DNA of 64,000 bases, from positions 1 through 64,000 of the forward strand of contig CALCCD010000015.1 of assembly GCA_937899645.1 (NCBI GenBank), read 5' to 3'. Source of the stretch: an uncultured cyanobacterium. Its GTDB lineage: Bacteria > Cyanobacteriota > Cyanobacteriia > Cyanobacteriales > Geitlerinemataceae. The notes beneath the pieces were generated by a model. The model ran no database searches. It was not told the origin of the DNA and worked only from the letters and a program-made list of their open reading frames with translations. This document shows positions 1-64,000 of the stretch, piece by piece (position 1 is the stretch's first letter; the number at the start of each line of letters is the position of its first letter). A program made the translations under genes and the position numbers.

Positions 1-1
1 C

Positions 2-190
2 CGAGGCAATGTTCTCGGCCTACTGAATCGATACGATGCAGCGGTGGAAAGTTATAACCGCGCTCTCGAGCTTGAGCCAAGTTTCAGTGATGCTTGGTAC
101 TACCGGGATAATATTCTCGCTCGTCTGAGTCGACGTGATGCAGAAGTGAAAAGTTGTGACCGCACTCTCGAATTTGAAGTTGAGCGATAA
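2..190 (+). CDS. TPR-repeat protein, C-terminal end (5' truncated by window)
   Basis: The reading frame is open from the window edge to a TAA at 188-190. It encodes nearly two tetratricopeptide units, seen as YDAAVESYNRALELEPSF followed by DAWYYRDNILARL and a second, degenerate unit (DAEVKSCDRTLEFE). TPRs form helical scaffolds for protein contacts. The second helix pair is poorly kept and the frame stops at once. A separate frame just downstream (184-291) encodes a typical C-terminal tail, so the gene may be frameshifted. The function of the full protein cannot be judged. Confidence 0.7.
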   Translation, partial: RGNVLGLLNRYDAAVESYNRALELEPSFSDAWYYRDNILARLSRRDAEVKSCDRTLEFEVER

Positions 191-291
191 AGCTTGCAAT
201 AGAACCTTCCACACTCACTATCACTGACCCCGGCTTCGACCCCATCCGCCAAGATCCCCGCTTCCAAGCCTTCCTCAACCCCAACCCATGA
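184..291 (+). pseudogene. Detached C-terminal gene tail (FDPIRxDPRFQ motif)
   Basis: A frame with no start of its own ends at the TGA 289-291 and reads DPGFDPIRQDPRFQAFLNPNP. This type of ending is familiar from TPR and adenylate-cyclase-like cyanobacterial proteins. It lies one frame away from the TPR fragment at 2-190 and overlaps it slightly, so it may be that gene's own C-terminus after a frameshift. Its stop overlaps the start codon of the antitoxin (ATGA). A near copy occurs at 911-976. Confidence 0.45.
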
Positions 292-503
292 CCCCCGACA
301 TCCTCCAACGCACCACCACCCTCCTAAAACAACTCTCCCCCGCCGAACAACAAAACGTCCTCCAATACATCGAAGCCCTCCTCCAACACTACCCAACCCA
401 ACCCACCAACCGCCACGAAAAATTCCTCGCCAGCCTCAAAACCCATCCCTACACCCTCCCCGCAGACTACAACTTCGATCGCGACGCTTGCTATGAGCGC
501 TAG
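288..503 (+). CDS. Antitoxin-like small protein, partner of PIN toxin
   Basis: This 71-residue protein begins with an amphipathic helix region (ILQRTTTLLKQLSPAEQQNVLQYIEALL) like that of small cyanobacterial antitoxins. Its C-terminal half is polar (KFLASLKTHPYTLPADYNFDRDACYER), as expected for a flexible toxin-binding arm. It overlaps the following PIN gene by 11 bp, the normal arrangement of a type II toxin-antitoxin operon. Its role is inferred from size and context. No DNA-binding fold is obvious by eye. Confidence 0.65.
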   Translation: MTPDILQRTTTLLKQLSPAEQQNVLQYIEALLQHYPTQPTNRHEKFLASLKTHPYTLPADYNFDRDACYER

Positions 504-903
504 CATCTTTCTCGATACAAATATCTGGATCTATGCCTACGAGCAATCCGACGAAACGCGACCGGAAACCAGCCGCCAACTCATCGCCGACAACAGCGAT
601 CGAATCATCCTCAGCACCCAAAACCTCGGCGAGATTTACAACACCCTCACCCGAAAACAAATCCTCGATCGACCACAGGCTGCCGATCTAATCGAACAAC
701 TCATCGACATCTTCGAGCCCGTTCCCATCCAAGCCAGCACCGTCCGCCAAGCCCTCGCGATCCAGCAGCAAACCCAATACTCCTACTGGGATAGCCTTAT
801 CGTCGCCACCGCGATTGAATATCGCTGTGAACGCCTCTACTCCGAAGACCTGCAACACGATCGACGAGTCGAAAACCTCACGATCGTCAATCCATTCTTG
901 TAA
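493..903 (+). CDS. PIN-domain ribonuclease toxin (VapC-like)
   Basis: At 136 residues it is the usual length for a PIN toxin. PIN domains cleave RNA with clustered acidic residues that bind Mg2+ or Mn2+. The expected acids are visible: D8 in FLDTNIWIYAYE, the Glu in NLGEIYNTL, and the Asp in YWDSLIVATA, with further acids in YSEDLQHD. The gene is translationally coupled to the antitoxin before it. The exact RNA target cannot be deduced. Confidence 0.85.
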   Translation: MSASIFLDTNIWIYAYEQSDETRPETSRQLIADNSDRIILSTQNLGEIYNTLTRKQILDRPQAADLIEQLIDIFEPVPIQASTVRQALAIQQQTQYSYWDSLIVATAIEYRCERLYSEDLQHDRRVENLTIVNPFL

Positions 904-910
904 ATCCATA

Positions 911-976
911 TCGATCGACTTCGACCCCATCCGCCACGATCGCCGCTTCCAAGCCCTCTTTAACCCCGACTCATGA
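911..976 (+). pseudogene. Second copy of the FDPIRxDxRFQ gene tail
   Basis: The frame ending at TGA 974-976 reads FDPIRHDRRFQALFNPDS. Its DNA closely matches 226-291. As in the first copy, the stop overlaps the ATG of an antitoxin-like ORF. This points to a tandem duplication of tail plus antitoxin start. No upstream body of the gene is present. Confidence 0.45.
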
Positions 977-1136
977 CCCTACAAGAAATCCAAACCGCCG
1001 CCCTCGCCCTACCGCCCCAAGACCGACAACAACTCGCCCAATACCTCCTCACCTCGCTCCAATCGCACCAAAAAACAACCAGCCTCCTCAGTCCCGGCGT
1101 GCTTACCTGCCGACTTAACGCTTTCATCACAATAAA
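973..1136 (+). pseudogene. Truncated addiction-module antitoxin
   Basis: The first 38 or so residues (MTLQEIQTAALALPPQDRQQLAQYLLTSL...) resemble the N-terminus of the putative addiction module component family, in which an alpha-helical segment with a PPQDR-like turn starts the protein. After about SHQKTT the similarity stops. The frame runs on as a basic, low-quality sequence into the repeat element at 1137-1298 and ends only at 1281. No toxin follows. I read it as an antitoxin remnant broken next to a repeat insertion. Confidence 0.5.
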
Positions 1137-1298
1137 GGTAGGGTGCGCCCGTCGGCGAAAATTCCGACGAAACGCCGATCGCAGAACATCCGACGAACGC
1201 ACCGCGATATCGCCACCCGAAACACCCGGCGGTGCGTTGCGGCTCACCCAAATCGTCGCCCTTATTACTCGACGACCGTAGCCGCGACACACCCTACC
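1137..1298. repeat. Dispersed element R3, copy 1 (GGTAGGGTG...CACCCTACC)
   Basis: The element starts with GGTAGGGTGCG and ends with CACACCCTACC, so its ends are inverted repeats. Inside are AACGCACCGCGATATCG and GCGGTGCGTT. The same ends and internal blocks occur in the same order at 55356-55521. The pattern fits a small non-autonomous repeat of the sort common in cyanobacteria. Confidence 0.75.
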
Positions 1299-1318
1299 GA
1301 GCCATCGCGATCGCGACC

Positions 1319-2401
1319 TTACTGATACACCGTGTCGTAATACGCCTGATACTCCGCCGACAGCAACGGCTTCCACCACGCCTCATTCGCCAGATACCAC
1401 TCCACCGTCTGCCGCAACCCCTCCTCCACCGTTACCGACGGCTTCCAGCCCAGCTCCGTCTCGATCTTCGTCGCATCGATCGCGTAGCGGCGATCGTGCC
1501 CCGCCCGATCTTTCACATACGTAATCAACGACTCGCTCGGGCGCGTTGGCAGGTTCGGAGCCAGCTCGTCCATCAGGCCACAGAGCATCTTCACCAGGTC
1601 GATATTCGCCACCTCGTTGTTGCCGCCGATGTTGTACGTTTCACCCGGTTTTCCCAAATGGATGACGGTGTCGAGCGCCGTACAGTGGTCGCGCACGAAC
1701 AGCCAGTCGCGCACGTTCAGCCCGTCGCCGTACACCGGCAGCGGCTTACCCAGCAGCATATTGATGCACATCAGCGGCACGAGCTTTTCGGGGAAGTGAT
1801 ACGGCCCGTAGTTATTCGAGCAGTTGGTGATAATTGTCGGCAGGCCGTAGGTGTGGAAGTAGGCGCGGGCGAAATGGTCGCTGCTAGCCTTCGAGGCCGA
1901 ATAGGGGCTGTTGGGCTCGTAGGACGTGGTTTCGCTGAAGGCCGGATCGTCGGGCTCGAGGCTGCCATACACCTCGTCGGTCGAGACGTGGAGAAACAGA
2001 CCGGATTTTCCCGCTTCGGTGAGCGCCGGGTAGTACTGGCGGAACGCTTCGAGCAGGACGAACGTGCCGATCACGTTGGTTTGGACGAAGGCGTCGGGGC
2101 CGAGGATCGAGCGATCGACGTGGGACTCGGCGGCGAAGTGCGCGACAGTGTCGATGCTCTCTTCGCGCAACAGCGTCTCGACGAGGTCGCGATCGCAGAT
2201 ATCCCCATCGACAAACCGAAACTTCGGCTTCTCTTCTAAATCCGCCAGCGTCGCCCGGTTGCCCGCATAGGTCAGCGCATCGAGGACGACCACGCGATCG
2301 TCGGGGTAGCTTTCGCACCAATGGTGGACGAAGTTCGAGCCGATAAACCCGGCTCCACCCGTGATGAGGATCGATCGTGGCGTGCGACTGCTGTTGCTCA
2401 T
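1319..2401 (-). CDS. rfbB: dTDP-glucose 4,6-dehydratase
   Basis: This SDR-family enzyme converts dTDP-glucose to dTDP-4-keto-6-deoxyglucose in the dTDP-rhamnose pathway. The N-terminal NAD-binding motif [16 protein letters not shown] is at about residues 13-28. It is followed by [13 protein letters not shown], the STDEVYG active-site segment and the YSASK catalytic Tyr-Lys pair, then [18 protein letters not shown], typical of RmlB. I chose the ATG at 2401 (AGGA just upstream) over the in-frame ATG 39 bp further out, whose extra residues look non-conserved. The partner rml genes are not next to it. Confidence 0.95.
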
Positions 2402-2426
2402 TTTCCTAGAACTGAAAAACTCTTCA

Positions 2427-2511
2427 GGGCGTGTCATCAATTAGCACCAGACTCCTTACAGAGGAAGCAGTTGAACGCCCGACCCAAAAATAAAACTAGA
2501 ACCGAAAAACC
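2427..2511 (+). repeat. Dispersed element R1, copy a
   Basis: The block runs from GGGCGTGTCATCAATTAG through CACCAGACTC and GCAGTTGAACGCCCGACCC to AAAAATAAAACTAGAACC. Related blocks occur at 19289-19365 (same strand) and 59648-59757 (opposite strand). It lies just upstream of rfbB and carries no gene. Confidence 0.7.
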
Positions 2512-2670
2512 GCTGCGATCGCCCCAGGATGTCCGCGCTCGGCCGTTTCAATCCATTACAGCTCCGCGTGCCGGGACGCCCCGCAACGCCGTTTGAGAAT
2601 ACCCTAAACGTAGTGTGTTTGGATGAGCCTTTCGGGCGATCGAAAAGATGAGTCTGAGGATAGGTCGGGA

Positions 2671-2759
2671 AGTTGACGGCGATCGCTGCTGGGCATTTAA
2701 CGGCGATCGCTGCTGGTCATTTAACGGCGATCGCTGCTGGTCATTTAACGGCGATCGCC
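2671..2759 (+). repeat. 24-bp tandem repeat centred on HIP1
   Basis: Units start at 2671, 2695, 2719 and 2743. The two central copies (ATTTAACGGCGATCGCTGCTGG plus TC) are identical, the first differs at its start, and the last is partial. Each holds one GCGATCGC. The array ends 16 bp before the capA-like start codon, within its leader or promoter region. The rest of the gene-free stretch 2402-2775 holds R1 and nothing else I can recognise. Confidence 0.9.
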
Positions 2760-2775
2760 GTATGGGAGGACAACG

Positions 2776-4494
2776 ATGAGCCTCTCGACGATTGAAGCTG
2801 CCGAGCGCGGACACCCCAAAGCGATCGCCGCGACGATCCGCCACGTCGCCATCCAACAAAAGCTCGCGGAAGAAATCGGCGTGCGTGCCTTTTATAAGCC
2901 CAAGGCACTCAAAGGCAAGTCCGGAGAAGAGGAGCTGGCACTGGTCGTCGCGATCCGCACCCAGATGCCGCCAAATGCCGCTTCGTGCGTTAAGGTGGTG
3001 CGCCGTATCCTCAAGCGCTTTGAGATGCACCGCTTCGTGCCCCGCGCGATCGTCCACGGTCTGGTGGAAGAGCGCGAGAAGCCCGTTTGGTCGAAGGTGG
3101 TGCGGCTCGGGAAGTGGTCGGCGGACACCGCGATCGCGCCGCTGGGCTACGTGCCGAAAGCGCCTGCCTCTGTAGAAGCAGTAGAAGCATCCGATGTGGC
3201 AGCCAACTCGAAGGCCAGCGCCAGCTCGTCCGGCACGTCGAGCAAGCCCACACGACGCGGCGTTCGCTGGCGCAATCTGACGATCGTGGTGGCGGTCTGC
3301 GTGGCGATCGCGTCGGCATTTCGCGCGATCGGCGACGTGCTGGACGGCGGGATGGTCGGCGTGCCCAACGCGATCGCGGGTTTGCTGCGTCCGGTGACGC
3401 GGCTGGTGTCCCAGCAGGCCAATCTGGCGATCGCCGGAATGCAGCCCCGCCTCGACGACGCGCTGCCGACAGACTGGAGCCGTATGGTTCCCGCGATCGA
3501 GCCGCCGCCGCTGCCGCCGGAGCTGACGCGCGAAACGGTGACGATCGCGGCGGTTGGCGATATCGTCCCCGGCACGGATTTCCCTGCGAATAGGCTTCCT
3601 GCCAACCCCGATAACCTGTTCGCGCCCACCGCCGATGTTTTGCGCGCCGCCGACCTGACTTTTGGCAACTTCGAGAGCGTCCTGACCAGTGCCAACACGC
3701 CCACTAAGGATATTTCTCAGCCCGGAACCTTTGCGTTTCGCGCGCCGCCGTTTTTCGCCAAAACGTTCCAGATTGTTGGCTTTGATGTCCTCAACGTCGC
3801 TAACAATCACGCCTACGATTTCGGCGATCGCGGCTTGGAGGATACCTACCGCGCCTTTAATGACGTCAGCGTTGATGTCATCGGTGGCGATCGCTCGACG
3901 ATTTTGGTGCGCCAGGTCAATGACGTCAGCGTCGCGTTTCTAGCCTTTAGCCCCTACGAAGCGCACAACTCCGTCAACGACCTGGAGCGGGCGCGGGCGA
4001 TCGTTCGCGAGGCCGATGACTACGCCGACCTGGTGGTGGTGTCGATGCATATCGGCGCAGAAGGGACGGACGCCCAGCGCGTCACGGGCAAGACCGAGAC
4101 GTTTTTCGGTGAAAATCGCGGCAACCCGCGCCGGTTTGCCCGCGCGGTTGTCGATGTGGGAGCCGACCTCGTTCTCGGTCACGGGCCGCATGTCCTGCGG
4201 GCGATCGAGGTTTATAAAGGCCGCGCGATCGCCTACTCGCTGGGCAACTTTATCGGTTATGGCACGCTCTCCCACGAGGGCGATACGCAGTATTCGACGA
4301 TCTTCCGCGCCGAGCTGGCCCGCGATGGCGAACTGCTCGAAGCGCGGTTGGTTCCCCTGTCGCTGGCCGGTGATGGCATCCCGCGCATCGACCCCAACGG
4401 CGGCGCGATCGACCGGGTGCGATCGCTCACCCAAGCCGACTTCCCCGATACGCCGCTACAGATCCTAGACAGCGGCCAGATCGTCCTGCCGTAG
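2776..4494 (+). CDS. CapA-family (PGA_cap) metallophosphatase-like protein with membrane anchor
   Basis: The 572-aa protein has three parts. Residues 1-115 are a helical, basic N-terminal region of unknown role. Residues 172-195 form one membrane segment (LTIVVAVCVAIASAF). From about residue 255 there is a CapA/PgsA-type calcineurin-like domain, with GDIVPGTDF, NFESVLT, NVANNHAYDFGDRG, GHGPHVLRAIE and YSLGNFIGY. CapA proteins are linked to poly-gamma-glutamate or capsule synthesis, but many homologues have unknown substrates. A strong Shine-Dalgarno sequence (GGGAGGA) precedes the ATG. No capBC genes are adjacent, so a role in polyglutamate export is not supported by context. Confidence 0.85.
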   Translation: MSLSTIEAAERGHPKAIAATIRHVAIQQKLAEEIGVRAFYKPKALKGKSGEEELALVVAIRTQMPPNAASCVKVVRRILKRFEMHRFVPRAIVHGLVEEREKPVWSKVVRLGKWSADTAIAPLGYVPKAPASVEAVEASDVAANSKASASSSGTSSKPTRRGVRWRNLTIVVAVCVAIASAFRAIGDVLDGGMVGVPNAIAGLLRPVTRLVSQQANLAIAGMQPRLDDALPTDWSRMVPAIEPPPLPPELTRETVTIAAVGDIVPGTDFPANRLPANPDNLFAPTADVLRAADLTFGNFESVLTSANTPTKDISQPGTFAFRAPPFFAKTFQIVGFDVLNVANNHAYDFGDRGLEDTYRAFNDVSVDVIGGDRSTILVRQVNDVSVAFLAFSPYEAHNSVNDLERARAIVREADDYADLVVVSMHIGAEGTDAQRVTGKTETFFGENRGNPRRFARAVVDVGADLVLGHGPHVLRAIEVYKGRAIAYSLGNFIGYGTLSHEGDTQYSTIFRAELARDGELLEARLVPLSLAGDGIPRIDPNGGAIDRVRSLTQADFPDTPLQILDSGQIVLP

Positions 4495-4627
4495 CGCATT
4501 TCTGCTGGCGGCGGCAAAACACATCGAACGCAGCTCTCCGAACGACCCGCACGGTGCGATGACTCGGACGAGAACCTGGACGCGATCGCGCCCCACAGCC
4601 AGCCGATCGCACCACCGATCGCCTCGT

Positions 4628-4633
4628 TATAAT
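4628..4633 (+). promoter_or_regulatory. Possible -10 box for the Uma2 gene
   Basis: TATAAT lies 26 bp before the ATG at 4659. A clear -35 box at the right spacing is not obvious. Confidence 0.3.
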
Positions 4634-4658
4634 TGGCTCAACCGCGTCGATCGTCGCC

Positions 4659-5453
4659 ATGCTTCCCTCCATCAACCAGCAGCTCCCTAGCTCCTACGAA
4701 CTCCCCTGTTCGGACGACACGCCCGTGGATAACGAAGACCAGAATCTACTGCCCAATCTGCTGCTGATGCTGCTGTCCGAGCTGTGGTCGGAGCGCCAGG
4801 ACTGGTACTTCGGGGTGGATATGGCGATTTATCATACGACTGGGGCGAGTCCGTTCGTGCCGATCGTGCCGGATGGATTTTTGAGCGTCGGCGTCGATCG
4901 CCAGAAGGACGGCGACTCGCGGCGCAGCTACGTAATGTGGGAAGAGCAGGAGATCCCGCCGATGTTCGTGTTGGAGATGGTCTCCCACACGCCGGGGGGA
5001 GAGTACGACAAAAAAATGGAGATCTACGCCAAGCTCGGCGTGCGGTATTACCTGATTTATAACCCGAAGTTTTGGCAGCGCGATCGCCACCAGCCGTTTG
5101 AACTGTACGCCCTAGAAGACGGCGCGTATCGCTTGCAGACGGGAGAACTGTTCTGGATGCCCGAGGTGGAGTTGGGCGTCGGGCGCTATTGGACGGACGT
5201 GAATGGCGTCGATCGCGAGATTTTGACCTGGTACGATGCTGCGGAAAATCGCCATCCGAGCAAGGCGGAACGGGAGTTTTTGCGGGCGGAACGGGAGCAG
5301 CAGCGCGCCGATCGCGAGCAGCAGCGCGCCGAGGAAGAACGCCAACGCGCCGAAGAAGAACGCCAACGCGCCGATCGCGAGCGCCAAGTCAAAGAACGGC
5401 TGGCGGAATTCTTGCGCTCGCAGGGCTTCGACCCGGACGAGCTGCCGGAGTAG
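4659..5453 (+). CDS. Uma2-family putative endonuclease (DUF820) with charged C-terminal coil
   Basis: Cyanobacterial Uma2 proteins have a restriction-endonuclease-like fold and occur in many copies. The core is seen at about residues 60-150: PDGFLSVGV, then FVLEMVSHTPGGEYDKKMEIYAKLGVRYYLIYNP. Here D, E and K positions match the PD-(D/E)XK-like pattern. Residues 205-250 are a repetitive Arg/Glu-rich helix with recurring RAEREQQRADREQQRAEEER units, probably a coiled coil. Their DNA repeats too, at about 5280-5390. The biological role of the family is unsettled. Confidence 0.85.
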   Translation: MLPSINQQLPSSYELPCSDDTPVDNEDQNLLPNLLLMLLSELWSERQDWYFGVDMAIYHTTGASPFVPIVPDGFLSVGVDRQKDGDSRRSYVMWEEQEIPPMFVLEMVSHTPGGEYDKKMEIYAKLGVRYYLIYNPKFWQRDRHQPFELYALEDGAYRLQTGELFWMPEVELGVGRYWTDVNGVDREILTWYDAAENRHPSKAEREFLRAEREQQRADREQQRAEEERQRAEEERQRADRERQVKERLAEFLRSQGFDPDELPE

Positions 5454-5489
5454 GGAGCTGCGAGGAGTAACAGAGAGCAATTTTTTAAA

Positions 5490-5525
5490 GATCGGGGCGC
5501 GAGCCTCTACGCCAACGCCCCGATC
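5490..5525 (+). terminator. Inverted repeat after the Uma2 gene
   Basis: GATCGGGGCG at 5490-5499 pairs with CGCCCCGATC at 5516-5525 around a 16-nt loop. It is a strong stem 37 bp past the stop codon, but no T-run follows, so terminator function is uncertain. Confidence 0.4.
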
Positions 5526-5684
5526 GCGTGGTGGTGTGCGGCATCGACACTTGCGATTTAGCGCCCCCCATTAACTTGTTCCCCGGACTCACCCGCGAAA
5601 ACAGCCGCCTCAGATTTGCGAGCCCACGCGCCAGATGTCGCCCCGATCGCCGATAGTGAAGATTGCCGCTCGCCGCCGCCACCC

Positions 5685-6578
5685 ATGCCGTCCACCGCCA
5701 CCCGCCCGATCGTCCAGCGCCTGACGCCCTATCTGTTCCTCGCGCCCGCCGCGATCGCCCTGATCCTCACCGTCTTTTGGCCGACGCTCCAGGCGTTCTA
5801 CCTCAGCTTCACGCAATACGGCTACGACCTGACCCAAGCGCCCCAGTGGGTCGGCCCGGCCAACCTGCAACGCCTCTGGCGCGACCCGCTTTTCTGGAAG
5901 ACCCTCGGCCAAACGCTGCTGTATCTCGTCTGCGCTGTGCCGATCCTCGTCGCCGTGCCGCTGGTGCTGGCCGTCCTGGTCAACCGTCAACTCCGAGGCA
6001 TCCGCTGGTTTCGCGCCGCTTACTACACCCCGGTGGTGATCTCGATGGTGGTGGCGGGGCTAGCCTGGAAGTATCTCTACGCCGAGAACGGCTTGTTTAA
6101 CGCGCTGCTGGCGGCGATCGGCTTCACGGACGGTATCCCTTGGCTGACGAGCCCGGATTTGGCGCTGTTTAGCGTCGCGATCGTCACCATTTGGAAGGGG
6201 CTGGGCTACTATATGACGATTTATCTGGCGGGGTTGCAGTCGATTCCCGAAGACCTGTACGAAGCGGCGGCGCTGGACGGTTCGGACGGCTGGCAGCGCC
6301 ATTGGGACATCACCGTGCCGCTGATGCGCCCGTATCTGGTGCTGGTGGCGGTGATTTCGTCGCTGTCGGCGATGAAGGTGTTCGAGGAGGTGTTCGTAAT
6401 GACCCAGGGCGGGCCGCTAGATAGCTCGAAAACGGTGGTGTACTACCTCTACGAGCAGGCGTTTTCGCGGCAGGATATGAGTTATGCCTGCACGATCGGG
6501 CTGGCGCTGTTTTTGGCGATTTTGCTGCTGTCGCTGGTAAATCTGAGCTTGACTTGGCGACGCGAGGCGGATGAATGA
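5685..6578 (+). CDS. Sugar ABC transporter permease (MalF/UgpA type)
   Basis: The 297-aa integral membrane protein has about six membrane segments, beginning with YLFLAPAAIALILTVFWPTL. The cytoplasmic EAA loop that contacts the ATPase is clear: YEAAALDGSDGWQRHWDITVPLM, with the conserved G and LP-like spacing. MalF-type permeases work with a second permease, a binding protein and an ATPase, none of which is adjacent, so the gene is an orphan here. I chose the ATG at 5685. The ATG at 5616 would add a 23-residue polar stretch unlike the family. Confidence 0.85.
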   Translation: MPSTATRPIVQRLTPYLFLAPAAIALILTVFWPTLQAFYLSFTQYGYDLTQAPQWVGPANLQRLWRDPLFWKTLGQTLLYLVCAVPILVAVPLVLAVLVNRQLRGIRWFRAAYYTPVVISMVVAGLAWKYLYAENGLFNALLAAIGFTDGIPWLTSPDLALFSVAIVTIWKGLGYYMTIYLAGLQSIPEDLYEAAALDGSDGWQRHWDITVPLMRPYLVLVAVISSLSAMKVFEEVFVMTQGGPLDSSKTVVYYLYEQAFSRQDMSYACTIGLALFLAILLLSLVNLSLTWRREADE

Positions 6579-6633
6579 ACATCTTTTGCGACGGGTGAGA
6601 AGTCCGGCTTTAAAGTCAGGTTTCTGGATTCGG

Positions 6634-7308
6634 TCAGGCTTCTAGATCGATACGCCAGCGACACCGCTTCGCCAGCGGGCAGATTTCGCAGCGGGGCGAT
6701 CGCGCGGTGCAGACCAGCGCCCCGAGGTCGAGCAGCGTCAGGTTCCAGCGCGCCACGTCGCGGTTGGGAGCCGCCTCGTCTGCCGCCGCCCAGAGTCGTT
6801 TGCAGCGCGATTTAACCCGCTCGCCGCGAATCCCGAAGAAGCGCTCCAGGATCCGCGCCACGTTGGTGTCCATCACCGCCGCGCGCCGCCCGAAGGCCAC
6901 CGCCAGGATCGCCCGCGCGGTGTAGCTGCCGACGCCGGTGAGGGCGAGCAGGTCGGCCTCGCGATCGGGTACTTGCCCCCGGTGGCGATCGCGAATTTCG
7001 GTGGCGGCGCTCAGCAGGCGCTCGGCGCGAAACTTGAGGCCGAGGGGCGCGAGCAGGGCTTCGAGTGCGCCGCGATCGGCGTTTAGCAGGGCGGGCAGGT
7101 CGGGGTAGTGCGCCAGGAACTGCGTATAGACGGGTGCGACGGCTTCGGCGGTGGTCTTTTGAAGCAGGCACTCGGCGACGAGAATAGCGTAGGGGTCGGT
7201 GGTGTGCCGCCAGGGAAAGTCGCGCAGGTGGTTCTTCGCCCAGGCGCGGAGTTTTCGGCGAAACCAGAGGAGGTCGTTGCGATCGAGGAGTGGTGTTGGG
7301 TCGGTCAC
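6634..7308 (-). CDS. HhH-GPD DNA glycosylase of the MutY/MIG group
   Basis: This 224-aa base-excision enzyme keeps the whole EndoIII/MutY core. Near residues 30-60 is FPWRHTTDPYAILVAECLLQKTT with the Glu of MutY-like enzymes. The helix-hairpin-helix LTGVGSYTARAI is at about 120, the catalytic Asp in AVMDTNVARIL follows, and a 4Fe-4S motif (C-x6-C-x2-C-x5-C) ends the protein. It lacks the C-terminal NUDIX-like domain of true MutY. In GVGSYTA, Tyr occupies the position that is Lys in EndoIII and Ser in MutY. Tyr there is known from the archaeal MIG thymine glycosylase, so T:G rather than A:G repair is possible. Confidence 0.85.
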   Translation of the reverse strand: MTDPTPLLDRNDLLWFRRKLRAWAKNHLRDFPWRHTTDPYAILVAECLLQKTTAEAVAPVYTQFLAHYPDLPALLNADRGALEALLAPLGLKFRAERLLSAATEIRDRHRGQVPDREADLLALTGVGSYTARAILAVAFGRRAAVMDTNVARILERFFGIRGERVKSRCKRLWAAADEAAPNRDVARWNLTLLDLGALVCTARSPRCEICPLAKRCRWRIDLEA

Positions 7309-7454
7309 GATCGCGGCGGGAGAAACGGTTCGCGTCCACGATACATTGCCAGATACGTCGCAGGTATGTTGCAGATATATTGCCGGTTGGCCCCTCGCTG
7401 GGCGTCTGGGGCTAGCGTTAAGCTCGAGAGACCACGCCGCTTTTCGTCATCGTC

Positions 7455-8087
7455 ATGCCAACGCCTACCTGCGAGTTTGACCCCGCCCAAACTGAAACGC
7501 GCCACGCTCTCAAGGAGTGGTCGGTCGCGATCGACGCTGCTTTGACCGGCGAGCTGAGCGTCTTGCTGCGTAAGGGCGGCATCCGCGATCGCCGTGCCGA
7601 CCTCGATCGGCTGTTTCGCCCCGACGCTCGCAACGCGGCCCTCCTATTCCCCACCTTCGAGCATCAGAAATCCGAGTTACTCGAGCCCGCCTACGCCGAT
7701 CGCGTCCGACCCGTCGAACCGGGCTGGCACCCAGAGACGATCGCGCTGCGGGGCTGGGCGGAGGTCGCGGCAGTGCTGCCGGTGTCGAGCCTCGATCGCG
7801 CCCTGGCCCTGGAGCCGTATTTCGTCTGGAACGAGCGGTTTGTTCGCGAGCGCTGGAACTGGAAGCCGGAGCGTCCGCTGTACGCGCTGGTGTTGCGGGC
7901 TTACTGGCTCGATCGCCCGGTGGCGCTTCGCTTTAACTCGCGCTACGGCGGCTGTCGCTCGCAGATCGAGCTAGCCGAATCGGTGGCGATCGACCGGCGG
8001 AAACCGGCGATCGCGGACGGTAGGTTCGCAGCACTGTTAGCGGAGCTTGGGGAACTGCTACCGGAGAGTGCTGTTGGAGAAAGCTGA
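7455..8087 (+). CDS. DUF1802 family protein
   Basis: The N-terminal block ALKEWSVAIDAALTGELSVLLRKGGIRD matches the opening of the DUF1802 family, common in cyanobacteria and of unknown function. It continues with FLFPTFEHQK-like and WNWKPERPLYALVLRAYWLDRP blocks. At 210 residues it is a normal length. No catalytic residues are known for the family. It is divergent from the glycosylase gene and convergent with the next gene. Confidence 0.7.
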   Translation: MPTPTCEFDPAQTETRHALKEWSVAIDAALTGELSVLLRKGGIRDRRADLDRLFRPDARNAALLFPTFEHQKSELLEPAYADRVRPVEPGWHPETIALRGWAEVAAVLPVSSLDRALALEPYFVWNERFVRERWNWKPERPLYALVLRAYWLDRPVALRFNSRYGGCRSQIELAESVAIDRRKPAIADGRFAALLAELGELLPESAVGES

Positions 8088-8093
8088 AGAGCC

Positions 8094-9449
8094 CTATCCT
8101 GCCAGGATTTGCTCGGCCTGTTCGACGCTAGGGAGCCCGTAGGTGCTCAAAGATTCCTCTTTCTTCCACAGCCATTTCTCCCCCTCGGTCAGCACGACCT
8201 TTGCAGCAATCTGCCAATGGTCTGGAATCTTCAACGTGTTGCCGCGCTCCCAAAGGGCTCGAAACGTCGTTACACCATTCACATCCATAATCAGCTTCAG
8301 CGCCGCCGCCCCGATCGTCCCGAAATTATGGGTATCGAAGCCACGGAATAGGCCATCGCAGTGCAATAAGACGGCGTCCTTGCCCGCTCCCTGGGGCTTT
8401 CTGCCGTGAACTCCCTGTTTGAAGGTCAACGGATCGGTTCCCCACAGTTTCACCGGGGACGCCTCCCACTCGGAGCGATCGCTCATCGCGGAGTAATGGA
8501 TATAAGCCGGGCCGTCGGGCCACATGCGGGCGGCGTTGCCAATGGTCACCACCGTCAGCAACTCGCGCAGGGAATTCTCCACCGCTGCGAGAGCTTCCCC
8601 GCGCTGCACGCAGAGCTGAATGTAGTCGGCGATCGCCCGGCACAGCTCCGAAGACGACCGGCTGTAGGCCAACCAGACGATCGGCTCTCGGCTGGCTCGG
8701 CTGGCTTCTAGCAGTCGAATGGCGTGGTCTCGAAAGGTTACGCGCACGCGCCCGTAGACGGACAGGACGGTTTCGATGCGATCGCGCTGTCTGCGACCGA
8801 ACACCGCCACCTCTCCTCGCAGCTCGGGCATGATGCCAGCGCCTTCTAGCTCCGGTCGTTTCGCCTCTAGAAATAGCCGCGTCTCTGGCCGTAGCGGCAC
8901 TCTTGCCTCTCCTTGATCCATGTCGGTTCCCAGGTGCATCTGGGCCATTTGGATTCCCAGGACGGGGACGTACTGTTCTGCGAGCCGTTGGGGAGTCGTC
9001 GTTTCGCCTTCCCAACCCGCTTTGACTTGGTGCAGCGTATTCAGCCCCGGCGTGAAAATGACCCATTCTCCGTTGTCTCGGGTTCGTTCTCGATCTCCAA
9101 AATTCAAGTTGTCTTTGATAAACCGTAGGGGCTGAGGCTGTGCCATGACCCGATCGAAATTTGCCGCCGTTCCGCCCCGATCGGGAATCGAAAAGTGCCC
9201 GCAGTAGCCCTCGTCGTAACTCGCCGTAAAGGCCATCGCCTGTAGCCCTCTAACCTCAGCCGGTGTGATTTCGATATCAGCGGGCAGGTCTGCGCCGAAC
9301 AGCTTTTCTATGTCGCCGAGTAGGGGTTGCAGCGCCAAGAGCTGCTGCTCGGACAGCCCCGAGTCGAGCAAGGCTGACATCTCGTCTACGTCCGTACTCG
9401 TGCCTTGGAGCGATCGCGGTGCTGTTTGATAGCTGGAGGTCTGAATCAT
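8094..9449 (-). CDS. Unrecognised 451-aa protein
   Basis: I do not recognise this protein. It has no signal peptide and no membrane segment. Two dense conserved-looking blocks stand out: DEGYCGHFSIPDRGGTAANF with LRFIKDNLNFGDRERTRDNGEW at about residues 80-140, and DAVLLHCDGLFRGFDTHNFG with LIMDVNGVTTFRALWERG near 350-410. The frame stays open far upstream because it runs antisense to purT. I set the start at the ATG 9449 (protein starts MIQTSSYQ), where good codon usage begins. It could be an enzyme, judging by the His, Asp and Cys clusters, but this is not shown. Confidence 0.75.
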   Translation of the reverse strand: MIQTSSYQTAPRSLQGTSTDVDEMSALLDSGLSEQQLLALQPLLGDIEKLFGADLPADIEITPAEVRGLQAMAFTASYDEGYCGHFSIPDRGGTAANFDRVMAQPQPLRFIKDNLNFGDRERTRDNGEWVIFTPGLNTLHQVKAGWEGETTTPQRLAEQYVPVLGIQMAQMHLGTDMDQGEARVPLRPETRLFLEAKRPELEGAGIMPELRGEVAVFGRRQRDRIETVLSVYGRVRVTFRDHAIRLLEASRASREPIVWLAYSRSSSELCRAIADYIQLCVQRGEALAAVENSLRELLTVVTIGNAARMWPDGPAYIHYSAMSDRSEWEASPVKLWGTDPLTFKQGVHGRKPQGAGKDAVLLHCDGLFRGFDTHNFGTIGAAALKLIMDVNGVTTFRALWERGNTLKIPDHWQIAAKVVLTEGEKWLWKKEESLSTYGLPSVEQAEQILAG

Positions 9450-9586
9450 TGCCTTGCTCGTAATGAATAGCCGACTGATTGACCATACGAACTGACGAAT
9501 GCTCCTCCAGGAAGCATTGCTACTCCTTGATGCCGAGACCAAACAAGCCCACACCGCCCGTGAAAATCGAACGGGCGTACGTGCCG

Positions 9587-10789
9587 CTACTTTTTCTTGT
9601 CGTAGCTCAGGTTCACCCGCTGCGCCGCCCGGATCGCCTTCGATCGCGCCGCATCCACATTCTCCGCTGTCGCCAGCGCGACTCCCATGCGGCGGAACGG
9701 ACGCGAAGTCTCCTTGCCGAATAGGCGAATATCCACCGTCGGGTCGAGCAGCGCCGCCTCCAAGCCGGTGTAGCCGATGCTGTCGCCGTCGGACTCCATA
9801 CCCCAGGCGCGATCGGCCAAAATCACCGCACTCGCACTCGGTTCGCGCACCACGATCGACGGGATCGGCAGACCCAAGATCGCCCGCAGGTGTAGCTCGA
9901 ATTCGTTGAGGTTCTGGGAAATCAGCGTCACCATGCCCGTGTCGTGGGGGCGCGGCGACAGCTCCGAGAAAATCACCTCGGTGTCGGTCACGAAAAACTC
10001 GACGCCGAAGATGCCCGCGCCGCCCAGCGCGTCGGTGACTTTGCGCGCCATCTCTTCGGCCTCGGCGATCCGCTCCGGGCTCAGCACCGTCGGCTGCCAG
10101 GATTCCTGATAGTCGCCGCGCTCCTGGCGATGGCCGATCGGCGGGCAAAAGATCGTCGGCTTTTCCCACTGGCGCACGGTTAACAGCGTGATTTCCAGCT
10201 CGAAGTTGACGAACTCCTCGATGATGACCTTTTGCGTGTCGCCGCGCGCGCCCTCGATCGCCGCGTTCCAGGCCGCTTCGACCTCGTCTGCCGACTCGAC
10301 GATCGACTGCCCTTTGCCCGACGACGACATCACCGGCTTGACGGCATTGGGAAAGCCGATTTTCTCGCTCACCGCGATCGCCTCTTCCAGCGATTGTGCG
10401 TAGTCGTATTTGGCAGTCCGCAACCCCAGCTCGCGTGCTGCCAGGTCGCGGATGCGATCGCGGTTCATCGTGTAGTTGGTCGCGGCGGCGGTGGGAACTA
10501 CGGTGTAGCCTGCTTCCTCCAACTCGATCAGCTTCTCGGTGCGGATCGCCTCGATCTCCGGCACGATAAAGTCCGGCTCGTGCTTGGCAACGACCGCCGC
10601 GAGCGCCTCACCGTCCAGCATCGAAATCGTCTCAGCGATGTCGGCCACCTGCATCGCAGGCGCGTTCTCGTAGCGATCGACCGCCACGACGGTGTTCCCA
10701 AAGCGCTGGGCGGCGATAACGAACTCTTTGCCCAGCTCGCCCGAGCCCAGCAGCATGAATTTTTTCGGGAGTTTGTAATCTACAGCCAT
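9587..10789 (-). CDS. purT: Formate-dependent phosphoribosylglycinamide formyltransferase
   Basis: PurT makes formyl-GAR from GAR, formate and ATP in purine synthesis. The 400-aa length is typical. The N-terminal PreATP-grasp block [23 protein letters not shown] with [17 protein letters not shown] is diagnostic. The ATP-grasp core follows ([75 protein letters not shown]). The substrate-binding SPRPHDTG segment is intact. The 16-bp gap to 9571 and the rest of the short space before the previous gene hold nothing I can identify. Confidence 0.97.
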
Positions 10790-10941
10790 AGGATTTCGCT
10801 AGCCTGAGAACGATCTGAAACGGATGCCAGTTGCGGCGAGCCTGACGAGCCATCACTCGCGCTCGACGATCGCCTGGATTGTCACCGATTCATTATCGAC
10901 CGCGCCGCCCCTTTCGCCAGCGACATCAGGAGAATCTACCC

Positions 10942-11916
10942 GTGTCTACGTCTACTGCCTTTTCATTCAAGCGCTGGCTGCGATCGTTGCGGCAGATCGA
11001 GTCGCCTCTCGCCCCGATCGCGATCGCGATCGGCTTTTATCTGGCGATCAACCTCTGCTGCTGGGTCGTCGTGCGTCACCTGATGAACTCGCTCGAGTCT
11101 GGCAGTCACCAGCTCACGCTGGGTGCCGTCGATGCCGAGACGGGCGAGACGGAACTCGATCGCTACATCGCCCAGTTCCGCGACCAGCTCTATCCAAATC
11201 TGCGCGAGATCCAGGCCGAGCGCATCAAACGCCAGTATCTCGAAGTCGCCCAGCGCCAGAGCTTCCACATCCAGCTTGCGGAGATTTTCTACGTCAACTA
11301 TCTGACGGGATTAATTTTTGCACCGTTCGCGTCAGCGCTGGCGGCGTTTTGCCTGTTCTCGATCGGGCGTCAGGGCTGGGCGCAAACGGACGATTTGACG
11401 ATCGACACGTTCAAGGTCGCCTTCGCCGCAACGGTCTTAACTTCGGCGTTCATGCTGATTTTCGACTACGAGAACAACACTGCCCGCCAGGTCGAGCTGT
11501 TCACGGAGTACGAGAAGCTGCAAAGCTCGATGCAGAGCTATCTGGCGACCGGGCGGCTCTACGTGAAGCCCAACCTCCCGCTGTCTCCGCTGCTCGCACC
11601 AGCCGTTGCGCCGCAGCCGGTCGCGCCGCAGCCGCCGCTGCTGGACGCGGACGAGCTGCCCGCACCGGGGACGCCGGAGTTCGAGGAGCCTGCCGCGCCG
11701 TCGGCGGACGTGCGACCGATCTCGTGGATTTACAAGCCGAATACGTTTATCGAGTATGTGGATAACGAAATGGCGCGGTTGCGGTCGGAGACGGTGTTGA
11801 ATCTCGACCCGAGTGGGGTTCCGAGTACGCAGGATATTCTCAATCAGCTCGAAACGTTTACGGGCAGTCCGGTGGTGGAGCCTGCGAACCCCGAGGCTGC
11901 GCCGACTCCGCAGTAG
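10942..11916 (+). CDS. Membrane protein of unknown function
   Basis: A GTG at 10942 with AGGAGA eight bases upstream is the likely start. The in-frame ATG at 10879 adds a poor Arg-rich segment. The 324-aa protein has three probable membrane segments: PIAIAIGFYLAINLCCWVVV, then LTGLIFAPFASALAAFCLFS, then VAFAATVLTSAFMLIF. Between the first two is a roughly 75-residue charged soluble region. The C-terminal 120 residues are Pro/Ala-rich (about 215-260) and end in a helical segment. No family is recognised. Confidence 0.75.
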   Translation: MSTSTAFSFKRWLRSLRQIESPLAPIAIAIGFYLAINLCCWVVVRHLMNSLESGSHQLTLGAVDAETGETELDRYIAQFRDQLYPNLREIQAERIKRQYLEVAQRQSFHIQLAEIFYVNYLTGLIFAPFASALAAFCLFSIGRQGWAQTDDLTIDTFKVAFAATVLTSAFMLIFDYENNTARQVELFTEYEKLQSSMQSYLATGRLYVKPNLPLSPLLAPAVAPQPVAPQPPLLDADELPAPGTPEFEEPAAPSADVRPISWIYKPNTFIEYVDNEMARLRSETVLNLDPSGVPSTQDILNQLETFTGSPVVEPANPEAAPTPQ

Positions 11917-11926
11917 CGACAGTGTG

Positions 11927-11988
11927 AGAAACCGGGTTTCTACAGGTTTCTCGCAAGAACGCGATCGAGTCAGAGAAACCCGGTTTTT
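11927..11988. repeat. GAGAAACCGGGTTTCTC-type repeat (R4), copy 1
   Basis: AGAAACCGGGTTTCT at 11927-11941 is nearly palindromic. It is followed by a second half-site pair ending in AGAGAAACCCGGTTTTT at about 11972-11988. Similar paired palindromes are at 15833-15899. The class is a common cyanobacterial intergenic repeat. It lies between the membrane-protein gene and the glycosyltransferase gene. Confidence 0.7.
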
Positions 11989-12080
11989 GACTGACTGCGA
12001 GCGCGATGTCGCCAAACGATCGAAGCGCAGCGGCAAGACTCGGCACGTACAATGACGACCGCCCCTCACAGCCCCTCGCC

Positions 12081-13169
12081 ATGTCGCGCCCGACCCTTTA
12101 TCTGGCCATCACCAACCACGGCTTCGGCCACGCCGTCCGTGCCGCCTCGATCGCCGCCGAAGTCCAAAAGCTCGACCCCGAAATCCTGCTGATTCTCGCA
12201 ACCACTGCCCCGCGCTGGCTGCTCGAGTCGTATATCCCCGGCGACTTTATCTATCGCCCTCGCGCCTTCGATATCGGCGTCGTCCAGCCCGATAGCCTGA
12301 CGATGGATTTCGACGCGACCCTAGAGGCGCTGGGCGATATCCGCGATCGCGCCGCCCAGCTCGTGCGCGGCGAAGCCGACTTCCTGAAAACGAACCAGGT
12401 CGATTTGATTCTCGGCGATATCCCGCCGCTGCTCCCGAAAATCGCCAAAGCTGCCGGAGTGGACTGCTGGATGACGAGTAACTTCGGCTGGGACTTTATC
12501 TACCGCGCCTGGGGCGGCGAATTTATCGAGCAGGCGGACTGGATTGCGGAGTGTTTCGGTCAGTGCGATCGCCTGTTTCGGTTGCCGATGCACGAGGAGA
12601 TGTCGGCCTTTCCGAATATCGAGGATGTGGGACTGACGGGCGGTACGCCGAAACTGCCCGAGGCGGAGCTGTGCGATCGTTTCGACCTCCGTGCGCGGAA
12701 GGAAAAGACGATTTTGCTCAGCTTCGGCGGCCTCGGCTTAGCGACAATTCCCTACGACAACCTCAAAGACTTTCCCGACTGGAACTTCATTACTTTCGAT
12801 CGCCACGCGCCCGACCTGCCGAACTTGCGGATCGTCCGCGATCGCACGCTGCGACCGGTGGACTTTATGCCGATCTGTGGCCGCGTCGTCTCGAAGCCGG
12901 GATACAGCACCTTCGCTGAGGCGATGCGTCTAGACGTACCGATCGTCACGCTGACGCGCGAGGGCTTTGCCGAAGCGCCGATTCTGGTCGAGGGTATTCG
13001 CGATCGCAGCGAACACCAGATAATCTCGCCTGTTGAGTTTTTTGACGAACCCTGGACGTTCCTTAACGACGAACCGCGAGCGCCTCGCTGCCCGGAACCG
13101 CTCGATAAGCGGGGCAGTGCGACGATCGCGGCGGAGGTCGTTCGGGCGATCGGCAGGCGATCGCGCTGA
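12081..13169 (+). CDS. UGT/MurG-like glycosyltransferase-fold protein
   Basis: The 362-aa protein begins YLAITNHGFGHAVRAASIAAEVQK, the glycine-rich opening of GT-B enzymes with the His of the HGFGH motif. A donor-site-like segment follows at about residues 280-310 (DFMPICGRVVSKPGYSTFAEAMRLDVPIVTLTREGFAEAPIL). The same fold occurs at the N-terminus of plant L-arabinokinase-like proteins. The donor and acceptor are unknown. The ATG at 12081 is chosen over one at 12006, whose extension is not conserved-looking. Confidence 0.75.
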   Translation: MSRPTLYLAITNHGFGHAVRAASIAAEVQKLDPEILLILATTAPRWLLESYIPGDFIYRPRAFDIGVVQPDSLTMDFDATLEALGDIRDRAAQLVRGEADFLKTNQVDLILGDIPPLLPKIAKAAGVDCWMTSNFGWDFIYRAWGGEFIEQADWIAECFGQCDRLFRLPMHEEMSAFPNIEDVGLTGGTPKLPEAELCDRFDLRARKEKTILLSFGGLGLATIPYDNLKDFPDWNFITFDRHAPDLPNLRIVRDRTLRPVDFMPICGRVVSKPGYSTFAEAMRLDVPIVTLTREGFAEAPILVEGIRDRSEHQIISPVEFFDEPWTFLNDEPRAPRCPEPLDKRGSATIAAEVVRAIGRRSR

Positions 13170-13218
13170 ACTCGTCCCGAGGATTTTGCAAGGCCGAGGA
13201 TTGGAGTGCGGGAAAAAA

Positions 13219-13686
13219 CTACTGGTTCATGATGCGATCGACGATTTCCATTCCCGAAACCGCCTGCCAGCCAAACAGCACCACCAGCGCCACGTTGACG
13301 GCGATGTGGGCGTTGCGCGCCAGGTCGTTGCCCTTTTGCATAAACGGAGCCAGCGCCGCCGAGATGCCGACCACCAGCGTCATTACCAGGCCGACGACCA
13401 GGTGCGGCCCGAGGAATAGCTTGCTGTTGTTGAGGTAGGTGACGCCAATGCCGCCGACCGTACCGAAAATCATCGCGACCAACATAAACGAGGCGGTGAC
13501 GTAGTGCTTGTCGCGGAACTTACCTTTGACGATCGCTTTGCGTTCTTCGCCCTTGGCCGAGCGCATGCGGCGCACTTTGTAACCGCTGTAGGCCAGGTTG
13601 AGGACGATCGCGAACAGCACCCACATGGCGACCGGGTGAAAGTACGTGATGATGGGCTCGATCGCCGCTGGGATTTCGATACTCAT
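13219..13686 (-). CDS. DUF4079 family membrane protein
   Basis: The 155-aa protein has four membrane segments: FHPVAMWVLFAIVLNLAYSGY, FMLVAMIFGTVGGIGVTYL, PHLVVGLVMTLVVGISAAL and AHIAVNVALVVLFGWQAVSGM. The His residues in segments 1, 3 and 4 recall b-type cytochrome folds. A basic loop with RRMRSAKGEERKAIVKGKFRDKH lies between segments 1 and 2. The family is widespread in cyanobacteria and its function is not established. The start is the ATG at 13686; an in-frame ATG further out adds an unlikely leader. Confidence 0.75.
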   Translation of the reverse strand: MSIEIPAAIEPIITYFHPVAMWVLFAIVLNLAYSGYKVRRMRSAKGEERKAIVKGKFRDKHYVTASFMLVAMIFGTVGGIGVTYLNNSKLFLGPHLVVGLVMTLVVGISAALAPFMQKGNDLARNAHIAVNVALVVLFGWQAVSGMEIVDRIMNQ

Positions 13687-14262
13687 GGAGTCGATGAAAG
13701 CTAGATAACCGGAGGGGGCGGCGGGAGACTGTAATCTTGCCGGGCCGCATCTCGCCACAGAAGCTCTGCTACAGCAGCTCTGTTACGAAAAACTTGTCAC
13801 AAAACTTAGTATAGGTCGCCAGCTACTTCCCGCGCAGCTATGTGGCAGCGGAATGACGGGGGAATTCGATCGAGAGTTCGCATGAGATTTTCTGCTTGAG
13901 AGTGTTTGCATGGTGGCGGATTGAATCCAAGCCCCGAGAGCGATGCTGGCGGGCTCCCATACAGATGTCGAATCACAGATGTCGAATCATTGTGGAACGT
14001 TAAATCATGCAAACCCCACTGGGGAACCGGGATATAATGATGGCGGTAAATCAGCTTGCCAAAATGCTTTGTTAATGGCGTTTGATAGCGCTGTCAATGG
14101 CGCTGTCCATTTGCGTCAGAGCCGCTGCGTGCGGCTGGCGATCGGCCTTAGCGGCGCGGCAGGATAGCCCCCGGTCTGTTTTGGGCGATTCCCCGTGGGG
14201 CGCGCGATCGGATCGGCGTCGAGTTGCATCGGACAATCCCGACCATACGTTGAGACTTCACT
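13687..14262. other. Gene-free stretch upstream of the Rrf2 gene
   Basis: No convincing ORF is seen. Near 13973-14000 the 14-mer CAGATGTCGAATCA is present twice in tandem. GCGCTGTCAATG/GCGCTGTCCATT follows near 14089-14113, and a TATAAT lies near 14030-14040. These could be regulatory targets of the Rrf2 protein encoded next, but no known operator is matched. Confidence 0.5.
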
Positions 14263-14700
14263 GTGGAACTTTCTTGTAAAAGTGAATATGCCGTTCTGGC
14301 GCTCCTCGAGTTGACCGCGCATTTCTCCCAGGGCGAGCCGCTGCAAATCCGCCAAATTGCCGCCCAGCAGTCGATCCCCGATCGCTACCTCGAGCAGCTC
14401 CTGGCGACGCTGCGGCGCGGGGGACTGGTGCGATCGCAGCGCGGCGCGAAGGGCGGCTATTTTCTGGCGCGCGAGCCGTGGAATATCACGCTGCTCTCGG
14501 CGCTGGAGTGCATCGAAGGCAGCAACGCCCAGCAGGCCAACTGCGAGGACGAGCCGAAGACCGTCGAAAGTGCCGTCGTCCGCGAGATCTGGCAGGAAGC
14601 GCGCGACTCCGCTCACGGAATTCTGAAGAACTACACGCTGCAAGATCTTCACGATTTGCGCGACAAGCGCCGCGAGGTGAATTTGATGTACTACATCTGA
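14263..14700 (+). CDS. Rrf2-family transcriptional regulator
   Basis: It starts with GTG (ELSCKSEYAVLALLEL). A winged helix follows with QIRQIAAQQSIPDRYLEQLLATLRRGGLVRSQRGAKGGYFLAR, the signature of Rrf2/CymR/IscR proteins. The three-Cys [Fe-S] ligand loop of IscR is not present; only one Cys (QQANCEDE) lies there. The position just before cysK suggests a CymR-like role in sulfur or cysteine control, but that is inference. At 145 residues it is a normal length. Confidence 0.9.
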   Translation: MELSCKSEYAVLALLELTAHFSQGEPLQIRQIAAQQSIPDRYLEQLLATLRRGGLVRSQRGAKGGYFLAREPWNITLLSALECIEGSNAQQANCEDEPKTVESAVVREIWQEARDSAHGILKNYTLQDLHDLRDKRREVNLMYYI

Positions 14701-14849
14701 GTTTTTCGCGCTTTGCGCCAAATCTCTGAGGTCTTGCTTCTGGCGATCGAGCCAAGCTCCCTGTCTTCGCTGAGACCTCTGAGGTTTACGCAAGTCCCGT
14801 TTTTTCGCTGCATCTTCCGCCCGTTCTCTTCACCCAGCGCTGCGAGCTT

Positions 14850-15812
14850 ATGAATATCGCTAACAACATCACCGAACTAGTCGGTAACACGCCTCTCGTC
14901 CGCCTCAACACTATCCCCCAGGCGGAGGGTTGCATCGCCGATATCGTTATCAAGCTGGAGGGGATGAACCCGTCGGCGTCGGTGAAAGACCGGATCGGCG
15001 TCAATATGATCGAGTCTGCCGAGCGCGCGGGGACGATCGCGCCCGATCGCACCACCCTAGTCGAGCCCACCTCGGGCAATACGGGCATTGCGCTGGCGAT
15101 GGTCGCGGCGGCGAAGGGCTATAAGTTGGTGCTGACGATGCCGGACACGATGAGTACGGAGCGGCGGGCGATGCTGCGGGCGTATGGCGCGCACCTGGAG
15201 CTGACGCCCGGATCGGAGGGGATGCGCGGCGCGATCGCCAAGGCATCGGAAATCGCCGACTCAACGCCGGGAGCCTATATGCTTCAGCAGTTCCAAAACC
15301 AGGCCAACCCGGACGTTCACGCTCGCACCACCGCCGAGGAGATCTGGCGCGACACGAGCGGCGCGGTGGATATCTTGATTGCCGGGGTCGGGACGGGCGG
15401 CACGGTGACGGGGACTTCACGCGTCCTCAAGGAGAAAAAATCGTCGTTCCAGGCGATCGCCGTCGAGCCCGCCAACAGCCCGATCCTCTCCGGCGGCAAG
15501 CCCGGATCGCACAAGATCCAGGGCATCGGCGCGGGCTTCGTGCCGCAGGTTCTCGAGACCGACCTGCTGGATGAAATCGTGACGGTGACGGACGACGAGG
15601 CGATCGCGTTCGGGCGGCGGATGGCGCGCGAGGAGGGTCTGCTGTCGGGGATTTCGTCGGGCGCGGCGCTGTGCGCGGCGATTCGGGTCGGACGGCGTCC
15701 GGAAAATGAGGGCAAGCTAATCGTGGTGATTCAGCCCAGCTTCGGAGAGCGCTATCTGAGTACGCCGCTGTTCCAGGACGCGCAGCTCGTGATGGAAGCG
15801 GCGCTCGGTTAA
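14850..15812 (+). CDS. cysK: Cysteine synthase A (O-acetylserine sulfhydrylase)
   Basis: This PLP enzyme makes L-cysteine from O-acetylserine and sulfide. The 320-aa protein has every CysK landmark: NTPLVRLN near residue 14, SVKDRIG with the PLP lysine at about 44-50, [30 protein letters not shown], the phosphate-binding [10 protein letters not shown], and [12 protein letters not shown] near the end. It is preceded by the Rrf2 gene in the same direction, 149 bp upstream. Confidence 0.97.
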
Positions 15813-15832
15813 TGGGCGCGATCGCGGTCAGC

Positions 15833-15899
15833 CAGAGACCGGATTTCTCTGGCTCGCTCGCGCCATTCGCCAGTAACTTGCAGAAACCTGGTTTCTCGC
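15833..15899. repeat. GAGAAACC...GGTTTCTC-type repeat (R4), copy 2
   Basis: CAGAGACCGGATTTCTCTGG and GCAGAAACCTGGTTTCTCGC form two imperfect palindromes of the type seen at 11927-11988. They lie between cysK and the J-domain gene. A more diverged trace is at 6592-6645. Confidence 0.65.
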
Positions 15900-15989
15900 A
15901 TTTCGGTCGTTGGGGGGCGGCACGCATTGTCGGCGATCGCCGCCCGAATCGCTAAGCTAATACTTGCATCTGTTATTGCCGTTCCTGCC

Positions 15990-16694
15990 GTGACTGACTG
16001 CCCCAACCACTACGCAACGTTGCAGGTCTCGACGAGCGCCAGCTTCGCTGAAATCAAGCAGGCGTACCGGCGTTTGGCGAAGGAGTACCACCCCGATCGC
16101 AACCCTGCCCCGAACGCCCGCGAGCGCATCGTTTCGATTAACGCAGCCTACGAGGTGCTGAGCGATCGTGCCCGGCGGCAGCGCTACGACCGCGACTACC
16201 AAAGCCGGTTCCGCAGCCGTCGAGGCGTTCGCGATCGCCACGCCACGGCTCCCCGTTCGGCATCGCAATCGACCCGGCGCGATCGCGGTACGGCCAGCGA
16301 CGAGCGTCTCCTGGTGTGGATCGAGACCATTTACCGCCCGATCGACCGCCAGCTCGCGCGCATTCTCCACAGCCTCGATCGGCAAATCGACGACCTTTCG
16401 GCAGATCCATTCGACGACGTGCTGATGGGCGCGTTCTGCCAGTACATCGAAACATCCAAAGGCTTCCTCGAGACGGCGAAGCAATCGTTTCGATCGCAGC
16501 CCAACCCGGCCACCTTCGCCGGTGTCGCTGCCGATGTTTACAGCTGCCTGGAGCGAGTCCAGGACGGCCTCGAAGAGCTGGAGTCGTTTACGCTCAACTA
16601 TGACGATCGCCACCTGCATATGGGCCAGGAACTGTTCCGCATCGCGATCGGGCTGCGCGCTAACGCCTTTCAGAATTTACGCAATTTTCTCTAG
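15990..16694 (+). CDS. J-domain (DnaJ-like) protein
   Basis: A J domain occupies about residues 1-70 (YATLQVSTSASFAEIKQAYRRLAKEYHPDRNP). It has the HPD tripeptide that stimulates Hsp70 ATPase, then SINAAYEVLSDRARRQRYDRDY. It lacks the G/F, zinc and C-terminal substrate domains of DnaJ. Residues 105-234 form a helical domain of unknown role. The GTG at 15990 (MTDCPNHYATL) puts the J domain at the N-terminus. The longer frame upstream has no good ATG. Its stop directly abuts the next ATG, so the two genes are co-transcribed. Confidence 0.85.
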   Translation: MTDCPNHYATLQVSTSASFAEIKQAYRRLAKEYHPDRNPAPNARERIVSINAAYEVLSDRARRQRYDRDYQSRFRSRRGVRDRHATAPRSASQSTRRDRGTASDERLLVWIETIYRPIDRQLARILHSLDRQIDDLSADPFDDVLMGAFCQYIETSKGFLETAKQSFRSQPNPATFAGVAADVYSCLERVQDGLEELESFTLNYDDRHLHMGQELFRIAIGLRANAFQNLRNFL

Positions 16695-17771
16695 ATGACC
16701 GCTTCTCTCGCTCGCCCAGATTCCGATGCAACCCTCGATCGCGTCTGCGAGTTTCTGACGACCGAGATCGCGCCCCAGGCCGAACGGCTCGATCGCGACC
16801 CCGCCGCTCTGCGCGACGCCTTCTTTCAGCTTGGCGAACGCAACCTACTTTGCCTGAAAACCGGCAGCCCCCGGACGTTCCGTCAGTTCCAGATGCAAAT
16901 CGCCCGCTACTCCGGCGCACTGGCTTTCCTGCAAACCCAGCACCAGAGCGGCGCGGCTTTTGTGGTCAACAGCGAAAACGAGACGCTAAAGCGCGAGTAT
17001 TTACCCCAGCTTGCCAGCGGCCAAAAGACGGTGGGCGTCGGGTTTTCGCACCTGCGGCGGCGGGACGTGCCGGTGCGCGCCGATCGCGTCACGGACGGCT
17101 ACGAGATTTCGGGAACCGTTCCCTGGGTGACGGGCTGGGGAACGTTTGCGGAGTTCGCGATCGGTGCGGAGCTGCCGGATGGATCGGCAGTGTTCGGGCT
17201 CGTGCCGCTTGCCGAAATCCGTGGCGAAATCGCGATTTCCGAGCCGATGGCGCTGGCAGCGATGACTTCGACGCAAACCGTAGCGGCAACGCTCGATCGC
17301 TATTTGCTCGCAGATGACAAAGTCCTGGGCGAGAAGCCGCCGGGGTGGATCGATCGCAGCAGCCGCAAGAATATTTTGGGTCACGCCTACTTTGCGCTGG
17401 GATGTGCGCGGGCGGGATTGGACGCGATCGCGCGGGCGGGCGAACGGCGAGCGGGATCGGCGAGAGAGAGCCCCGATCGCGCTCGGGAAAGACTCGACGG
17501 GCAGCTTCGCGAAGTGGAAATCGAGATTTTTGCAGCGGACTTCAAGCTAGCGGATTTGGTGGGCTACGAAGCTCGCCTGGAGCTGCGCGCCCGCGCAATC
17601 GAGCTGGCGGGACGCTGTGCCCAGGCGGCGATCGTGGCGACGGGCGGCGCGGCGAATATCCTGACGAATCCCGCCCAGCGGATCTATCGCGAGGCGCTGG
17701 TGTATTCGGTGTCGGGGCAGACGCCGGACGTGATGGCAGCAACGCTCGATCGGCTCAGCGACCGAGGATAA
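16695..17771 (+). CDS. Acyl-CoA dehydrogenase-like flavoprotein
   Basis: The 358-aa protein has the acyl-CoA dehydrogenase layout. There is a helical N-terminus with FQMQIARYSGALAFLQTQHQSG, a beta middle domain with VGVGFSHLRRRDVPVRADRVTDGYEISGTVPWVTGWGTF, and a helical C-terminus with GGAANILTNPAQRIYREALVYSVSGQT, where the flavin and dimer contacts lie. It is shorter than typical enzymes (about 380). No fatty-acid oxidation genes are nearby, so the substrate is unknown. It may be a desulfurisation- or hydroxylase-type relative. Confidence 0.8.
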   Translation: MTASLARPDSDATLDRVCEFLTTEIAPQAERLDRDPAALRDAFFQLGERNLLCLKTGSPRTFRQFQMQIARYSGALAFLQTQHQSGAAFVVNSENETLKREYLPQLASGQKTVGVGFSHLRRRDVPVRADRVTDGYEISGTVPWVTGWGTFAEFAIGAELPDGSAVFGLVPLAEIRGEIAISEPMALAAMTSTQTVAATLDRYLLADDKVLGEKPPGWIDRSSRKNILGHAYFALGCARAGLDAIARAGERRAGSARESPDRARERLDGQLREVEIEIFAADFKLADLVGYEARLELRARAIELAGRCAQAAIVATGGAANILTNPAQRIYREALVYSVSGQTPDVMAATLDRLSDRG

Positions 17772-17782
17772 ACAAATCGGCG

Positions 17783-18265
17783 ATGAACGACGATTACAAC
17801 CGCGACTTCTATGCCTGGACGCAGAGCCAGGGCGCGTACCTGCGCCGCCGCGACGCGCGAAATATCGACTGGGAAAACCTCGCCGAAGAGATTGAAGCGA
17901 TGGGACGCCAAGAGCGCCGGAAACTCATGAACCGGCTGCGGCTCCTGCTCGGCCATCTGCTGAAGTGGCAGTATCGACCCGATCGCCGCAGCCGTTCCTG
18001 GGAAGCGACGATCGCGATTCAGCCCAAGGATATTGCCGATCTGCTGAAGGACAATCCGAGTCTGAAGTCGTTTCTGGATGAGGCGTTTGTGGCGGGTTAC
18101 GAGCGGGGGCTGTTGCTGGCGATCGGAGAAACCGACCTTCCGGCGGAGACTTTCCCGATCGAGCCGCCGTCTGACTTTGAGTATGCGCTCAATACCGAGC
18201 TGGATAGCGATCGAGCATCAGTGCTCATTGGTGCTAGAACTGGCGCAAGAAACGCAGATCGCTAG
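17783..18265 (+). CDS. DUF29 family protein
   Basis: The 160-aa protein carries the DUF29 pattern: [59 protein letters not shown]. It is followed by [24 protein letters not shown] and a C-terminal [16 protein letters not shown]-like block. DUF29 genes are numerous in cyanobacteria and their function is unknown. The last 32 bp overlap the 3' end of pheS on the other strand. Confidence 0.85.
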
Positions 18266-19235
18266 CGTAAACGCGACGAATGTCGTCGATTTGGTGTAGC
18301 ACCATCGCGAAGCGCTCGATCCCGAAGCCAGCTGCGAAACCGGTATAGACTTCCGGGTCGTAGCCGACGGCCTTCAGCACGTTCGGATCGACCATGCCGC
18401 AGCCCAGAACCTCCAGCCACTGACCCTTCCACTGCACGTCCACTTCGGCGCTGGGCTCGGTGAACGGAAAGTAGCTCGGACGGAAGCGAATCTCCACATC
18501 GCCGAACATCTGTTTGATGAACTCGCCGATCGTGCCCTTCAGGTCGGTGAACGTCAGACCCTTATCGATCGCCAGAAGTTCCACCTGGTGGAACACTGCT
18601 GAGTGGGTCGCATCGACCGTATCGCGGCGATAGACGCGACCGGGTGCGACGACGCGAATCGGCGGGTCGTTTTGTTCCATGTAGCGAACCTGCACCGGCG
18701 AGGTATGTGTCCGCAGCAGGTTGCCGTTCGGCAGATAGAACGTATCCTGCATGTCGCGCGCCGGGTGATCTTCGGGCATATTCAGCGCCGAGAAGTTGTA
18801 GCGATCGCTCTCCATCTCCGGCCCCGTGGCGACGGTGTAGCCCAGCCCGACAAAGATATCGAGGGCGCGATCGATCGTGCTGGCGAGCGGGTGACGGCGA
18901 CCCTGGGGGCGCACGGTTCCCGGCATCGTCACATCGATGGTTTCGGCGGCGATTTGCTCGAGGATTTTGGCCTGCTGAAGCTGTTCGCGGGTTTCGTCGA
19001 GGGCGCTTTGCAGTGCGGTTTTCACTTCGTTGGCGAGCTTGCCGACTTTGGGGCGATCGCTCGGGTCGAGCTTGCCCATACCGCCGAGAATTTTCGAGAG
19101 CTGGCCTTTCTTCCCGAGGAAGGAGACGCGCAGGGATTCGAGAACCTCGAGATCGGCGACGGCGGAAATCGCGGCGGTTCCGGCCTCCTGGAGTTCCGTT
19201 AGCTGGGCTTCGAGATTGCTGAGCGTCATCGTCAT
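18234..19235 (-). CDS. pheS: Phenylalanine-tRNA ligase alpha subunit
   Basis: PheS is the catalytic subunit of the alpha2-beta2 class II synthetase that charges tRNA-Phe. The N-terminal coiled coil (about 1-90) carries the characteristic [18 protein letters not shown]. The motif-2 region [14 protein letters not shown] with [19 protein letters not shown] is intact, as is motif 3 ([22 protein letters not shown]). At 333 residues it is full length. pheT is not adjacent. Start is the ATG at 19235, with another ATG two codons inside. Confidence 0.98.
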
Positions 19236-19288
19236 CGTTCGGGGGCTTTGCGGTCGGGCGACCTGAGAGTCGGGCAGACATTAGTGTA

Positions 19289-19365
19289 GGGCGTGTTACC
19301 CATTCGCGCCAGACTCTTTGCAGGGTAGGCAGTTGAACGCCCGACTCAAAGATATAGAAAGACAA
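19289..19365 (+). repeat. Dispersed element R1, copy b
   Basis: This copy reads GGGCGTGTTACCCATTCGCG, CCAGACTC and GCAGTTGAACGCCCGACTC in the order seen at 2427-2511. It is more diverged at its right end. It sits between pheS and smtB. Confidence 0.65.
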
Positions 19366-19436
19366 AGGGTCTAAAGCTATTGTGCGCTAAAAGCTGGAAA
19401 GTTTGACCGATCGACGCCCCAGTTTGGCTCGCGTCT

Positions 19437-19832
19437 TTACCGGCGATCGTCGGGTTCGTCGAGGTGTTCGGATGCTTCGCGGTACAGATTAAAAATGTGC
19501 TGGTCTTTGAGGCTGTAGATGACGTTGCGCCCGTTTTTGATGTAGCCCACCAGACGCATCGTCCGCAGAATCCGGAGTTGGTGGGACACTGCCGACTCGC
19601 TCATCCCAACCGCAGCAGCCAGGTCGCGCACCCGCATCGACTGGAGCGCCAGCGCCGAAAGGATACGCCAGCGGTTCGGATCGCCGAGGACGCCGAAGAA
19701 TTCGGCCATGCGCTGGGCTTTTTCCAGACTGAGGACGCGATCGAAGGGGAAATCGAGCCGATCGCAGGCGCAGTCGCTATCCGGCGCGCCCGGGGGCGGG
19801 GCGAGAGATAAGTCGGGAGTGATATCTGCCAT
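19437..19832 (-). CDS. smtB: ArsR/SmtB-family metal-sensing repressor
   Basis: The 131-aa protein is a winged-helix metal sensor that releases DNA when Zn(II) binds. The HTH is MRVRDLAAAVGMSESAVSHQLRILRTMRLV. The alpha-5 zinc site is visible near the C-terminus as DQHIFNLYREASEHLDE, which has the Asp-x-His and His-x2-Glu ligands of SmtB. The N-terminal SDCACDRLD adds Cys ligands like those of alpha-3N sensors. It is divergent from the metallothionein gene, with two palindromic operators between. Confidence 0.93.
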   Translation of the reverse strand: MADITPDLSLAPPPGAPDSDCACDRLDFPFDRVLSLEKAQRMAEFFGVLGDPNRWRILSALALQSMRVRDLAAAVGMSESAVSHQLRILRTMRLVGYIKNGRNVIYSLKDQHIFNLYREASEHLDEPDDRR

Positions 19833-19867
19833 CCAAGACCAAAAAGTTAAGGTTTCCGAACGAATAC

Positions 19868-19883
19868 CTGAACGACTGTTCAG
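19868..19883. promoter_or_regulatory. SmtB-type operator 1
   Basis: CTGAACGACTGTTCAG is an imperfect palindrome with TGAA/TTCA half-sites, as in the smt operator/promoter of Synechococcus. It lies 35 bp upstream of the smtB start codon. Confidence 0.75.
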
Positions 19884-19912
19884 GCGACAAAATATTCGCT
19901 AATATAAATTCA

Positions 19913-19928
19913 ATGAATGAATGTTCAT
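19913..19928. promoter_or_regulatory. SmtB-type operator 2
   Basis: ATGAATGAATGTTCAT is a second TGAA...TTCA palindrome, 45 bp from the first and 52 bp before the smtA start. Two sites in the shared region fit joint control of both genes. Confidence 0.75.
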
Positions 19929-19980
19929 GCTTTCAGCTTGACTGCATCCGATCCGACTACTACACCTGAGAGGGACTTTT

Positions 19981-20151
19981 ATGGCAACCGTAACCCAAGC
20001 CGCCTGCGCCTGTGCGCCCTGCGTCTGCACGGTCGATCCGGCATCCGCGATTCAAAAAAACGGTAAAAGCTACTGCAGCGATGCCTGCGCTAACAACCAC
20101 CCGGAAGGTGAGTCGAGCTGCAGCCAGTCGAGCTGTGGCTGTTGCAGCTAA
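19981..20151 (+). CDS. smtA: Bacterial metallothionein
   Basis: This 56-residue protein binds Zn/Cd through Cys and His. Its order matches SmtA: CACAPCVCTVDP near the start, YCSDACANNH in the zinc-finger-like middle, and a Cys-rich end with SCSQSSCGCC. I count eleven Cys and one His. SmtA of Synechococcus PCC 7942 has nine Cys and three His, so Cys seems to replace His in part of the cluster. Expression is probably relieved by zinc through SmtB. Confidence 0.95.
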   Translation: MATVTQAACACAPCVCTVDPASAIQKNGKSYCSDACANNHPEGESSCSQSSCGCCS

Positions 20152-20179
20152 GCAGCCGACAGGCTCGCAGTATCTTAGA

Positions 20180-20216
20180 GGTCGGACTTTCTAGCAAAGT
20201 TCGGCCTTTCGTTTTT
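20180..20216 (+). terminator. Rho-independent terminator of smtA
   Basis: GGTCGGACTTT at 20180-20190 pairs (with two G-U pairs) with AAAGTTCGGCC at 20196-20206. A T-rich run to 20216 follows, 29 bp past the stop codon. Confidence 0.75.
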
Positions 20217-20217
20217 G

Positions 20218-20395
20218 GGAGTACTCCAAGAATATATCTGTCCGGAAGTCGCTGATGAAGGCTGAGCTTGTCGTTCGCGTAGCGTCGGCCTCGCCGATCG
20301 CGTGGATATGCCGCACTTTCGCCTCGCGAAGGCGAGGCTAGCGACAACGCTCAGCGATCGAATCCCAAACGGTGATTATTTCCGTGGAGTATCCT
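20218..20395 (+). repeat. Dispersed element R2, copy A (about 180 bp)
   Basis: From ACTCCAAGAATATATCTGTC to TTATTTCCGTGGA this block matches 59765-59938 along its whole length in the same order. Its centre carries a palindrome (CGCCTCGCGAAGGCG). It contains no ORF. With the terminator it fills the gap between smtA and the rhodanese gene. Confidence 0.85.
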
Positions 20396-20438
20396 GAGCG
20401 AGCTCTCTCGGGCAAGTTCTCTCAGGCAAATCGAAGCC

Positions 20439-21332
20439 CTATCCCCGCGCGATTGTCGGGTCATCGTTACTAACCGCATAGGAGCACCAATCACTCCAGC
20501 TTCCAGCGTAGAGCTGTGCCACGGTCGGCATTGCCGGATCGGCTTCGCGCGCCAGCTCCAGCGAGAGCAAATTGACGCAGGCCGTGACGCCGGAGCCGCA
20601 GTAGACGATCGCCCGCTCGCAATCGGCGATCGCATCCCAGCGCTGCCGCTGCGCTGCCGCCGGAAGCGCCGCGCCCGTCTCGTCCGTGACGCCCTGCCAA
20701 AATCGCTCGATCGCGCCGGGAACGTGACCGGCGTAGGGGTCGATCGGTTCGGTTTCACCGCGATAGCGTGCCGGACTGCGGGAATCGACGATCGCGACTT
20801 CGCCCGTTTGGCTAGCTGCCAGAACGTCCTCGCGCGTTGCGATCCAGTCCGACCGAGTGCGAGCGGCAAAAGAATTTTCCATCTCCACTGACGGCACGTC
20901 TGCGGTCACGGGCAGCCCCGCCGCCGTCCAGGCCGGGAAGCCCCCGTCGAGAATCGAGACGCGATCGTGACCGCAATAGCGCAGCATCCACCACAGCCGC
21001 GCCGCAAACGCAAAGCGCGAGTCGTCGTAGGCCACGACGTTCGTGACGCCACGTTTGATGCCGAGCCGCGAGAAGGTTGCTTCCATCGCCGCGATCGAGG
21101 GCAGCGGGTGGCGTCCGCCGTGTTGCTGCACTGGCGCGGACAGGTCGCGATCGAGACTGAGATACGCCGCGTCGGGAATGTGGCCGATGAGATAGTCGCG
21201 CTCGCCGCGATCAGGATCGCTGAGGGTAAAGCGACAGTCGACGACGACCGGCGGGCGATCGGACTCGATCGCCCGCGCAAGGTCGGTCGGCGAAATCAGC
21301 AGAGATTGCGTCACGGATTCAGGCAAATTCAA
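20439..21332 (-). CDS. Thiosulfate/3-mercaptopyruvate sulfurtransferase (tandem rhodanese)
   Basis: The 297-aa protein has two rhodanese domains. The first, inactive one holds VVVDCRFTLSDPDRGERDYLIGHIPDAAYLSLDRDLSA. The second has IVDSRSPARYRGETEPIDPYAGHVPGAIER. It is catalytic, with the active-site Cys in the CGSGVTAC loop at about residue 243. CGSGVTA matches the SseA/mercaptopyruvate type. The enzyme moves sulfane sulfur to thiols or cyanide. Confidence 0.93.
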   Translation of the reverse strand: MNLPESVTQSLLISPTDLARAIESDRPPVVVDCRFTLSDPDRGERDYLIGHIPDAAYLSLDRDLSAPVQQHGGRHPLPSIAAMEATFSRLGIKRGVTNVVAYDDSRFAFAARLWWMLRYCGHDRVSILDGGFPAWTAAGLPVTADVPSVEMENSFAARTRSDWIATREDVLAASQTGEVAIVDSRSPARYRGETEPIDPYAGHVPGAIERFWQGVTDETGAALPAAAQRQRWDAIADCERAIVYCGSGVTACVNLLSLELAREADPAMPTVAQLYAGSWSDWCSYAVSNDDPTIARG

Positions 21333-21385
21333 CGACCGAAAGACACCACTGAATCTACACGATCGCGCGGCTCGCTCGACCCCAT

Positions 21386-23416
21386 CTAAGCGGGCGGGGT
21401 CGAGGCCGCTTCTTTGGCGCTGTTTTCCATAAATTGCAGCGTCCGCAGTAGGCGCACCGATGCATCGTAGGACTCATCGATCAGCTCCTGGCGCTCCTCG
21501 CCCGACTCCACGTCGTCATCGACGAGCAGGTTCAAAAAGCCGATCATCGGGTTGAGTCGCGTCCGCACCTCGTAGGACATATCCATCAGCGTTTCGACGC
21601 GGGCCCGCTGGAGCGCGTCTTTATTCTCCTGGGAGAACTGAGCGTCGTAGAGCTTGGCGTACGCGCCGCCTTTGGCGATGAGCTGGTTGTGCGAGCCGAC
21701 TTCGACGATGCAGCCCTTTTCCATCACGACGATTTTGTTGGCGTTGCGGATGGTCGAAAGGCGGTGGGCGATTACCAGCGTCGTACGATCGTGACACAGC
21801 TCCTCGATCGCCTGCTGCACCAGCCGCTCCGAGACCGTATCCAGGGCGCTCGTCGCCTCGTCGAGGATCAGCACGTCCGGATCGCGCAGCAGCGCCCGCG
21901 CGATCGCCAGCCGCTGCCGCTGCCCGCCCGAGAGCATCACGCCCCGCTCGCCGATCTCCGTGTCGAAGCCTTCAGACATATTGACGATAAATTCGTAGGC
22001 GTTGGCCCGCTTGGCGGCGTCAATTAAGTCCGCTTCGGTTTTGTTTTCGCTGCCGTACATCAGGTTGTAGCGAACCGAGCTATTGAACAGGAACGTGTCC
22101 TGGCTGACGACGCCCATCGCCCGACGCACCGATCGCATCGAAAAGTCGCGCAGGTCGACACCATCGACCGTGATGCGACCGTCCGTCGGGTCGTAAAAAC
22201 GCGGCACGAGGTCGGCGAGGGTAGATTTGCCCGCGCCGGAGGTTCCCACGAGCGCCACCGTTTCGCCCCGCTCGATATCGAGAGAAATATCGTTGAGCGC
22301 CGGCTCGGTCGCGCCGGGATAGCCAAAGTTGACTCGCTCGAAGCGAATGCGACGCTTGATGCCGGTGTACTCGCGATCGCCCTGGCGCATAAACGGCTTG
22401 TCGGAGGTATCGAGAAATGCCGAAACGACGTTAATGCTGGCGGCGCAGTTGGCAAATTGGCCGCGCGTGCGGTTGAGCTGGGCAACGAACGGCAGCAGGC
22501 GAAACAGCAGCACCAGATAGGTCAGCAGCACGCCGGAGAGCGAGTCGAGGCTTTCGGCGAAGAATGTCCGGCCCCACAAAATGATGATCAGCAGGGACGT
22601 AATGCCTGCCATTTCATTAATCGGCGAGACGAGCGCGAAGTTGAGCTGCGAGAAAAACGAGGCGCGGCTGCGCTCGTGGATCAGCCCCGAAATCGTGGCG
22701 ATTTCTTCTTCTTCTTCTGCCACGGTTTTGACCAGGCGAATCCCGCGCAGCACTTCGATCAGGCGCGAGGTTTGGGCGGCTGACTTGTCTGAGAGGATGC
22801 TGCCATACTGCTTGGCGCGGTAAATCGAAATCTGGTTGAGCAGAGCGGCCACCGAGAGGGAGATGATGGCGACGATCGTCAGCTGCCAGGAAATCGAGAG
22901 CAGTAGGAGAACGAACCCGAAAATCGTGATCGATGTGGAAGCCAGGCCGATCGCCGAGGTCAACGCCGTCGTCGTGCGGCTGATTTCGGTGCCGAAGCGA
23001 TTGGTGATGTCGCCGATTTTGAACTTCGTGAAGAAGTCGAGATCTACCGTTAGCAGCAGCCGCAGCGCCGACACCTGGAGACCGGTAGTGGCGCGGCGGC
23101 TCAGCATGCCGTTGATATAGGTAGTGATGTAGGCGGTTAGGTTCTTCAGGCCCATCGCCACCAGGATTACCGAGACGAGAACCAAGCCCTGCCATTTTTC
23201 GGGGAACGGATCGGCGATCGCCAGGATTCTCGATAGGATTGGTGGCCCCCCTTCTAATGTCGCATCGGAGAAATTGAGCAGCTTGAGGACGATCGGCACG
23301 ATAAGTGCCACGCTCACGCTGTTGAAAAGCGCACCCGAGAAGCTCGCAATCAGTGCCAAAAACACCAGCAGTGGGTATTTCTTGATGATGCCGACAATAA
23401 ACGAACGGGGAGTCAT
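21386..23416 (-). CDS. ABC exporter (HepA-like) with degenerate histidine-kinase-like C-terminus
   Basis: The 676-aa fused exporter has a six-helix membrane domain (about 1-330). Its nucleotide-binding domain shows Walker A GTSGAGKSTL, Q-loop VVSQDTFLF, signature LSGGQRQRLAIARAL, Walker B VLILDEATSALD and switch IAHRLST. Such exporters move lipids or glycolipids; HepA-type ones act in envelope polysaccharide or glycolipid export. After the NBD (about 615-676) lies MDMSYEVRTRLNPMIGFLNLL. This looks like a histidine kinase dimerisation helix, but the phospho-His is Tyr. The glycosyltransferase upstream on the same strand suggests an envelope polysaccharide job. Confidence 0.9.
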   Translation of the reverse strand: MTPRSFIVGIIKKYPLLVFLALIASFSGALFNSVSVALIVPIVLKLLNFSDATLEGGPPILSRILAIADPFPEKWQGLVLVSVILVAMGLKNLTAYITTYINGMLSRRATTGLQVSALRLLLTVDLDFFTKFKIGDITNRFGTEISRTTTALTSAIGLASTSITIFGFVLLLLSISWQLTIVAIISLSVAALLNQISIYRAKQYGSILSDKSAAQTSRLIEVLRGIRLVKTVAEEEEEIATISGLIHERSRASFFSQLNFALVSPINEMAGITSLLIIILWGRTFFAESLDSLSGVLLTYLVLLFRLLPFVAQLNRTRGQFANCAASINVVSAFLDTSDKPFMRQGDREYTGIKRRIRFERVNFGYPGATEPALNDISLDIERGETVALVGTSGAGKSTLADLVPRFYDPTDGRITVDGVDLRDFSMRSVRRAMGVVSQDTFLFNSSVRYNLMYGSENKTEADLIDAAKRANAYEFIVNMSEGFDTEIGERGVMLSGGQRQRLAIARALLRDPDVLILDEATSALDTVSERLVQQAIEELCHDRTTLVIAHRLSTIRNANKIVVMEKGCIVEVGSHNQLIAKGGAYAKLYDAQFSQENKDALQRARVETLMDMSYEVRTRLNPMIGFLNLLVDDDVESGEERQELIDESYDASVRLLRTLQFMENSAKEAASTPPA

Positions 23417-23551
23417 ACCAATTTTTAGGTGCGTTATCTAGATTGAAGCACGGTGGATTCTATTGAAGCCGATCGGTGGTTTGTAGAAGCGGCTGACTGC
23501 ACTGGGAGCCGAAGCCCCGCCGAAGCCTCGCCGATGCCCCACCGACGCCAG

Positions 23552-24730
23552 CTAGCCACACCGGGGCAGCGCTTCGATAACACCGCGCAGTGATGCCGCC
23601 ATGCGCTCCATGCTGTAGGCGTCGCGGCAGCGCTCGTAGCCTTGACGTCCTTTTTCAATCGCCGTATCCCAGCGATCGAAAATCTCGCGGATGGCGCGGG
23701 CGAGGGCCTCGGGAGACTGGGGCGGCACGAGGAAGCCCGTCTCGCCGAGAATCTTGGGAATATCGCCCACGGTCGTCGCCAAGATCGGTTTTGCCATTGC
23801 CATCCCGTCCGTGATTTTTAAAGGGAACTGCGCCAGTGCCGTGGGTGTTTCGTGCTGGGGCACGACGAGCGCGTGGGCAGCGGCGACCACCTCTGGCATG
23901 CGCTCGTAGGGCTGGGCGGGAAGCTGGATCAGCCACTGCGGCCAGCGCTCTGCCAAGGTTCGATCGTAGCAGTCATAGGGGCTACCGCCCACGATAACCA
24001 ATCGGAGATCGTCGATACCGAGTAAATCGAGCGCCGCGAGTACGTCTTCGGCTCCTTTGTGTTTGCGGGGCGCGCCGGGGAACATCAGGATGCGATATCC
24101 GGCCAGGCCATATTTTTCGCGGCTGGCCTCGGGGTCGTAGCGCTTGGGGTCGAACAGCTCGAGGTTTTTGCCGTTGGGCACGTACGCGCCGCCGAAGCGA
24201 TCGTTGAGGAACTTGGTGTGGACGGTGATGCCATCCGCGCGCCGCGCCCGAGCTTCGGTAAAGCGGAGATAGCTTGGAAAGGCGGGATCGCGCAGCCGAC
24301 CGTTGGGCTTGAGCAAGTCTCGAAGGAATGTTTTGAGGCTCGGGCGATAGGTGAAGCTTTCGCCGCCCAGCCAGCCCAGCTCCCAGTCATCGACATCGAG
24401 CACGACCGGCGTGCGCCGCAGCCAGCGCAGCACCAGCGCCACCCCGAAGGTGTCGGGACGCGGACGCAGGGCGTAGACGACATCGCCGGAAACCCGGCGC
24501 GCCAGACGGTAGGCGGACAGGAAAAATCCGGGAAAGAAGCAGAGGCGCTCGACGCGGACGGGATAAGGCAGATCGGAGAAGTCTACGCGCTTGTCATCTG
24601 GTGCGTAGCCGAGCAGCTCGACACCGTAGCCAGAGGCACGCAGCGCCTCCGCCAGCAAAAACACGCGCGAACCATACCAGCGCCCCTCGCCTTCCGAGGA
24701 GAGATTCCCGACGATAATTGAGATTTTCAC
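23552..24730 (-). CDS. GT4-family glycosyltransferase
   Basis: The 392-aa GT-B enzyme has the N-terminal acceptor domain ISIIVGNLSSEGEGRWYGSRVFLLAEAL and the GT4 donor-site pattern. The latter shows YRILMFPGAPRKHKGAEDVLAAL, LVIVGGSPYD, ALVVPQHETPTALAQFPLKITDGMAMAKPILATTVGDIPKIL, and GFLVPPQSPEALARAI. I place the start at GTG 24730 because GAGAGG lies six bases before it. The longer frame to 24775 begins with a Pro-rich, unlikely leader. It precedes the ABC exporter on the same strand. Confidence 0.88.
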   Translation of the reverse strand: MKISIIVGNLSSEGEGRWYGSRVFLLAEALRASGYGVELLGYAPDDKRVDFSDLPYPVRVERLCFFPGFFLSAYRLARRVSGDVVYALRPRPDTFGVALVLRWLRRTPVVLDVDDWELGWLGGESFTYRPSLKTFLRDLLKPNGRLRDPAFPSYLRFTEARARRADGITVHTKFLNDRFGGAYVPNGKNLELFDPKRYDPEASREKYGLAGYRILMFPGAPRKHKGAEDVLAALDLLGIDDLRLVIVGGSPYDCYDRTLAERWPQWLIQLPAQPYERMPEVVAAAHALVVPQHETPTALAQFPLKITDGMAMAKPILATTVGDIPKILGETGFLVPPQSPEALARAIREIFDRWDTAIEKGRQGYERCRDAYSMERMAASLRGVIEALPRCG

Positions 24731-25101
24731 TGGTGACCTCTCGACAGTCGGAACGATCGCGGGCGGGCTCAGCACTCGCGATCGTCCATCAGCAGGGTAG
24801 CGAGCGATATCGATCCCTATCGGGATCGGCCTGTAGTCGCGATATCACTTCATCCGCACGGATTGACCGCACAGCCGGACGAGCGCGACGCAAGCGTCAT
24901 TTTCCGCAGCGCGACATCGGGCAATGATTCTAAAGAAACTGCCACCGAAATTGCAGCTAAATTTAGGAGCCAAACTGACAACCAAATTTGTAGCTCTGGG
25001 GTCAATCTATCGTTGCAAGCAGAGCGTTTCGCAGCGATTCCAGAATGGAAATTTCGGATACAGCAAGAGCCATAAACCGCTTCAGAGCTTGATTTGTGTA
25101 A
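24731..25101. other. Gene-free stretch left of the integrated element
   Basis: No supported ORF is seen. A short palindromic block (GATATCGATCCCTATCGGGATC) lies near 24810-24831. The DNA turns AT-richer after 24920. In the element-free ancestor this stretch would have faced the 3' end of tRNA-Phe directly. Confidence 0.5.
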
Positions 25102-25144
25102 ATGCCAGGACCCGGACTTGAACCGGGGACACGAGGATTTTCAA
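25102..25144 (-). repeat. attL: 3' fragment of tRNA-Phe
   Basis: This 43-bp block is identical to 48292-48334. Read on the minus strand it runs from the anticodon loop (TTGAAAA) through the T-arm (CCCGGTTCAAGTCCGGG) to the discriminator base. The anticodon-stem 5' side and D-arm are absent, so it is not a functional tRNA. Confidence 0.95.
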
Positions 25145-25199
25145 CCCCCTGAACCAGCGCCAGAACCCGCCCCTCGTGGGGGTTTGAGGATGACCATTC

Positions 25200-25225
25200 T
25201 TTTTGCAGACGTTTTTGGAGACATT
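25200..25225. promoter_or_regulatory. Candidate integrase arm-type site, left end
   Basis: TTTTTGCAGACGTTTTTGG followed by AGACATT repeats the motif found inside the right end (48175-48205). It lies 55 bp inside attL. Confidence 0.5.
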
Positions 25226-26776
25226 CTAGCGGAAGAATTGGACATTTTCGGGCGCTTCGTCCCGCCACATCTCGATTTTGTCTTCAGACTGGACGTAACT
25301 CAGCCCTTCGGAAACGAGACGCCCCTCTTCTTCCGTCGTTAGGGTCAAACTCACCGTGTACGCGAGCGCGGGGTAGACCCGAATTCGCCGCAGGCGTAGA
25401 GGCACGTCTCGACTGGCGAACTTGCGGGTTTCGCCGACGTTGATATTGAGAATAGTATCCTCGGAGAGAGCGGCCAGAGCTTCGAGCCGCTGCACGGCGA
25501 GATCCTCGGTCGCCCCCTTCACCGTCATCTTGCGACGCGAACTAAGTCGAGCTGTTGCGTGGGCCACCCCAGAGTCGAAGCCACCTGCGCCGCCCATCGC
25601 CGTTTTTACTTCCTGCCACGAGATATTCCGACGCGGGTTCGGGATCGCGACCTGGCGTTTGATTGCACGAATCGACCGAAAATCGGCGCTGGCCTGAGTC
25701 CAGGGTGGTTTGGGGACGGAGTAGTAAAACAGGGTTAGGCGGCGGCGCTGGTGCTCCGGAGTCCACAGCCCCTCACCTTCCACATTCCCCACGTAGCCCA
25801 CGTCGCGATTACCTAGGAGCTGGGCCGTGGCCATCGCGCCGTGGACGATCGACGTAACCTCGCGAGGCGTGCCGTACACGCGGATACTCTCGTCGGGCGC
25901 TTCGCGATCGGGCTGAATCTCAATCGCGCGATCGGGCGCTGTGGACTGCGCCGCCAGGTGAGAGTTGACGGCATCGTCAATATCGGCGCTGACGATAAAC
26001 GTGCCCTCAGAGAGAGCGTCCCAACCTTCCTCGACCAACGACTCCCAAAAACCGCGCCAGCCATTGCTGCGGATTTTCTCGATACGACGATCGCGCCAAC
26101 TGGCAATCGTCCAGGAGTCGGCCCCTTTTGCGCCCCAAGACTGCTTCACGAACCGAGCGCCCCGCTCGCCTAACACCGACTCGAGCGCGCCCTGAGGCAG
26201 TCGCTTAATAAAGGCTCGCCCCGCCATATAGGCCCGAGCCGCCGCGTTCGAGCCCTGAAGGAATCCAATACCCCGCAGCGTCGCCTTTGTCTCACCCCAA
26301 AGCTCCTCAAGCGCCTCAGAGCCAGACGACTGGAGGATTGACGTAGCCAACGCTCGACCGCCGATCACAGGCACGACCATCGACACGCCCGCGCCGAGCA
26401 ATATCGACGCGCCCCATCCAAGGCCGCGACCCGCCAGCCCGCCAACGAGGCTCAGCGTGGCGTCGTTGCGAGCCTGGATCGCCTGCTTGATCTCATCGTC
26501 TGACGCCTGCCAGTCGAAATTTGCGAGAAAATCGAGCGCCGACACGAGCCCGCGCAGAATCGCTCCAGCCCCGCGCATCAGCCAGTTCGCCAAGCCTGAG
26601 AGAGCCCGACCGAGGAAGCCGACCACCCGACCGAAGAACCCCGAAATTCGCCCGAGTAAACCACCCTGCTCGTTGCCCTTCAGAACCGGAGGGGTGAACT
26701 CGATCGTCTTCAGGCCGTTGCCGTCGGACAGAGCCTGCCGAATTTTTCGGCTGTTGCGGAAGAACCTTAGCGCCAT
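25226..26776 (-). CDS. Unrecognised 516-aa element protein with membrane-active-looking N-terminus
   Basis: I do not recognise this protein. Residues 35-90 are a Gly/Phe/Leu-rich amphipathic stretch (GLLGRISGFFGRVVGFLGRA, then WLMRGAGAILRGLVSAL). A hydrophobic Gly-rich span at about 110-150 (GGLAGRGLGWGASILLGAGV) could insert in a membrane. The C-terminal half is soluble and beta-rich (LRLRRIRVYPALAYTVSLTLTTEEEGRL). It is the last gene of a leftward operon, overlapping its upstream neighbour by 10 bp. A structural, membrane-penetrating or transfer-pore role is possible, but this is inference. Confidence 0.8.
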   Translation of the reverse strand: MALRFFRNSRKIRQALSDGNGLKTIEFTPPVLKGNEQGGLLGRISGFFGRVVGFLGRALSGLANWLMRGAGAILRGLVSALDFLANFDWQASDDEIKQAIQARNDATLSLVGGLAGRGLGWGASILLGAGVSMVVPVIGGRALATSILQSSGSEALEELWGETKATLRGIGFLQGSNAAARAYMAGRAFIKRLPQGALESVLGERGARFVKQSWGAKGADSWTIASWRDRRIEKIRSNGWRGFWESLVEEGWDALSEGTFIVSADIDDAVNSHLAAQSTAPDRAIEIQPDREAPDESIRVYGTPREVTSIVHGAMATAQLLGNRDVGYVGNVEGEGLWTPEHQRRRLTLFYYSVPKPPWTQASADFRSIRAIKRQVAIPNPRRNISWQEVKTAMGGAGGFDSGVAHATARLSSRRKMTVKGATEDLAVQRLEALAALSEDTILNINVGETRKFASRDVPLRLRRIRVYPALAYTVSLTLTTEEEGRLVSEGLSYVQSEDKIEMWRDEAPENVQFFR

Positions 26777-28662
26777 AGATCGCCCCTCTCGTTCTCGAGG
26801 TTGACCTCCCGCGCGAATGGGCGGGGCGTACGATCGTTTGCCTTAAAAAATCCCGAATCGTTGATGGTCGAGAGTAGGTCACGCAGGTTATCGGCAGCGC
26901 CTGGGTCGTTGGGGTCGAACGAACCGCCGCCGAACATCCGCTTTGCTCGTACCAGCGAGTCAATCAGGTCGAGGACTTGCGTCGGCGATCGCGTCAGCGC
27001 ATTTCGCGAAACTTCTGTACCAGCCAGGATTAACGACAGCGACTCGAACACCGAACCCTCCTCCTGCTCTTCCATCACGAGCAGCGTTCCCTCCGCTTCC
27101 TGATAGAGATCGAGCAGCGTCTTCTCGTCCGTATCTTCCAGGTCGAAGGCGTACGGCACTTTCTTCTCGACCTGGTTCCCTCGATAGCCCAAATAGCCAG
27201 CGTTGGCAGCGGCGTAGCTTTGGGCCACGATCGCGGCATTTTTTGCTCCGACAATCTCGAAAGCTAGCCGGGGGATTGCGCCGGTCGTCATAATCGAATT
27301 CTGCATCGACTCAACCGACAGCGAGTACAGCTCAGCCATGAACTCGGCCATGTTCGGCACGACGATCTCCTCCTCCTCTTTCTCTTTCGTGAGGGGATTC
27401 GTATCGGCAATTTTGATTTTGACGGGGAACTGGCCGATAGTGGAATCGACCTGGTCGAGCAGGTGGGCCAACTGTTGGGGAAGAGAGGCCACGCGGACGG
27501 CGATCGCGTCGGGGTCGCCCTCACCAGGAGGCCGAAGCGTGAGAGCGCGCGGATCGAGCGGGCCGGGCAAGTCTTCCTCACCGGAGTAAGTGAGGTTCGG
27601 CAGGATCGCAGGAAACTCCAGATCGAAAACCCCCAGGTACTGGAAGACGTGATTTAGCAAAAAGAGCTGGTTCACGCCGCTGACGATATCTCGCGTCGTC
27701 CCGATAATTCTGAAGCCGAGCGGACTGTCAGGGTTGGGCTTCACGTCAATCGCCTGATATTCCTTCTCGCCCGCCCCAGAGCTGACCGAAATCGGGTAGC
27801 TCTCGCCCCTGCCGTGGATTTCGAGCAACGCGGAGGAAGTCGTCGGGGCAAGGTTCCCGAAGGTGCTCCACCCGCCGTAAGTCACGTACTCTGGAGCGCT
27901 TGCCCCCGTCGCGATAAACGAGGCGAAAACCGAGCCAGAATACCCCCACGCCGCCCGAGTCGTAGCGGCATCTTCTCCCATCAACCCCTGGTAGAGGCGA
28001 TCGCGTACAGCCCCAGCGGGATCGTAAATCGCGTGCTGCGCGGCCAGGGAGAGCTGAGGGTTTAGGGCCGGGAGCAGCGCGACAGCCGCCGCTTGAACCT
28101 CGGCGCGCTGCTCGGGCGAGGCGAGCCGGAAGGTGGCCTCGAGGCCGAGCCCACCACCGACGGCGGGCAGGTTCAGCGTCCCGAACGGCGTCGAGACAGC
28201 CAGAGAATCGATCCAGCTCACCCCACCCTCGACCGCCGCCGTCATCACCTCGTCTACCCGTATCGTCTCGCGTTGAATAGCCGCCGACAGCGCCTGAGCG
28301 TCCGCGCCCCAGTCGAAAAACGGGAGATCGATCCGGGATATCAACCCAGAGGCGATCGTGTTGTCAAAGAACGCCGACGCCCCCGAGAGCAAGCCCCGAT
28401 GTCGAGTCCCCGTGTAGGTGGCCATGACGTGACCTCGACCGCCCCTCAGGCCAAAACTGGCGGTGTCCGGCGTGCCATTCCAGTCGTTGATATCGACGCC
28501 AGGAGGCGGGTCTTCAGAAGCCGGGATGCCGGGAGTAATTTCTACGGCCAGATTTAGCCCAATCGTCACCTCTGTCGCGCCCAGCTCGCCAAGAAGGCGC
28601 TCGCGGTCGGCGGCAGAGGGCAAATTGACGGTCAGCGGCCTCAGGACGTAATTACGCGGCAT
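26767..28662 (-). CDS. Unrecognised 631-aa element protein, paralogue of the next gene
   Basis: The function is unknown. The C-terminal third aligns by eye with the 618-aa neighbour. Both have a D-S-x-I-G-x-FP start, then an AQSYAAANAGYLGYRGN core with AFD and acidic residues after it. The N-terminal part is different and contains no signal peptide. Middle blocks such as FGNLAPTTSSALLEIHGRG look beta-rich. The gene starts inside the stop of the upstream gene (TGATG). Its size and the tandem pairing suggest structural or surface proteins of the element. Confidence 0.8.
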   Translation of the reverse strand: MPRNYVLRPLTVNLPSAADRERLLGELGATEVTIGLNLAVEITPGIPASEDPPPGVDINDWNGTPDTASFGLRGGRGHVMATYTGTRHRGLLSGASAFFDNTIASGLISRIDLPFFDWGADAQALSAAIQRETIRVDEVMTAAVEGGVSWIDSLAVSTPFGTLNLPAVGGGLGLEATFRLASPEQRAEVQAAAVALLPALNPQLSLAAQHAIYDPAGAVRDRLYQGLMGEDAATTRAAWGYSGSVFASFIATGASAPEYVTYGGWSTFGNLAPTTSSALLEIHGRGESYPISVSSGAGEKEYQAIDVKPNPDSPLGFRIIGTTRDIVSGVNQLFLLNHVFQYLGVFDLEFPAILPNLTYSGEEDLPGPLDPRALTLRPPGEGDPDAIAVRVASLPQQLAHLLDQVDSTIGQFPVKIKIADTNPLTKEKEEEEIVVPNMAEFMAELYSLSVESMQNSIMTTGAIPRLAFEIVGAKNAAIVAQSYAAANAGYLGYRGNQVEKKVPYAFDLEDTDEKTLLDLYQEAEGTLLVMEEQEEGSVFESLSLILAGTEVSRNALTRSPTQVLDLIDSLVRAKRMFGGGSFDPNDPGAADNLRDLLSTINDSGFFKANDRTPRPFAREVNLENERGDLWR

Positions 28663-30518
28663 CAGTCGTCACCCTCCTGACCCTGGCGCTGCCCCTCTTC
28701 GCTTCGATACTCAGCCGTGGCGTCACGCGCCTCGGGCGTCGAGTCGGGCGGCGTCGTCTTCCAGGAGCCATTGCCGATCGCGGCGATCAGCTCATCAAGA
28801 CTTTCCCCCACGTCGCCATCTACAGCCTGGGAGACGAGCTGAATCGCGGCCCGAAGGCTCGACGGCGACTCAGCCTTGAGCCCGCGCACAATCTCGACGG
28901 CAACCTGAATCTGGGATAGATACCCCGCAACGGTTTCTGTGTCCTCGGAGCGCCAGACGGGGATGGAGGCGACACTGCCGCCGAGGATCGTCGCCGCCGC
29001 TGAGTCGGAAAAATCGAAGGCGTTGACAAGCGCCTGATTGACGAGATTGCCCCGATACCCCAAAAAACCTGCGTTCGCCTTAGAGTAGCTCTGCCCGACA
29101 GTTGCGGCGATCTTCGCCTTAATCGCCTCGGAGCCGCAGCGTAAGGTGGCACTGAAGTTCGCCTCGGTCTGGGCCGCGATTTGGTGCTGCATCACCAGCA
29201 TGTCGAGCAACATCTCAGCAATCGACTCGTAGCCAGCATTCGAGACGTTAAAAGCTCCACCGACAGGAGCCTTGACGGTCAAATTCGCGGGGAACAGCCC
29301 GATTACCGAATCGAACTGCTCGTACATGGTCTTAATCATCTCGACCAGCGATCGCACCTCGTACTCCGAGCGCGCCTCTCCCGTGGCGGTCGCCTTCAGG
29401 CCCGGCAGCTCTCCCGGCAGCTCGCTATGGGCCACGCCGGTAATCTCCGAGATGTCGTACACGACATCCTGGGTCTCGGAGTCCAGCTCTAGGTTCTTAG
29501 TGGTGTTGCGGAGGAGCTTGCGAAGCATCGCCTCCATATCGCGGCAGTTGCAGCTCATACCGTCGTCATCTCCTGGGTCGTCGTTACGGGGCGGGTCGAT
29601 CGCGGGCTCGTCACGCTCTGGCCATTCGCAGCGATCCTCCTGGCCCGCACGTGGGATGACATCGAAGCTGTAGGTTCCCACCGAGTCAATCTGAACCCGT
29701 TCGCCGCCGCACTGAGACCAGGTACTCCCGGCGGAGCTGATAATCGTCCTAAAGATATTTCGGCCAGTGCGACGGGAACGCCAGCCCCAATACTGCGCCG
29801 TGGACTCCCACCCCGATCGGTCGGTTCCGTTGCGAGCAGACTGCGTCTCGACGAATTCCTCGTGTAGGTCCGAACGAAACCTGTAGCTGACGATCCGCCG
29901 TCGCCCCTGGTCGTCCGAGCGAGAGGCGTCTATTGGCCCTCGAAAGTAACCGGAGCCATCAGCCTTAGCGATCCAGCCGCAGCCCCGCCCAGACTGAGTG
30001 ACGACCCCCTCTCGATAGATCGTCACCGAGCAACCCGTCGGGACGATCGGCCCAACCCGGCCACCGTCACTACCGCCACCGCCACCGCCGCCGCCACCGC
30101 CGCCCTCTGGCGGCTGCGGGTAGATTTCCTCAATCCAATCGGGCAGCGTGCCGTCGGCAACGGGGTCGATTCCAATCGGGTTCAGCACGTCAATTACGTC
30201 ACCCAGCATCTCGACGATCAGATCGCCTAGCGATTGGTCGAAGTCGTTCCGCGTCCACTCGTAGCCGATCTCGACCGCATTGAGGAACCGAGCCAGCGCT
30301 TGGCGGCGCGCAGCATCCGCCAGCGATGACAGCGTACCGACGACATCCCCAAACGATGGCGCGCGATCGAGGACGTTATTGAAGCGATCCATCCAGCCCT
30401 CGCCCAGCTCCATCGACTCCAGGTCGAACAGGTTCGAGGCATCGGGAACCGTGTCGTATCCGCCAACTGGCAGAAGGACTTCGGGCAAGATTTCGGTTTC
30501 CTCAAAAGTCGGGGACAT
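28662..30518 (-). CDS. Unrecognised 618-aa element protein, paralogue with polyglycine linker
   Basis: Residues 1-145 are helical. An uninterrupted run of about eleven glycines follows PEGG near residue 150, encoded by GGC/GGT codons at about 30075-30112, and looks like a flexible linker. A beta-rich domain with CSVTIYREGVVTQSGRGCGWI and several Trp follows, with a CNC motif near 320. The C-terminal region has QSYSKANAGFLGYRGN, shared with the 631-aa protein. No database family is recalled. The linker between two folded parts recalls spike or fibre proteins, but this is inference. Confidence 0.8.
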   Translation of the reverse strand: MSPTFEETEILPEVLLPVGGYDTVPDASNLFDLESMELGEGWMDRFNNVLDRAPSFGDVVGTLSSLADAARRQALARFLNAVEIGYEWTRNDFDQSLGDLIVEMLGDVIDVLNPIGIDPVADGTLPDWIEEIYPQPPEGGGGGGGGGGGSDGGRVGPIVPTGCSVTIYREGVVTQSGRGCGWIAKADGSGYFRGPIDASRSDDQGRRRIVSYRFRSDLHEEFVETQSARNGTDRSGWESTAQYWGWRSRRTGRNIFRTIISSAGSTWSQCGGERVQIDSVGTYSFDVIPRAGQEDRCEWPERDEPAIDPPRNDDPGDDDGMSCNCRDMEAMLRKLLRNTTKNLELDSETQDVVYDISEITGVAHSELPGELPGLKATATGEARSEYEVRSLVEMIKTMYEQFDSVIGLFPANLTVKAPVGGAFNVSNAGYESIAEMLLDMLVMQHQIAAQTEANFSATLRCGSEAIKAKIAATVGQSYSKANAGFLGYRGNLVNQALVNAFDFSDSAAATILGGSVASIPVWRSEDTETVAGYLSQIQVAVEIVRGLKAESPSSLRAAIQLVSQAVDGDVGESLDELIAAIGNGSWKTTPPDSTPEARDATAEYRSEEGQRQGQEGDD

Positions 30519-30526
30519 CGGCAGGT

Positions 30527-30727
30527 TTAATCGCTGGCGTAGTTGGCGTCGGTGCTGCGAACCTCAAGCGGGAAGAGGTGGCGGCGCTTGTCGCGGTTGA
30601 TGGCCTGACGCGCCAGATATGCCGCCTTTCGGCGTGGCGTACGGCAGTAGCGCGGGTACTGAACCCGTGGGATCGGATTATCGCGAACGGGCGATCGCCG
30701 GTTGTCAAATATCGCGAGGTTGAGCAT
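30527..30727 (-). CDS. Small basic protein, 66 aa
   Basis: The start ATG at 30727 overlaps the stop of the upstream gene by one base, so translation is probably coupled. The protein is Arg-rich (RRSPVRDNPIPRVQYPRYCRTPRRKAAYLARQ). The next gene starts 8 bp after its stop. This tight packing is the main evidence that it is real. Function is unknown; nucleic-acid binding would suit its charge. Confidence 0.6.
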   Translation of the reverse strand: MLNLAIFDNRRSPVRDNPIPRVQYPRYCRTPRRKAAYLARQAINRDKRRHLFPLEVRSTDANYASD

Positions 30728-31497
30728 TAGCCGCACACCGTAAGAGAGAGGGTCGCATTTGACTCGCTGACGGCGTACAGCGCGCCCGAAAAGCCGTGGA
30801 GGTCGTAACTCGACCCTTTATCGAGCAGCAGCACGCCGGAGCCCTGGGACGGCTCGGAGTCGAGGCCAATCCACGTCTTGACGCTGGACTGAGACGAGAT
30901 TGCAAAATACGATCGCCCGACCTGGGCAGGGGCGATCCGAATCGGGCTCGCGCCGACCGAGATAAGCGCCTCGGTGCAAGTCGAGAACGACCCAGGATCG
31001 CCAAAAGCAGACCCGCCGCCGCCGCCTTCCTCCGCAACTGGAAGTTCGACGACGCCGCACCCAAAAACAACCAGCTCGTCATCGGCTTTTAGTCCGCCGT
31101 GACCCACGTCTCGAACCCTCGCCCCAAGCTTCACCCCCGGCCCGATCGCAAAGTCGCCGTTATCAGTAAAAAACTGCATCAGGTTCAGAGCGTAAGACGG
31201 CGGGCGGTTCAGACAAGAAACGCGAGACAGTTCGAGCCACTCATCATCGACCGACTGCAAAAGCTGCAACTCAACGCGGGGAGATTCCCACTCGACCTTA
31301 CGGATAGCTTTAATCCGCTCGGCTCGTGTCATCTCGGGCTCCAGCTCGGGAATCTCCGCCGGAGGCAAAGACGAAACGGCAATTCTTAACCGCAAAGACT
31401 GGAGATAGCAATCCCCCTCCTCGCCATGCTCAAAAAACGAGATTATTCCGCCACCAGACGCCCCGTAAATCCGCTTTTGCGTAGAGAATGTCGGCAT
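30727..31497 (-). CDS. Unrecognised 256-aa element protein
   Basis: This is the first gene of the leftward block ending at 25226. I start it at ATG 31497 (MPTFSTQKRIYG). In-frame ATGs at 31521 and 31542 would overlap the start of the divergent gene at 31520. A Gly run (EEGGGGGSAFGDP) at about residue 165 splits it into two beta-rich halves, each rich in Ser/Val. No family is recognised. Confidence 0.7.
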   Translation of the reverse strand: MPTFSTQKRIYGASGGGIISFFEHGEEGDCYLQSLRLRIAVSSLPPAEIPELEPEMTRAERIKAIRKVEWESPRVELQLLQSVDDEWLELSRVSCLNRPPSYALNLMQFFTDNGDFAIGPGVKLGARVRDVGHGGLKADDELVVFGCGVVELPVAEEGGGGGSAFGDPGSFSTCTEALISVGASPIRIAPAQVGRSYFAISSQSSVKTWIGLDSEPSQGSGVLLLDKGSSYDLHGFSGALYAVSESNATLSLTVCG

Positions 31498-31519
31498 AGA
31501 AACAGCGAGGATAAGCACC

Positions 31520-31993
31520 ATGTCGAGCTTCAACCCAGGCAACAGCAGCCTGCAATCGGCGACCCGAGAAGATGCGTTTCTGGAGTCATTGCAACTCTAT
31601 CGCAAAAACCTCAATGACGACGCATTGGCAGACATTGAATTCACAGTAGCGGAGAACTTAACCCAACTCCGAGTTAACGCCATCATCCCGATTGTCTCCA
31701 CACCTTCAGCCACTGGGACTCTAGCCATTGAACCAGTCGAAGAAAGCTCGTTCTCCTGGCAAAGCGACCCGACATCTGACGCAACGGCTTCGACTCTTAT
31801 CGGTCAGTTTTTCCTAATAACAAACCAGCTAAATACTTCGGCAGGAAATAACCAAGAAGAGGGCGTGGGCGACCCAATGCAGCTTCAAATCAACACGGAC
31901 AACGGGACGGCAACCATTGCGGCTCGAATAACGCTAGAAGATACCGACGAGCCCTACGGTGGGCTGGCTTTTTCGGCGAAAGAGTTCACGTAG
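31520..31993 (+). CDS. Unrecognised 157-aa protein, paralogue of the minus-strand gene at 33238
   Basis: It starts at ATG 31520 with GAGGATAAG before it. The N-terminus (NPGNSSLQSATREDAFLESLQLYRKNL) matches the other protein's DTGNSSLSSATYESALAEALFLYRSNL, and both end in beta-rich halves with GDPMQLQINTDNGTATI or GDPVSMSIDTDDETVTI. It interrupts two leftward gene blocks while pointing right. Its codon use is more AT-rich than its neighbours'. A small beta-sandwich structural protein is possible but unproven. Confidence 0.75.
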   Translation: MSSFNPGNSSLQSATREDAFLESLQLYRKNLNDDALADIEFTVAENLTQLRVNAIIPIVSTPSATGTLAIEPVEESSFSWQSDPTSDATASTLIGQFFLITNQLNTSAGNNQEEGVGDPMQLQINTDNGTATIAARITLEDTDEPYGGLAFSAKEFT

Positions 31994-32036
31994 GGACGCC
32001 AGGAAGCCAAGCAAAAAGCGAGGCAGAGACCTCGCT

Positions 32037-32408
32037 TCAAGACTTTTCTATTACGACCGAGACCGACAGCGGTTCCGGTCGCCTTACTTTTGGGTATCGA
32101 TAGATATCGAGACTCCTTCGCGTAATTCCGCTGGTTTGATAGCCGGGTGGAAAGGGCAGGGTCACGACCCGTGGCTCGGGCGAGTCGTCGATCCAGATCA
32201 ACTTATCCTCGCCGATCTCAGTCCCGCCGCCGTCGAGATAGTAGACGGGGCGCAGGACGATGCCGCCAGAGTGACGCTTCTTCCAATCCGCCCAGTTATC
32301 GACGGTGAACTGAAGCCGGAACCGTTCGGAAAATTCAACCTCGGCGGTACGTATCCAGTCGCGAAACGGGAGGTCCAGCGTAGCGAAGGCTTCCCAGGTT
32401 ACGGGCAT
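32037..32408 (-). CDS. Unrecognised 123-aa element protein
   Basis: This is the last of four leftward genes that overlap by 10 bp (32399-32408) or lie close together. The protein is rich in aromatic and beta-forming residues (WADWKKRHSGGIVLRPVYYLDG) and has no membrane segment. The function is unknown. Such overlapping small genes of even size are usual for structural or assembly blocks in mobile elements. Confidence 0.65.
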   Translation of the reverse strand: MPVTWEAFATLDLPFRDWIRTAEVEFSERFRLQFTVDNWADWKKRHSGGIVLRPVYYLDGGGTEIGEDKLIWIDDSPEPRVVTLPFPPGYQTSGITRRSLDIYRYPKVRRPEPLSVSVVIEKS

Positions 32409-32626
32409 TCCTCGAAATCCTCGCCTTGCGTGACCTCATCGTATTCGCCACCGCCCAGGTACTCGTCAAGCCGTTCCGGAGTCGCGGCTTCGAGAACGCC
32501 GCGCTCGCTCAAGACGTAGTACTGGGCAGTCGAACCGGGCGGCAGCGATGAGTGCAGAATATCGCTAAAGCCCGGATCGCCTGGAAGCATGATCAGCCGT
32601 CCGACGGTGGCACTGTTTACGACCAT
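32399..32626 (-). CDS. Unrecognised 75-aa acidic element protein
   Basis: It overlaps the genes on both sides by 10 bp, which supports it as coding. The protein ends in an acidic tail (GGGEYDEVTQGEDFEECP). The N-terminal part has GRLIMLPGDPGF and AQYYVLSERGVLEAAT. No family is recognised. Confidence 0.6.
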   Translation of the reverse strand: MVVNSATVGRLIMLPGDPGFSDILHSSLPPGSTAQYYVLSERGVLEAATPERLDEYLGGGEYDEVTQGEDFEECP

Positions 32627-33207
32627 CCTGCTGGTAACGTAACGCCATCGGAAATCATGGTCGAGACGGTATCGACATCGCCCGTGCCTCCGCCCTCGAT
32701 CGCCTTCCGAGCGCGCACAGGAGAAAGGATTTCCGTGCCGTCCGTGGCGATGATTGAGTTAGGAGACAAAATCCCCTTGACCGTCGCAGGCATGACCTGA
32801 ACCCCGAGCGCTGCGAGGTCAGTAGCCCCGATCTTGTTGCGGACTTCGACGGGCTGACGCCAGCAGTAATCAACCCCGCCTACGTCGATGAACACCATGA
32901 CCGACTTCTCCGAGGCAGCAGGCCGCGCAGGGGCTACCTCACGCTTAATTGAACGGAGGGCGGGGTTGGTGAGTTGCCCCTTATCGACAAAGGATGTGAC
33001 GCCAGAGGTCTTAATTTGAGCGCGGGCAGGCTTAGGTCGATCGGTGCCGAAGACGACCGGCTTGGCGAGCGTAGCCCCCTCTACATCGGTGTGACCGAAG
33101 ATGGCTCGATCGGCGGCAGCGAGAGGAGAGTTCCAGCCGTAAAGGACGGTTGCAACATTCTGTAATCCAACGAACACAGGGGTCCGATCGCGATATCTGT
33201 TAGGCAT
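32617..33207 (-). CDS. Unrecognised 196-aa element protein
   Basis: It begins MPNRYRDRTPVFVGLQNVATVLYGWNSPL and has beta-rich blocks such as VMVFIDVGGVDYCWRQPVEVRNKIGATDLAALGVQVMPATVKG. There are no membrane segments. It is coupled to the 75-aa gene by a 10-bp overlap and lies 30 bp after the paralogue gene ending at 33238. It is probably in the same structural block. No function can be assigned. Confidence 0.7.
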   Translation of the reverse strand: MPNRYRDRTPVFVGLQNVATVLYGWNSPLAAADRAIFGHTDVEGATLAKPVVFGTDRPKPARAQIKTSGVTSFVDKGQLTNPALRSIKREVAPARPAASEKSVMVFIDVGGVDYCWRQPVEVRNKIGATDLAALGVQVMPATVKGILSPNSIIATDGTEILSPVRARKAIEGGGTGDVDTVSTMISDGVTLPAGWS

Positions 33208-33237
33208 TTCTCAGAAAAAATGAAGGACTAGGGGGAA

Positions 33238-33726
33238 TTAGGAAACCGGGGCGGCTTCCTGGAGGTAGTCCTCAATCGAGAACGCGATCGCAGCCCCTGA
33301 GGCGCTGGAAAGCGAGCAGTTAACGTCAATCGTTACCGTCTCGTCGTCCGTGTCGATCGACATCGAGACCGGATCGCCGATAACACCGGCCAGAAGGTCT
33401 CGCCCTTGGATCGTGTGGGCGATCGCCATAATTGCGCCGGGAAGGGTCGCGGCCTGAACGTCGCTGACGGGGTCGGGAGTGAAGCTGAAGCCGTCATCCG
33501 TCTCGTCAAGAAGGCTCGTTGTCAGGACGCCGTTTCCGTCCACTTCTGAAGTGAGGGGCAGTACAGCCAAAATTCGCAAGCTGCTCGCGTTCCCCGTGAA
33601 GGTTAGCCCCACGGAGCCTGCTGCATCAGACTTCAGATTCGATCGGTAAAGAAATAGCGCCTCAGCGAGAGCGCTTTCGTACGTTGCGCTAGACAGAGAC
33701 GAATTGCCGGTGTCGATAATTGCCAT
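33238..33726 (-). CDS. Unrecognised 162-aa protein, paralogue of the gene at 31520
   Basis: The start is ATG 33726 (MAIIDTGNSSLSSATY); the longer frame upstream looks like intergenic DNA. It shares the first 35 residues and the GDPxxxxIDTDD region with the plus-strand protein at 31520-31993. The C-terminus (CSLSSASGAAIAFSIEDYLQEA) also matches in layout. It heads the leftward block to 32037. Duplicate structural subunits are one explanation. Confidence 0.75.
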   Translation of the reverse strand: MAIIDTGNSSLSSATYESALAEALFLYRSNLKSDAAGSVGLTFTGNASSLRILAVLPLTSEVDGNGVLTTSLLDETDDGFSFTPDPVSDVQAATLPGAIMAIAHTIQGRDLLAGVIGDPVSMSIDTDDETVTIDVNCSLSSASGAAIAFSIEDYLQEAAPVS

Positions 33727-34178
33727 GTGATTGATACTTGGTGTTGCTGAACAAGGAATAAACCAAATACATGGACTAGGCAATAGGTCAACAAGGCTCG
33801 TGAATGCTTTGTGCAACTTATAAGTTGAGCAAAAGACTTGGGCCTTTCCGTGAGGATTTAAAACATAGCCAGACCCACCGCCACTAGGCCGGTCTAGCGC
33901 AGCTTCGACGAGCCTTGACGAGTGCTGGCACGAATAGAAGCTCATCTTGGTATTGACGTAGGCGGCAGCGGTGTGCGGGAAAGAACTGTATTGACTATTC
34001 CTGTAAACCCACGGACGAGAAAAGGTAGGCGATCGAAAAGAGCGAAAAAAACCGTGTTAGTACCATTTGCCCCTAAAACAGAAGCGGGCAACATGAAAGT
34101 GTTCCCAGCCAAGAAGCCGAGTCCTTCGTAGTACTACGAAGAACCAGCTTCTCTGGCAACAGTGAGAATCAAGCACAA
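33727..34178. other. AT-richer divergent intergenic region
   Basis: This lies between a leftward block and a rightward block of small genes and should hold promoters for both. It contains one possible small gene (33922-34131, listed separately). TTGTGCAACTTATAAGTTGAGC near 33808-33829 is a short palindrome around CTTATAAG. No known operator is matched. Confidence 0.4.
33922..34131 (+). CDS. Possible small basic protein, 69 aa
   Basis: A GTG-started frame encodes a Lys/Arg-rich C-terminal half (RTRKGRRSKRAKKTVLVPF). It fills most of an otherwise empty region and points the same way as the next gene, but no good Shine-Dalgarno or homologue is apparent. It may not be real. Confidence 0.3.
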   Translation: MLARIEAHLGIDVGGSGVRERTVLTIPVNPRTRKGRRSKRAKKTVLVPFAPKTEAGNMKVFPAKKPSPS

Positions 34179-34529
34179 ATGGCTCTAACAAACCCTCCTC
34201 TTCTTCAGAAGGAGCGCCTAAAGCAGCTCGAAATTTACGACGTCGAGCAGATGAAGTCTGGCGGATCTACGGCCACGCCAATCACCCAGGCGTTCGACCC
34301 CCCGGTCCAAGCGAAGAAAATTGAAGGTCAACTAGCTCAGTCCAGTACTCACACCACGCTTCTCTACGTCGTGACGGAAGACGGCAAGTTTATTCCCTAC
34401 GAGTTAAACCCCGGAGGCTCTTTCGTCTTGGACGAGCTGACCAACGTAGCAGGACTTCGAGTCGGCAGCGTCCGCGCTGAAGCCTCTGAGGACTACTTCA
34501 GCTATGCCCAAATCAAGGTTTGGTCTTAG
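34179..34529 (+). CDS. Unrecognised 116-aa element protein
   Basis: This is the first of three close rightward genes. The sequence (LQKERLKQLEIYDVEQMKSGG, then AKKIEGQLAQSSTHTTLLYVVTEDGKFIPYELNPGGSFVLDEL) suggests a helix followed by a beta domain. There is no signal peptide or membrane segment. It has the same length as its neighbour at 34595 but shows no clear similarity to it. Confidence 0.65.
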   Translation: MALTNPPLLQKERLKQLEIYDVEQMKSGGSTATPITQAFDPPVQAKKIEGQLAQSSTHTTLLYVVTEDGKFIPYELNPGGSFVLDELTNVAGLRVGSVRAEASEDYFSYAQIKVWS

Positions 34530-34594
34530 TCTTCTAAACCTCTAACCCTTCCTTTTCGATACAACAAAAGTAAGCACTCCCAAGTACTGAGCTA

Positions 34595-34945
34595 ATGGCA
34601 ATTAATAACGTCGCGCTACGGCAAGAATTCACGCAACAGCGCGCAGGCGAACCCGACGCCTACAAGACTCAAATTTCCGTTGCGGCTGGCGTCTCGACGG
34701 TCGATAACAGCGACCTTCCGGCTGGTGCAATGCAAGGCGCGAGCCTGACCATCTCGGCAAGCCACGCTAACCCCGGCGTGGGAATCGTGTCGGGCGCAAA
34801 TGGCGAGATTGGCGAAATCAGCCCTCTGGGCGCTTTCGAGATCGCCCGACCGTTCGAGCAGGCGATCGCGCTAAGCGTAATGGCCGGTCAGCCCGATGGC
34901 GTGTACGTGTTTTACACGTCTGTCGCACCGCTCGAAGACGTATAA
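34595..34945 (+). CDS. Unrecognised 116-aa element protein
   Basis: The protein is small, Ala/Gly/Val-rich and probably all-beta after residue 25 (ISVAAGVSTVDNSDLPAGAMQ, LTISASHANPGVGIVSGANGEIG, ALSVMAGQPDGVYVFYTSV). It lacks Cys and has little charge. Such a composition is common in capsid or coat proteins, but nothing specific identifies it. Confidence 0.65.
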   Translation: MAINNVALRQEFTQQRAGEPDAYKTQISVAAGVSTVDNSDLPAGAMQGASLTISASHANPGVGIVSGANGEIGEISPLGAFEIARPFEQAIALSVMAGQPDGVYVFYTSVAPLEDV

Positions 34946-34964
34946 CCCATAAGGAGTTTCGCCG

Positions 34965-35201
34965 ATGAGCGATTGGGCGCTTCAACTTCAAATAATCGGC
35001 TTAACCGTTGGAATCCTTCGTGGCGCGATCGTGATTTACGATCGATTCCGAGCCTCACAGGAGCGAGTCAGGGCGGAGCAACAGCGGATGAAGCGGCGTA
35101 TTCGAGACCTCGAACTCCGAGCGGCCTACCTCGAGGACTATCTCGCAGGGAAGGCTGACGGTTTTATTCCGCTTCGGGACGCTTCGCCTTGCCAGGACTA
35201 G
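34965..35201 (+). CDS. Small membrane-anchored coiled-coil protein, 78 aa
   Basis: AAGGAG lies eight bases before the ATG. Residues 6-24 form a membrane helix (LQLQIIGLTVGILRGAIVIY). Residues 28-62 are a charged coiled coil (RASQERVRAEQQRMKRRIRDLELRAAYLEDYL). One membrane helix plus a coil recalls phage Rz-like or holin accessory proteins, or a small pore component. The topology supports no more than that. Confidence 0.65.
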   Translation: MSDWALQLQIIGLTVGILRGAIVIYDRFRASQERVRAEQQRMKRRIRDLELRAAYLEDYLAGKADGFIPLRDASPCQD

Positions 35202-35278
35202 CGTAAGAGAACATTTCCGGCCTCTATCTGGATCCTCAGCAGCCACAGCGCGATCGCGTTGTGGCTGTTTTCTTTCAC

Positions 35279-35692
35279 CTAGCGAGTAATTTCTACGACC
35301 CGGAACACTGCCCGCCCACGAGCGCAGAGTTTCGCCCAGTCCACCAACGCCTCACCTCGGGTCGCGTACACACGGAAGGGCTCGACCTCAGCCACCTCGC
35401 ACAGCTCGCCGCCGTAGTTCACACCATCGGGGTCGCCAGCCATGCAGATATGCCAGGTTTTAGTTGTGCCGTCGAGACCGGCTGGCAGCAGGACGGCGAC
35501 GAACCCGACGGGGTTCCACTCGGAGAGCGTCTCAGCGTCAGCGATCGCGTCGGCCTCGCGGTCGTAGATTCGACCGCCTTCGATTCCTGCGAGCGAGCAG
35601 GCGATTCCGTCGTCGGGGCCAAAGCCGGTGCGGCATGACTTGCGGACGATCCAGCGATCGCGATCGACTGGCTCAAAGGGTGGGGTCGGCAT
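35279..35692 (-). CDS. Unrecognised 137-aa element protein
   Basis: It starts 6 bp after the stop of the 142-aa gene and belongs to the primase operon. The sequence (GFGPDDGIACSLAGIEGGRIYDREADAIADAETLSEW, then YATRGEALVDWAKLCARGRAVFRVVEI) looks like a small alpha/beta protein. No family is recognised. An accessory role in replication is suggested by position only. Confidence 0.65.
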   Translation of the reverse strand: MPTPPFEPVDRDRWIVRKSCRTGFGPDDGIACSLAGIEGGRIYDREADAIADAETLSEWNPVGFVAVLLPAGLDGTTKTWHICMAGDPDGVNYGGELCEVAEVEPFRVYATRGEALVDWAKLCARGRAVFRVVEITR

Positions 35693-35698
35693 GGCGCG

Positions 35699-36127
35699 TC
35701 AAGCCTCGCGTTGGTAGCTGTTGAGGGGAAGCGGTCGGCTGCAAGCTTCGCAGATGCAAAAGGGTGGTTCTGTCGCGTAGTCCGGAGGGTAGGGATTGAA
35801 GCGGATGACGTGGATTCTGTGCTTCCAGAGGTGGGGGCGATGCAGGACGAGCCGGGACGGGAGGTCACAGTAGGGAGCGATTAGCTCCTGGAGCCAGTCG
35901 TGGTCGAGCCGTCGCAGGAGATGCTCGGTCGATTCGTAGGGACGCCGACAGGGACGACCGCAGACCTCGCAGCTATCGCCTGCCATGAGCTTCATCCATT
36001 CGACCCAGGTGGCGTCAGGCGATAGGCGTTGGGCCATTTGCCGCTTCCGTTCTTCCCAGGTTTCGATCGAGGGCCACTGCCGCCGACGGGTCGAGACGAG
36101 CGCCTGTATACGCGCCTGGAAGCTCAC
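35699..36127 (-). CDS. Unrecognised 142-aa protein with two CxxC zinc-binding pairs
   Basis: Two Cys pairs, CEVCGRPC near residue 53 and CICEAC near 127, could form one or two zinc sites. Basic and aromatic residues lie between (HLLRRLDHDWLQELI, LVLHRPHLWKHRIHVIRFNPYPP). Its start overlaps the end of the primase gene by 4 bp, so it is coupled to replication. It could be an HNH-like or zinc-ribbon accessory protein, but I do not see a full HNH motif. Confidence 0.7.
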   Translation of the reverse strand: MSFQARIQALVSTRRRQWPSIETWEERKRQMAQRLSPDATWVEWMKLMAGDSCEVCGRPCRRPYESTEHLLRRLDHDWLQELIAPYCDLPSRLVLHRPHLWKHRIHVIRFNPYPPDYATEPPFCICEACSRPLPLNSYQREA

Positions 36128-39100
36128 GAGCTACCCTCCTGGACGCAGGCGACGAGCGAGAGCGCCTGCCGGGCCTCCCAGGCGGCAGTCTGGTCGCGCT
36201 CGGAGAACAGCGCCAGCGCCTGACGCAACAGCTCCTCGGGTATTCGGGAAACCATGTCTTGCAGCAGTCCCGGTATCTGCTTCCAGAGGGGCAGCAGTCG
36301 GCACAGCGGCTCGGGCGAGGCCAGGGCGACACGGATGGTTTCCGATCGTTCGAGCCAGGGCGTGATCGTGCCGTCGTCGCGTAGGCACGCTACCCGATCG
36401 AACTCGCGATCGCGCTGAATAACCACGACGGTCTCGCCAGAGCTTTCAACGGCGTCACCAACCCCCAAAGGAGAGCCGTAGAGAGTCTCTAGGGGAGGGT
36501 CAAAACTCGAAAAACTGTCATCATTGTCATCAAACGCCTGAAACCCTTGCCCTGAGGGCGTTTCGTTGATGACACCTACCTTGTCATCATTGTCATCATT
36601 GTCATCAAACTGAGTGAGATTTGATGACAGATCTGGTAATGATGACAGGTTGATGACAGGGTTGTCATCATTAAAAACCTTGTCCCCGTAAGGGTTTGAA
36701 GAGTTTGATGACAATGATGACAGTTTTTTAGAATCACACTCTTCTATGTCATCGTTCGCTGACAGCAATTCGACCGATCGCCCACGCGATCGCGTCTTGG
36801 CGAGGCCCATATTTTCTAGTTCCTTGAACCAGCCTTTGACTGTTTCGGCTTTACTCTTGCTGCCGTAGTTGAACCGGCGTCCGAACCCGGCGTACACGTC
36901 GCGCGGGCTCAATATGCCCTTGCGATCGAGGTTCTCGAGGATTTTGGCCAGGTGGGGCGTGATGTTGTTGCCGCCGGTCTGGTTCTCTGCGTAGAGGGAC
37001 TGGATTTGCGCGATCGAGAAATCGACGACCGCGATCGCGGCTTCGACGGTCGTCAGCGGGATTTCGTCGGGCGGTAGTGCGTCGCGGCGATCGCCCGCTG
37101 CCCAGTTGAGGACATGCAGGTTCATCGCGACCTTGCCGATTCGACCGTCGGACTTGCCGTAGTACGAGGCCATCGCTGGGCGGGTCTCTGCGCAGCGGGC
37201 GCGTTCGTAGTCATTGCGGCGGGCGAGGAACCGGCGGCTGGCGTCGGGGGCGAGGTGGTAAGCCATCGGTGGCAGGTTGTCGATCGCCTGGTAGAGGGCC
37301 GCGAGCCGACTGGTGATGTCGATGCGTCCGCCGATCTCGGTGATGATGTTTTCGGCGACGGGCTGATTTACGAACATAAATCGCGACCATTGGCCGTTAC
37401 TGTCTGAGCCGTCGCCCATCAGTCCGAGCAGCACCTCGGGTTGGATCGCGCCGACGATCGCGAAGTTCACGGTGTCGATGTCGTCCTGGATGCCGCCCGA
37501 TCGCAGCACCTTGCCGCCCTGGCCGTCGTAGAGGCTGAGGAGCTGCTCTTTGTCCGCGCCGCCCTTGCGATAGGCGTCGAGGTTGCCAAACAGTGCAGCC
37601 AATTCGTCGCAGAGGTACAGCAGCCCATTGCTGGGCTGGCGCGCCGCTTGCCGCAGGATTGCCTCGCCGGTGGTGGTGCTGAAGTAGTAGAGCCGCTGTT
37701 GGGGCTCTTTGGGCTCCACGACACCATCAGCGCGGGCGTTGCGGCACTGAATCTCCCATTCCTCGTGGGCCATCTCGTGCAGCGCTCGGACGGTGTTGTG
37801 AAGTCGCTGCAACGGCTTGGAGGCGATCGCTTTGACGATCGGGGTCTTGCGCTGGGAGGGTGGCGCGACGATGCCGCAGTAGAGCCCCGGCGTGACGGCG
37901 TAGTCGGTGTCGGGGATGAGTTCGAGGAACGTGCCGTTTTTGTGGAGCGATGACACCGTGGGCAGCAGTGTCATTAGGTAGTTTTCTGGCCGCAGATTCA
38001 GTTTGTTGGCGATCGCGGCGATCGGTTTAGCCAGGTCGGGCGGCAGCACTGCCGACAAGTCGAGCCGGGCGATCCGAGCCATCCGCTGTTGCTCCAGCTC
38101 GCGGATGGTGTGGGCGCGGTCTTCGATTTTGTCGTGTTCGGCGATGCGCTCGGCGACGATCGCGTTGATGTTTCGCGCGGGCTGTTTGTGTTTGACGGCC
38201 AGGGCGGCGATCGCGGCTTCGCGTTCCGCGCCGAACAGGCCGCGATCGAGCAGGCGGTCGATGTCGGCGATAAGGTTTTGTCCGAGGTCGTCGTCCGCTT
38301 CGTCCTCGATGACGCCTGCCGACTGTGACCCCTCGCCCCGCATCGATGCAGCAGCGGCGGCGGCGATCGCGCGGGTTTGCTGCTGGATGGCCTGGGCGAT
38401 CGCCTCTCCGGTGAGCGCGCCGCCGGTGGCGTCCACCCAGTCGGTGAGGTCGCCTTTTTCGGGGGCGTCGGGCCAGAGGGCGGTGATGGGCAGGGCGATC
38501 GCGGGCAGGCCGACGGCGGCGGCGGCGGCGGCGGCGGTGTCGGCGCTGCCCCAGCCTGGGGTGTCGTTGTCGGCGATCGCGACGATGCCCGTGACCCCGG
38601 CGTCCTTCAAGCCTTGGTACAGCTCGGGCAGGGTTTTGCTGCTGGCTTTGCCGCGCGGGCAGGTGGCGGCGAGGCCGAGGCGGAGGGCGGTGTCTACGTC
38701 TTTTTCGCCCTCGACGGCGAGCGCCCAGGAGCCGCTGTAGACGCGACCGTAGAGCGGCCAGGGGGATTTGCCCGCGCCGAACGTCCAGCGATCGTATTCG
38801 CGGTTGTAGGGGCGGAAGTCTTTACCACCGTCGTCGTAGTGGAAGCGGGCGACGCGCTGGATGTTGCTGTACTGGTAGATGGTGTAGCCGCTGGGTTTGG
38901 CTCCTTTTGGCTTCCGCAGCCAGTCGGGTTTATCGTCCGAGTAGCTGGACGGCGGGTCGATCGGGTGGATAAGGAACTGCACGCCGTCGGGTGGTGGTGG
39001 CGTGTCGATCGCCAGTTGGCGCGCGCCGCGCTCGACGAAGGTTCCGGCCAGCTTTTTTACGGCAACTTTCACGTCGCCGCCGTCGCAGCCGGGGGAGTCT

Positions 39101-39294
39101 TTACTGCCGTAGCACTCGAAGCCTTTGCCGTCGGGAGATACCCAGAGGTTATGGCCACCGCAGACGGGGCAAATGTATTTATCGCGCTCTTTTTTTGGGG
39201 ATGGCTCGAGCACGTCCAGGTGGTCGCGAATGTTGAAGTCGTCGCGGGCTGGAATGCTTGCCATCGCTCGATCCTGGTTGCTAAAATTGTCCAT
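36124..39294 (-). CDS. Primase-helicase (zinc finger, TOPRIM, DUF3987)
   Basis: The 1056-aa replication protein has three recognisable parts. A zinc ribbon (CPVCGG near 42, then CYGSKDSPGC) opens it. A TOPRIM primase domain follows at about 190-300 (VEGEKDVDTAL, AIADNDTPGWGSADTA, GDLTDWVDATGG). At about 410-800 is a DUF3987 helicase-like ATPase domain, with the P-loop-like IVAPPSQRKTPIVKA and the Walker B-like LLYLCDELAALF. Residues 858-926 are a low-complexity Asp/Asn/Ser segment encoded by the iteron-like repeats at 36516-36722. It probably starts replication of the excised element. Confidence 0.85.
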   Translation of the reverse strand: MDNFSNQDRAMASIPARDDFNIRDHLDVLEPSPKKERDKYICPVCGGHNLWVSPDGKGFECYGSKDSPGCDGGDVKVAVKKLAGTFVERGARQLAIDTPPPPDGVQFLIHPIDPPSSYSDDKPDWLRKPKGAKPSGYTIYQYSNIQRVARFHYDDGGKDFRPYNREYDRWTFGAGKSPWPLYGRVYSGSWALAVEGEKDVDTALRLGLAATCPRGKASSKTLPELYQGLKDAGVTGIVAIADNDTPGWGSADTAAAAAAAVGLPAIALPITALWPDAPEKGDLTDWVDATGGALTGEAIAQAIQQQTRAIAAAAAASMRGEGSQSAGVIEDEADDDLGQNLIADIDRLLDRGLFGAEREAAIAALAVKHKQPARNINAIVAERIAEHDKIEDRAHTIRELEQQRMARIARLDLSAVLPPDLAKPIAAIANKLNLRPENYLMTLLPTVSSLHKNGTFLELIPDTDYAVTPGLYCGIVAPPSQRKTPIVKAIASKPLQRLHNTVRALHEMAHEEWEIQCRNARADGVVEPKEPQQRLYYFSTTTGEAILRQAARQPSNGLLYLCDELAALFGNLDAYRKGGADKEQLLSLYDGQGGKVLRSGGIQDDIDTVNFAIVGAIQPEVLLGLMGDGSDSNGQWSRFMFVNQPVAENIITEIGGRIDITSRLAALYQAIDNLPPMAYHLAPDASRRFLARRNDYERARCAETRPAMASYYGKSDGRIGKVAMNLHVLNWAAGDRRDALPPDEIPLTTVEAAIAVVDFSIAQIQSLYAENQTGGNNITPHLAKILENLDRKGILSPRDVYAGFGRRFNYGSKSKAETVKGWFKELENMGLAKTRSRGRSVELLSANDDIEECDSKKLSSLSSNSSNPYGDKVFNDDNPVINLSSLPDLSSNLTQFDDNDDNDDKVGVINETPSGQGFQAFDDNDDSFSSFDPPLETLYGSPLGVGDAVESSGETVVVIQRDREFDRVACLRDDGTITPWLERSETIRVALASPEPLCRLLPLWKQIPGLLQDMVSRIPEELLRQALALFSERDQTAAWEARQALSLVACVQEGSS
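36516..36722. repeat. Cluster of 12 TGATGACA octamers (iteron-like)
   Basis: TGATGACA or its complement TGTCATCA occurs at 36516, 36525, 36567, 36582, 36591, 36600, 36622, 36640, 36651, 36663, 36706 and 36715. Both orientations occur and several are spaced 9 bp. They lie inside the primase coding region, in a part coding for disordered Asp-rich sequence. This resembles an origin embedded in an initiator gene, as in lambda O. Confidence 0.7.
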
Positions 39295-39329
39295 GTGATC
39301 CTCGGTTGCGTGAGGTCACAGCCCTGGAG

Positions 39330-39431
39330 TTTCGGAGCGACCGAAAAATCCGACCGAGAAACCGGCGCGATCGCGTCCGCGCCGGTATACAGCCAAGCCC
39401 CCCGCCAGATAGCACGACTGGCGGGGGGCTT
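39330..39431. promoter_or_regulatory. Three stacked hairpins in the primase leader
   Basis: Perfect inverted repeats occur at 39330-39346 (TTTCGG/CCGAAA), 39361-39386 (ACCGGCGCG/CGCGCCGGT) and 39395-39431 (AAGCCCCCCGCCAG/CTGGCGGGGGGCTT). The last is followed on the plus strand by a T-run and lies 6 bp past the repressor stop on the minus strand. They could act as a terminator or attenuator, or as part of a replication origin. Confidence 0.6.
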
Positions 39432-39437
39432 GTGTTT

Positions 39438-39773
39438 TTAAGGCTTACTCGTCTTGTAAGACTCAACAGCTTCCATTGCCCGAACAACTCCGTCCACGAG
39501 GGTTTGGAGTTCTGGGTCAACTGGTGGAGCAACGTCGTCGGGGACGGCCTCCACGTCGAGGCCGATCGATCGGCAGAAGGTTTTTAGGCTTACTCCCAGC
39601 TTCGCGGCAACTGCTATTGCCAGGTCGATGCGGGGCATTCGCGCGCCTCTCTGCCAGTCCCGGAGGGTCGTTTCGCTTACTCCGACAGACTCGCGTAGGG
39701 ACACTTTTGTTATGCCTTTCTCCTTCAGAAGCTGTTTCAAGGTCGGTGCATTCGGTGGCTGTGATCTTTGCAT
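39438..39773 (-). CDS. XRE-type HTH repressor of the element
   Basis: The 111-aa protein has a classic HTH_3 fold at residues 10-65 (LKQLLKEKGITKVSLRESVGVSETTLRDWQRGARMPRIDLAIAVAAKLGVSLKTF). A short C-terminal helix region (PVDPELQTLVDGVVRAMEAVESY) may mediate dimerisation. I chose ATG 39773; the upstream in-frame codons overlap the operator-like palindrome. It is divergent from the rightward early genes, the position of a lysogeny-type repressor. Its targets are probably the 39802-39825 repeats. Confidence 0.85.
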   Translation of the reverse strand: MQRSQPPNAPTLKQLLKEKGITKVSLRESVGVSETTLRDWQRGARMPRIDLAIAVAAKLGVSLKTFCRSIGLDVEAVPDDVAPPVDPELQTLVDGVVRAMEAVESYKTSKP

Positions 39774-40083
39774 GACAACTATAACCATCGAGAAATCTGC
39801 GGTCAAGGGGTTGACGTGCCTTGACTAGCGATTTATCGTTGGTTTTGTAGACGACAGAACGCCAGTGATCCACCTGGCTGGTGATTGAGATCACGGGTTA
39901 ACAAATCGTCTCACGGTCGCTCCAAGTTCAGGGCGCAAGTCACCGCTAGGTAACGCACTTAGGAGGAAAAGCTCTTGCTCTAATCCACGAATCCGAATTC
40001 ATACCGACGGGGGCGAGACGCGCAGAGTGGGCGATCGTCCCCCGAACAAATCCCGCAAGTACACCCAAAATCACGGACACCAG
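39774..40083. other. Divergent control region between repressor and early genes
   Basis: The region has no gene. It includes a palindrome GTCAAGG (39802-39808) and CCTTGAC (39819-39825). The inner TTGACG could be a -35 box for a promoter directed either way. A second AT-rich stretch follows near 39830-39850 (ATTTATCG...TTTTGTAG). The remainder up to 40083 shows no structure I can identify. Confidence 0.55.
39802..39825. promoter_or_regulatory. Candidate repressor operator
   Basis: GTCAAGG and CCTTGAC are exact 7-bp inverted repeats, 10 bp apart, around GGTTGACGTG. They lie 29 bp upstream of the repressor start, as expected for autoregulation. Confidence 0.55.
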
Positions 40084-40458
40084 ATGGAGAACATTCAGGA
40101 GATAGAAGCGCTCGTCACCGCCCGGTTCGCGCAGGAAGACGAGCCGATGGATCGAAAGTTCGAGTTTCTCTCGACGTGCCTAGAGCAGGCGGCTGAGTGC
40201 CTCGATCGTCGCGACGTTGAGCGGGCTCAGGCGGAAACTGCCGGACTCGATCCCAGCGAGTGGCCCCCGTCCGCGAACGAATACTTTGAGTCGCTCTTGG
40301 AGCTGGCCGAAGAGCTGGGCTATCCCCTGTTCGCCTCTCTCCGCCACGGTGATGTTCGCTGCATCGCTTTCAAGAACAAGGTCGTCAGCTTTTCCTGGTT
40401 CAAGCCCTCTGATGTCGATGGGAGCTTCGACCTGCTCTGCATTGGACGGGTCGCCTGA
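40084..40458 (+). CDS. Unrecognised 124-aa early element protein
   Basis: This is the first gene of the rightward early operon. I start it at ATG 40084 (MENIQEIEALVTARFAQ). An upstream GTG at 40027 would add a basic, unlikely leader. The protein is acidic and largely helical (EYFESLLELAEELGYPLFASL) with a beta end (CIAFKNKVVSFSWFKPSDVDGSF). Its TGA overlaps the next ATG. No function can be assigned. Confidence 0.65.
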   Translation: MENIQEIEALVTARFAQEDEPMDRKFEFLSTCLEQAAECLDRRDVERAQAETAGLDPSEWPPSANEYFESLLELAEELGYPLFASLRHGDVRCIAFKNKVVSFSWFKPSDVDGSFDLLCIGRVA

Positions 40459-40652
40459 TGTCTGCCCGCGCCTGGTTTAAACCCGCCGAAGCCGCCGACA
40501 TGCTGGAGGTTCACCCCTCCACCCTCAAACGCTGGCGACGCACCAATCTCCTCAAATACCGCAAGCACTGGCTACGAAAGCAGCCCAAAGGCTCCAAAGT
40601 TGCGCGCTACGTGTACCACGTCGGAAACATCAACGACTATCTGCTCTCATGA
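40458..40652 (+). CDS. Excisionase-like MerR-type HTH protein, 64 aa
   Basis: The protein is one winged-helix unit: WFKPAEAADMLEVHPSTLKRWRRTNLLKYRKHWLRK, then RYVYHVGNINDYL. This matches the AlpA/Xis type of small DNA-binding excisionases, where HPSTLKRW is the recognition helix. Position in the early operon, opposite the repressor, fits directionality control of the integrase. It is coupled to both neighbours by start-stop overlaps. Confidence 0.75.
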   Translation: MSARAWFKPAEAADMLEVHPSTLKRWRRTNLLKYRKHWLRKQPKGSKVARYVYHVGNINDYLLS

Positions 40653-40957
40653 CCCAGACCGCCTCCGCTGTCCTCGCCCTTGACTTCGCCTCCGAGATCG
40701 AGCGCGTCTGTGACGGCTACCGCCAGACCCTCGATCGTCTCGGTGTCGCCCACAGCGAGCTACAAGCCCTCTCGGCGAAGGCCGGTCGTCACCAAGCCGA
40801 CCTCGACCTCGCCCTGACCCACTTCGAGCACCTGCTGAACGACGCGCCACAGCTAAGGGCCGACGTTCGCGTCCAGGAGGCGTTCCAAGGCGTCCGGGCT
40901 GTCACCGAGACCCGACTCAACCCACGAACCGAGCGCGCGATCGCCGCTGGAAGCTGA
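40649..40957 (+). CDS. Unrecognised 102-aa helical protein
   Basis: Its start overlaps the previous stop by four bases and its stop overlaps the next start, so it is part of a tightly coupled four-gene run. The sequence is mostly helical (EIERVCDGYRQTLDRLGVAHSELQALSAKAGRHQADLDLALTHFEHLL). Such small helical proteins in early operons are often anti-host or replication accessory factors, but nothing here proves a role. Confidence 0.6.
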   Translation: MTQTASAVLALDFASEIERVCDGYRQTLDRLGVAHSELQALSAKAGRHQADLDLALTHFEHLLNDAPQLRADVRVQEAFQGVRAVTETRLNPRTERAIAAGS

Positions 40958-41157
40958 TGACCCCGAACCGTATTCGCTTGACGCTGACGATCGATGAAGT
41001 GAACCGTATTCGACGCTATATCGACCGGCACGCCCCCGCAGCGATCGAGCATTACGCCGAACACGGCGGCGACGAAAACTGTGATTTCTGCATCCTCGTG
41101 ATGGTCGAGTCAGCCTTCAAGCGAAACGGCGTCGATCTAAGCAGCCTCTCCGACTGA
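40957..41157 (+). CDS. Unrecognised 66-aa protein
   Basis: It overlaps the previous gene (TGATG). The sequence contains TLTIDEVNRIRRYIDRHAPAAIEHYAEHGGDENCDFCILVMV. An H-x-E-H pattern and a CDFC pair could bind a metal, but the order does not match a known zinc motif. It is probably co-translated with the early operon. Confidence 0.6.
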   Translation: MTPNRIRLTLTIDEVNRIRRYIDRHAPAAIEHYAEHGGDENCDFCILVMVESAFKRNGVDLSSLSD

Positions 41158-41210
41158 CGCACCCCCCGCGCACCTCTCGCGCACTGTCCCGCACAAGTTC
41201 CCCGCATCCC

Positions 41211-41915
41211 ATGCAAACGACCCAACCGCAACGCCCCGAGCATTCCCTTTCGCTCGTCCCGCACTCCAATCGCACCCTGTCCGCACCCGACGCGCACGCC
41301 CCGCACGTGCGCCCTCTGACGAACTCTCAGTTCTGCGAGGCTCTCGTCGAAGAGTTCGGTCTATCCCAGTGTTCGCCCTCGCTGCTGCGTAAGTTCCTGT
41401 CGGCGATGCGACCCTCGATCGTCGAAGCCGGTCGCGAGGGCGACCTGCGCGACAACGATCGCAAGCTGACCGAGTTCGGTCAGGACGCCGTTCGCCTCTA
41501 CCTCCGGCTCGATCGCGACGCCGAAGCGTTCCGTCGCGAGTTCTGGGAGCAGGTCGGCTACAGCCCGATCGCCCCGGCAGCGCCCAAAGCCTTGAGTTTC
41601 GGGGCCGAGGTCGATTCGCTGTTCGGCATTGAAGATTTCGACCTCGAAGTCCCCGTCCTTGACGTGGAAATTGAAGACGTTGGCCCCCTCGCCGTCGAGC
41701 AGTTCCAAGGGGCCATCGACGAATATCAAGACCTCGCCGGGCAGTACGACGCCGCCGCAAATCGTTACCGCGACGCCAATCAGCAGATCGACTCCGCCGA
41801 GCTGAAAGCGCTTCAGAAGCGCGGCGTCGAGCGCGCCCTGCGCGACCTGGCGATCGAGGAAGCTGCATACCAGAAAACTAAAGCAGCGGCACGAGCCAAG
41901 CGCGGCCTCGGCTGA
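41211..41915 (+). CDS. Unrecognised 234-aa element protein with C-terminal coiled coil
   Basis: Residues 35-120 look like a helical DNA-binding domain (LTNSQFCEALVEEFGLSQCSPSLLRKFLSAMRPSIVEAG). A short acidic beta region follows. Residues 165-234 form a long charged coil (DEYQDLAGQYDAAANRYRDANQQIDSAELKALQKRGVERAL). It precedes the membrane and FtsK genes, so a role in DNA transfer or partition is possible. No family is recognised. Confidence 0.65.
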   Translation: MQTTQPQRPEHSLSLVPHSNRTLSAPDAHAPHVRPLTNSQFCEALVEEFGLSQCSPSLLRKFLSAMRPSIVEAGREGDLRDNDRKLTEFGQDAVRLYLRLDRDAEAFRREFWEQVGYSPIAPAAPKALSFGAEVDSLFGIEDFDLEVPVLDVEIEDVGPLAVEQFQGAIDEYQDLAGQYDAAANRYRDANQQIDSAELKALQKRGVERALRDLAIEEAAYQKTKAAARAKRGLG

Positions 41916-42064
41916 CTGGCGAGCGGGGTGGTGGTGGTGGTGGCGATCTCGCTGTCTGCTGCCGCCGTTTCGACCTTCAGTCCGCCCGCGCGATCGCCTC
42001 AACAGGAAAAGGGGGCCACCGTCTCTGATGGCCCCCTTGCACAAGTTCAATAACCATCTTACTC

Positions 42065-42619
42065 ATGTCCTCACTCGCCAGACGATCGGGCTCGCTTCGG
42101 CAGATGCCCGCGATCGACCTGCCCGACGGCGACAGCATCACCGCCGCAGAATTTATCGATGCTGTCGCTAACAGCGCCCCGCTCGCGCTCCAAGACCCCC
42201 ACTGGAAGAACGTCGTCAAAATGGCGTTTTTCGACAACCGCCTCGACTGCCTCCAGCTCGCCAAAACCCAAGCCGCGCAAATCCAGCGCGGCCAGGTGGG
42301 AAACGGGGCGATGGCCTACCCCCAGGCCCAGCCGTACCCAATGGCTTACCCCCAGCCTCAGCAGTTCCCGACGACCTACCAGCCGCCTCAGTCGTTCCCC
42401 TCGACCTACGCTCCCCCCGCATACCAGCCGGTGACGATCGCTCCACAAATACACCTCAGTCCGACGATCTCTCCGCAGATAACCAACAGCCCGACTCAGA
42501 GCACCCGCAGCGAGCACAGCAGCATCCACAGCGGCGGCGACGGCTGGGGCGACGCCTGGGGCTATTTCTGGGGCGTCGCTTCAATGCTGTTTCTGATTCT
42601 CGCCGCGCTCGCGGCTTAG
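42065..42619 (+). CDS. Pro/Gln/Tyr-rich protein with C-terminal membrane anchor
   Basis: Residues 1-85 are soluble and helical. Residues 85-125 repeat a PYPMAYPQPQQFP-like pattern, a disordered linker. Residues 160-184 form one C-terminal membrane helix (FWGVASMLFLILAALAA). The tail-anchored layout puts the N-terminal domain in the cytoplasm. It is directly upstream of the split FtsK membrane and motor genes and may be part of the same complex, by inference. Confidence 0.65.
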   Translation: MSSLARRSGSLRQMPAIDLPDGDSITAAEFIDAVANSAPLALQDPHWKNVVKMAFFDNRLDCLQLAKTQAAQIQRGQVGNGAMAYPQAQPYPMAYPQPQQFPTTYQPPQSFPSTYAPPAYQPVTIAPQIHLSPTISPQITNSPTQSTRSEHSSIHSGGDGWGDAWGYFWGVASMLFLILAALAA

Positions 42620-42633
42620 GGGGGGACGAATCA

Positions 42634-43212
42634 GTGAGCCAAAAAGAAGATTTCCTCAATATTCCCTTCGACGCCGAGGTTGTGTCCGAGTCTCCCGCTC
42701 CTCAGCGGCAGCAGCCCACGCGATCGGCTTCGGCTGGCAGCGGGCGAAAACAGCGAGTTAAGAACCTCTACAAGCAGCAGGGCCGTCAGTTCCTCGACCG
42801 GATGACGGACGAGTTTGCGGGTGGTGTTGGCCGCGCTCAAAATACCGTTTGGGAGGCCGCAGGCGAGAGTCTGGTGGGCCTTCCTGGCCTCCTGCTCCGG
42901 TGTGCCGAGATCGGCGGAATCGTGTTTTTCCTGACCTGGTTTCCGCCCAACGTGTTCGAGCGCTTCGTTCACGACCCCATCGGTCGGCACGTCGTCCAGA
43001 GTGTCGAGCCCGGAGATGGCTTCCGATACAACTACGACGGCAGTCTGCCCTTCCGCCAGCAGCACTGGAGTCTCCAGGCGCGAGTAAACGACCTCGTCGT
43101 CCCCGTCGCCTTCGCTCTGGGCATTTTCGTTATCGTCTTCGTCGAGCCCAAAACCGGCTCGTCTGCTGCCCTGAAATGGCGGCTTCTCGTCGTCCTCTTC
43201 GCCCTGGTGTAG
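42634..43212 (+). CDS. Multi-pass membrane protein, probable membrane half of the FtsK-like translocase
   Basis: The 192-aa protein starts with GTG 42634. After a basic, disordered N-terminus come about three membrane segments: AEIGGIVFFLTWFPPNVF, LVVPVAFALGIFVIVFVEP and the extreme C-terminal WRLLVVLFALV. Its stop is 2 bp before the ATG of the motor gene. In FtsK/TraB-type translocases a short membrane domain precedes the motor in one protein; here it appears to be a separate gene. Confidence 0.65.
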   Translation: MSQKEDFLNIPFDAEVVSESPAPQRQQPTRSASAGSGRKQRVKNLYKQQGRQFLDRMTDEFAGGVGRAQNTVWEAAGESLVGLPGLLLRCAEIGGIVFFLTWFPPNVFERFVHDPIGRHVVQSVEPGDGFRYNYDGSLPFRQQHWSLQARVNDLVVPVAFALGIFVIVFVEPKTGSSAALKWRLLVVLFALV

Positions 43213-43214
43213 TG

Positions 43215-44933
43215 ATGCCTCAAGTTGACCCCCAATCCCTCATCGTCGGGCAGTACCGACAGATACGCGCCGCCGCGCTGGAGCTTGAGGGCGAAGCCGT
43301 TCGCGCCGAGTTCCAGCGCGGAATCCGGCAGGCGATCGCCGACAATAAGCGCGACTACGACCTCGACGCCGACTGGCAGCTCCGCCAGTTCACCCGCTTG
43401 CACGAACACGCCAGCGGCGGCGCTGCCGTCGTTTCTCCTGGTGCTGCTGGCCAAATCCTGGCCCAGGCGATCGCCGTTGCAGAGCTGCCCACGCCCCAGG
43501 CGATCGCGATCGCCGAAGCGCCCAGCCTGTACCGAGCCAAAATCGACCCCGGATCGACCGTCTCGGCCCGTGACGCCTGGAAGTCCAGCGCCGTCTACGC
43601 CGTGGCCTGCAACTTCGCGAAGCGCCTGGATCGGGTCTCCGCCAAGCACGCCCCGCTCGTCAGCGTCCACGACGACGGCGACCTGCTCATCGACTTCGTG
43701 AAGCGCCAGGAGGCGCGATCGTCTGCGCCTTTCGCCCAGTTCATTACGCCGTCATGGATAGCCCAGAACCGGGGCCGGTTCCTGTTCGTCCCCGGTGTTG
43801 CGCCCGACGGCGCGCTCGTGACGATCGACCGCCGCGAACCGGGCTACCAGTCCACCCTGCGCGGCGGCATGTCTGGCTCGGGCAAGTCGATGCTCGAGTA
43901 CTGCGACATTCACCTCCAGTCACTGCTGCTCTCACCGGATGAGTTGCACCTCTGGCTGTCCGACCCCCACTCCGGGCTGAGTCCGTACGAGGGGCTACCA
44001 CACCTGCACGGTCGGGCGATCGTCACCGACGCGATCGGCGCGTTTAACAACGCCGTCGAACTAGTCGCCAAGATGGAAGATCGAAAAGACGTTTTACGCG
44101 CCGAGGGCGTCGATAACATTGACGACTTATCGACGCCATTTCCCTACTGTCTCGGGAAATTTGACGAGTTCAGTGGCACGTGCGACGACCTCGATTTAGA
44201 GCTGGAGGCTATCTCCGATCTTTACCCAGAATATTTCCGCTGGCAAACCACTAAAGACGGAGAGAAAAAACTCGCAAACAACAATCCAAAACCCTCGACG
44301 GTCTTTGTTAAGCTGCTCAGCAAGCTGGCTAAACAAGGCCGAAAGTATGGCGTCCACATCGACATTATCGAGCAGAATCCAAAGGCCGACATCCTGCCCA
44401 CGAACGTTAAAAGCGAGCTGGTCAGCATGGCGCTACGGCTCAAAACCAACGCTTCGAGCAGAGTGATTCTTGACACTCCCGGCGCTGAGAAACTGCTCGG
44501 GAAGGGCGACGGCATCGTGGTTATCGACGGCGAATCGGTTCGCGTTCAGAGCTTGCTAATCGACCCCGACTACGATCGCAAGCTACGCGGGGAATGTCGC
44601 GGGAATTTAGCCGGGAAAGCCTGGGGAATCGCCGGGAATCGCGAGGCATCATCCGACCCGTGGGGAAACGCGGGAAATGTTACGGGGCAAGCTTTCCCCG
44701 CGACGCCAGGAGATTTCCCACTCCTGAAGGACTGGCTTAAAAACCCTCAAAATGGCGGCATCGACAAGCTGGCCACCTGGCTACGTCAGGAGGCCGGTCG
44801 CTCCGGGCGTTCCGAAGCGACGAAAGAGTTGATATTCGTTCTCACGGGAACCCGCAGCAATCGCCACTACCCAGAGGCTGCTGCCATCGTGAGACACCTA
44901 TTCGGAGAAGGAGGTGAGAGTAGCGCCGCCTAG
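43215..44933 (+). CDS. FtsK/SpoIIIE-type DNA translocase motor
   Basis: The 572-aa soluble protein has the FtsK motor. Walker A RGGMSGSGKSM is at about residues 215-225, Walker B-like LGKFDEFSG is near 315, and the family signature SSRVILDTPGAEKLLGKGDGIVV follows near 415-435. The last 80 residues (WLKNPQNGGIDKLATWLRQEAGRSGRSEATKELIF) could be a winged-helix DNA-binding end. Such motors pump dsDNA in cell division, in actinomycete AICE conjugation, or in packaging by non-tailed viruses. The membrane part is encoded by the gene before. Confidence 0.88.
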   Translation: MPQVDPQSLIVGQYRQIRAAALELEGEAVRAEFQRGIRQAIADNKRDYDLDADWQLRQFTRLHEHASGGAAVVSPGAAGQILAQAIAVAELPTPQAIAIAEAPSLYRAKIDPGSTVSARDAWKSSAVYAVACNFAKRLDRVSAKHAPLVSVHDDGDLLIDFVKRQEARSSAPFAQFITPSWIAQNRGRFLFVPGVAPDGALVTIDRREPGYQSTLRGGMSGSGKSMLEYCDIHLQSLLLSPDELHLWLSDPHSGLSPYEGLPHLHGRAIVTDAIGAFNNAVELVAKMEDRKDVLRAEGVDNIDDLSTPFPYCLGKFDEFSGTCDDLDLELEAISDLYPEYFRWQTTKDGEKKLANNNPKPSTVFVKLLSKLAKQGRKYGVHIDIIEQNPKADILPTNVKSELVSMALRLKTNASSRVILDTPGAEKLLGKGDGIVVIDGESVRVQSLLIDPDYDRKLRGECRGNLAGKAWGIAGNREASSDPWGNAGNVTGQAFPATPGDFPLLKDWLKNPQNGGIDKLATWLRQEAGRSGRSEATKELIFVLTGTRSNRHYPEAAAIVRHLFGEGGESSAA

Positions 44934-45142
44934 GACGACACAACGGATCTAGTCAGTGCATTGAGGGGGCGATCGCGCGCTCGTACCCGGTCTCGATATG
45001 CACTGCTAATAATCTCAATGACGGGGCTGTGGTTCGCTGGCTAGAGCGTCCCGACCGTCAAAGTCTATTCGGGAAATACCAGGACAGGGTTCGCGCCAAA
45101 ATCGACGCGTCCATCCCGAACACCTCTGAATTCAATATACAC

Positions 45143-45195
45143 AAAAAAGCGCAACTGAGCAGAAAGTGCTAGACTTTCCTCAGTTGCGCTTTTTT
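45143..45195 (+). promoter_or_regulatory. Long perfect hairpin before the ParB-like gene
   Basis: AAAAAAGCGCAACTGAG (45143-45159) is an exact inverted match to CTCAGTTGCGCTTTTTT (45179-45195). An inner GAAAGT/ACTTTC pair extends it. The T-run allows bidirectional termination. The Shine-Dalgarno AGGAGG starts one base later, so it may also act as an attenuator or translational switch. The rest of the gap 44934-45209 holds no gene. Confidence 0.75.
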
Positions 45196-45209
45196 AGGAG
45201 GAGAAGCAA

Positions 45210-46301
45210 GTGAGTAAAAACAGTCAAGGTCAGCGTCAAAGACTAAGGCGGCGGCAACTGAGGGAGTCGTCACAATATTGGTCGCTGGCGATGTTACGGG
45301 CCGAGGCGATCGAGATCGACCCTCAGCGGTTCCAGTTCAAAATCAAGGCGTCGTCCCAGGGCGCTACGGGGTCGCTGGCGGGCGTCAGCTCCTGGAGTCA
45401 GTCTGCTGAGGGTGTTCTCGATGTTTGGCTCGATCCGGTCAACCTAAAAACTTATGTAGTGAATGGCCACAACCGGCTGGGTCTGGCAAAACGACTGGGT
45501 GTGACCCACCTGCCCTGCAAGTATCTGCGCTCGGAGACTTGGCAGGACGCTCGACGTGATGGTGCGGTGGCCAATCTGGCCAGTGGTAGCGGTTCGGAGC
45601 TGGACGCGGCGCGGTTCTTCCGTGACGACGGCGCGACGGCGGCAGAGTTGCAGTGCCTGGGGCTTTCGCCGCGATCGAAGGTAGTTCGCGACGGCCTGAA
45701 GATATCTCGCCTGCCGAGCGCGACCTTCTCGCTGGCCCTCTCTGGCGTACTGTCACCCGACCATGCCGCTGTGCTGGGCGATTCCGGCCTAAACGAGTCC
45801 CAGCAGATCGGGCTACTCAAGGCTCTAGGAGATGTCGCCCACATGTCGAGACTCGAATTCACCGAGGCGATCGCCGCTTCTCGAGTCGCCGCATTCGAGT
45901 CGTCCACAGAACTAACCCTGTTTGGCTCTGAGACCTTCTCTCGCTGTCTCATCGCAGAGACGGCGAAGGTGCAGTCCTGGGTCGTCTCCCGGCTCTCGCG
46001 AGACCGCCACGCGCTGCGATCGGCAGTCTCCAATCGCGACACCCTGGAGGCCGAAGGGTCGAGCATTGAGTCAAGCCAAGCCGATCTCGCTGCGGGCAAT
46101 ATCGCCGCCATCCTGGAGCAGTTTCACCGCCTCAAGTCAGCACCTGGGCCGATCTCGACTGCGATCGCCAAGGCCGCGCGCAGCTTGGCTTTGGGGCAGC
46201 CCTTACCAGATGCTGCACAGACTGTGATCGACCGACTACTAGGCGAAGCGCGAGTCGCGCTCGCCTCGCCAAAGCCCAGCTTATTTGAACAGAGAAATTA
46301 A
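45210..46301 (+). CDS. ParB/Srx-like N-terminal domain protein
   Basis: The 363-aa protein starts with GTG after AGGAGGAGAAGC. Residues 65-115 have the ParB-like nuclease core VLDVWLDPVNLKTYVVNGHNRLGLAKRLGVTHLPCKYL, where NGHNRLGLAK equals the GxxR-type box. A putative HTH follows (LSPRSKVVRDGLKISRLPSATFSLAL). The C-terminal half is helical. ParB-like proteins segregate or protect DNA. No ParA is nearby, so partition is unproven and a sensor or nuclease role remains open. Confidence 0.75.
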   Translation: MSKNSQGQRQRLRRRQLRESSQYWSLAMLRAEAIEIDPQRFQFKIKASSQGATGSLAGVSSWSQSAEGVLDVWLDPVNLKTYVVNGHNRLGLAKRLGVTHLPCKYLRSETWQDARRDGAVANLASGSGSELDAARFFRDDGATAAELQCLGLSPRSKVVRDGLKISRLPSATFSLALSGVLSPDHAAVLGDSGLNESQQIGLLKALGDVAHMSRLEFTEAIAASRVAAFESSTELTLFGSETFSRCLIAETAKVQSWVVSRLSRDRHALRSAVSNRDTLEAEGSSIESSQADLAAGNIAAILEQFHRLKSAPGPISTAIAKAARSLALGQPLPDAAQTVIDRLLGEARVALASPKPSLFEQRN

Positions 46302-46314
46302 GAGGATTTTTGTT

Positions 46315-46890
46315 GTGGACGAGAAAGCTTCTGACGTGCTCGAAGGGCAGTTTATTGAGGCTCATAGCCTGGGATGGGACGAGGGGAATTTAGATGCGGA
46401 AGAATTTAATTTCTACGCGTACGGGAGCCGTGTCGATAGATTCCTGGAGTCGAATAAAGAAGAGTACGGGTGGGACACCTGCGACCAAAAGGCGGTGTTC
46501 GACGAGTTTCTAGAGGGGCAGCTTAACGAAGATTTTAAACAAAAGAAAAACCGGTCTCACTCGAACTATCGACACGGAAAAACTGTGTCAATTCGAGTCC
46601 CCGCCAGCTTTGCTCGCGACCTAACGGCTATTGCAGTAGCCCTTGATCGCAGCAGCGGCCCTGAGTCTCAATTAATGGCCTTAACCAGACGAGTAAAAGC
46701 GAAGTTTTGGCAGGTCGTACCCGTTGATGGCGGCGAGTTTTCCCACAGCGTTCACGTGAAAGCGCGGGAGCCAAAAGGAAAAATTTACGTTCACGAACGC
46801 GACGCAGACACTGCCCGAGAGAAGCTGTCGAGATATGGCGAGTTTAAGATAGTAGAGTGTGATCGGTGGGGTCGGGCAACCACCGGATAA
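46315..46890 (+). CDS. Unrecognised 191-aa element protein
   Basis: GTG 46315 follows AAGAGG at a good distance and begins after the ParB-like stop. The protein is charged. A segment near 85-135 (KTVSIRVPASFARDLTAIAVALDRSSGPESQLMALTRRV) resembles a short helical DNA- or protein-binding unit. Codon use is more AT-rich than in the FtsK gene. No family is recognised. Confidence 0.65.
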   Translation: MDEKASDVLEGQFIEAHSLGWDEGNLDAEEFNFYAYGSRVDRFLESNKEEYGWDTCDQKAVFDEFLEGQLNEDFKQKKNRSHSNYRHGKTVSIRVPASFARDLTAIAVALDRSSGPESQLMALTRRVKAKFWQVVPVDGGEFSHSVHVKAREPKGKIYVHERDADTAREKLSRYGEFKIVECDRWGRATTG

Positions 46891-47311
46891 CTTAACCTCG
46901 CCGCAGGGCGACCTCCGTGTGATTTCACCTCACGGCGGATTCTTGTTAACAGAAGCATTGCTCGACCGCTTTTCCGAGCGCGAACTACGAGCGATCTGCT
47001 TCTTTGCACAAATACCGCTAAAGCGCTTCCGCTCGAAGCAGTCGCTCGTTAGATATCTCGCCTCCAATCTCTGGGTGACGTGGAACTTGCCGGAGAGAGA
47101 AAAGCAAATTACAGACTCAATCTTTCGTACTGAAGGCGATAGGAGTCAAAGCCAAACCACGCGCAATATACGTCCTCATGCACACGGACAGAATGTCCCA
47201 TCATCTTCGCCGCAAATAGACTCGACGCGCCCGCTTCGTGAAGTTTTCGGGCATAGCAATGGCGCAGGTCGTACGCCCGAAATGAAAGACCGTAGCGACG
47301 GCGCTGGGTAG
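46859..47311 (+). CDS. Possible SAP-like small protein overlapping the integrase 3' end
   Basis: A GTG-started frame encodes LLTEALLDRFSERELRAICFFAQIPLKRFRSKQSLVRYLASNL, a helix-loop-helix pattern like the SAP DNA-binding motif. It overlaps the previous gene by 32 bp. The last 203 bp run antisense to the integrase and look low-quality, so the true protein may be shorter or decayed. The N-terminal part is the reason to keep it. Confidence 0.45.
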   Translation: MIGGVGQPPDNLTSPQGDLRVISPHGGFLLTEALLDRFSERELRAICFFAQIPLKRFRSKQSLVRYLASNLWVTWNLPEREKQITDSIFRTEGDRSQSQTTRNIRPHAHGQNVPSSSPQIDSTRPLREVFGHSNGAGRTPEMKDRSDGAG

Positions 47312-48185
47312 AGACTCGGTGGCCCAGGTCGGCGTGAGTCCTGCCCGAGACGGGCGGCAGCAGGATCTCGCGATGGGCCTCCCAGCGCTCGAACAGATCG
47401 CGATCGCAGGGCAGCACTTTTCGCGGCCCCGTCTTGCCTGCCGTCACCACCAGGGCGTCGCCATCGAAGCCGCCAAGCAGTAAAGCCTCGTGGCCCCGAA
47501 GCCCGAACAACAACAGGCGTTGGAACACTTGCCGCCAGAGCCCGTTCGGGATGGCTTCGATCTCCGCGATCGCCTCTTCCCACGTTGGGAGCTTGCGCGG
47601 ATCGACGCTTTTCGCGCTGTACGTGCCGCGAAGCCCGGAGAAATCAGCCTCCAGCCCGGCGAAGCGGGCCAGTAGCTCGAACCACAGGCACAGGCGCTGG
47701 CGAGTGCGGCTACCGGGGTCTGTCGCCTTTATCGCTTTTGTCATCGCTGCCACCGTCAGCGCCCGACTTTTGTCCAGATGCCGGAATGCCGCTCGGGGCT
47801 CAGTCCGATAGGTCGTTTCCGTTTGCGGCGTCCGGGCGCGCCGCTGGAAGTAGTCGCGCTCGAACAACTCGAACCAATCGCCAGCCGTTCGGGCGCGATC
47901 GCGATCGGCCTGGCGTCGCCACTCCTTTAGTCGAAACTCTCCGCGCCCCACGAGGTCGCGAATACGGTGAGCCGTGCCCTCGGCCTCTCGAATCCCCCAA
48001 GCGTGAGCCAAAATTCCCAGGCTGATGTAGCGACGAGAGAGCTTGCCAGCTTTGTCGGGCAGCTTGCCGCGCAGGCGAAGGCGATCGCCTGCCAGCTCGA
48101 TCGCCAGTCCCACCCGAGCGGCCTTGAGACGATCGTTTGCCTCCGAAATTTTCGCCGAGACACTCGCTTTTTTCTTTGCAGACAT
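47109..48185 (-). CDS. Tyrosine recombinase / integrase
   Basis: The 358-aa protein has the catalytic set of phage-type integrases. Arg I is in LLFGLRGHEALLL (about residue 228). The H-x-x-R-like box is in YDLRHCYARKL near 315, GHS follows, and the nucleophile Tyr lies in HEDVY near 340. The N-terminal half is helical with a core-binding domain (WFELFERDYFQRRARTPQTETTYRTEPRAAFRHL). It lies 107 bp from attR and tRNA-Phe, so it drives site-specific integration there. Its start codon lies within the arm-type repeat block. Confidence 0.95.
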   Translation of the reverse strand: MSAKKKASVSAKISEANDRLKAARVGLAIELAGDRLRLRGKLPDKAGKLSRRYISLGILAHAWGIREAEGTAHRIRDLVGRGEFRLKEWRRQADRDRARTAGDWFELFERDYFQRRARTPQTETTYRTEPRAAFRHLDKSRALTVAAMTKAIKATDPGSRTRQRLCLWFELLARFAGLEADFSGLRGTYSAKSVDPRKLPTWEEAIAEIEAIPNGLWRQVFQRLLLFGLRGHEALLLGGFDGDALVVTAGKTGPRKVLPCDRDLFERWEAHREILLPPVSGRTHADLGHRVSTQRRRYGLSFRAYDLRHCYARKLHEAGASSLFAAKMMGHSVRVHEDVYCAWFGFDSYRLQYERLSL

Positions 48186-48205
48186 TTTTGCAGACGTTTT
48201 TTGAG
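48175..48205. promoter_or_regulatory. Candidate integrase arm-type sites, right end
   Basis: TTTGCAGACATTTTTGCAGACGTTTTTTGAG holds two TTTGCAGAC units 13 bp apart. One unit also occurs near attL (25200-25225). The block overlaps the integrase start codon at 48183-48185, which would allow autoregulation. Confidence 0.5.
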
Positions 48206-48291
48206 CCGGTTTAATACGGTTCGATACGGCCTGCCTGCAAAAAAGTGCAAAACAAAACCGCCCACCGTTGATGAGTGAGCGGTTTTAAAAG

Positions 48292-48334
48292 ATGCCAGGA
48301 CCCGGACTTGAACCGGGGACACGAGGATTTTCAA
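48292..48334 (-). repeat. attR: 43-bp direct repeat within tRNA-Phe
   Basis: This block is identical to 25102-25144. It covers the anticodon loop to the 3' end of the intact tRNA, so integration leaves the tRNA functional. Confidence 0.95.
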
Positions 48335-48365
48335 TCCTCTGCTCTACCGACTGAGCTATCCCGGC
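48293..48365 (-). tRNA. trnF-GAA: tRNA-Phe (GAA)
   Basis: On the minus strand a 73-nt cloverleaf folds completely. The acceptor arm is GCCGGGA with TCCTGGC (one G-U), the D-arm GCTC/GAGC, the anticodon stem GAGGA/TCCTC around TTGAAAA, the T-arm CCCGG/CCGGG with TTCAAGT, and the discriminator A. CCA is not encoded. The 3' 42 nt are duplicated at 25103-25144. Confidence 0.97.
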
Positions 48366-48508
48366 GTTTTTTGACGCCTAGATAACTTATCCCAAGTCTC
48401 GGGCATTGGCAACCCCTGAATTTCAAGCTGCCGAGAACCATAGATTCTCTCGATCGAGTAGAGGTTCCACGACATCTGGCCGCGACGCGACAGCCCACTG
48501 CGTTCCGC

Positions 48509-48949
48509 CTAGATCGGGCGCAGGCGCACGAGATTGACGGTAAAGGGGCCTTCTCCGGCGGCACCGAAAGCGCGCACGCGGATCGTGTAGCGCCCCGACA
48601 TCGACACGCGAGTATAGAGCAAGGAATTGGTCGTGCCGTCGGGGCCGTCGTCGTTCTCCGCAACGGTCGCGCCGTTGGGGCCGATCAGTGTCAAAATCGT
48701 GTCGAAACTGTCGGAGAAGGCTTCGAGTTCGAGGCGATCGCCTTCATCGAGATCGACGACGTAATCGAATGCGTAGCCGCCCAGTCCGGTCGGGATGCCG
48801 TCCGCAGAGAGGACGCCGTTGATACTGCCGCCGCTCGGGACTTCTTCTGGCGCATACAGTTCTGCACGGGCTGCGCTGGCAAATCCGAGAGTGGCGATCG
48901 CGGCGGTGGCGGCGATCGTGCGGCTCAGTCGTCCGAGAAGGTTGTTCAT
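48509..48949 (-). CDS. Secreted PPC-like beta-domain protein
   Basis: The 146-aa protein has a signal peptide (RTIAATAAIATLGFASAARA, cleavage likely after ARA). It continues as one beta-sandwich like the bacterial pre-peptidase C-terminal domain: YAFDYVVDLDEGDRLELEAFSDSFDTILTLIGPNG, then NDDGPDGTTNSLLYTRVSMSGRYTIRVRAF. No protease is attached, so it is a stand-alone periplasmic or surface domain. Its ligand is unknown. Confidence 0.8.
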   Translation of the reverse strand: MNNLLGRLSRTIAATAAIATLGFASAARAELYAPEEVPSGGSINGVLSADGIPTGLGGYAFDYVVDLDEGDRLELEAFSDSFDTILTLIGPNGATVAENDDGPDGTTNSLLYTRVSMSGRYTIRVRAFGAAGEGPFTVNLVRLRPI

Positions 48950-49152
48950 GAAGGTCGCTGAATGAGTCTACGTAGCGCGGGAATTGCGAGACATATCGCC
49001 TCGGCGGCTCGATTTGCCGCCGGTTCCTCCCTCAAGATACCTACCTTTGTCGAAACCCGGTTTCCGGGGATGCCTACGATCGCGAACTGTTGCGTTTCTC
49101 GATACGTTTGCCGACATAGCCGATATGTTCACTGCCACTGGCCGGTCGCGTT

Positions 49153-51792
49153 ATGAGACGGCGGCGGCGGGCGATACGCATCGACGAGCGCGTTTGGCTG
49201 GCGGCGGCGTGGCTGGGGAGCGTGCTGGCCGATCGCGTCTGGTTGGCGCTCGATCGCCACGTGCCGGACTGGGACGAAGCGGACTACGTAACCGGCGCGC
49301 TCAACTACGGCAAGGCATTAGCCGATGCGGGCTGGCAGGATTGGTTTTCCGGCGAGTGGTGGACGGGGCTGTGGCTGCTGTCGTCGAAGATTCCACCGCT
49401 GATGTATTTGCTGGCGGGCAGCATTACGAACTGGATCGGGCGATCGGCGGATACGGCGCTGTGGGCAAACGCGATCGCGATGGCGGTGCTGGTGGCGGCG
49501 ACTTACGGCCTCGGGCGGCAGATTTCGGGCGATCGCGCGCGGTTCGGCATTGGGTTCTGGGCGGCGCTGCTGGTGCTGGTGCTGCCGGGGCTGCTGAGCG
49601 TACGGCGGATTTTCGTGCTGGACTATGCGGTCTGTGCAGCGGTGGCGGCGATTTGGTGGGCGCTGACGCGCTGGCGGGCGACACGGGGCGGCTGGCGCGA
49701 CCTCGATGGCTGGGTGTGGGCGATCGTGGTTGGCGCGATCGGGGCGTGTGGCCTGATGGTCAAGCAGACGGTGGTGCTGTTCGCTCTCGTGCCGGTGTTA
49801 TGGATTCTCGGCGAAGCGGTGTTCGTCAAAATCAACGGGCGACAGCGCTGGGCGCGTTTCGGGCAGGCGATCGCGGGGCTGTGGGTCTCGGACTGGATTT
49901 GGGGCGGCTGGTACGGGACGAACTGGCTGCTGATTTTGACCTCGGGTAAGCGGGCGACGGTAGACTCGGCGATCGCGGAGGGCGATCCGAGTTTGCTAAG
50001 TCTGCGCGCCTGGACGTATTACCTGGAGGGTTTGCCCAATCGCGCCTCGCCGCTGCTGCTGGGGCTGGCGATCGTCGGTGGCAGTATCGCGATCTACCGC
50101 GCGCGAAAGGCGGGATTCGCAGGCGATCGTCTTGGCAAGGCTACAGACTGGCGATGGTTCTGGGCGATCGCGGGCGGCGGCTACCTGCTCTGTTCGCTCA
50201 ACGTCAATAAAGACCCGCGCTACATTCTGCCCGAGGCGGCGATCCTGGCAATTGGGCTGGCGATCGGGCTGGCGTTCTGGCCGTGGCGGCTGCGGGCGAT
50301 CGCGATCGCGATCGTGGCGCTGTTTAGCATCGGGCAAAGCTGGCCGACCGAGTCGATGTCAGCTCCTCACCTGCGTGCCTACACCGGCCAACCCTACCCC
50401 CACGCCGAGATTGTCGCGAACCTGCGCAAAGCCGAGCCGTTCGCGCGCCAGACGATCGGCGTGTTGCCCTCGACGGCCACAGTCAACCAGCACAACATCA
50501 ATCTTCAGGGCGCGATCGCCGACTTCTCCGTTTACGGACGCCAAGTGGGCACGATCGAAGAATTCGCCGAAGCCGACATGCAGGCGCTGTCGTGGTTTCT
50601 GCTGAAGACCGGCGATCCCGGCTCGGTTCCCGACTCCTACGCGACGATCGCCCAGCGGGTGCGCCAGAGCGAGGATTTCGAGCGATTCAACCTCTGGTGG
50701 CTGCCGGACAACGAGGCGATCGAAGTGTACCGCCAGCGATCGCGCGACGTGACGATTTCTGCCGAGCCGAACCCGCAGGCAGACCCGGCCCTCTGCTCGA
50801 TGCCCGACCCGAACGAAAGCTGCGCGTCCGATTCCCTAAACGTGACGGTGGAAGTCGGCGATCGCGCCGCGCCGGGGGACATCGTTGCCGTGCAGTTTCG
50901 CTGGTCGGGAGCCTGGGACGTGCTGCGCGATCGCGTCGTGCTTCTGGGCTGGTACGCCGAGGGTAGCGATCGACCGGCGTGGATTTTCGATCGCGCCGTC
51001 GCCGCCGGAAACCTGGCCGAAATTCCACTCGCCGACGACGATCCCGAATCCTGCCGATCGCGGCCTGAAGCTTGTTTGTTCGCGATCGACGAGCGCGCTG
51101 CCATGCAGATCCCCGCCGATCTTGCCGCCGGAGCCTACCAACTGCGCGCCCAGCTCCTCGATCCCGAGGCCGGAACCGCTGTAGAAATCCCCAACCTTTC
51201 AGATACCACCGCGACAATTACCGTCGATCCCGATCGCCCGATTGCTACGATTGCCCGCCCCGCCCTCGACCTCAGCCAGCAGTTACGCCAGCTCGCCTCG
51301 CTGATGCCCGACGGCCTCGATCGTCTCGATCGCGTTTTCCTTGAAATCGGGCGCATCAACCAATACGACCCCACCCAGGACTACCTCGATCGCGCGATCG
51401 CCGCCCTCGAATATCGCCTCCAGGACGATCCCCGCTGCGACTGGGCCTACACCGTTGCCTTAGCCCAGCTCTTGAACAAGCGCATCGGCCCCGCGATCGC
51501 CGCCTTCGAGCGTATCACCCAGCTCGAGCCCGATAACCCCTACGGTTGGGCGTATCTGGCGATCGTCGAGACGATCGGCATCCGTCCCTACGCCGCTTAT
51601 GACGCCATCGATCGCGCGATCGTCCTCGCGCCGGAAATCCGCGAATTTCGCACTTTGCGCGGAATTCTCGCTCTGACGCGCGCCAATCTCCTGCAAGCGC
51701 GCCGCGACCTGGCCGCAGCGTCCCAACAGACCCTCTCCACCCCACCACCCGAACCGACCGACCGCACCAGCCCGGGTGAGCCAAAACGCTAA
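49153..51792 (+). CDS. GT39/ArnT-like membrane glycosyltransferase with C-terminal TPRs
   Basis: The 879-aa protein has about ten membrane segments in residues 10-410. The first loop carries DWDEADY, the acidic motif used by polyprenyl-phosphate sugar transferases of the ArnT/PMT class. A soluble beta-rich domain follows at about 480-700. The C-terminal 130 residues contain TPR-like units (GPAIAAFERITQLEPDNPYGWAYLAIV, YDAIDRAIVLAPEIREFRTLRGI). It probably adds a sugar at the outer face of the membrane; the acceptor is unknown. Confidence 0.82.
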   Translation: MRRRRRAIRIDERVWLAAAWLGSVLADRVWLALDRHVPDWDEADYVTGALNYGKALADAGWQDWFSGEWWTGLWLLSSKIPPLMYLLAGSITNWIGRSADTALWANAIAMAVLVAATYGLGRQISGDRARFGIGFWAALLVLVLPGLLSVRRIFVLDYAVCAAVAAIWWALTRWRATRGGWRDLDGWVWAIVVGAIGACGLMVKQTVVLFALVPVLWILGEAVFVKINGRQRWARFGQAIAGLWVSDWIWGGWYGTNWLLILTSGKRATVDSAIAEGDPSLLSLRAWTYYLEGLPNRASPLLLGLAIVGGSIAIYRARKAGFAGDRLGKATDWRWFWAIAGGGYLLCSLNVNKDPRYILPEAAILAIGLAIGLAFWPWRLRAIAIAIVALFSIGQSWPTESMSAPHLRAYTGQPYPHAEIVANLRKAEPFARQTIGVLPSTATVNQHNINLQGAIADFSVYGRQVGTIEEFAEADMQALSWFLLKTGDPGSVPDSYATIAQRVRQSEDFERFNLWWLPDNEAIEVYRQRSRDVTISAEPNPQADPALCSMPDPNESCASDSLNVTVEVGDRAAPGDIVAVQFRWSGAWDVLRDRVVLLGWYAEGSDRPAWIFDRAVAAGNLAEIPLADDDPESCRSRPEACLFAIDERAAMQIPADLAAGAYQLRAQLLDPEAGTAVEIPNLSDTTATITVDPDRPIATIARPALDLSQQLRQLASLMPDGLDRLDRVFLEIGRINQYDPTQDYLDRAIAALEYRLQDDPRCDWAYTVALAQLLNKRIGPAIAAFERITQLEPDNPYGWAYLAIVETIGIRPYAAYDAIDRAIVLAPEIREFRTLRGILALTRANLLQARRDLAAASQQTLSTPPPEPTDRTSPGEPKR

Positions 51793-51849
51793 AATCTGCA
51801 CAGAGTGCCCGCCCCGGCCTCGCGACGGCTTCAGGAGCAACCAGCAGCG

Positions 51850-52830
51850 ATGAAATTCCACATCCAGTCCGAAAGCGACATCCCCGCCTCGAATCAGCTA
51901 TTCAACCAAATTCGCCTCGCGATCGCTTCGCGGCAGTTTCCGCCCGGACACCGCCTGCCCAGCACCCGCCAGCTCGCCATGCAAACGGGGCTCCACCGCA
52001 ACACGATCGGCAAAGTCTACCGCCAGCTCGAAGAAGACGGTCTCGTCGAAGCCCAAGCCGGGTCGGGGATCTACGTGCGGGCGCTCGGCCACGAAGGCGG
52101 TACGTCGATGGGCGCGCCGCTCCTGCGGGAAAACCCCGAACAGGAGCGCATCGTCAAATCCAGCCTGGACGAACTGCTCCAGCAAGGTTGCTCGCTGAGC
52201 AAAGCGCGCGAGATGTTCCTCGGCGAAATCGACTGGCGGCTACGCTGTAGCGCGCGGCTGCTCGTCACGGCTCCGATGCAGGACATCGGCGCGGGCGAGC
52301 TGATGAAGCAGGAACTCGAAGAGTCGCTGAATATGCCCGTCCAGCTCGTGCCGATGGAGGAGCTATCGGAAACCCTCGATAAAGCCGCGTCGGGAACCGT
52401 CGTCACCAGCCGCTACTTTATCGGCGACGCTCAAGAAATCGCCGCGCCCAAGTCCGTGCGCGTTATCCCGATCGATATCTACGACTACGCTCGAGAAATG
52501 GAGCTGGTGCAGTCCCTGCCGAAAGACACCTGCCTCGGCCTCGTTTGCCTCAGTGCCGGAATCCTGCGAGCGGGCGAGGTGATCGTTCACAGTTTGCGCG
52601 GCGACGAAATCCTGGTGATTTCCACCCAGCTCGGCAACTCCTACAAGCTCAACGCGATGGTTCGCAGCGCGCGCCATATCATCTGCGATCAGGCCAGCTA
52701 TGAAACCGTAAAAGAAGCTATCAACGCCGCCCGCGAAGAAATCATCCGCGCGCCGCAAATTATGTGCTTTGAAAACTACATCAATCAGGAATCGATCGCC
52801 TTACTCAAACGCGAGCTTGGTTTGGCATAG
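51850..52830 (+). CDS. GntR-family transcriptional regulator (YtrA-like)
   Basis: The 326-aa protein begins with the GntR winged helix: SNQLFNQIRLAIASRQFPPGHRLPSTRQLAMQTGLHRNTIGKVYRQLEEDGLVEAQAGSGIYV. The rest is an alpha/beta domain of unknown ligand (VVTSRYFIGDAQEIAAPKSVRVIPIDIY, VCLSAGILRAGEVIV). It is not the aminotransferase MocR type. I chose ATG 51850 with AGGAG upstream; the GTG at 51805 gives a poor leader. Confidence 0.9.
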   Translation: MKFHIQSESDIPASNQLFNQIRLAIASRQFPPGHRLPSTRQLAMQTGLHRNTIGKVYRQLEEDGLVEAQAGSGIYVRALGHEGGTSMGAPLLRENPEQERIVKSSLDELLQQGCSLSKAREMFLGEIDWRLRCSARLLVTAPMQDIGAGELMKQELEESLNMPVQLVPMEELSETLDKAASGTVVTSRYFIGDAQEIAAPKSVRVIPIDIYDYAREMELVQSLPKDTCLGLVCLSAGILRAGEVIVHSLRGDEILVISTQLGNSYKLNAMVRSARHIICDQASYETVKEAINAAREEIIRAPQIMCFENYINQESIALLKRELGLA

Positions 52831-52860
52831 AAACGGCCCACAAACGGCCAGAAATCCTGC

Positions 52861-52897
52861 GATCCCCGCCGTTATGCAACGGGGCATGACGGGGATC
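52861..52897. terminator. Imperfect inverted repeat after the GntR gene
   Basis: GATCCCC at 52861-52867 pairs with GGGGATC at 52891-52897, 31 bp past the stop. An inner CGTTATGCAACG palindrome sits between them. No clear T-run follows, so the role is uncertain. Confidence 0.4.
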
Positions 52898-53096
52898 GAT
52901 CTCGCTTTGATATTTCTTTGAACAACTTAAGAGATTGCGATCGAGCACACGGTTTACGATCGATATAACGCCAATATCCAGGGCGGAAATAGGCTCGGTC
53001 GCTTTTCAAATGACGAGCCACCTAACCTGTCACCGTTTCGACCGACAGGTTCAAACCGCCCGGATATTCGAGCGAGAAATATCGAGGAATACTGTT

Positions 53097-54581
53097 ATGA
53101 TTGCCGCCGCTCCCACGAATGGGACTTCCCTGAGTCTCGAACGCCACGGCCTCCCCAACGTTTGCGGCTCCGAGGCCGAAATTGCCAAGATTACCAACCA
53201 CAACAACCCGGTTTTCTTGCCGCGTACAAACCTGAAGCTCGACGACTTCAATGCCAGCTTCGCCTGTGCCCTGCACATGCACCAGCCGACGATTCCGGCG
53301 GGCCACGAGGGCGATCTGATTTGCAATCTCCAGCACATGATGGAGAACCCCCACGACGGCGATAACCACAACGCCAGCGTCTTCGCCTGGTGCTACAAGC
53401 GCATGGGCGAGTTCATCCCCGAGCTGATCGACAGCGGCTGCAATCCGCGCATCATGCTCGACTATTCCGGCAACCTGCTCTGGGGAATCATCCAGATGGG
53501 TCGCCAGGATATCATCGACGAGCTGAAGAAAATCACCCTCGACGATCGCTACTGGCCGCACGTGGAATGGCTCGGCACGATGTGGAGCCACGCCGTCGCC
53601 CCTTCGACGCCGATCCCCGACCTGAAGCTGCAAATCCAGGCGTGGCAGCAGTATTTCGCCGCTATCTTCGGCACAGAAGCGCTGGCGCGCGTCAAAGGTT
53701 TCTCGCCGCCGGAGATGCACCTGCCGAACAACCCGGACACGCTCTACGAATACATCAAGGCACTGAAGGAGTGCGGTTACCGCTGGCTGATGGTGCAGGA
53801 AGCATCGGTCGAGACGCTGGACGGCGTGCCGATTTACGATCGCGACGAAAAATATCTGCCCCAGCGCCTGGTGGCGACAAATTCACGCGGCGAGACGGTG
53901 AGCATGACGGCGCTGATCAAAACTCAGGGCTCGGATACGAAGCTGGTCGCGCAGATGCAGCCCTATTACGAAGCGAAGTCGCGCGGTCGCCAGGAGCTAG
54001 GCGGCAAGTCGGTTCCCGGTTGCGTGACGCAGATCGCCGACGGCGAGAATGGCGGCGTGATGATGAACGAGTTCCCGGACGGCTACAAGCAGGCGTGGCC
54101 GCAGATCGCGGGCGACGGCAGCACGGTGGGCGTCAACGGGACGGAGTATCTGGAGCTGTTGGATGCGGCGGGTATTTCGGAGGATGACTATCCGGTGTGT
54201 CAGGCGATCCAGCAGCACAAGATCTGGGCGCGGGTCGATCGCGAGAATCCAACGACGGAGGCGGTGGATGCGGCGATCGCGGATCTGAACCAAAACGACC
54301 ATCAGTTCAATATGGATGGTGCGTCGTGGACAAACGATCTGAGCTGGGTTCGCGGTTATGAGAACGTGCTGGAGCCGATGAATCAGTTAAGTGCGGCGTT
54401 CCATGCGAAGTTCGATCGTGCGGTGGCGGAGGATCCGTCGGTGACGCAGAGCCGGGAGTATACGGAGGCGTTGTTGTATGTGATGTTGGTGGAGACGAGT
54501 TGTTTCCGTTATTGGGGTCAGGGGACTTGGACGGATTATGCGCGGGAGTTGTATCGGCGCGGTGAGGAACTTGTGAAGTAG
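53097..54581 (+). CDS. Glycosyl hydrolase family 57-like protein
   Basis: The 494-aa cytoplasmic protein has the GH57 opening SFACALHMHQPTIPAG near residue 55 (the conserved HxHQP box). It also has MLDYSGNLLWGI near 120, HVEWLGTMWSHAVAPSTP, and the catalytic-type GFSPPEMHLPN near 205 with Glu. GH57 enzymes act on alpha-glucans as amylases, branching or debranching enzymes. This shorter cyanobacterial group has no defined substrate. ATG 53097 is chosen over an upstream in-frame start in unlikely DNA. Confidence 0.88.
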   Translation: MIAAAPTNGTSLSLERHGLPNVCGSEAEIAKITNHNNPVFLPRTNLKLDDFNASFACALHMHQPTIPAGHEGDLICNLQHMMENPHDGDNHNASVFAWCYKRMGEFIPELIDSGCNPRIMLDYSGNLLWGIIQMGRQDIIDELKKITLDDRYWPHVEWLGTMWSHAVAPSTPIPDLKLQIQAWQQYFAAIFGTEALARVKGFSPPEMHLPNNPDTLYEYIKALKECGYRWLMVQEASVETLDGVPIYDRDEKYLPQRLVATNSRGETVSMTALIKTQGSDTKLVAQMQPYYEAKSRGRQELGGKSVPGCVTQIADGENGGVMMNEFPDGYKQAWPQIAGDGSTVGVNGTEYLELLDAAGISEDDYPVCQAIQQHKIWARVDRENPTTEAVDAAIADLNQNDHQFNMDGASWTNDLSWVRGYENVLEPMNQLSAAFHAKFDRAVAEDPSVTQSREYTEALLYVMLVETSCFRYWGQGTWTDYARELYRRGEELVK

Positions 54582-54591
54582 CTGCTTGCTG

Positions 54592-54637
54592 CCTTTGTAC
54601 TGGTAGTCTTAGTTTATAGGGCTTACTAGTACAAAGG
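54592..54637. terminator. Inverted repeat between the GH57 gene and the AT-rich gene
   Basis: CCTTTGTACT (54592-54601) is an exact inverse of AGTACAAAGG (54628-54637). It could be a bidirectional terminator or the end of a transferred segment. The base composition becomes more AT-rich at this point. Confidence 0.5.
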
Positions 54638-54646
54638 TAGAACTAT

Positions 54647-55354
54647 ATGAATGCGTGGATAGCCTTTATATTGAGCCTCCTTCTTGGTGGATTTGTCGGC
54701 GGCGTCATTGAGATTAGTCAGCCAGAAGAGAAACGAAAGATAACCTACAGTTTAGGAGGAGCATCCCTCTTTTTTTGTGGATTCTGGTTGGGTTACGCTG
54801 TTTCAGGCAAGGATGGATCAGAGGGAGCTTCAACGTCTCGAGGGCAAAAACAAGGAACGGACTGGTCTGAAGAACTTCCTCTTTTTGAGATAGTCTATCC
54901 AGCAAAAGTGATAGACAATGATAAAGATGGCGTCCAGATAGATATCGGGGGATCGTATACGAAATCGCTCCCCCCAGACTTAGACAAGAAAGATTATGGA
55001 TTTTGGCTACTTATGGGAGAGGGAGTAACCTTACGGAGAGGTTGCTTTTCGGCAAAGTTAAAAATAACTGATCCTTCTGTAAAGCACTGGGTTTGCGAAA
55101 ATTTTTTTGTACAGGAGTCTACTGGCGAAGATAGTTTCAAAACTTTTATGAATATTTCCACAATCGATGGCTATAGAGATTTGAGGTTTACTGGCGTTGT
55201 TGTATTTGCCGAACCAGAGGCTCATAGCAGATTGAGTATTGCATCATCGCGAAAAGTACTTGTCGAAGATATAAGCTCAGGGATTATAGAGGTCAGTTCA
55301 CGCAAAGAATTTCTCCTAAGATCTCGGCTGGAGTCTAACGATCAACCAGATTAG
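54647..55354 (+). CDS. Membrane-anchored protein of unknown function, AT-richer than its neighbours
   Basis: The 235-aa protein has two membrane helices at the N-terminus (WIAFILSLLLGGFVGGVIE and LGGASLFFCGFWLGYAV). A soluble, beta-rich domain follows from about residue 75. No family is recognised. Codons are visibly more A/T-rich than in neighbouring genes and HIP1 sites are missing. It lies between an exact inverted repeat and element R3, so it was probably acquired. It may not belong to the host's core genome. Confidence 0.7.
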   Translation: MNAWIAFILSLLLGGFVGGVIEISQPEEKRKITYSLGGASLFFCGFWLGYAVSGKDGSEGASTSRGQKQGTDWSEELPLFEIVYPAKVIDNDKDGVQIDIGGSYTKSLPPDLDKKDYGFWLLMGEGVTLRRGCFSAKLKITDPSVKHWVCENFFVQESTGEDSFKTFMNISTIDGYRDLRFTGVVVFAEPEAHSRLSIASSRKVLVEDISSGIIEVSSRKEFLLRSRLESNDQPD

Positions 55355-55355
55355 C

Positions 55356-55521
55356 GGTAGGGTGCGTTAGACGGGCGGTAGCATTTGCACAAACGCAATC
55401 AGTTGAGATTCCGTCGTAACGCACCGCGATATCGTAACGCCCCACACATCCAGCGGTGCGTTTGGTCAGCTTCACATCCTCGCGAAAAACGAGATTAACC
55501 GACGACCAAACACACCCTACC
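55356..55521. repeat. Dispersed element R3, copy 2
   Basis: This copy runs from GGTAGGGTGCGTTAGACGGG to ACACACCCTACC. The inner AACGCACCGCGATATCG and GCGGTGCGTT match 1137-1298. It follows the AT-rich gene by two bases. Confidence 0.75.
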
Positions 55522-55557
55522 TTTGCTCAACGTTTCATCACCGGCTGGCTCTTTGCA

Positions 55558-55616
55558 TCGCATCGTTCCCACGCTCCGCGTGGGCAACGCAATCCCCAGA
55601 CGCTCTGCGTTGTCAC
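55558..55616. repeat. Dispersed repeat R5, copy 1 (GCATCG...CGCGTGG)
   Basis: GCATCGTTCCCACGCTCCGC, GTGGGCAACGCAATCCCCAG and ACGCTCTGCGTTGTCACAG also occur, with changes, at 57138-57197. The CCCACGCTCCGCGTGGG part is a palindrome. It precedes the DUF5674 start. Confidence 0.7.
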
Positions 55617-55621
55617 AGTTC

Positions 55622-55954
55622 ATGAGTATCCACATCATCCGAACCCAGGCAAGTCCCGAACAAGTTGCCGAGATGCTGACTACACTTCGCATCTACATCA
55701 AGCTTGCAGTCGATATCGAACGTGAAACTCTGGCCGGTGGCGGCGAAATGCACGCAGACTGCGAAGAAGCACTGCTCGCAGATGGCAGTCAACAACGCAA
55801 TATCTGGGGAGCCGACTGGGATCCTGACGAACAGCTCGTTAGATTTGAATCGCTGATTAATATTCGGCCAAGTCAGAACAATCGGTCGATGGAAATTCAA
55901 GATCCCGACCTACGAGCTACCGTAGAACGCATCGTACGCAAGAGATTTTCATAA
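55622..55954 (+). CDS. DUF5674 family protein
   Basis: The 110-aa protein (LTTLRIYIKLAVDIERETLAGGGEMHADCEEALLADGSQQRNIWGADWDPDEQLVRFESLINIRPSQNNRSMEI) matches the DUF5674 pattern of about 110 residues. The family is found in cyanobacteria and is of unknown function, and it is often beside a small toxin-like gene. Here its stop is one base from the next start (ATGCTCG at 55954). This gives a two-gene unit of toxin-antitoxin size, although neither partner is a proven toxin. Confidence 0.75.
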   Translation: MSIHIIRTQASPEQVAEMLTTLRIYIKLAVDIERETLAGGGEMHADCEEALLADGSQQRNIWGADWDPDEQLVRFESLINIRPSQNNRSMEIQDPDLRATVERIVRKRFS

Positions 55955-56304
55955 TGCTCGAACAGCTAGAGGAAAAGAAAGAACGATACTTACGGGACGC
56001 AACTGATGTGCGACTCGGCGGCATTGCCGCCAACCTCGCGCGAGTCCAATCCTTTGGCCGTACTTGCAAAAAAGGCGGGAAAATCGAATTCCTACTTCGG
56101 GAAAGCCGCTTCTTCATCGAATGGGCGGCTCCCGACGTCTCCCTTGAGATCGCGATCGAACTCCGCGACCTGCAACGACTCATCACTAAATGGCTCACTG
56201 CCTGGGAACGCATCTGGACAGACGAAACCGAACGCGAAACCGTCCTGCAAACCGCAAAAGACTGGAGCGATCGGCTCCTGGCGCGATCAGGACTCCTCGC
56301 CTGA
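55954..56304 (+). CDS. Unrecognised 116-aa protein paired with DUF5674
   Basis: The frame overlaps the previous stop by one base. The sequence contains GRTCKKGGKIEFLLRESRFFIEWAAPDVSLEIAIELRDLQRLITKWLTAWERIW. I do not recognise a family. The last 105 bp of the gene are duplicated, nearly exactly, at 57221-57330 without the rest of the gene. It could be a toxin or antitoxin, but this is only positional. Confidence 0.65.
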   Translation: MLEQLEEKKERYLRDATDVRLGGIAANLARVQSFGRTCKKGGKIEFLLRESRFFIEWAAPDVSLEIAIELRDLQRLITKWLTAWERIWTDETERETVLQTAKDWSDRLLARSGLLA

Positions 56305-56319
56305 ACTCTTCAGAAAGCG

Positions 56320-56613
56320 ATGATCTTCAAACAGAAAATTATCGAAGAACGCCAAGAAATCCTCGAAATCGCCACCAAACACGGTGTATTTAACCTCCGT
56401 CTCTTCGGCTCAGTCGCCCGCGAAGAAGAAACCGCCGAAAGCGACATCGATCTCCTCATCGACTACGACCTCAAAAAAATCTCACCCTGGTTCCCCACCG
56501 GCCTCATTCGCGACCTCCAAGACCTGCTAGGCCGCAAAATCGATGTCGTCACCGAGAAAGGACTCAACCCCCGAGTCCGCGAGAACGTCATCAAAGACTG
56601 CATCCCGCTATAA
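56320..56613 (+). CDS. MNT-type nucleotidyltransferase (minimal nucleotidyltransferase)
   Basis: The 97-aa protein has the polymerase-beta-like core: NLRLFGSVAREEETAESDIDLLIDYD with the G-S and D-x-D Mg-binding residues, then LIRDLQDLLGRKIDVVTEKGLNPRV. MNT proteins in MNT/HEPN pairs adenylylate (AMPylate) their HEPN RNase toxin as antitoxins. No HEPN gene is adjacent on either side, so it is an orphan here. Confidence 0.9.
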   Translation: MIFKQKIIEERQEILEIATKHGVFNLRLFGSVAREEETAESDIDLLIDYDLKKISPWFPTGLIRDLQDLLGRKIDVVTEKGLNPRVRENVIKDCIPL

Positions 56614-56625
56614 GAAGCGATCGCC

Positions 56626-57042
56626 ATGATTAAACTTCTACAAAAGCTTGCAGCTGGTGCCTGCCTAACCCTTGGAATCCCGATCGCCCTGCTCTGCGCG
56701 ATCGACCTAAACGCTGCAACAACCACCGCCGAAGACAAGGAAAACTCAATGGCTGCGCTGATGCTGGTCGGACTGCCACTGACTGGCGTGGGAACCTGGC
56801 TAACTTTGAATCTCCGTCATCAACACCAAAAACAAGAGCAAAAATTTGACCTCGCCCAAGAGCAACTCTTTCTGTCGCTCCTGCAGCAGCACGATGGCAA
56901 GCTAACCATTACCGAATTTGCGATCGCTGCCGAAGTACCGATCAGAGAAGCCAAGGAATACCTCGACCTCAAAGCAAAGCAGCTCAGCGCAGGGTTTGAG
57001 GTTAGCGAAGAAGGCGGCATCATCTATAAATTCCCAGTTTGA
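56626..57042 (+). CDS. Membrane protein with C-terminal regulatory-like helix domain
   Basis: The 138-aa protein has two membrane helices (AGACLTLGIPIALLCAIDL and ALMLVGLPLTGVGTWLTL), then a soluble part (QLFLSLLQQHDGKLTITEFAIAAEVPIREAKEYLDLKAKQLSAGFEVSEEGGIIYKF). The latter resembles a small winged-helix unit. Similar proteins are common in cyanobacteria. Function is unknown. It starts 12 bp after the MNT gene. Confidence 0.7.
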   Translation: MIKLLQKLAAGACLTLGIPIALLCAIDLNAATTTAEDKENSMAALMLVGLPLTGVGTWLTLNLRHQHQKQEQKFDLAQEQLFLSLLQQHDGKLTITEFAIAAEVPIREAKEYLDLKAKQLSAGFEVSEEGGIIYKFPV

Positions 57043-57137
57043 CTTCTACTGCTCGCACCACTCCGCAGAAGCCCGACGCCTTAGAAACACCATTCCTCGT
57101 ACCACGCCAACCCACACAAGTAGACACCTTGTTCTCG

Positions 57138-57197
57138 CATCGCTTCCAAGCTCTGCGTGGACAACGCAATCCCCAGACGCTCTGCGTCGCTTTCACA
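57138..57197. repeat. Dispersed repeat R5, copy 2
   Basis: GCATCGCTTCCAAGCTCTGC, GTGGACAACGCAATCCCCAG and ACGCTCTGCGTCGCTTTCAC correspond to 55558-55616. The gene-free stretch 57043-57436 holds this block, the duplicated tail at 57221-57330, and no other identified feature. Confidence 0.7.
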
Positions 57198-57220
57198 GGC
57201 ACTGAACGCAAATCGTCTTC

Positions 57221-57330
57221 GCCTGGGAACGCATCTGGGCAGACGAAACCGAACGCGAAACCGTCCTGCAAACCGCAAAAGACTGGAGCGATCGGCTCCT
57301 GGCGCGATCGAGACTCCTCGCCCGAACTCG
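57221..57330 (+). pseudogene. Duplicated 3' end of the 55954 gene
   Basis: From GCCTGGGAACGCATCTGG to GACTCCTCGCC, this matches 56200-56310 at nearly every base. It encodes ERIWADETERETVLQTAKDWSDRLLARSRLLA. There is no start and no upstream part of the gene. R5 repeats stand just before both duplicate regions, so a recombination event through R5 may have made it. Confidence 0.8.
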
Positions 57331-57436
57331 ACCTTGTGGCGACCCAATGCCCGATACCTCGCTCTAGCGCAGGTTTCGCCCGCCGTGCTTACAATACCCA
57401 ATGCACCGCCAATCCAGACCCAACGGCAAAACGCGC

Positions 57437-58963
57437 ATGGCATTTCAGGACGAATTCGATCTATTGCTGCGGGCGCGCTACCCGCTGAGCTACATCGCCA
57501 CTCTCGAAGAAGAGCGCGTCGAGCGGGCGATCGCTGATGTCGCCAGCAAGCGCGGCAACCGCAGTGTCTACACCTGGGATTTTGTTGAGGGCTATCAGGG
57601 CAATGCCAACGATGCCGGAGCCGCGAAGCGCAACCCGCTGCTGGCGCTGGAGCAGATCGAGAAGCTGCCGGTGGACGCCGCCGCGATTTTTATTTTGCGG
57701 GACTTTCATCGGTTCCTCGACGATATTGCGATTTCGCGCAAGCTGCGGAACTTGGCACGCAAGCTGAAGGCGCAGCCGAAAAATATCGCGATCGTCGCGC
57801 CGGTCGTGCAGATTCCTGGCGACCTGAGCGAAGTGCTGAACGTGCTGGATTTTCGGCTGCCGACGAAGGAAGAGATCGGCGTCGAGGTCGATCGCCTGTC
57901 TGGAATGATGGCACAGAAGTTTCCCAGCGAGCTGCGCGACGATATCGTGCGATCGTGCCAGGGGCTATCGCTAGAGCGGGTGCGACGCGTGCTGGGTAAG
58001 GCGATCGCGATTCACAACCGCCTGAATGCCGAGGTCGTGCCGCTGATTTTGGCCGAGAAGCAGCAGACGATCCGCCAGACGCAGATTTTGGAGTTTTGCC
58101 CGACGACCGAGGAGATTTCCGATATCGGCGGTCTGGATAACCTGAAGGACTGGCTGGTGCGGCGGGGCGGGGCGTTTTCGGAGAAGGCGCGGCAGTACGG
58201 CCTGCCGAATCCGCGCGGTCTGCTGCTGGTGGGCATCCAGGGGACGGGGAAGTCGCTGACGGCGAAGGCGATCGCCCATCACTGGAACCTGCCGCTGCTG
58301 CGTTTGGATGTGGGTCGGCTGTTTGGCGGGCTGGTGGGCGAGTCGGAGTCGCGCACGCGCCAGACGATCGAGCTGGCCGAGGCGCTCGCACCCTGCATCC
58401 TCTGGATCGACGAAATTGATAAAGCCTTTGCGGGGATCGGCGGCTCGGGCGACTCGGGAACCACCAGCCGCGTGTTCGGAACATTTGTGACCTGGATGGC
58501 GGAGAAGAATTCGCCGGTGTTCGTGGTCGCGACGGCCAATGACGTTCGGCAGCTGCCGCCGGAGATTTTGCGGAAGGGTCGCTTCGATGAAATCTTTTTC
58601 GTGGGTTTGCCGGACGAGGGCGAGCGCCGGGAGATCTTTCAGGTGCACCTCCAGCGCACCCGCCCCCACAGCTTCCGCGACTACGACGCCGATCGCCTCG
58701 CGAACGAAACTCCGGATTTCTCGGGCGCGGAAATCGCCCAGGCGATCGTCGAGGCGATGCATTTAGCGTTCAGTCAGGATCGCGACTTTACGACGCAGGA
58801 TATCTTGGAAGCCGCGAGCCAAATCGTGCCGCTGGCCCGGACGGCCCAAGAGCGCATCGAGCAGCTCCAGCAGTGGGCGTCGGCGGGCAAGGCGCGGCTG
58901 GCGTCGCGGGGTCAGGGTTTGCTCGACAGTCTGCGGAGACGCACCGATCGCGAGCAGCTTTAG
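57437..58963 (+). CDS. ycf46: Ycf46-family AAA+ ATPase
   Basis: The 508-aa protein has an N-terminal domain (about 1-230) with RARYPLSYIATLEEERVERAI and a single AAA+ module: GIQGTGKSLTAKAIAHHWN (Walker A), CILWIDEIDKAF (Walker B), VFGTFVTWMAEK, NDVRQLPPEILRKGRFDEIFFVGLPD (sensor and Arg finger), DFSGAEIAQAI. Ycf46 is conserved in cyanobacteria and many chloroplast genomes. In Synechocystis it is linked to inorganic-carbon adaptation. I chose ATG 57437; an ATG 36 bp upstream adds unconserved residues. Confidence 0.92.
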   Translation: MAFQDEFDLLLRARYPLSYIATLEEERVERAIADVASKRGNRSVYTWDFVEGYQGNANDAGAAKRNPLLALEQIEKLPVDAAAIFILRDFHRFLDDIAISRKLRNLARKLKAQPKNIAIVAPVVQIPGDLSEVLNVLDFRLPTKEEIGVEVDRLSGMMAQKFPSELRDDIVRSCQGLSLERVRRVLGKAIAIHNRLNAEVVPLILAEKQQTIRQTQILEFCPTTEEISDIGGLDNLKDWLVRRGGAFSEKARQYGLPNPRGLLLVGIQGTGKSLTAKAIAHHWNLPLLRLDVGRLFGGLVGESESRTRQTIELAEALAPCILWIDEIDKAFAGIGGSGDSGTTSRVFGTFVTWMAEKNSPVFVVATANDVRQLPPEILRKGRFDEIFFVGLPDEGERREIFQVHLQRTRPHSFRDYDADRLANETPDFSGAEIAQAIVEAMHLAFSQDRDFTTQDILEAASQIVPLARTAQERIEQLQQWASAGKARLASRGQGLLDSLRRRTDREQL

Positions 58964-59072
58964 GGCGATCGTTCCCTCGAGCTTTTTCGTTGGGATTGGC
59001 CGCGATCGCAGATATTAGTCCCTGCCCCGAGATTAAGCTGGCATCCGTTGTTTGCCTCTTAGGATCGCTGTC

Positions 59073-59139
59073 CCAGAATCGCCATTCCAGAATCGCTGTC
59101 CCAGCACCGCCATTTCAAAACCGCCATTTCAGAATCGCC
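59073..59139 (+). repeat. Short tandem CAGAATCGCCATT-like repeats before the SH3-like gene
   Basis: Variants of CCAGAATCGCCATT follow each other about five times (AGAATCGCCATTCC, AGAATCGCTGTCCC, AGCACCGCCATTTC, AAAACCGCCATTTC, AGAATCGCCATG), with a period near 14 bp. The last ends in the start codon at 59140. Confidence 0.7.
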
Positions 59140-59643
59140 ATGAAAAAAATGTTTTCGGGGTTCGCGCAACTCGTCCTCGGTTTTACGATCGCGATTTTGC
59201 TGGTGGTCGGCGGCAGCGTTGCGGCGTCGCTGTATTTGGTCGCTCGCCTGACGGCCCTGCCGCCCAAGCCGGACTTCGGCGAGAACTCCTCGCAGGTGGC
59301 GAACGTCGCGCCCAACCCGGCGAGCCCTGCCGAATCGGGCAGCCCGTCGCCGAGCCCGAGCCCGAGCCCGTCTCCAACGCCGTCGCCGAGCCCGACGCCC
59401 GAACCGGCAGGGCTTTACCGCGCGCGGGTCGTTTGGCCGGAGGGGCTGGTGTTGCGGGCCGAACCGAGCTACGAGGCAGCGAGTGTCGGCGGGGTGGCGT
59501 ACGAGGTGGAAGTGACGGTTCTCGAGGAGCGCGACGCGGGGGCGTGGCAGCGCGTGCGTACGGGCGCGGGCGATGAAGGCTGGGTCGTAGGGGGCAATCT
59601 GGTGACGGTGGAAGATGCTGCGCCTGCGAGTCCGGGAACTTAG
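59140..59643 (+). CDS. Membrane-anchored protein with Pro/Ser linker and SH3-like domain
   Basis: The 167-aa protein starts with a membrane helix (LVLGFTIAILLVVGGSVAASLYLVA). A Pro/Ser repeat linker (SPSPSPSPSPSPTPSPSPTPEP) spans about 65-90. It ends in a bacterial SH3-type domain (YRARVVWPEGLVLRAEPSYEAASVGGVAYEVEVTVLEERDAGAWQRVRTGAGDEGWV). SH3b domains often bind the cell wall. The domain would lie outside the membrane. Confidence 0.8.
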   Translation: MKKMFSGFAQLVLGFTIAILLVVGGSVAASLYLVARLTALPPKPDFGENSSQVANVAPNPASPAESGSPSPSPSPSPSPTPSPSPTPEPAGLYRARVVWPEGLVLRAEPSYEAASVGGVAYEVEVTVLEERDAGAWQRVRTGAGDEGWVVGGNLVTVEDAAPASPGT

Positions 59644-59647
59644 GGGC

Positions 59648-59757
59648 TGTCATCAATCAGACTTACAACCTTTACCCAGAAGGGGTTCAGCTCCTAGTTT
59701 TATTTTTGAGTCGGGCGATCGACGGCCCCATAAAGGGTCTGGCGCTAATTGATGGCA
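59648..59757 (-). repeat. Dispersed element R1, copy c, with terminal inverted repeats
   Basis: On the minus strand it reads CATCAATTAGCGCCAGACCC, then CGCCCGACTCAAAAATAAAACTAG, matching 2427-2511. The ends (TCATCAATCAG at the left, CTAATTGATGG at the right) are near-perfect inverted repeats, so this may be the most complete copy: a MITE-like unit of about 110 bp. Confidence 0.7.
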
Positions 59758-59764
59758 TGCTCTA

Positions 59765-59938
59765 GAGCACTCCAAGAATATATTTGTCCAGAAGTCGCCA
59801 ATGAAGACCGAGCTTGTCGTTCGCGTCGCGTCGGTTTGCCGACAGCCTGGATTGCCGCACGATTCGCTTCGCGAAGGCGACGCCAACGACGACGCTCAGT
59901 GCTCGAATCCCGGACAGTGGCCGCTTATTTCCGTGGAT
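59765..59938 (+). repeat. Dispersed element R2, copy B
   Basis: CACTCCAAGAATATATTTGT to TTATTTCCGTGGA matches 20218-20395 in order. It lies directly beside R1 copy c. With the following 180 bp, in which I see nothing clear, these repeats fill the gene-free region 59644-60126. Confidence 0.85.
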
Positions 59939-60126
59939 TGCTCTTCGCGCCAAAAGTTGTGTTGCAGGCAAGATGCACGCGCTACGGAAAAAACGGGAAA
60001 AATAGCGGTAGTACAGGCGTTCTAGCCTGCTTAAAGCTTTGTATGAGTCTGCCCTGATTTCTGGGGGGATGGGGGCGTAAATGCGGCGTAATATGGGAAT
60101 AGCGATTTAATCTTCGATCGGAATTT

Positions 60127-61392
60127 ATGAATCCCGCCCTGTCTCAGATCGGTCAACAGATGTCCAATCTCACTGGAGTGCGGGCGATCATGAAGGACAT
60201 CATCGAGACGCTGCGCAGCGGGAAGGGGCGCGACTTTATCAATCTCAGCGCCGGAAATCCGGTGATTTTGCCGGAAATCGAGCAGCTTTGGCGCGACTGT
60301 ACCCGCGAGCTGCTCGACAGTCCGGATTACGGCGAGGTGGTCTGTCGCTATGGTTCGAGCCAGGGCTACCAGCCGCTGATCGAGGCGGTGGTGAACGATT
60401 TTAACGATCGCTACGGCCTGAGCCTGACCGATCGCAACGTACTGATTAGCGCTGGGTCGCAGTCGCTGTATTTCTTTGCGGCGAATGCTTTCGGTGGGCG
60501 GACGGCCAGCGGCGCGCTCAAGCGCGTGGTGCTGCCGCTGAGTCCGGACTACACCGGCTACGGCGGCGTTAGTTTGGTTCCCGAGGCCGTCACGGCTTAC
60601 AAGCCGACCCTGGATATCGACTCGGCGCACCACCGCTTCAAGTACCGCCCGGACTTCGGACAGCTCGATATCGGTGAAGACACCGGCTGCGCGATTTTTT
60701 CGCGCCCCTGCAATCCAACGGGTAACGTCTTGAGCGACGACGAGGTAGACAAGATTGCCAGCCTCGCGGCGGCTTACGACGTGCCGGTGCTAGTCGATTC
60801 GGCCTACGCGCCGCCATTCCCGGCGCTGAACTTTGCGAAAATGACGCCGAAGTTTGGCGGGAACGTCCTGCACTGCATGAGCCTATCGAAGGCAGGTCTG
60901 CCGGGAGAGCGCATCGGCATCGCGATCGGCGAGGAAAACCTGATTGGCGTATTGCAGTCGTTTCAGACGAATCTGTGCATCCACTCGTCGCGCTACGGGC
61001 AAGCGATCGCGGCGCGGGCGATCGCGTCCGGGCGGCTGGCCGAGCTGTCGGTGTCGGCGATCCGCCCCCACTATCAGGCGAAGTTCGACGTGCTGGCCGA
61101 GGCGCTCGAAGAGTCGATGCCGCCGAACTTGCCCTGGCACTTGCACCTGGGCGAGGGGGCGATCTTTGCGTGGCTGTGGTTTCAGGATCTGCCGATTTCC
61201 GATCGCGAGCTTTACCAGCTCATTAAAGAAGAAGGCGTTATCGTCGTTCCAGGCGAGCCGTTTTTCCCCGGCCTGCGAGAAGATTGGGAGCATAAGCGCC
61301 AGTGCCTTCGCGTCAGCTTGACCGCTACAGCGGAGGAGATCGCCACGGCGATGGAGAGAATTGCTACCGTAGTCGAGCGCGTGTACATGTAG
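60127..61392 (+). CDS. AvtA-like fold-type I aminotransferase (valine-pyruvate transaminase)
   Basis: The 421-aa PLP enzyme has the fold-type I layout. At about residue 40 is NLSAGNPVILPEIEQLW; YGSSQGYQPLIEAV, VLISAGSQSLYFFAANAF, FSRPCNPTGNVLSDDEV, the Asp/Tyr pair VDSAYAPPFP, and the PLP lysine in SLSKAGLPGERIGI (about 258) follow. The order and PGERIG segment fit AvtA, which moves amino groups between valine or alanine and keto acids. The substrate is not certain from sequence. Confidence 0.88.
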   Translation: MNPALSQIGQQMSNLTGVRAIMKDIIETLRSGKGRDFINLSAGNPVILPEIEQLWRDCTRELLDSPDYGEVVCRYGSSQGYQPLIEAVVNDFNDRYGLSLTDRNVLISAGSQSLYFFAANAFGGRTASGALKRVVLPLSPDYTGYGGVSLVPEAVTAYKPTLDIDSAHHRFKYRPDFGQLDIGEDTGCAIFSRPCNPTGNVLSDDEVDKIASLAAAYDVPVLVDSAYAPPFPALNFAKMTPKFGGNVLHCMSLSKAGLPGERIGIAIGEENLIGVLQSFQTNLCIHSSRYGQAIAARAIASGRLAELSVSAIRPHYQAKFDVLAEALEESMPPNLPWHLHLGEGAIFAWLWFQDLPISDRELYQLIKEEGVIVVPGEPFFPGLREDWEHKRQCLRVSLTATAEEIATAMERIATVVERVYM

Positions 61393-61423
61393 ATTTCTGT
61401 TGGATCTCTGTAGGCCATCCGAG

Positions 61424-61482
61424 GCATTGACAACAGGCACCGATATCCCATGCATCGACGACAGACACCGACATCCCAGGCA
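61424..61482 (+). repeat. Two to three tandem units after the aminotransferase gene
   Basis: GGCATTGACAACAGGCACCG ATATCCCA, then TGCATCGACGACAGACACCG ACATCCCA, then a partial GGCACCGA repeat. The units are about 28 bp. They lie in the 3' flank of the gene and have no known function. Confidence 0.65.
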
Positions 61483-61639
61483 CCGACCGATCCGGCCTCG
61501 CGCCATTTAGCCCTCTCATAACCGACCAAAAGCTTGACGATCGTGCGATTCCGTTTTTCCTTTGCTGCTGCCCGTTTGGCGCGCGCCCTCTGTTGGGGCG
61601 TCGCACTGTTCTGCCGCCCGCCGAGACAGGAGATCGCCC

Positions 61640-64000
61640 GTGCTCGATAACAACCCCACCCTGGCACGCGCTGCGGCTCTGACCACCGTTTTGGTGGGGC
61701 TGCTGCTGTCGGTATCTTTCGAGATGGGGCAGAACAATCGGCTGCGATCGCAGTTTCGCGAGGAAGTCCTCGAGGAGCTGGGGCAGATGCGTACGGAAGT
61801 CGAGTCGATGCTCGAGCATCACCTGTCGATCGCGACTTCGGCGTCGTTGGCCGTCTCGATCCGGGAGGAGCTCGATCCGTCGGAATTCGAGGTACTGGCC
61901 GACGGTTTTGCTAGGGAGTTCGAGAGCTTCGTGCGGCTCGACGTACGCACCAACACCACGAGCTACAGCTACGCGCGCCGCGACGATCTCGAAATCGCCA
62001 AGGAACTCAACAACGTGCGCTCGATCGAGTTGCGTACCGAACTCAAGCCCGACGGCGAGGGCTACTGGCTGAAGGTAGCCGTGCCGATCGGCCAGGTTTC
62101 CGAGAGCGCTGACGAAGTGCCGCTGGTGGTGGTGATGTACGACCTGGACGTGGCGCTGGCCAGCGGCCAGCTCTACGAGCAGTTTGAGGATCTCGACTAT
62201 CTGCTGGCAGACCCGCAGAATCGAAACTCAGCGGCGCTTCCCTTTGCGGGCGATCCAGCAGTGCTAGAGCGTCAGCCGGTGTCGAGCGAAGTGCGCTTCG
62301 AGAATCTGACCTGGCAGATTGCTGCGACACCGGAGGGCGGCTGGGGCGTTGCGCCTCCGACCCGGCTGTGGGCGCGGATTTCCGATGCGTTGCTCGCCTT
62401 TGGGGCTGGAGCGGCGGTGTGGTTCGTGCTGGAAACGCCGAGCCGACGCGCCCGGGCGGTTCGAGAGGCAGTCGCGGGCCTCGAGCAGAGCGAGCAGCGT
62501 CATCGCACGCTGGTCGAGAATGCCAATACGATCGTCATTCAGCTTTCGAGAACGGGTGAGGTCGAGTTCTTCAATCAGTTCGCCAGCAACGTCTTCGGCA
62601 TCTCTTACGAGGAGAGTCTGGGCAAAGACTTGGGATCGCTACTCGCCCACCCCGATCGGGTCTATTCGCTACACGAGTGCCTGCGCAACAGCCTGCGCAA
62701 CGGCCACGAAGATCGCGAGGTCGAGTGCGTGCGCTCCAGCGGCAGCCGCGTCTGGATTGCCTGGAACTTTAAGGCGATTCGCAATGCGCGCGGGCAGGTG
62801 ACCGGCGCGATCGCTACGGGCATCGACGTCACCCTGCGCCATGAAGCCGAGGCCGAGCTGCGTAGCTCCGAGTCCGAGCTGCGCGGGCTGCTGGAAGCGA
62901 TGACCGATACAATTTTCACCGTCAATCGCGCCGGTCATTACGTTCACGTGTTCTCGACGCGGGCCACGCGCAGTCTCGAGCGCGATCGTCTCGTCGGACA
63001 GTCTGTTATTGACGTCTTGGGCAAGGACGTGGGTGGCAACGTGCTCGGTCAGATCCAAACCTGCCTCGATCGCCGCCAGCCGATCGAATTCGAGTACAAC
63101 ACCGGGCGCGACGAGAAACGCCAGTGGCTCGATGCGATGGTGTCTCCGTTTGGCGACGATCTGGCTATTCTGGTCGCTCGCGACGTCAGCGCCCGCCACA
63201 TGGCTGAGGCCGAACTGCGCGAAGCCAAAGCCCAACTCGAAGCCCGCGTCGCCGCCCGCGCCGGAGAGATTAACGACGCTAACAAGACGCTTCAGCGCGA
63301 AGTTGTCGAGCGGATGCAAATTGAAGACGCCCTGCGCGAAAGCGAAGAACGCGAACGCGAAAAAGCCAGCGAGCTACAGACGACGCTAGGCGAACTCAAA
63401 CGCGCCCAGGCACAACTCGTCCAAACCGAAAAAATGTCGAGCTTGGGACAGCTCGCGGCGGGCATGGCTCACGAGATTAACAACCCCGTCAACTTTATTC
63501 ACGGCAATATCCGCCCGCTGCGCGACTACACTGGCGACCTGCTGGCTCTCGTGGAGCTATTCAAGCGCGAGTATCCCCAGGGCAACGACGAGATCGACGG
63601 CTTTATCGAAGAGATCGACTACAACTTTCTCTGCGAAGACCTCGACAAGGCCCTGGACTCTATGCAGGTAGGAACCGAGCGCATTCGCGCCATTATTAAT
63701 TCGCTGCAAAACTTCTCGCGCCTGGACGAGACTGGCATGAAGCGCGTCGATCTGATCGAGGGGATCCACAGCGCCCTCAACGTGCTTAAAAGTCGTTTCC
63801 GCGCTGCCGATGGGCGTCCGGAGATTCAGGTGCGCTGCGACCTGACGCCGCTGCCAAAGGTGATGTGCTACCCGAGTCAGATCAACCAAGTGGCGATCGA
63901 TATTATCGATAATTCGATCGACGCGCTTGCAGAGAAATACGTCGGCCATAAAGCCGAGCACGCCGAGCCGCCGGAAATCTCGATTCGCACTGAAGCCCTC
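61640..64000 (+). CDS. Multi-domain sensor histidine kinase, 3' end beyond the window
   Basis: The frame is open for 787 codons to the edge. GTG 61640 has AGGAGA before it. A membrane helix at about 10-30 and one at 243-266 enclose a periplasmic sensor domain. Two PAS domains follow, at about 287-400 (RTLVENANTIVIQLSRTGEVEFFNQFASNVFGISYEE) and 415-525 (LLEAMTDTIFTVNRAGHYV). A coiled coil leads to the His box LGQLAAGMAHEINNPVNFIHGN (about 600-620) and the N-box DIIDNSIDAL near 754. The rest of the ATPase domain is cut off. The signal is unknown. Confidence 0.92.
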   Translation, partial: MLDNNPTLARAAALTTVLVGLLLSVSFEMGQNNRLRSQFREEVLEELGQMRTEVESMLEHHLSIATSASLAVSIREELDPSEFEVLADGFAREFESFVRLDVRTNTTSYSYARRDDLEIAKELNNVRSIELRTELKPDGEGYWLKVAVPIGQVSESADEVPLVVVMYDLDVALASGQLYEQFEDLDYLLADPQNRNSAALPFAGDPAVLERQPVSSEVRFENLTWQIAATPEGGWGVAPPTRLWARISDALLAFGAGAAVWFVLETPSRRARAVREAVAGLEQSEQRHRTLVENANTIVIQLSRTGEVEFFNQFASNVFGISYEESLGKDLGSLLAHPDRVYSLHECLRNSLRNGHEDREVECVRSSGSRVWIAWNFKAIRNARGQVTGAIATGIDVTLRHEAEAELRSSESELRGLLEAMTDTIFTVNRAGHYVHVFSTRATRSLERDRLVGQSVIDVLGKDVGGNVLGQIQTCLDRRQPIEFEYNTGRDEKRQWLDAMVSPFGDDLAILVARDVSARHMAEAELREAKAQLEARVAARAGEINDANKTLQREVVERMQIEDALRESEEREREKASELQTTLGELKRAQAQLVQTEKMSSLGQLAAGMAHEINNPVNFIHGNIRPLRDYTGDLLALVELFKREYPQGNDEIDGFIEEIDYNFLCEDLDKALDSMQVGTERIRAIINSLQNFSRLDETGMKRVDLIEGIHSALNVLKSRFRAADGRPEIQVRCDLTPLPKVMCYPSQINQVAIDIIDNSIDALAEKYVGHKAEHAEPPEISIRTEAL

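Follow-up and report, generated by a model that had tools for sequence, protein, structure and literature searches.

The window, a stretch of 64,000 nucleotides from an uncultured cyanobacterium, carries an integrated element of 23,233 bp (both repeat copies counted). It is probably a provirus-like representative of a new cyanobacterial family, made up of temperate non-tailed viruses or of episomes derived from viruses. The family is apparently large and undescribed; no description of temperate non-tailed cyanobacterial viruses was found in the literature searched. Generic traits of a temperate virus were observed, namely att sites with matching empty sites, genes for an excisionase-like and a repressor HTH protein, and circular forms in relatives.

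Integration at tRNA-Phe

Two 43-bp direct repeats bound the element, at 25102–25144 on the attL side and at 48292–48334 on the attR side; the match is exact and far beyond chance. ARAGORN located a single tRNA in the window, the target gene tRNA-Phe(GAA), at 48293–48365 (−). Since the repeat consists of the 3′ part of tRNA-Phe plus one base, the copy at 25102 amounts to a bare 3′ fragment, and only the 48.3-kb end has an intact tRNA. The insertion point is the 3′ end of the tRNA-Phe gene, with attL and attR on either side of the element, and integration leaves the tRNA intact. A tyrosine integrase is encoded near the tRNA at 47109–48185 (−), with a match to the phrog_1 integrase profile (7e-11) and a Pfam Phage_integrase match (0.0011) that lies below the Pfam cut-off; in clustering, it groups with the integrases from about 22 element loci. 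The exact repeats, the intact tRNA opposite a bare fragment, and the neighboring integrase had all been named in the original prediction and were confirmed.

The empty site that had been proposed as a check is present in related genomes. In a sister genus, a relative of 19.5 kb occupies the same tRNA gene in genome G008, and G007, a second genome of that genus, has the empty site: at base resolution, tRNA-Phe is followed directly by the sequence found past the far end of the element in G008 (97% identical). In two genomes of the same genus as the window (G001 and G002), tRNA-Phe stands without an element, and the window's next gene is found 0.8–2.5 kb away.

Gene content of the element

The left part of the element holds a module of proteins A, B, fam2, C, D, and E, for which no match was found in Pfam, NCBIfam, or PHROGs; PDB profile searches with the alignments of A, B, fam2, and the s15-type proteins also gave no match. 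Protein A (516 aa, 25226–26776, −) is the best-conserved module protein, present in 28 of 29 loci. Its N-terminal half is helical, glycine-rich, and membrane-like and its C-terminal half is alpha/beta, which suggests a minor capsid/membrane-penetration or vertex protein. It is followed by the spike/fibre-like B1 (26767–28662, −; 28/29 loci), with a conserved C-terminal domain and a variable N-terminal part, and by its paralogue B2 (28662–30518, −; 7e-15 to B1), which has a poly-Gly linker. Relatives of B carry collagen repeats and, in locus L172, PHROG fibre matches. Protein fam2 (30727–31542, −; 18/29 loci) measures 271 aa, a start at the first ATG giving a shorter form; it is beta-rich by sequence and has an exchangeable C-terminal domain, longer in the G056 copy of the alignment, and these features suggest a receptor-binding or turret protein. 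The remaining module proteins are E (123 aa, 32037–32408, −; about 15 loci), D (75 aa, 32399–32626, −; 15/29 loci), and the beta-rich C (196 aa, 32617–33207, −; 17/29 loci), which appears internally duplicated and is a candidate shell protein.

Structure prediction, originally proposed for all element proteins, was run for A and C, and neither model resembles a solved fold. The AF2 model of A (pLDDT 77, pTM 0.42) had no fold match in the PDB by Foldseek, and that of C (pLDDT 84.6) had none in the PDB or BFVD. A capsid protein was identified neither by sequence profiles nor through these two models.

Two s15-type paralogues accompany the module, one of 157 aa at 31520–31993 (+) and one with a core of about 160 aa at 33238–33945 (−). 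Beyond them lie two element-specific ORFs of 116 aa each, at 34179–34529 (+; no family match) and 34595–34945 (+; no significant match), and a 78-aa protein with a transmembrane segment and a coiled coil (34965–35201, +). The latter is of the same type as fam23/58 of the relatives and is a holin/spanin-like candidate with a weak holin PHROG match (E = 0.06).

The replication, repressor, excisionase-like, and FtsK-type genes that had been predicted were all supported by profile matches. The primase/helicase (36124–39294, −) combines a zinc-finger-like N-terminal end, a primase region, and DUF3987 (2.9e-36), and also matches PHROG helicase (2.8e-19) and primase (5e-12) profiles. Iteron-like TGTCATCA repeats in both orientations at 36510–36728 mark a candidate replication origin. 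An Xre/cI-type repressor (39438–39806, −; HTH_3, 3.6e-9) and an excisionase-like HTH_17 protein (40458–40652, +; 9.9e-8) follow. A membrane protein (42634–43212, +) is encoded immediately upstream of an FtsK/SpoIIIE-type DNA translocase (43209–44933, +), whose start was picked by hand, the longest ORF starting at 42849. This translocase matches PF01580 (FtsK_SpoIIIE, 5.5e-11), phrog_1358 (2.5e-32), and NF007615 (9e-12), and may be a motor for packaging or transfer.

As originally stated, no terminase, portal, HK97 capsid, tape-measure, or relaxase match exceeded the cut-offs among the element proteins in Pfam, NCBIfam, and PHROGs; VirB4/VirD4 and mating-pair (T4SS) genes were likewise absent from the window element by Pfam and NCBIfam. 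A "portal" match to phrog_21 was rejected as a composite-profile artefact. It comes from a protein at 45210–46301 (+), with a homologue in the G064 element, whose N-terminal region is ParB-like (PHROG, 0.026). The match covers profile positions 1026–1292 of 1362 residues, an appended domain read as ParB-like, and is therefore no evidence of a portal.

A family across cyanobacteria

The module recurs with the same integrase type at about 29 loci, and the A profile matches 61 of 291 cyanobacterial genomes. Between att sites, six members measure 15.5–23.2 kb, and the family overall spans 12.5–23 kb. Other members are integrated at tRNA-Phe, Met, Glu, Cys, or Leu, so that the suggested search for the same gene set at other tRNAs was positive for the last four. 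Identical tandem copies occur in three cases, Calothrix HK-06 (20,327 bp, at tRNA-Phe), Goleter (18,006 bp), and G703 (15,374 bp, at tRNA-Leu). Four members are free circles of 12.5–20.8 kb: plasmid unnamed14 of Tolypothrix PCC 7601 (20,757 bp, NZ_CP064893), pMIC7113.08 of Allocoleopsis PCC 7113 (20,803 bp, NC_019743), and two further circular contigs, one of 18,314 bp that encodes a full-length integrase and one of 12,548 bp. The two named plasmids share A, B, fam2, an integrase, and more with the window element; they differ in being free circles with short integrases (~185–208 aa), are typed as non-mobilizable, and have genes mostly annotated as hypothetical.

In relatives, the slot after the module is occupied by interchangeable, non-homologous cell-wall hydrolases of five kinds (matches to PF00959 at 5.9e-49, GH19, CHAP, M15, and a PHROG endolysin at 8.7e-15), adjoined by genes for holin/spanin-like transmembrane/coiled-coil proteins. 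An endolysin was not recognised in the window element or in G008. The reading of single-linkage family 12 as phage lysozyme throughout was rejected, as it unites different hydrolase types through a shared PG-binding domain. Proteins with F5/8C-like and glycine-rich domains are encoded near the module in relatives, and a malectin-domain neighbor is found in pMIC7113.08. The s15 (~160 aa) and fam2 (~270 aa) proteins form a beta-rich small/large pair that is often adjacent; neither is universal. Comparison by hhalign gave no link between the exchangeable families (C/fam22, E/fam10, and fam9/13/s15), so the argument that they fill the same slot stands on gene order and size, not on homology. Proteins placed in the C slot of relatives include fam22, L171 9057–9587, and L172 10547–11113.

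Apart from collagen-repeat fibre matches, the module proteins of several relatives gave no tailed-phage match over the cut-off. A search of 50,697 phage records returned no match to the family, and a primase-based scan of genome contigs no relative. None was found in IMG/VR either, a weak negative because the scan demands exact conserved peptides. In one host, a CRISPR spacer targets its own resident element; a spacer DNA search against the structural region matched only the low-complexity tract coding for the poly-Gly of B2.

Nature of the element

The original prediction had left two options, an AICE-like element or a tailless virus. Neither outcome named as refuting the prediction appeared: strong tailed-phage matches were absent, and related genomes with an empty site exist. 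The lysis cassettes, fibre/spike-like proteins, and circles of the relatives favor the virus over the AICE, as does the patchy occurrence of FtsK, the single AICE-like feature. The identical tandem copies, the CRISPR spacer against a resident element, and the lack of T4SS, relaxase, and tailed-phage structural matches also speak for the virus. Against it stand the lack of a recognised capsid protein, the lack of a recognised endolysin in the window element and in G008, and the negative searches of phage records and IMG/VR. In addition, the complete elements G064, G029, G056, and G427 have no recognisable FtsK/HerA ATPase, which a packaging-motor role would need. If virions are made, their capsid and spike set would be new to Pfam, NCBIfam, and PHROGs. 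It is possible, though we consider it doubtful, that the virion architecture falls outside the known realms (not HK97, double jelly roll, or single jelly roll) and defines a new high-rank lineage; such a lineage would be present in about a fifth of the sampled cyanobacterial genomes, and would have been overlooked because its structural genes are in no phage library.

A sub-case of the virus reading, in which the element comes from an established tailless lineage (Tectiliviricetes with a double jelly roll, or Laserviricetes with two single jelly rolls) and its capsid proteins have changed beyond recognition, is unlikely. Simuloviridae (SNJ1, plasmid pHH205; Laserviricetes) are temperate, host-lysing viruses with circular dsDNA of 16–19 kb, about 30 ORFs, and an episomal provirus (PMC12642351), and the cyanobacterial family resembles them in size, DNA form, and episome/provirus lifestyle. 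However, they infect halophilic archaea, encode two single-jelly-roll major capsid proteins and a packaging ATPase that were not recognised in the cyanobacterial family, and use an HUH rolling-circle Rep where the window element has a primase-helicase. Asemoviridae, the Vibrio NO16-like non-tailed prophages of Tectiliviricetes, offer a precedent for temperate phages that are widespread yet overlooked within a single bacterial group (PMC9966536), but they measure about 10 kb, integrate at dif sites instead of at tRNAs with their own tyrosine integrase, and have a DJR capsid, not recognisable here, and a packaging ATPase as signature genes. The beta-rich s15/fam2 pair and the FtsK/HerA ATPase of some members would suit such a lineage, yet the pair is not universal, PHROG and PDB-profile matches are lacking, and the model of C is unlike known viral folds.

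A phage satellite that spreads in the hijacked capsids of tailed cyanophages seems improbable. PICI/P4-type satellites and tycheposons share the size, the tRNA sites, the VapE/DUF3987 primases, the HTH repressor, and the excisionase, and the failure to recognise an own terminase or capsid fits as well. Against this stand the large conserved structural-looking module (without a counterpart among 38,880 PHROG families, a set in which tailed-phage parts are represented), the own endolysins, and the autonomous circles in culture-collection genomes; helper-hijacking genes (terminase small subunit, capsid remodelling) were not recognised in Pfam or PHROGs. An equally improbable alternative is an island whose module builds a device for killing or adhesion, either a non-infectious particle or a surface structure (tailocin/GTA-like, or an integrative plasmid bearing an adhesin), and which spreads by other means. 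Fibre-like and carbohydrate-binding domains with lysis genes but no recognised capsid or terminase would fit it, whereas tube, sheath, and baseplate matches over the cut-off are absent, the module is coupled to an integrase of its own or to a circle, and to genes for replication and a repressor, and both CRISPR targeting and tandem copies are seen. An AICE, moving dsDNA by an FtsK/TraB translocase, is very improbable: the window element has the tRNA site, integrase, excisionase, repressor, and FtsK with its adjacent membrane protein, but FtsK is not a family trait, relatives carry endolysins and fibres, the hosts are Gram-negative cyanobacteria, and AICEs, familiar from actinobacteria, are not known from Gram-negatives.

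For the virus reading, the following cycle is proposed. Derepression would allow Xis and the integrase to excise a circle, which the primase-helicase would copy, possibly from the TGTCATCA region. The C-D-E-fam2-B-A module would then build a particle with B and fam2 as exchangeable spikes or receptor binders and with A acting on membranes as a vertex protein or a minor capsid protein. DNA loading may be aided by the membrane-linked FtsK/HerA ATPase where present, and release in relatives would depend on a holin/spanin-like protein and an endolysin of interchangeable type. Virion production would explain several cyanobacterial "cryptic plasmids" and would offer tRNA-specific integrases and 12.5–23 kb shuttle replicons for a group poor in genetic tools. 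The circles in the culture-collection strains Tolypothrix PCC 7601 and Allocoleopsis PCC 7113 make the family directly testable.

The tRNA-Phe site, empty and occupied

The window lies on contig C15 of a cyanobacterial genome of 4.5 Mb (G000) and contains a single tRNA, tRNA-Phe(GAA) (48293-48365, minus strand), whose end recurs exactly at 25102-25144 (43 bp including one flanking base). About 28 ORFs lie in the 23.2 kb between the two repeats, among them a tyrosine integrase (47109-48185), a DUF3987 primase/helicase (36124-39294), an Xre repressor (39438-39806), an excisionase-like HTH_17 protein (40458-40652), an FtsK/SpoIIIE protein (43209-44933) with the gene for a TM protein just upstream, and a ParB-like protein (45210-46301). 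The block at 25226-33945 had no match in Pfam, NCBIfam, or PHROG. The original prediction of an integrated element carrying replication, repressor, excisionase-like, and FtsK-type genes together with many unrecognized ones was borne out. Within the primase/helicase ORF, TGTCATCA-type repeats, about ten in number and facing both ways (36510-36728), form a candidate iteron-like origin. Conservation of the adjoining PPC-domain gene (48509-48949) throughout the family makes this tRNA-Phe a stable landmark. Outside the element, the GC content at 54000-57000 is about 0.51, compared with 0.60-0.63 around it.

The search for an empty tRNA-Phe site in related genomes was successful. The same tRNA-Phe, beside the same neighbor genes, is occupied in G008 (a different genus of the family) by a related element of 19.5 kb whose repeats measure about 50 bp. 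In the G008 congener G007, the sequence found beyond the G008 element directly adjoins the tRNA-Phe (97% identity across 710 bp), which resolves an empty site to the base. G001 and G002, from the window's own genus, also carry tRNA-Phe without the element, and the window's next gene (21386-23416) lies 0.8-2.5 kb off; owing to differences in the intervening sequence, this comparison is less than base-exact.

Distribution and physical states of the family

Searching with the B2 protein gave matches in seven further genomes, and 27 of 386 were hit by a profile of module protein A. The genes in the regions around these matches (up to 40 kb each; 29 loci) were clustered. A was present in 28 by gene calls and in the 29th by profile; gene clustering placed B in 28, the integrase in 22, fam2 in 18, C in 17, and D in 15, and E was found in about 15 after profile merging. 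Replication proteins of the DUF3987 or VapE type and HTH regulators also occur in these loci. A profile built from 30 A sequences matched 61 of 291 genomes (41 of 131 genera), and some of these matches covered no more than the C-terminal part of A; L171 and L172, the two of this kind that were inspected, were both further elements with the same layout. Named hosts include Nostoc, Calothrix, Tolypothrix, Goleter, Desmonostoc, Microcoleus, Okeania, and Xenococcaceae. No match to the family was found among 50,697 phage records.

Besides the window and G008, elements bounded by att repeats were integrated in tRNA-Phe in G029 (18.1 kb) and G261 (20.4 kb; repeat judged a tRNA-Phe end by eye), in tRNA-Met in G064 (16.6 kb), in tRNA-Glu in G427 (15.5 kb), and in tRNA-Cys in G056 (17.6 kb). 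Identical head-to-tail copies of whole elements were observed at tRNA genes or in one contig (L148/L149, L144/L145, and L167/L168): in Calothrix HK-06 (unit of 20,327 bp whose start lies within tRNA-Phe; a single mismatch over 17.7 kb), Goleter (18,006 bp), and G703 (15,374 bp, ending in tRNA-Leu). The gene set occurs at other tRNAs too, where the original prediction had proposed looking. Free circles are Tolypothrix PCC 7601 plasmid unnamed14 (20,757 bp) and Allocoleopsis PCC 7113 pMIC7113.08 (20,803 bp). Two draft contigs, from G058 (18,314 bp, with a full-length integrase) and G356 (12,548 bp, on which no integrase was found), have terminal overlaps of 141 and 127 bp, respectively, and so represent assembler-closed circles. 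Judging from this genome comparison, the family appears to alternate between integrated and circular states.

Short integrase homologues (~185-208 aa) occur in L054 (19147-19701), L092 (2617-3243), and the G045, G183, and G087 elements, both plasmid-borne members included; a resolvase role in place of tRNA integration is possible. In G098, two related elements (L016/L017) with structural arms about 90% identical flank one tRNA-Met in inverted orientation, with only one integrase, located between them.

Module proteins and lysis genes

Module order is largely conserved: fam2 or another exchangeable protein, B, A, sometimes fam9, C or fam22, D or fam10, E, a TM/coiled-coil protein, and a hydrolase. 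In B, the C-terminal domain is conserved and the N part, with collagen repeats or poly-Gly linkers, is variable; the B protein of L172 matched PHROG tail-fibre and collagen-like profiles at its repeats. The C-terminal domain of fam2 is exchangeable, and among the neighbors are an F5/8C-like and a glycine-rich domain protein and, in pMIC7113.08, a malectin-domain protein. Such features are typical of virion appendages. The A model (AF2 pLDDT 77) was half long Gly-rich helices and half alpha/beta, and the C model was beta and fairly confident (pLDDT 84.6); neither resembled solved structures, nor C predicted viral structures. In many relatives (L018, L020, L080, L078, L088, L090, L082, and L086), A is split into two genes, one for each half, sometimes kilobases apart on opposite strands. 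A 71-aa B-related fragment on the strand opposite the full B gene (L012:10447-10662) and the inverted s15 paralogues of the window (31520 and 33238) hint at cassette switching of spike genes.

Various cell-wall hydrolases occupy the slot that follows the module: G025 encodes a T4-type phage lysozyme there (5.9e-49), G020 and G088 a GH19 enzyme, G064 a CHAP protein, and G511a a member of a PHROG endolysin family (8.7e-15), of which G056 and G437 have homologues. The M15 peptidase of G511b lies some kilobases from the module. Next to the module end lie genes for small proteins that combine a single TM with a coiled coil, and a similar TM protein is encoded in the window (34965-35201), in whose element no endolysin was recognized. 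Phage lysis cassettes swap unrelated endolysins beside a holin/spanin-like gene, a pattern that the family's slot resembles.

Viral interpretation and rival explanations

The family has its own integrase, repressor, and replication proteins, along with fibre-like proteins, swapped endolysins, and both circular and tandem forms, and it is targeted by CRISPR; temperate viruses explain this combination best. As originally predicted, no terminase, portal, or HK97 capsid genes were found, nor tail genes, so the family, if viral, would be non-tailed. The weak points of the viral reading are that no capsid protein was identified, that a recognizable FtsK/HerA ATPase, present in G008, Tolypothrix, G087, and G290, is not universal, and that the particles are so far only predicted. 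A phage satellite is improbable, and a particle or adhesion island equally so. The original prediction had left open an AICE-like conjugative element or a tailless virus; the viral branch gained from the fibre-like proteins, endolysins, circles, and CRISPR match. The AICE branch, for which FtsK is the one feature, is very unlikely, since a recognizable FtsK/HerA ATPase is missing from four of the six att-bounded elements that were tabulated.

Two groups come closest in lifestyle to these putative viruses: Simuloviridae, with circular genomes of 16-19 kb and an episomal provirus (PMC12642351), and 'Asemoviridae', temperate phages of Vibrio that are non-tailed (PMC9966536). The signature capsid genes of neither were found in the family. 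Our search of the literature on tailless or non-tailed cyanobacterial proviruses, outside which fell many subscription papers and preprints, found no description of the family.

In G356, a 38-nt spacer matches the primase gene of the resident 12.5-kb circle with one indel (L055:6197-6232). It is the last spacer of an array broken over contig ends (L179:16-53 on C75; L187:11860-12225 on C65), and its flanking 36-nt repeat recurs in the array end on the other contig. The spacer appears to be self-targeting of a resident element, the host having apparently treated the family as an invader. On the same circle, the host tRNA-Phe 3' end is nearly duplicated over 31 bp as a hairpin followed by a T-run (L055:4960-5000), which lies downstream of A in the position of attL in the window; it could be a tRNA-mimicking terminator, but we read it as a relict att site.
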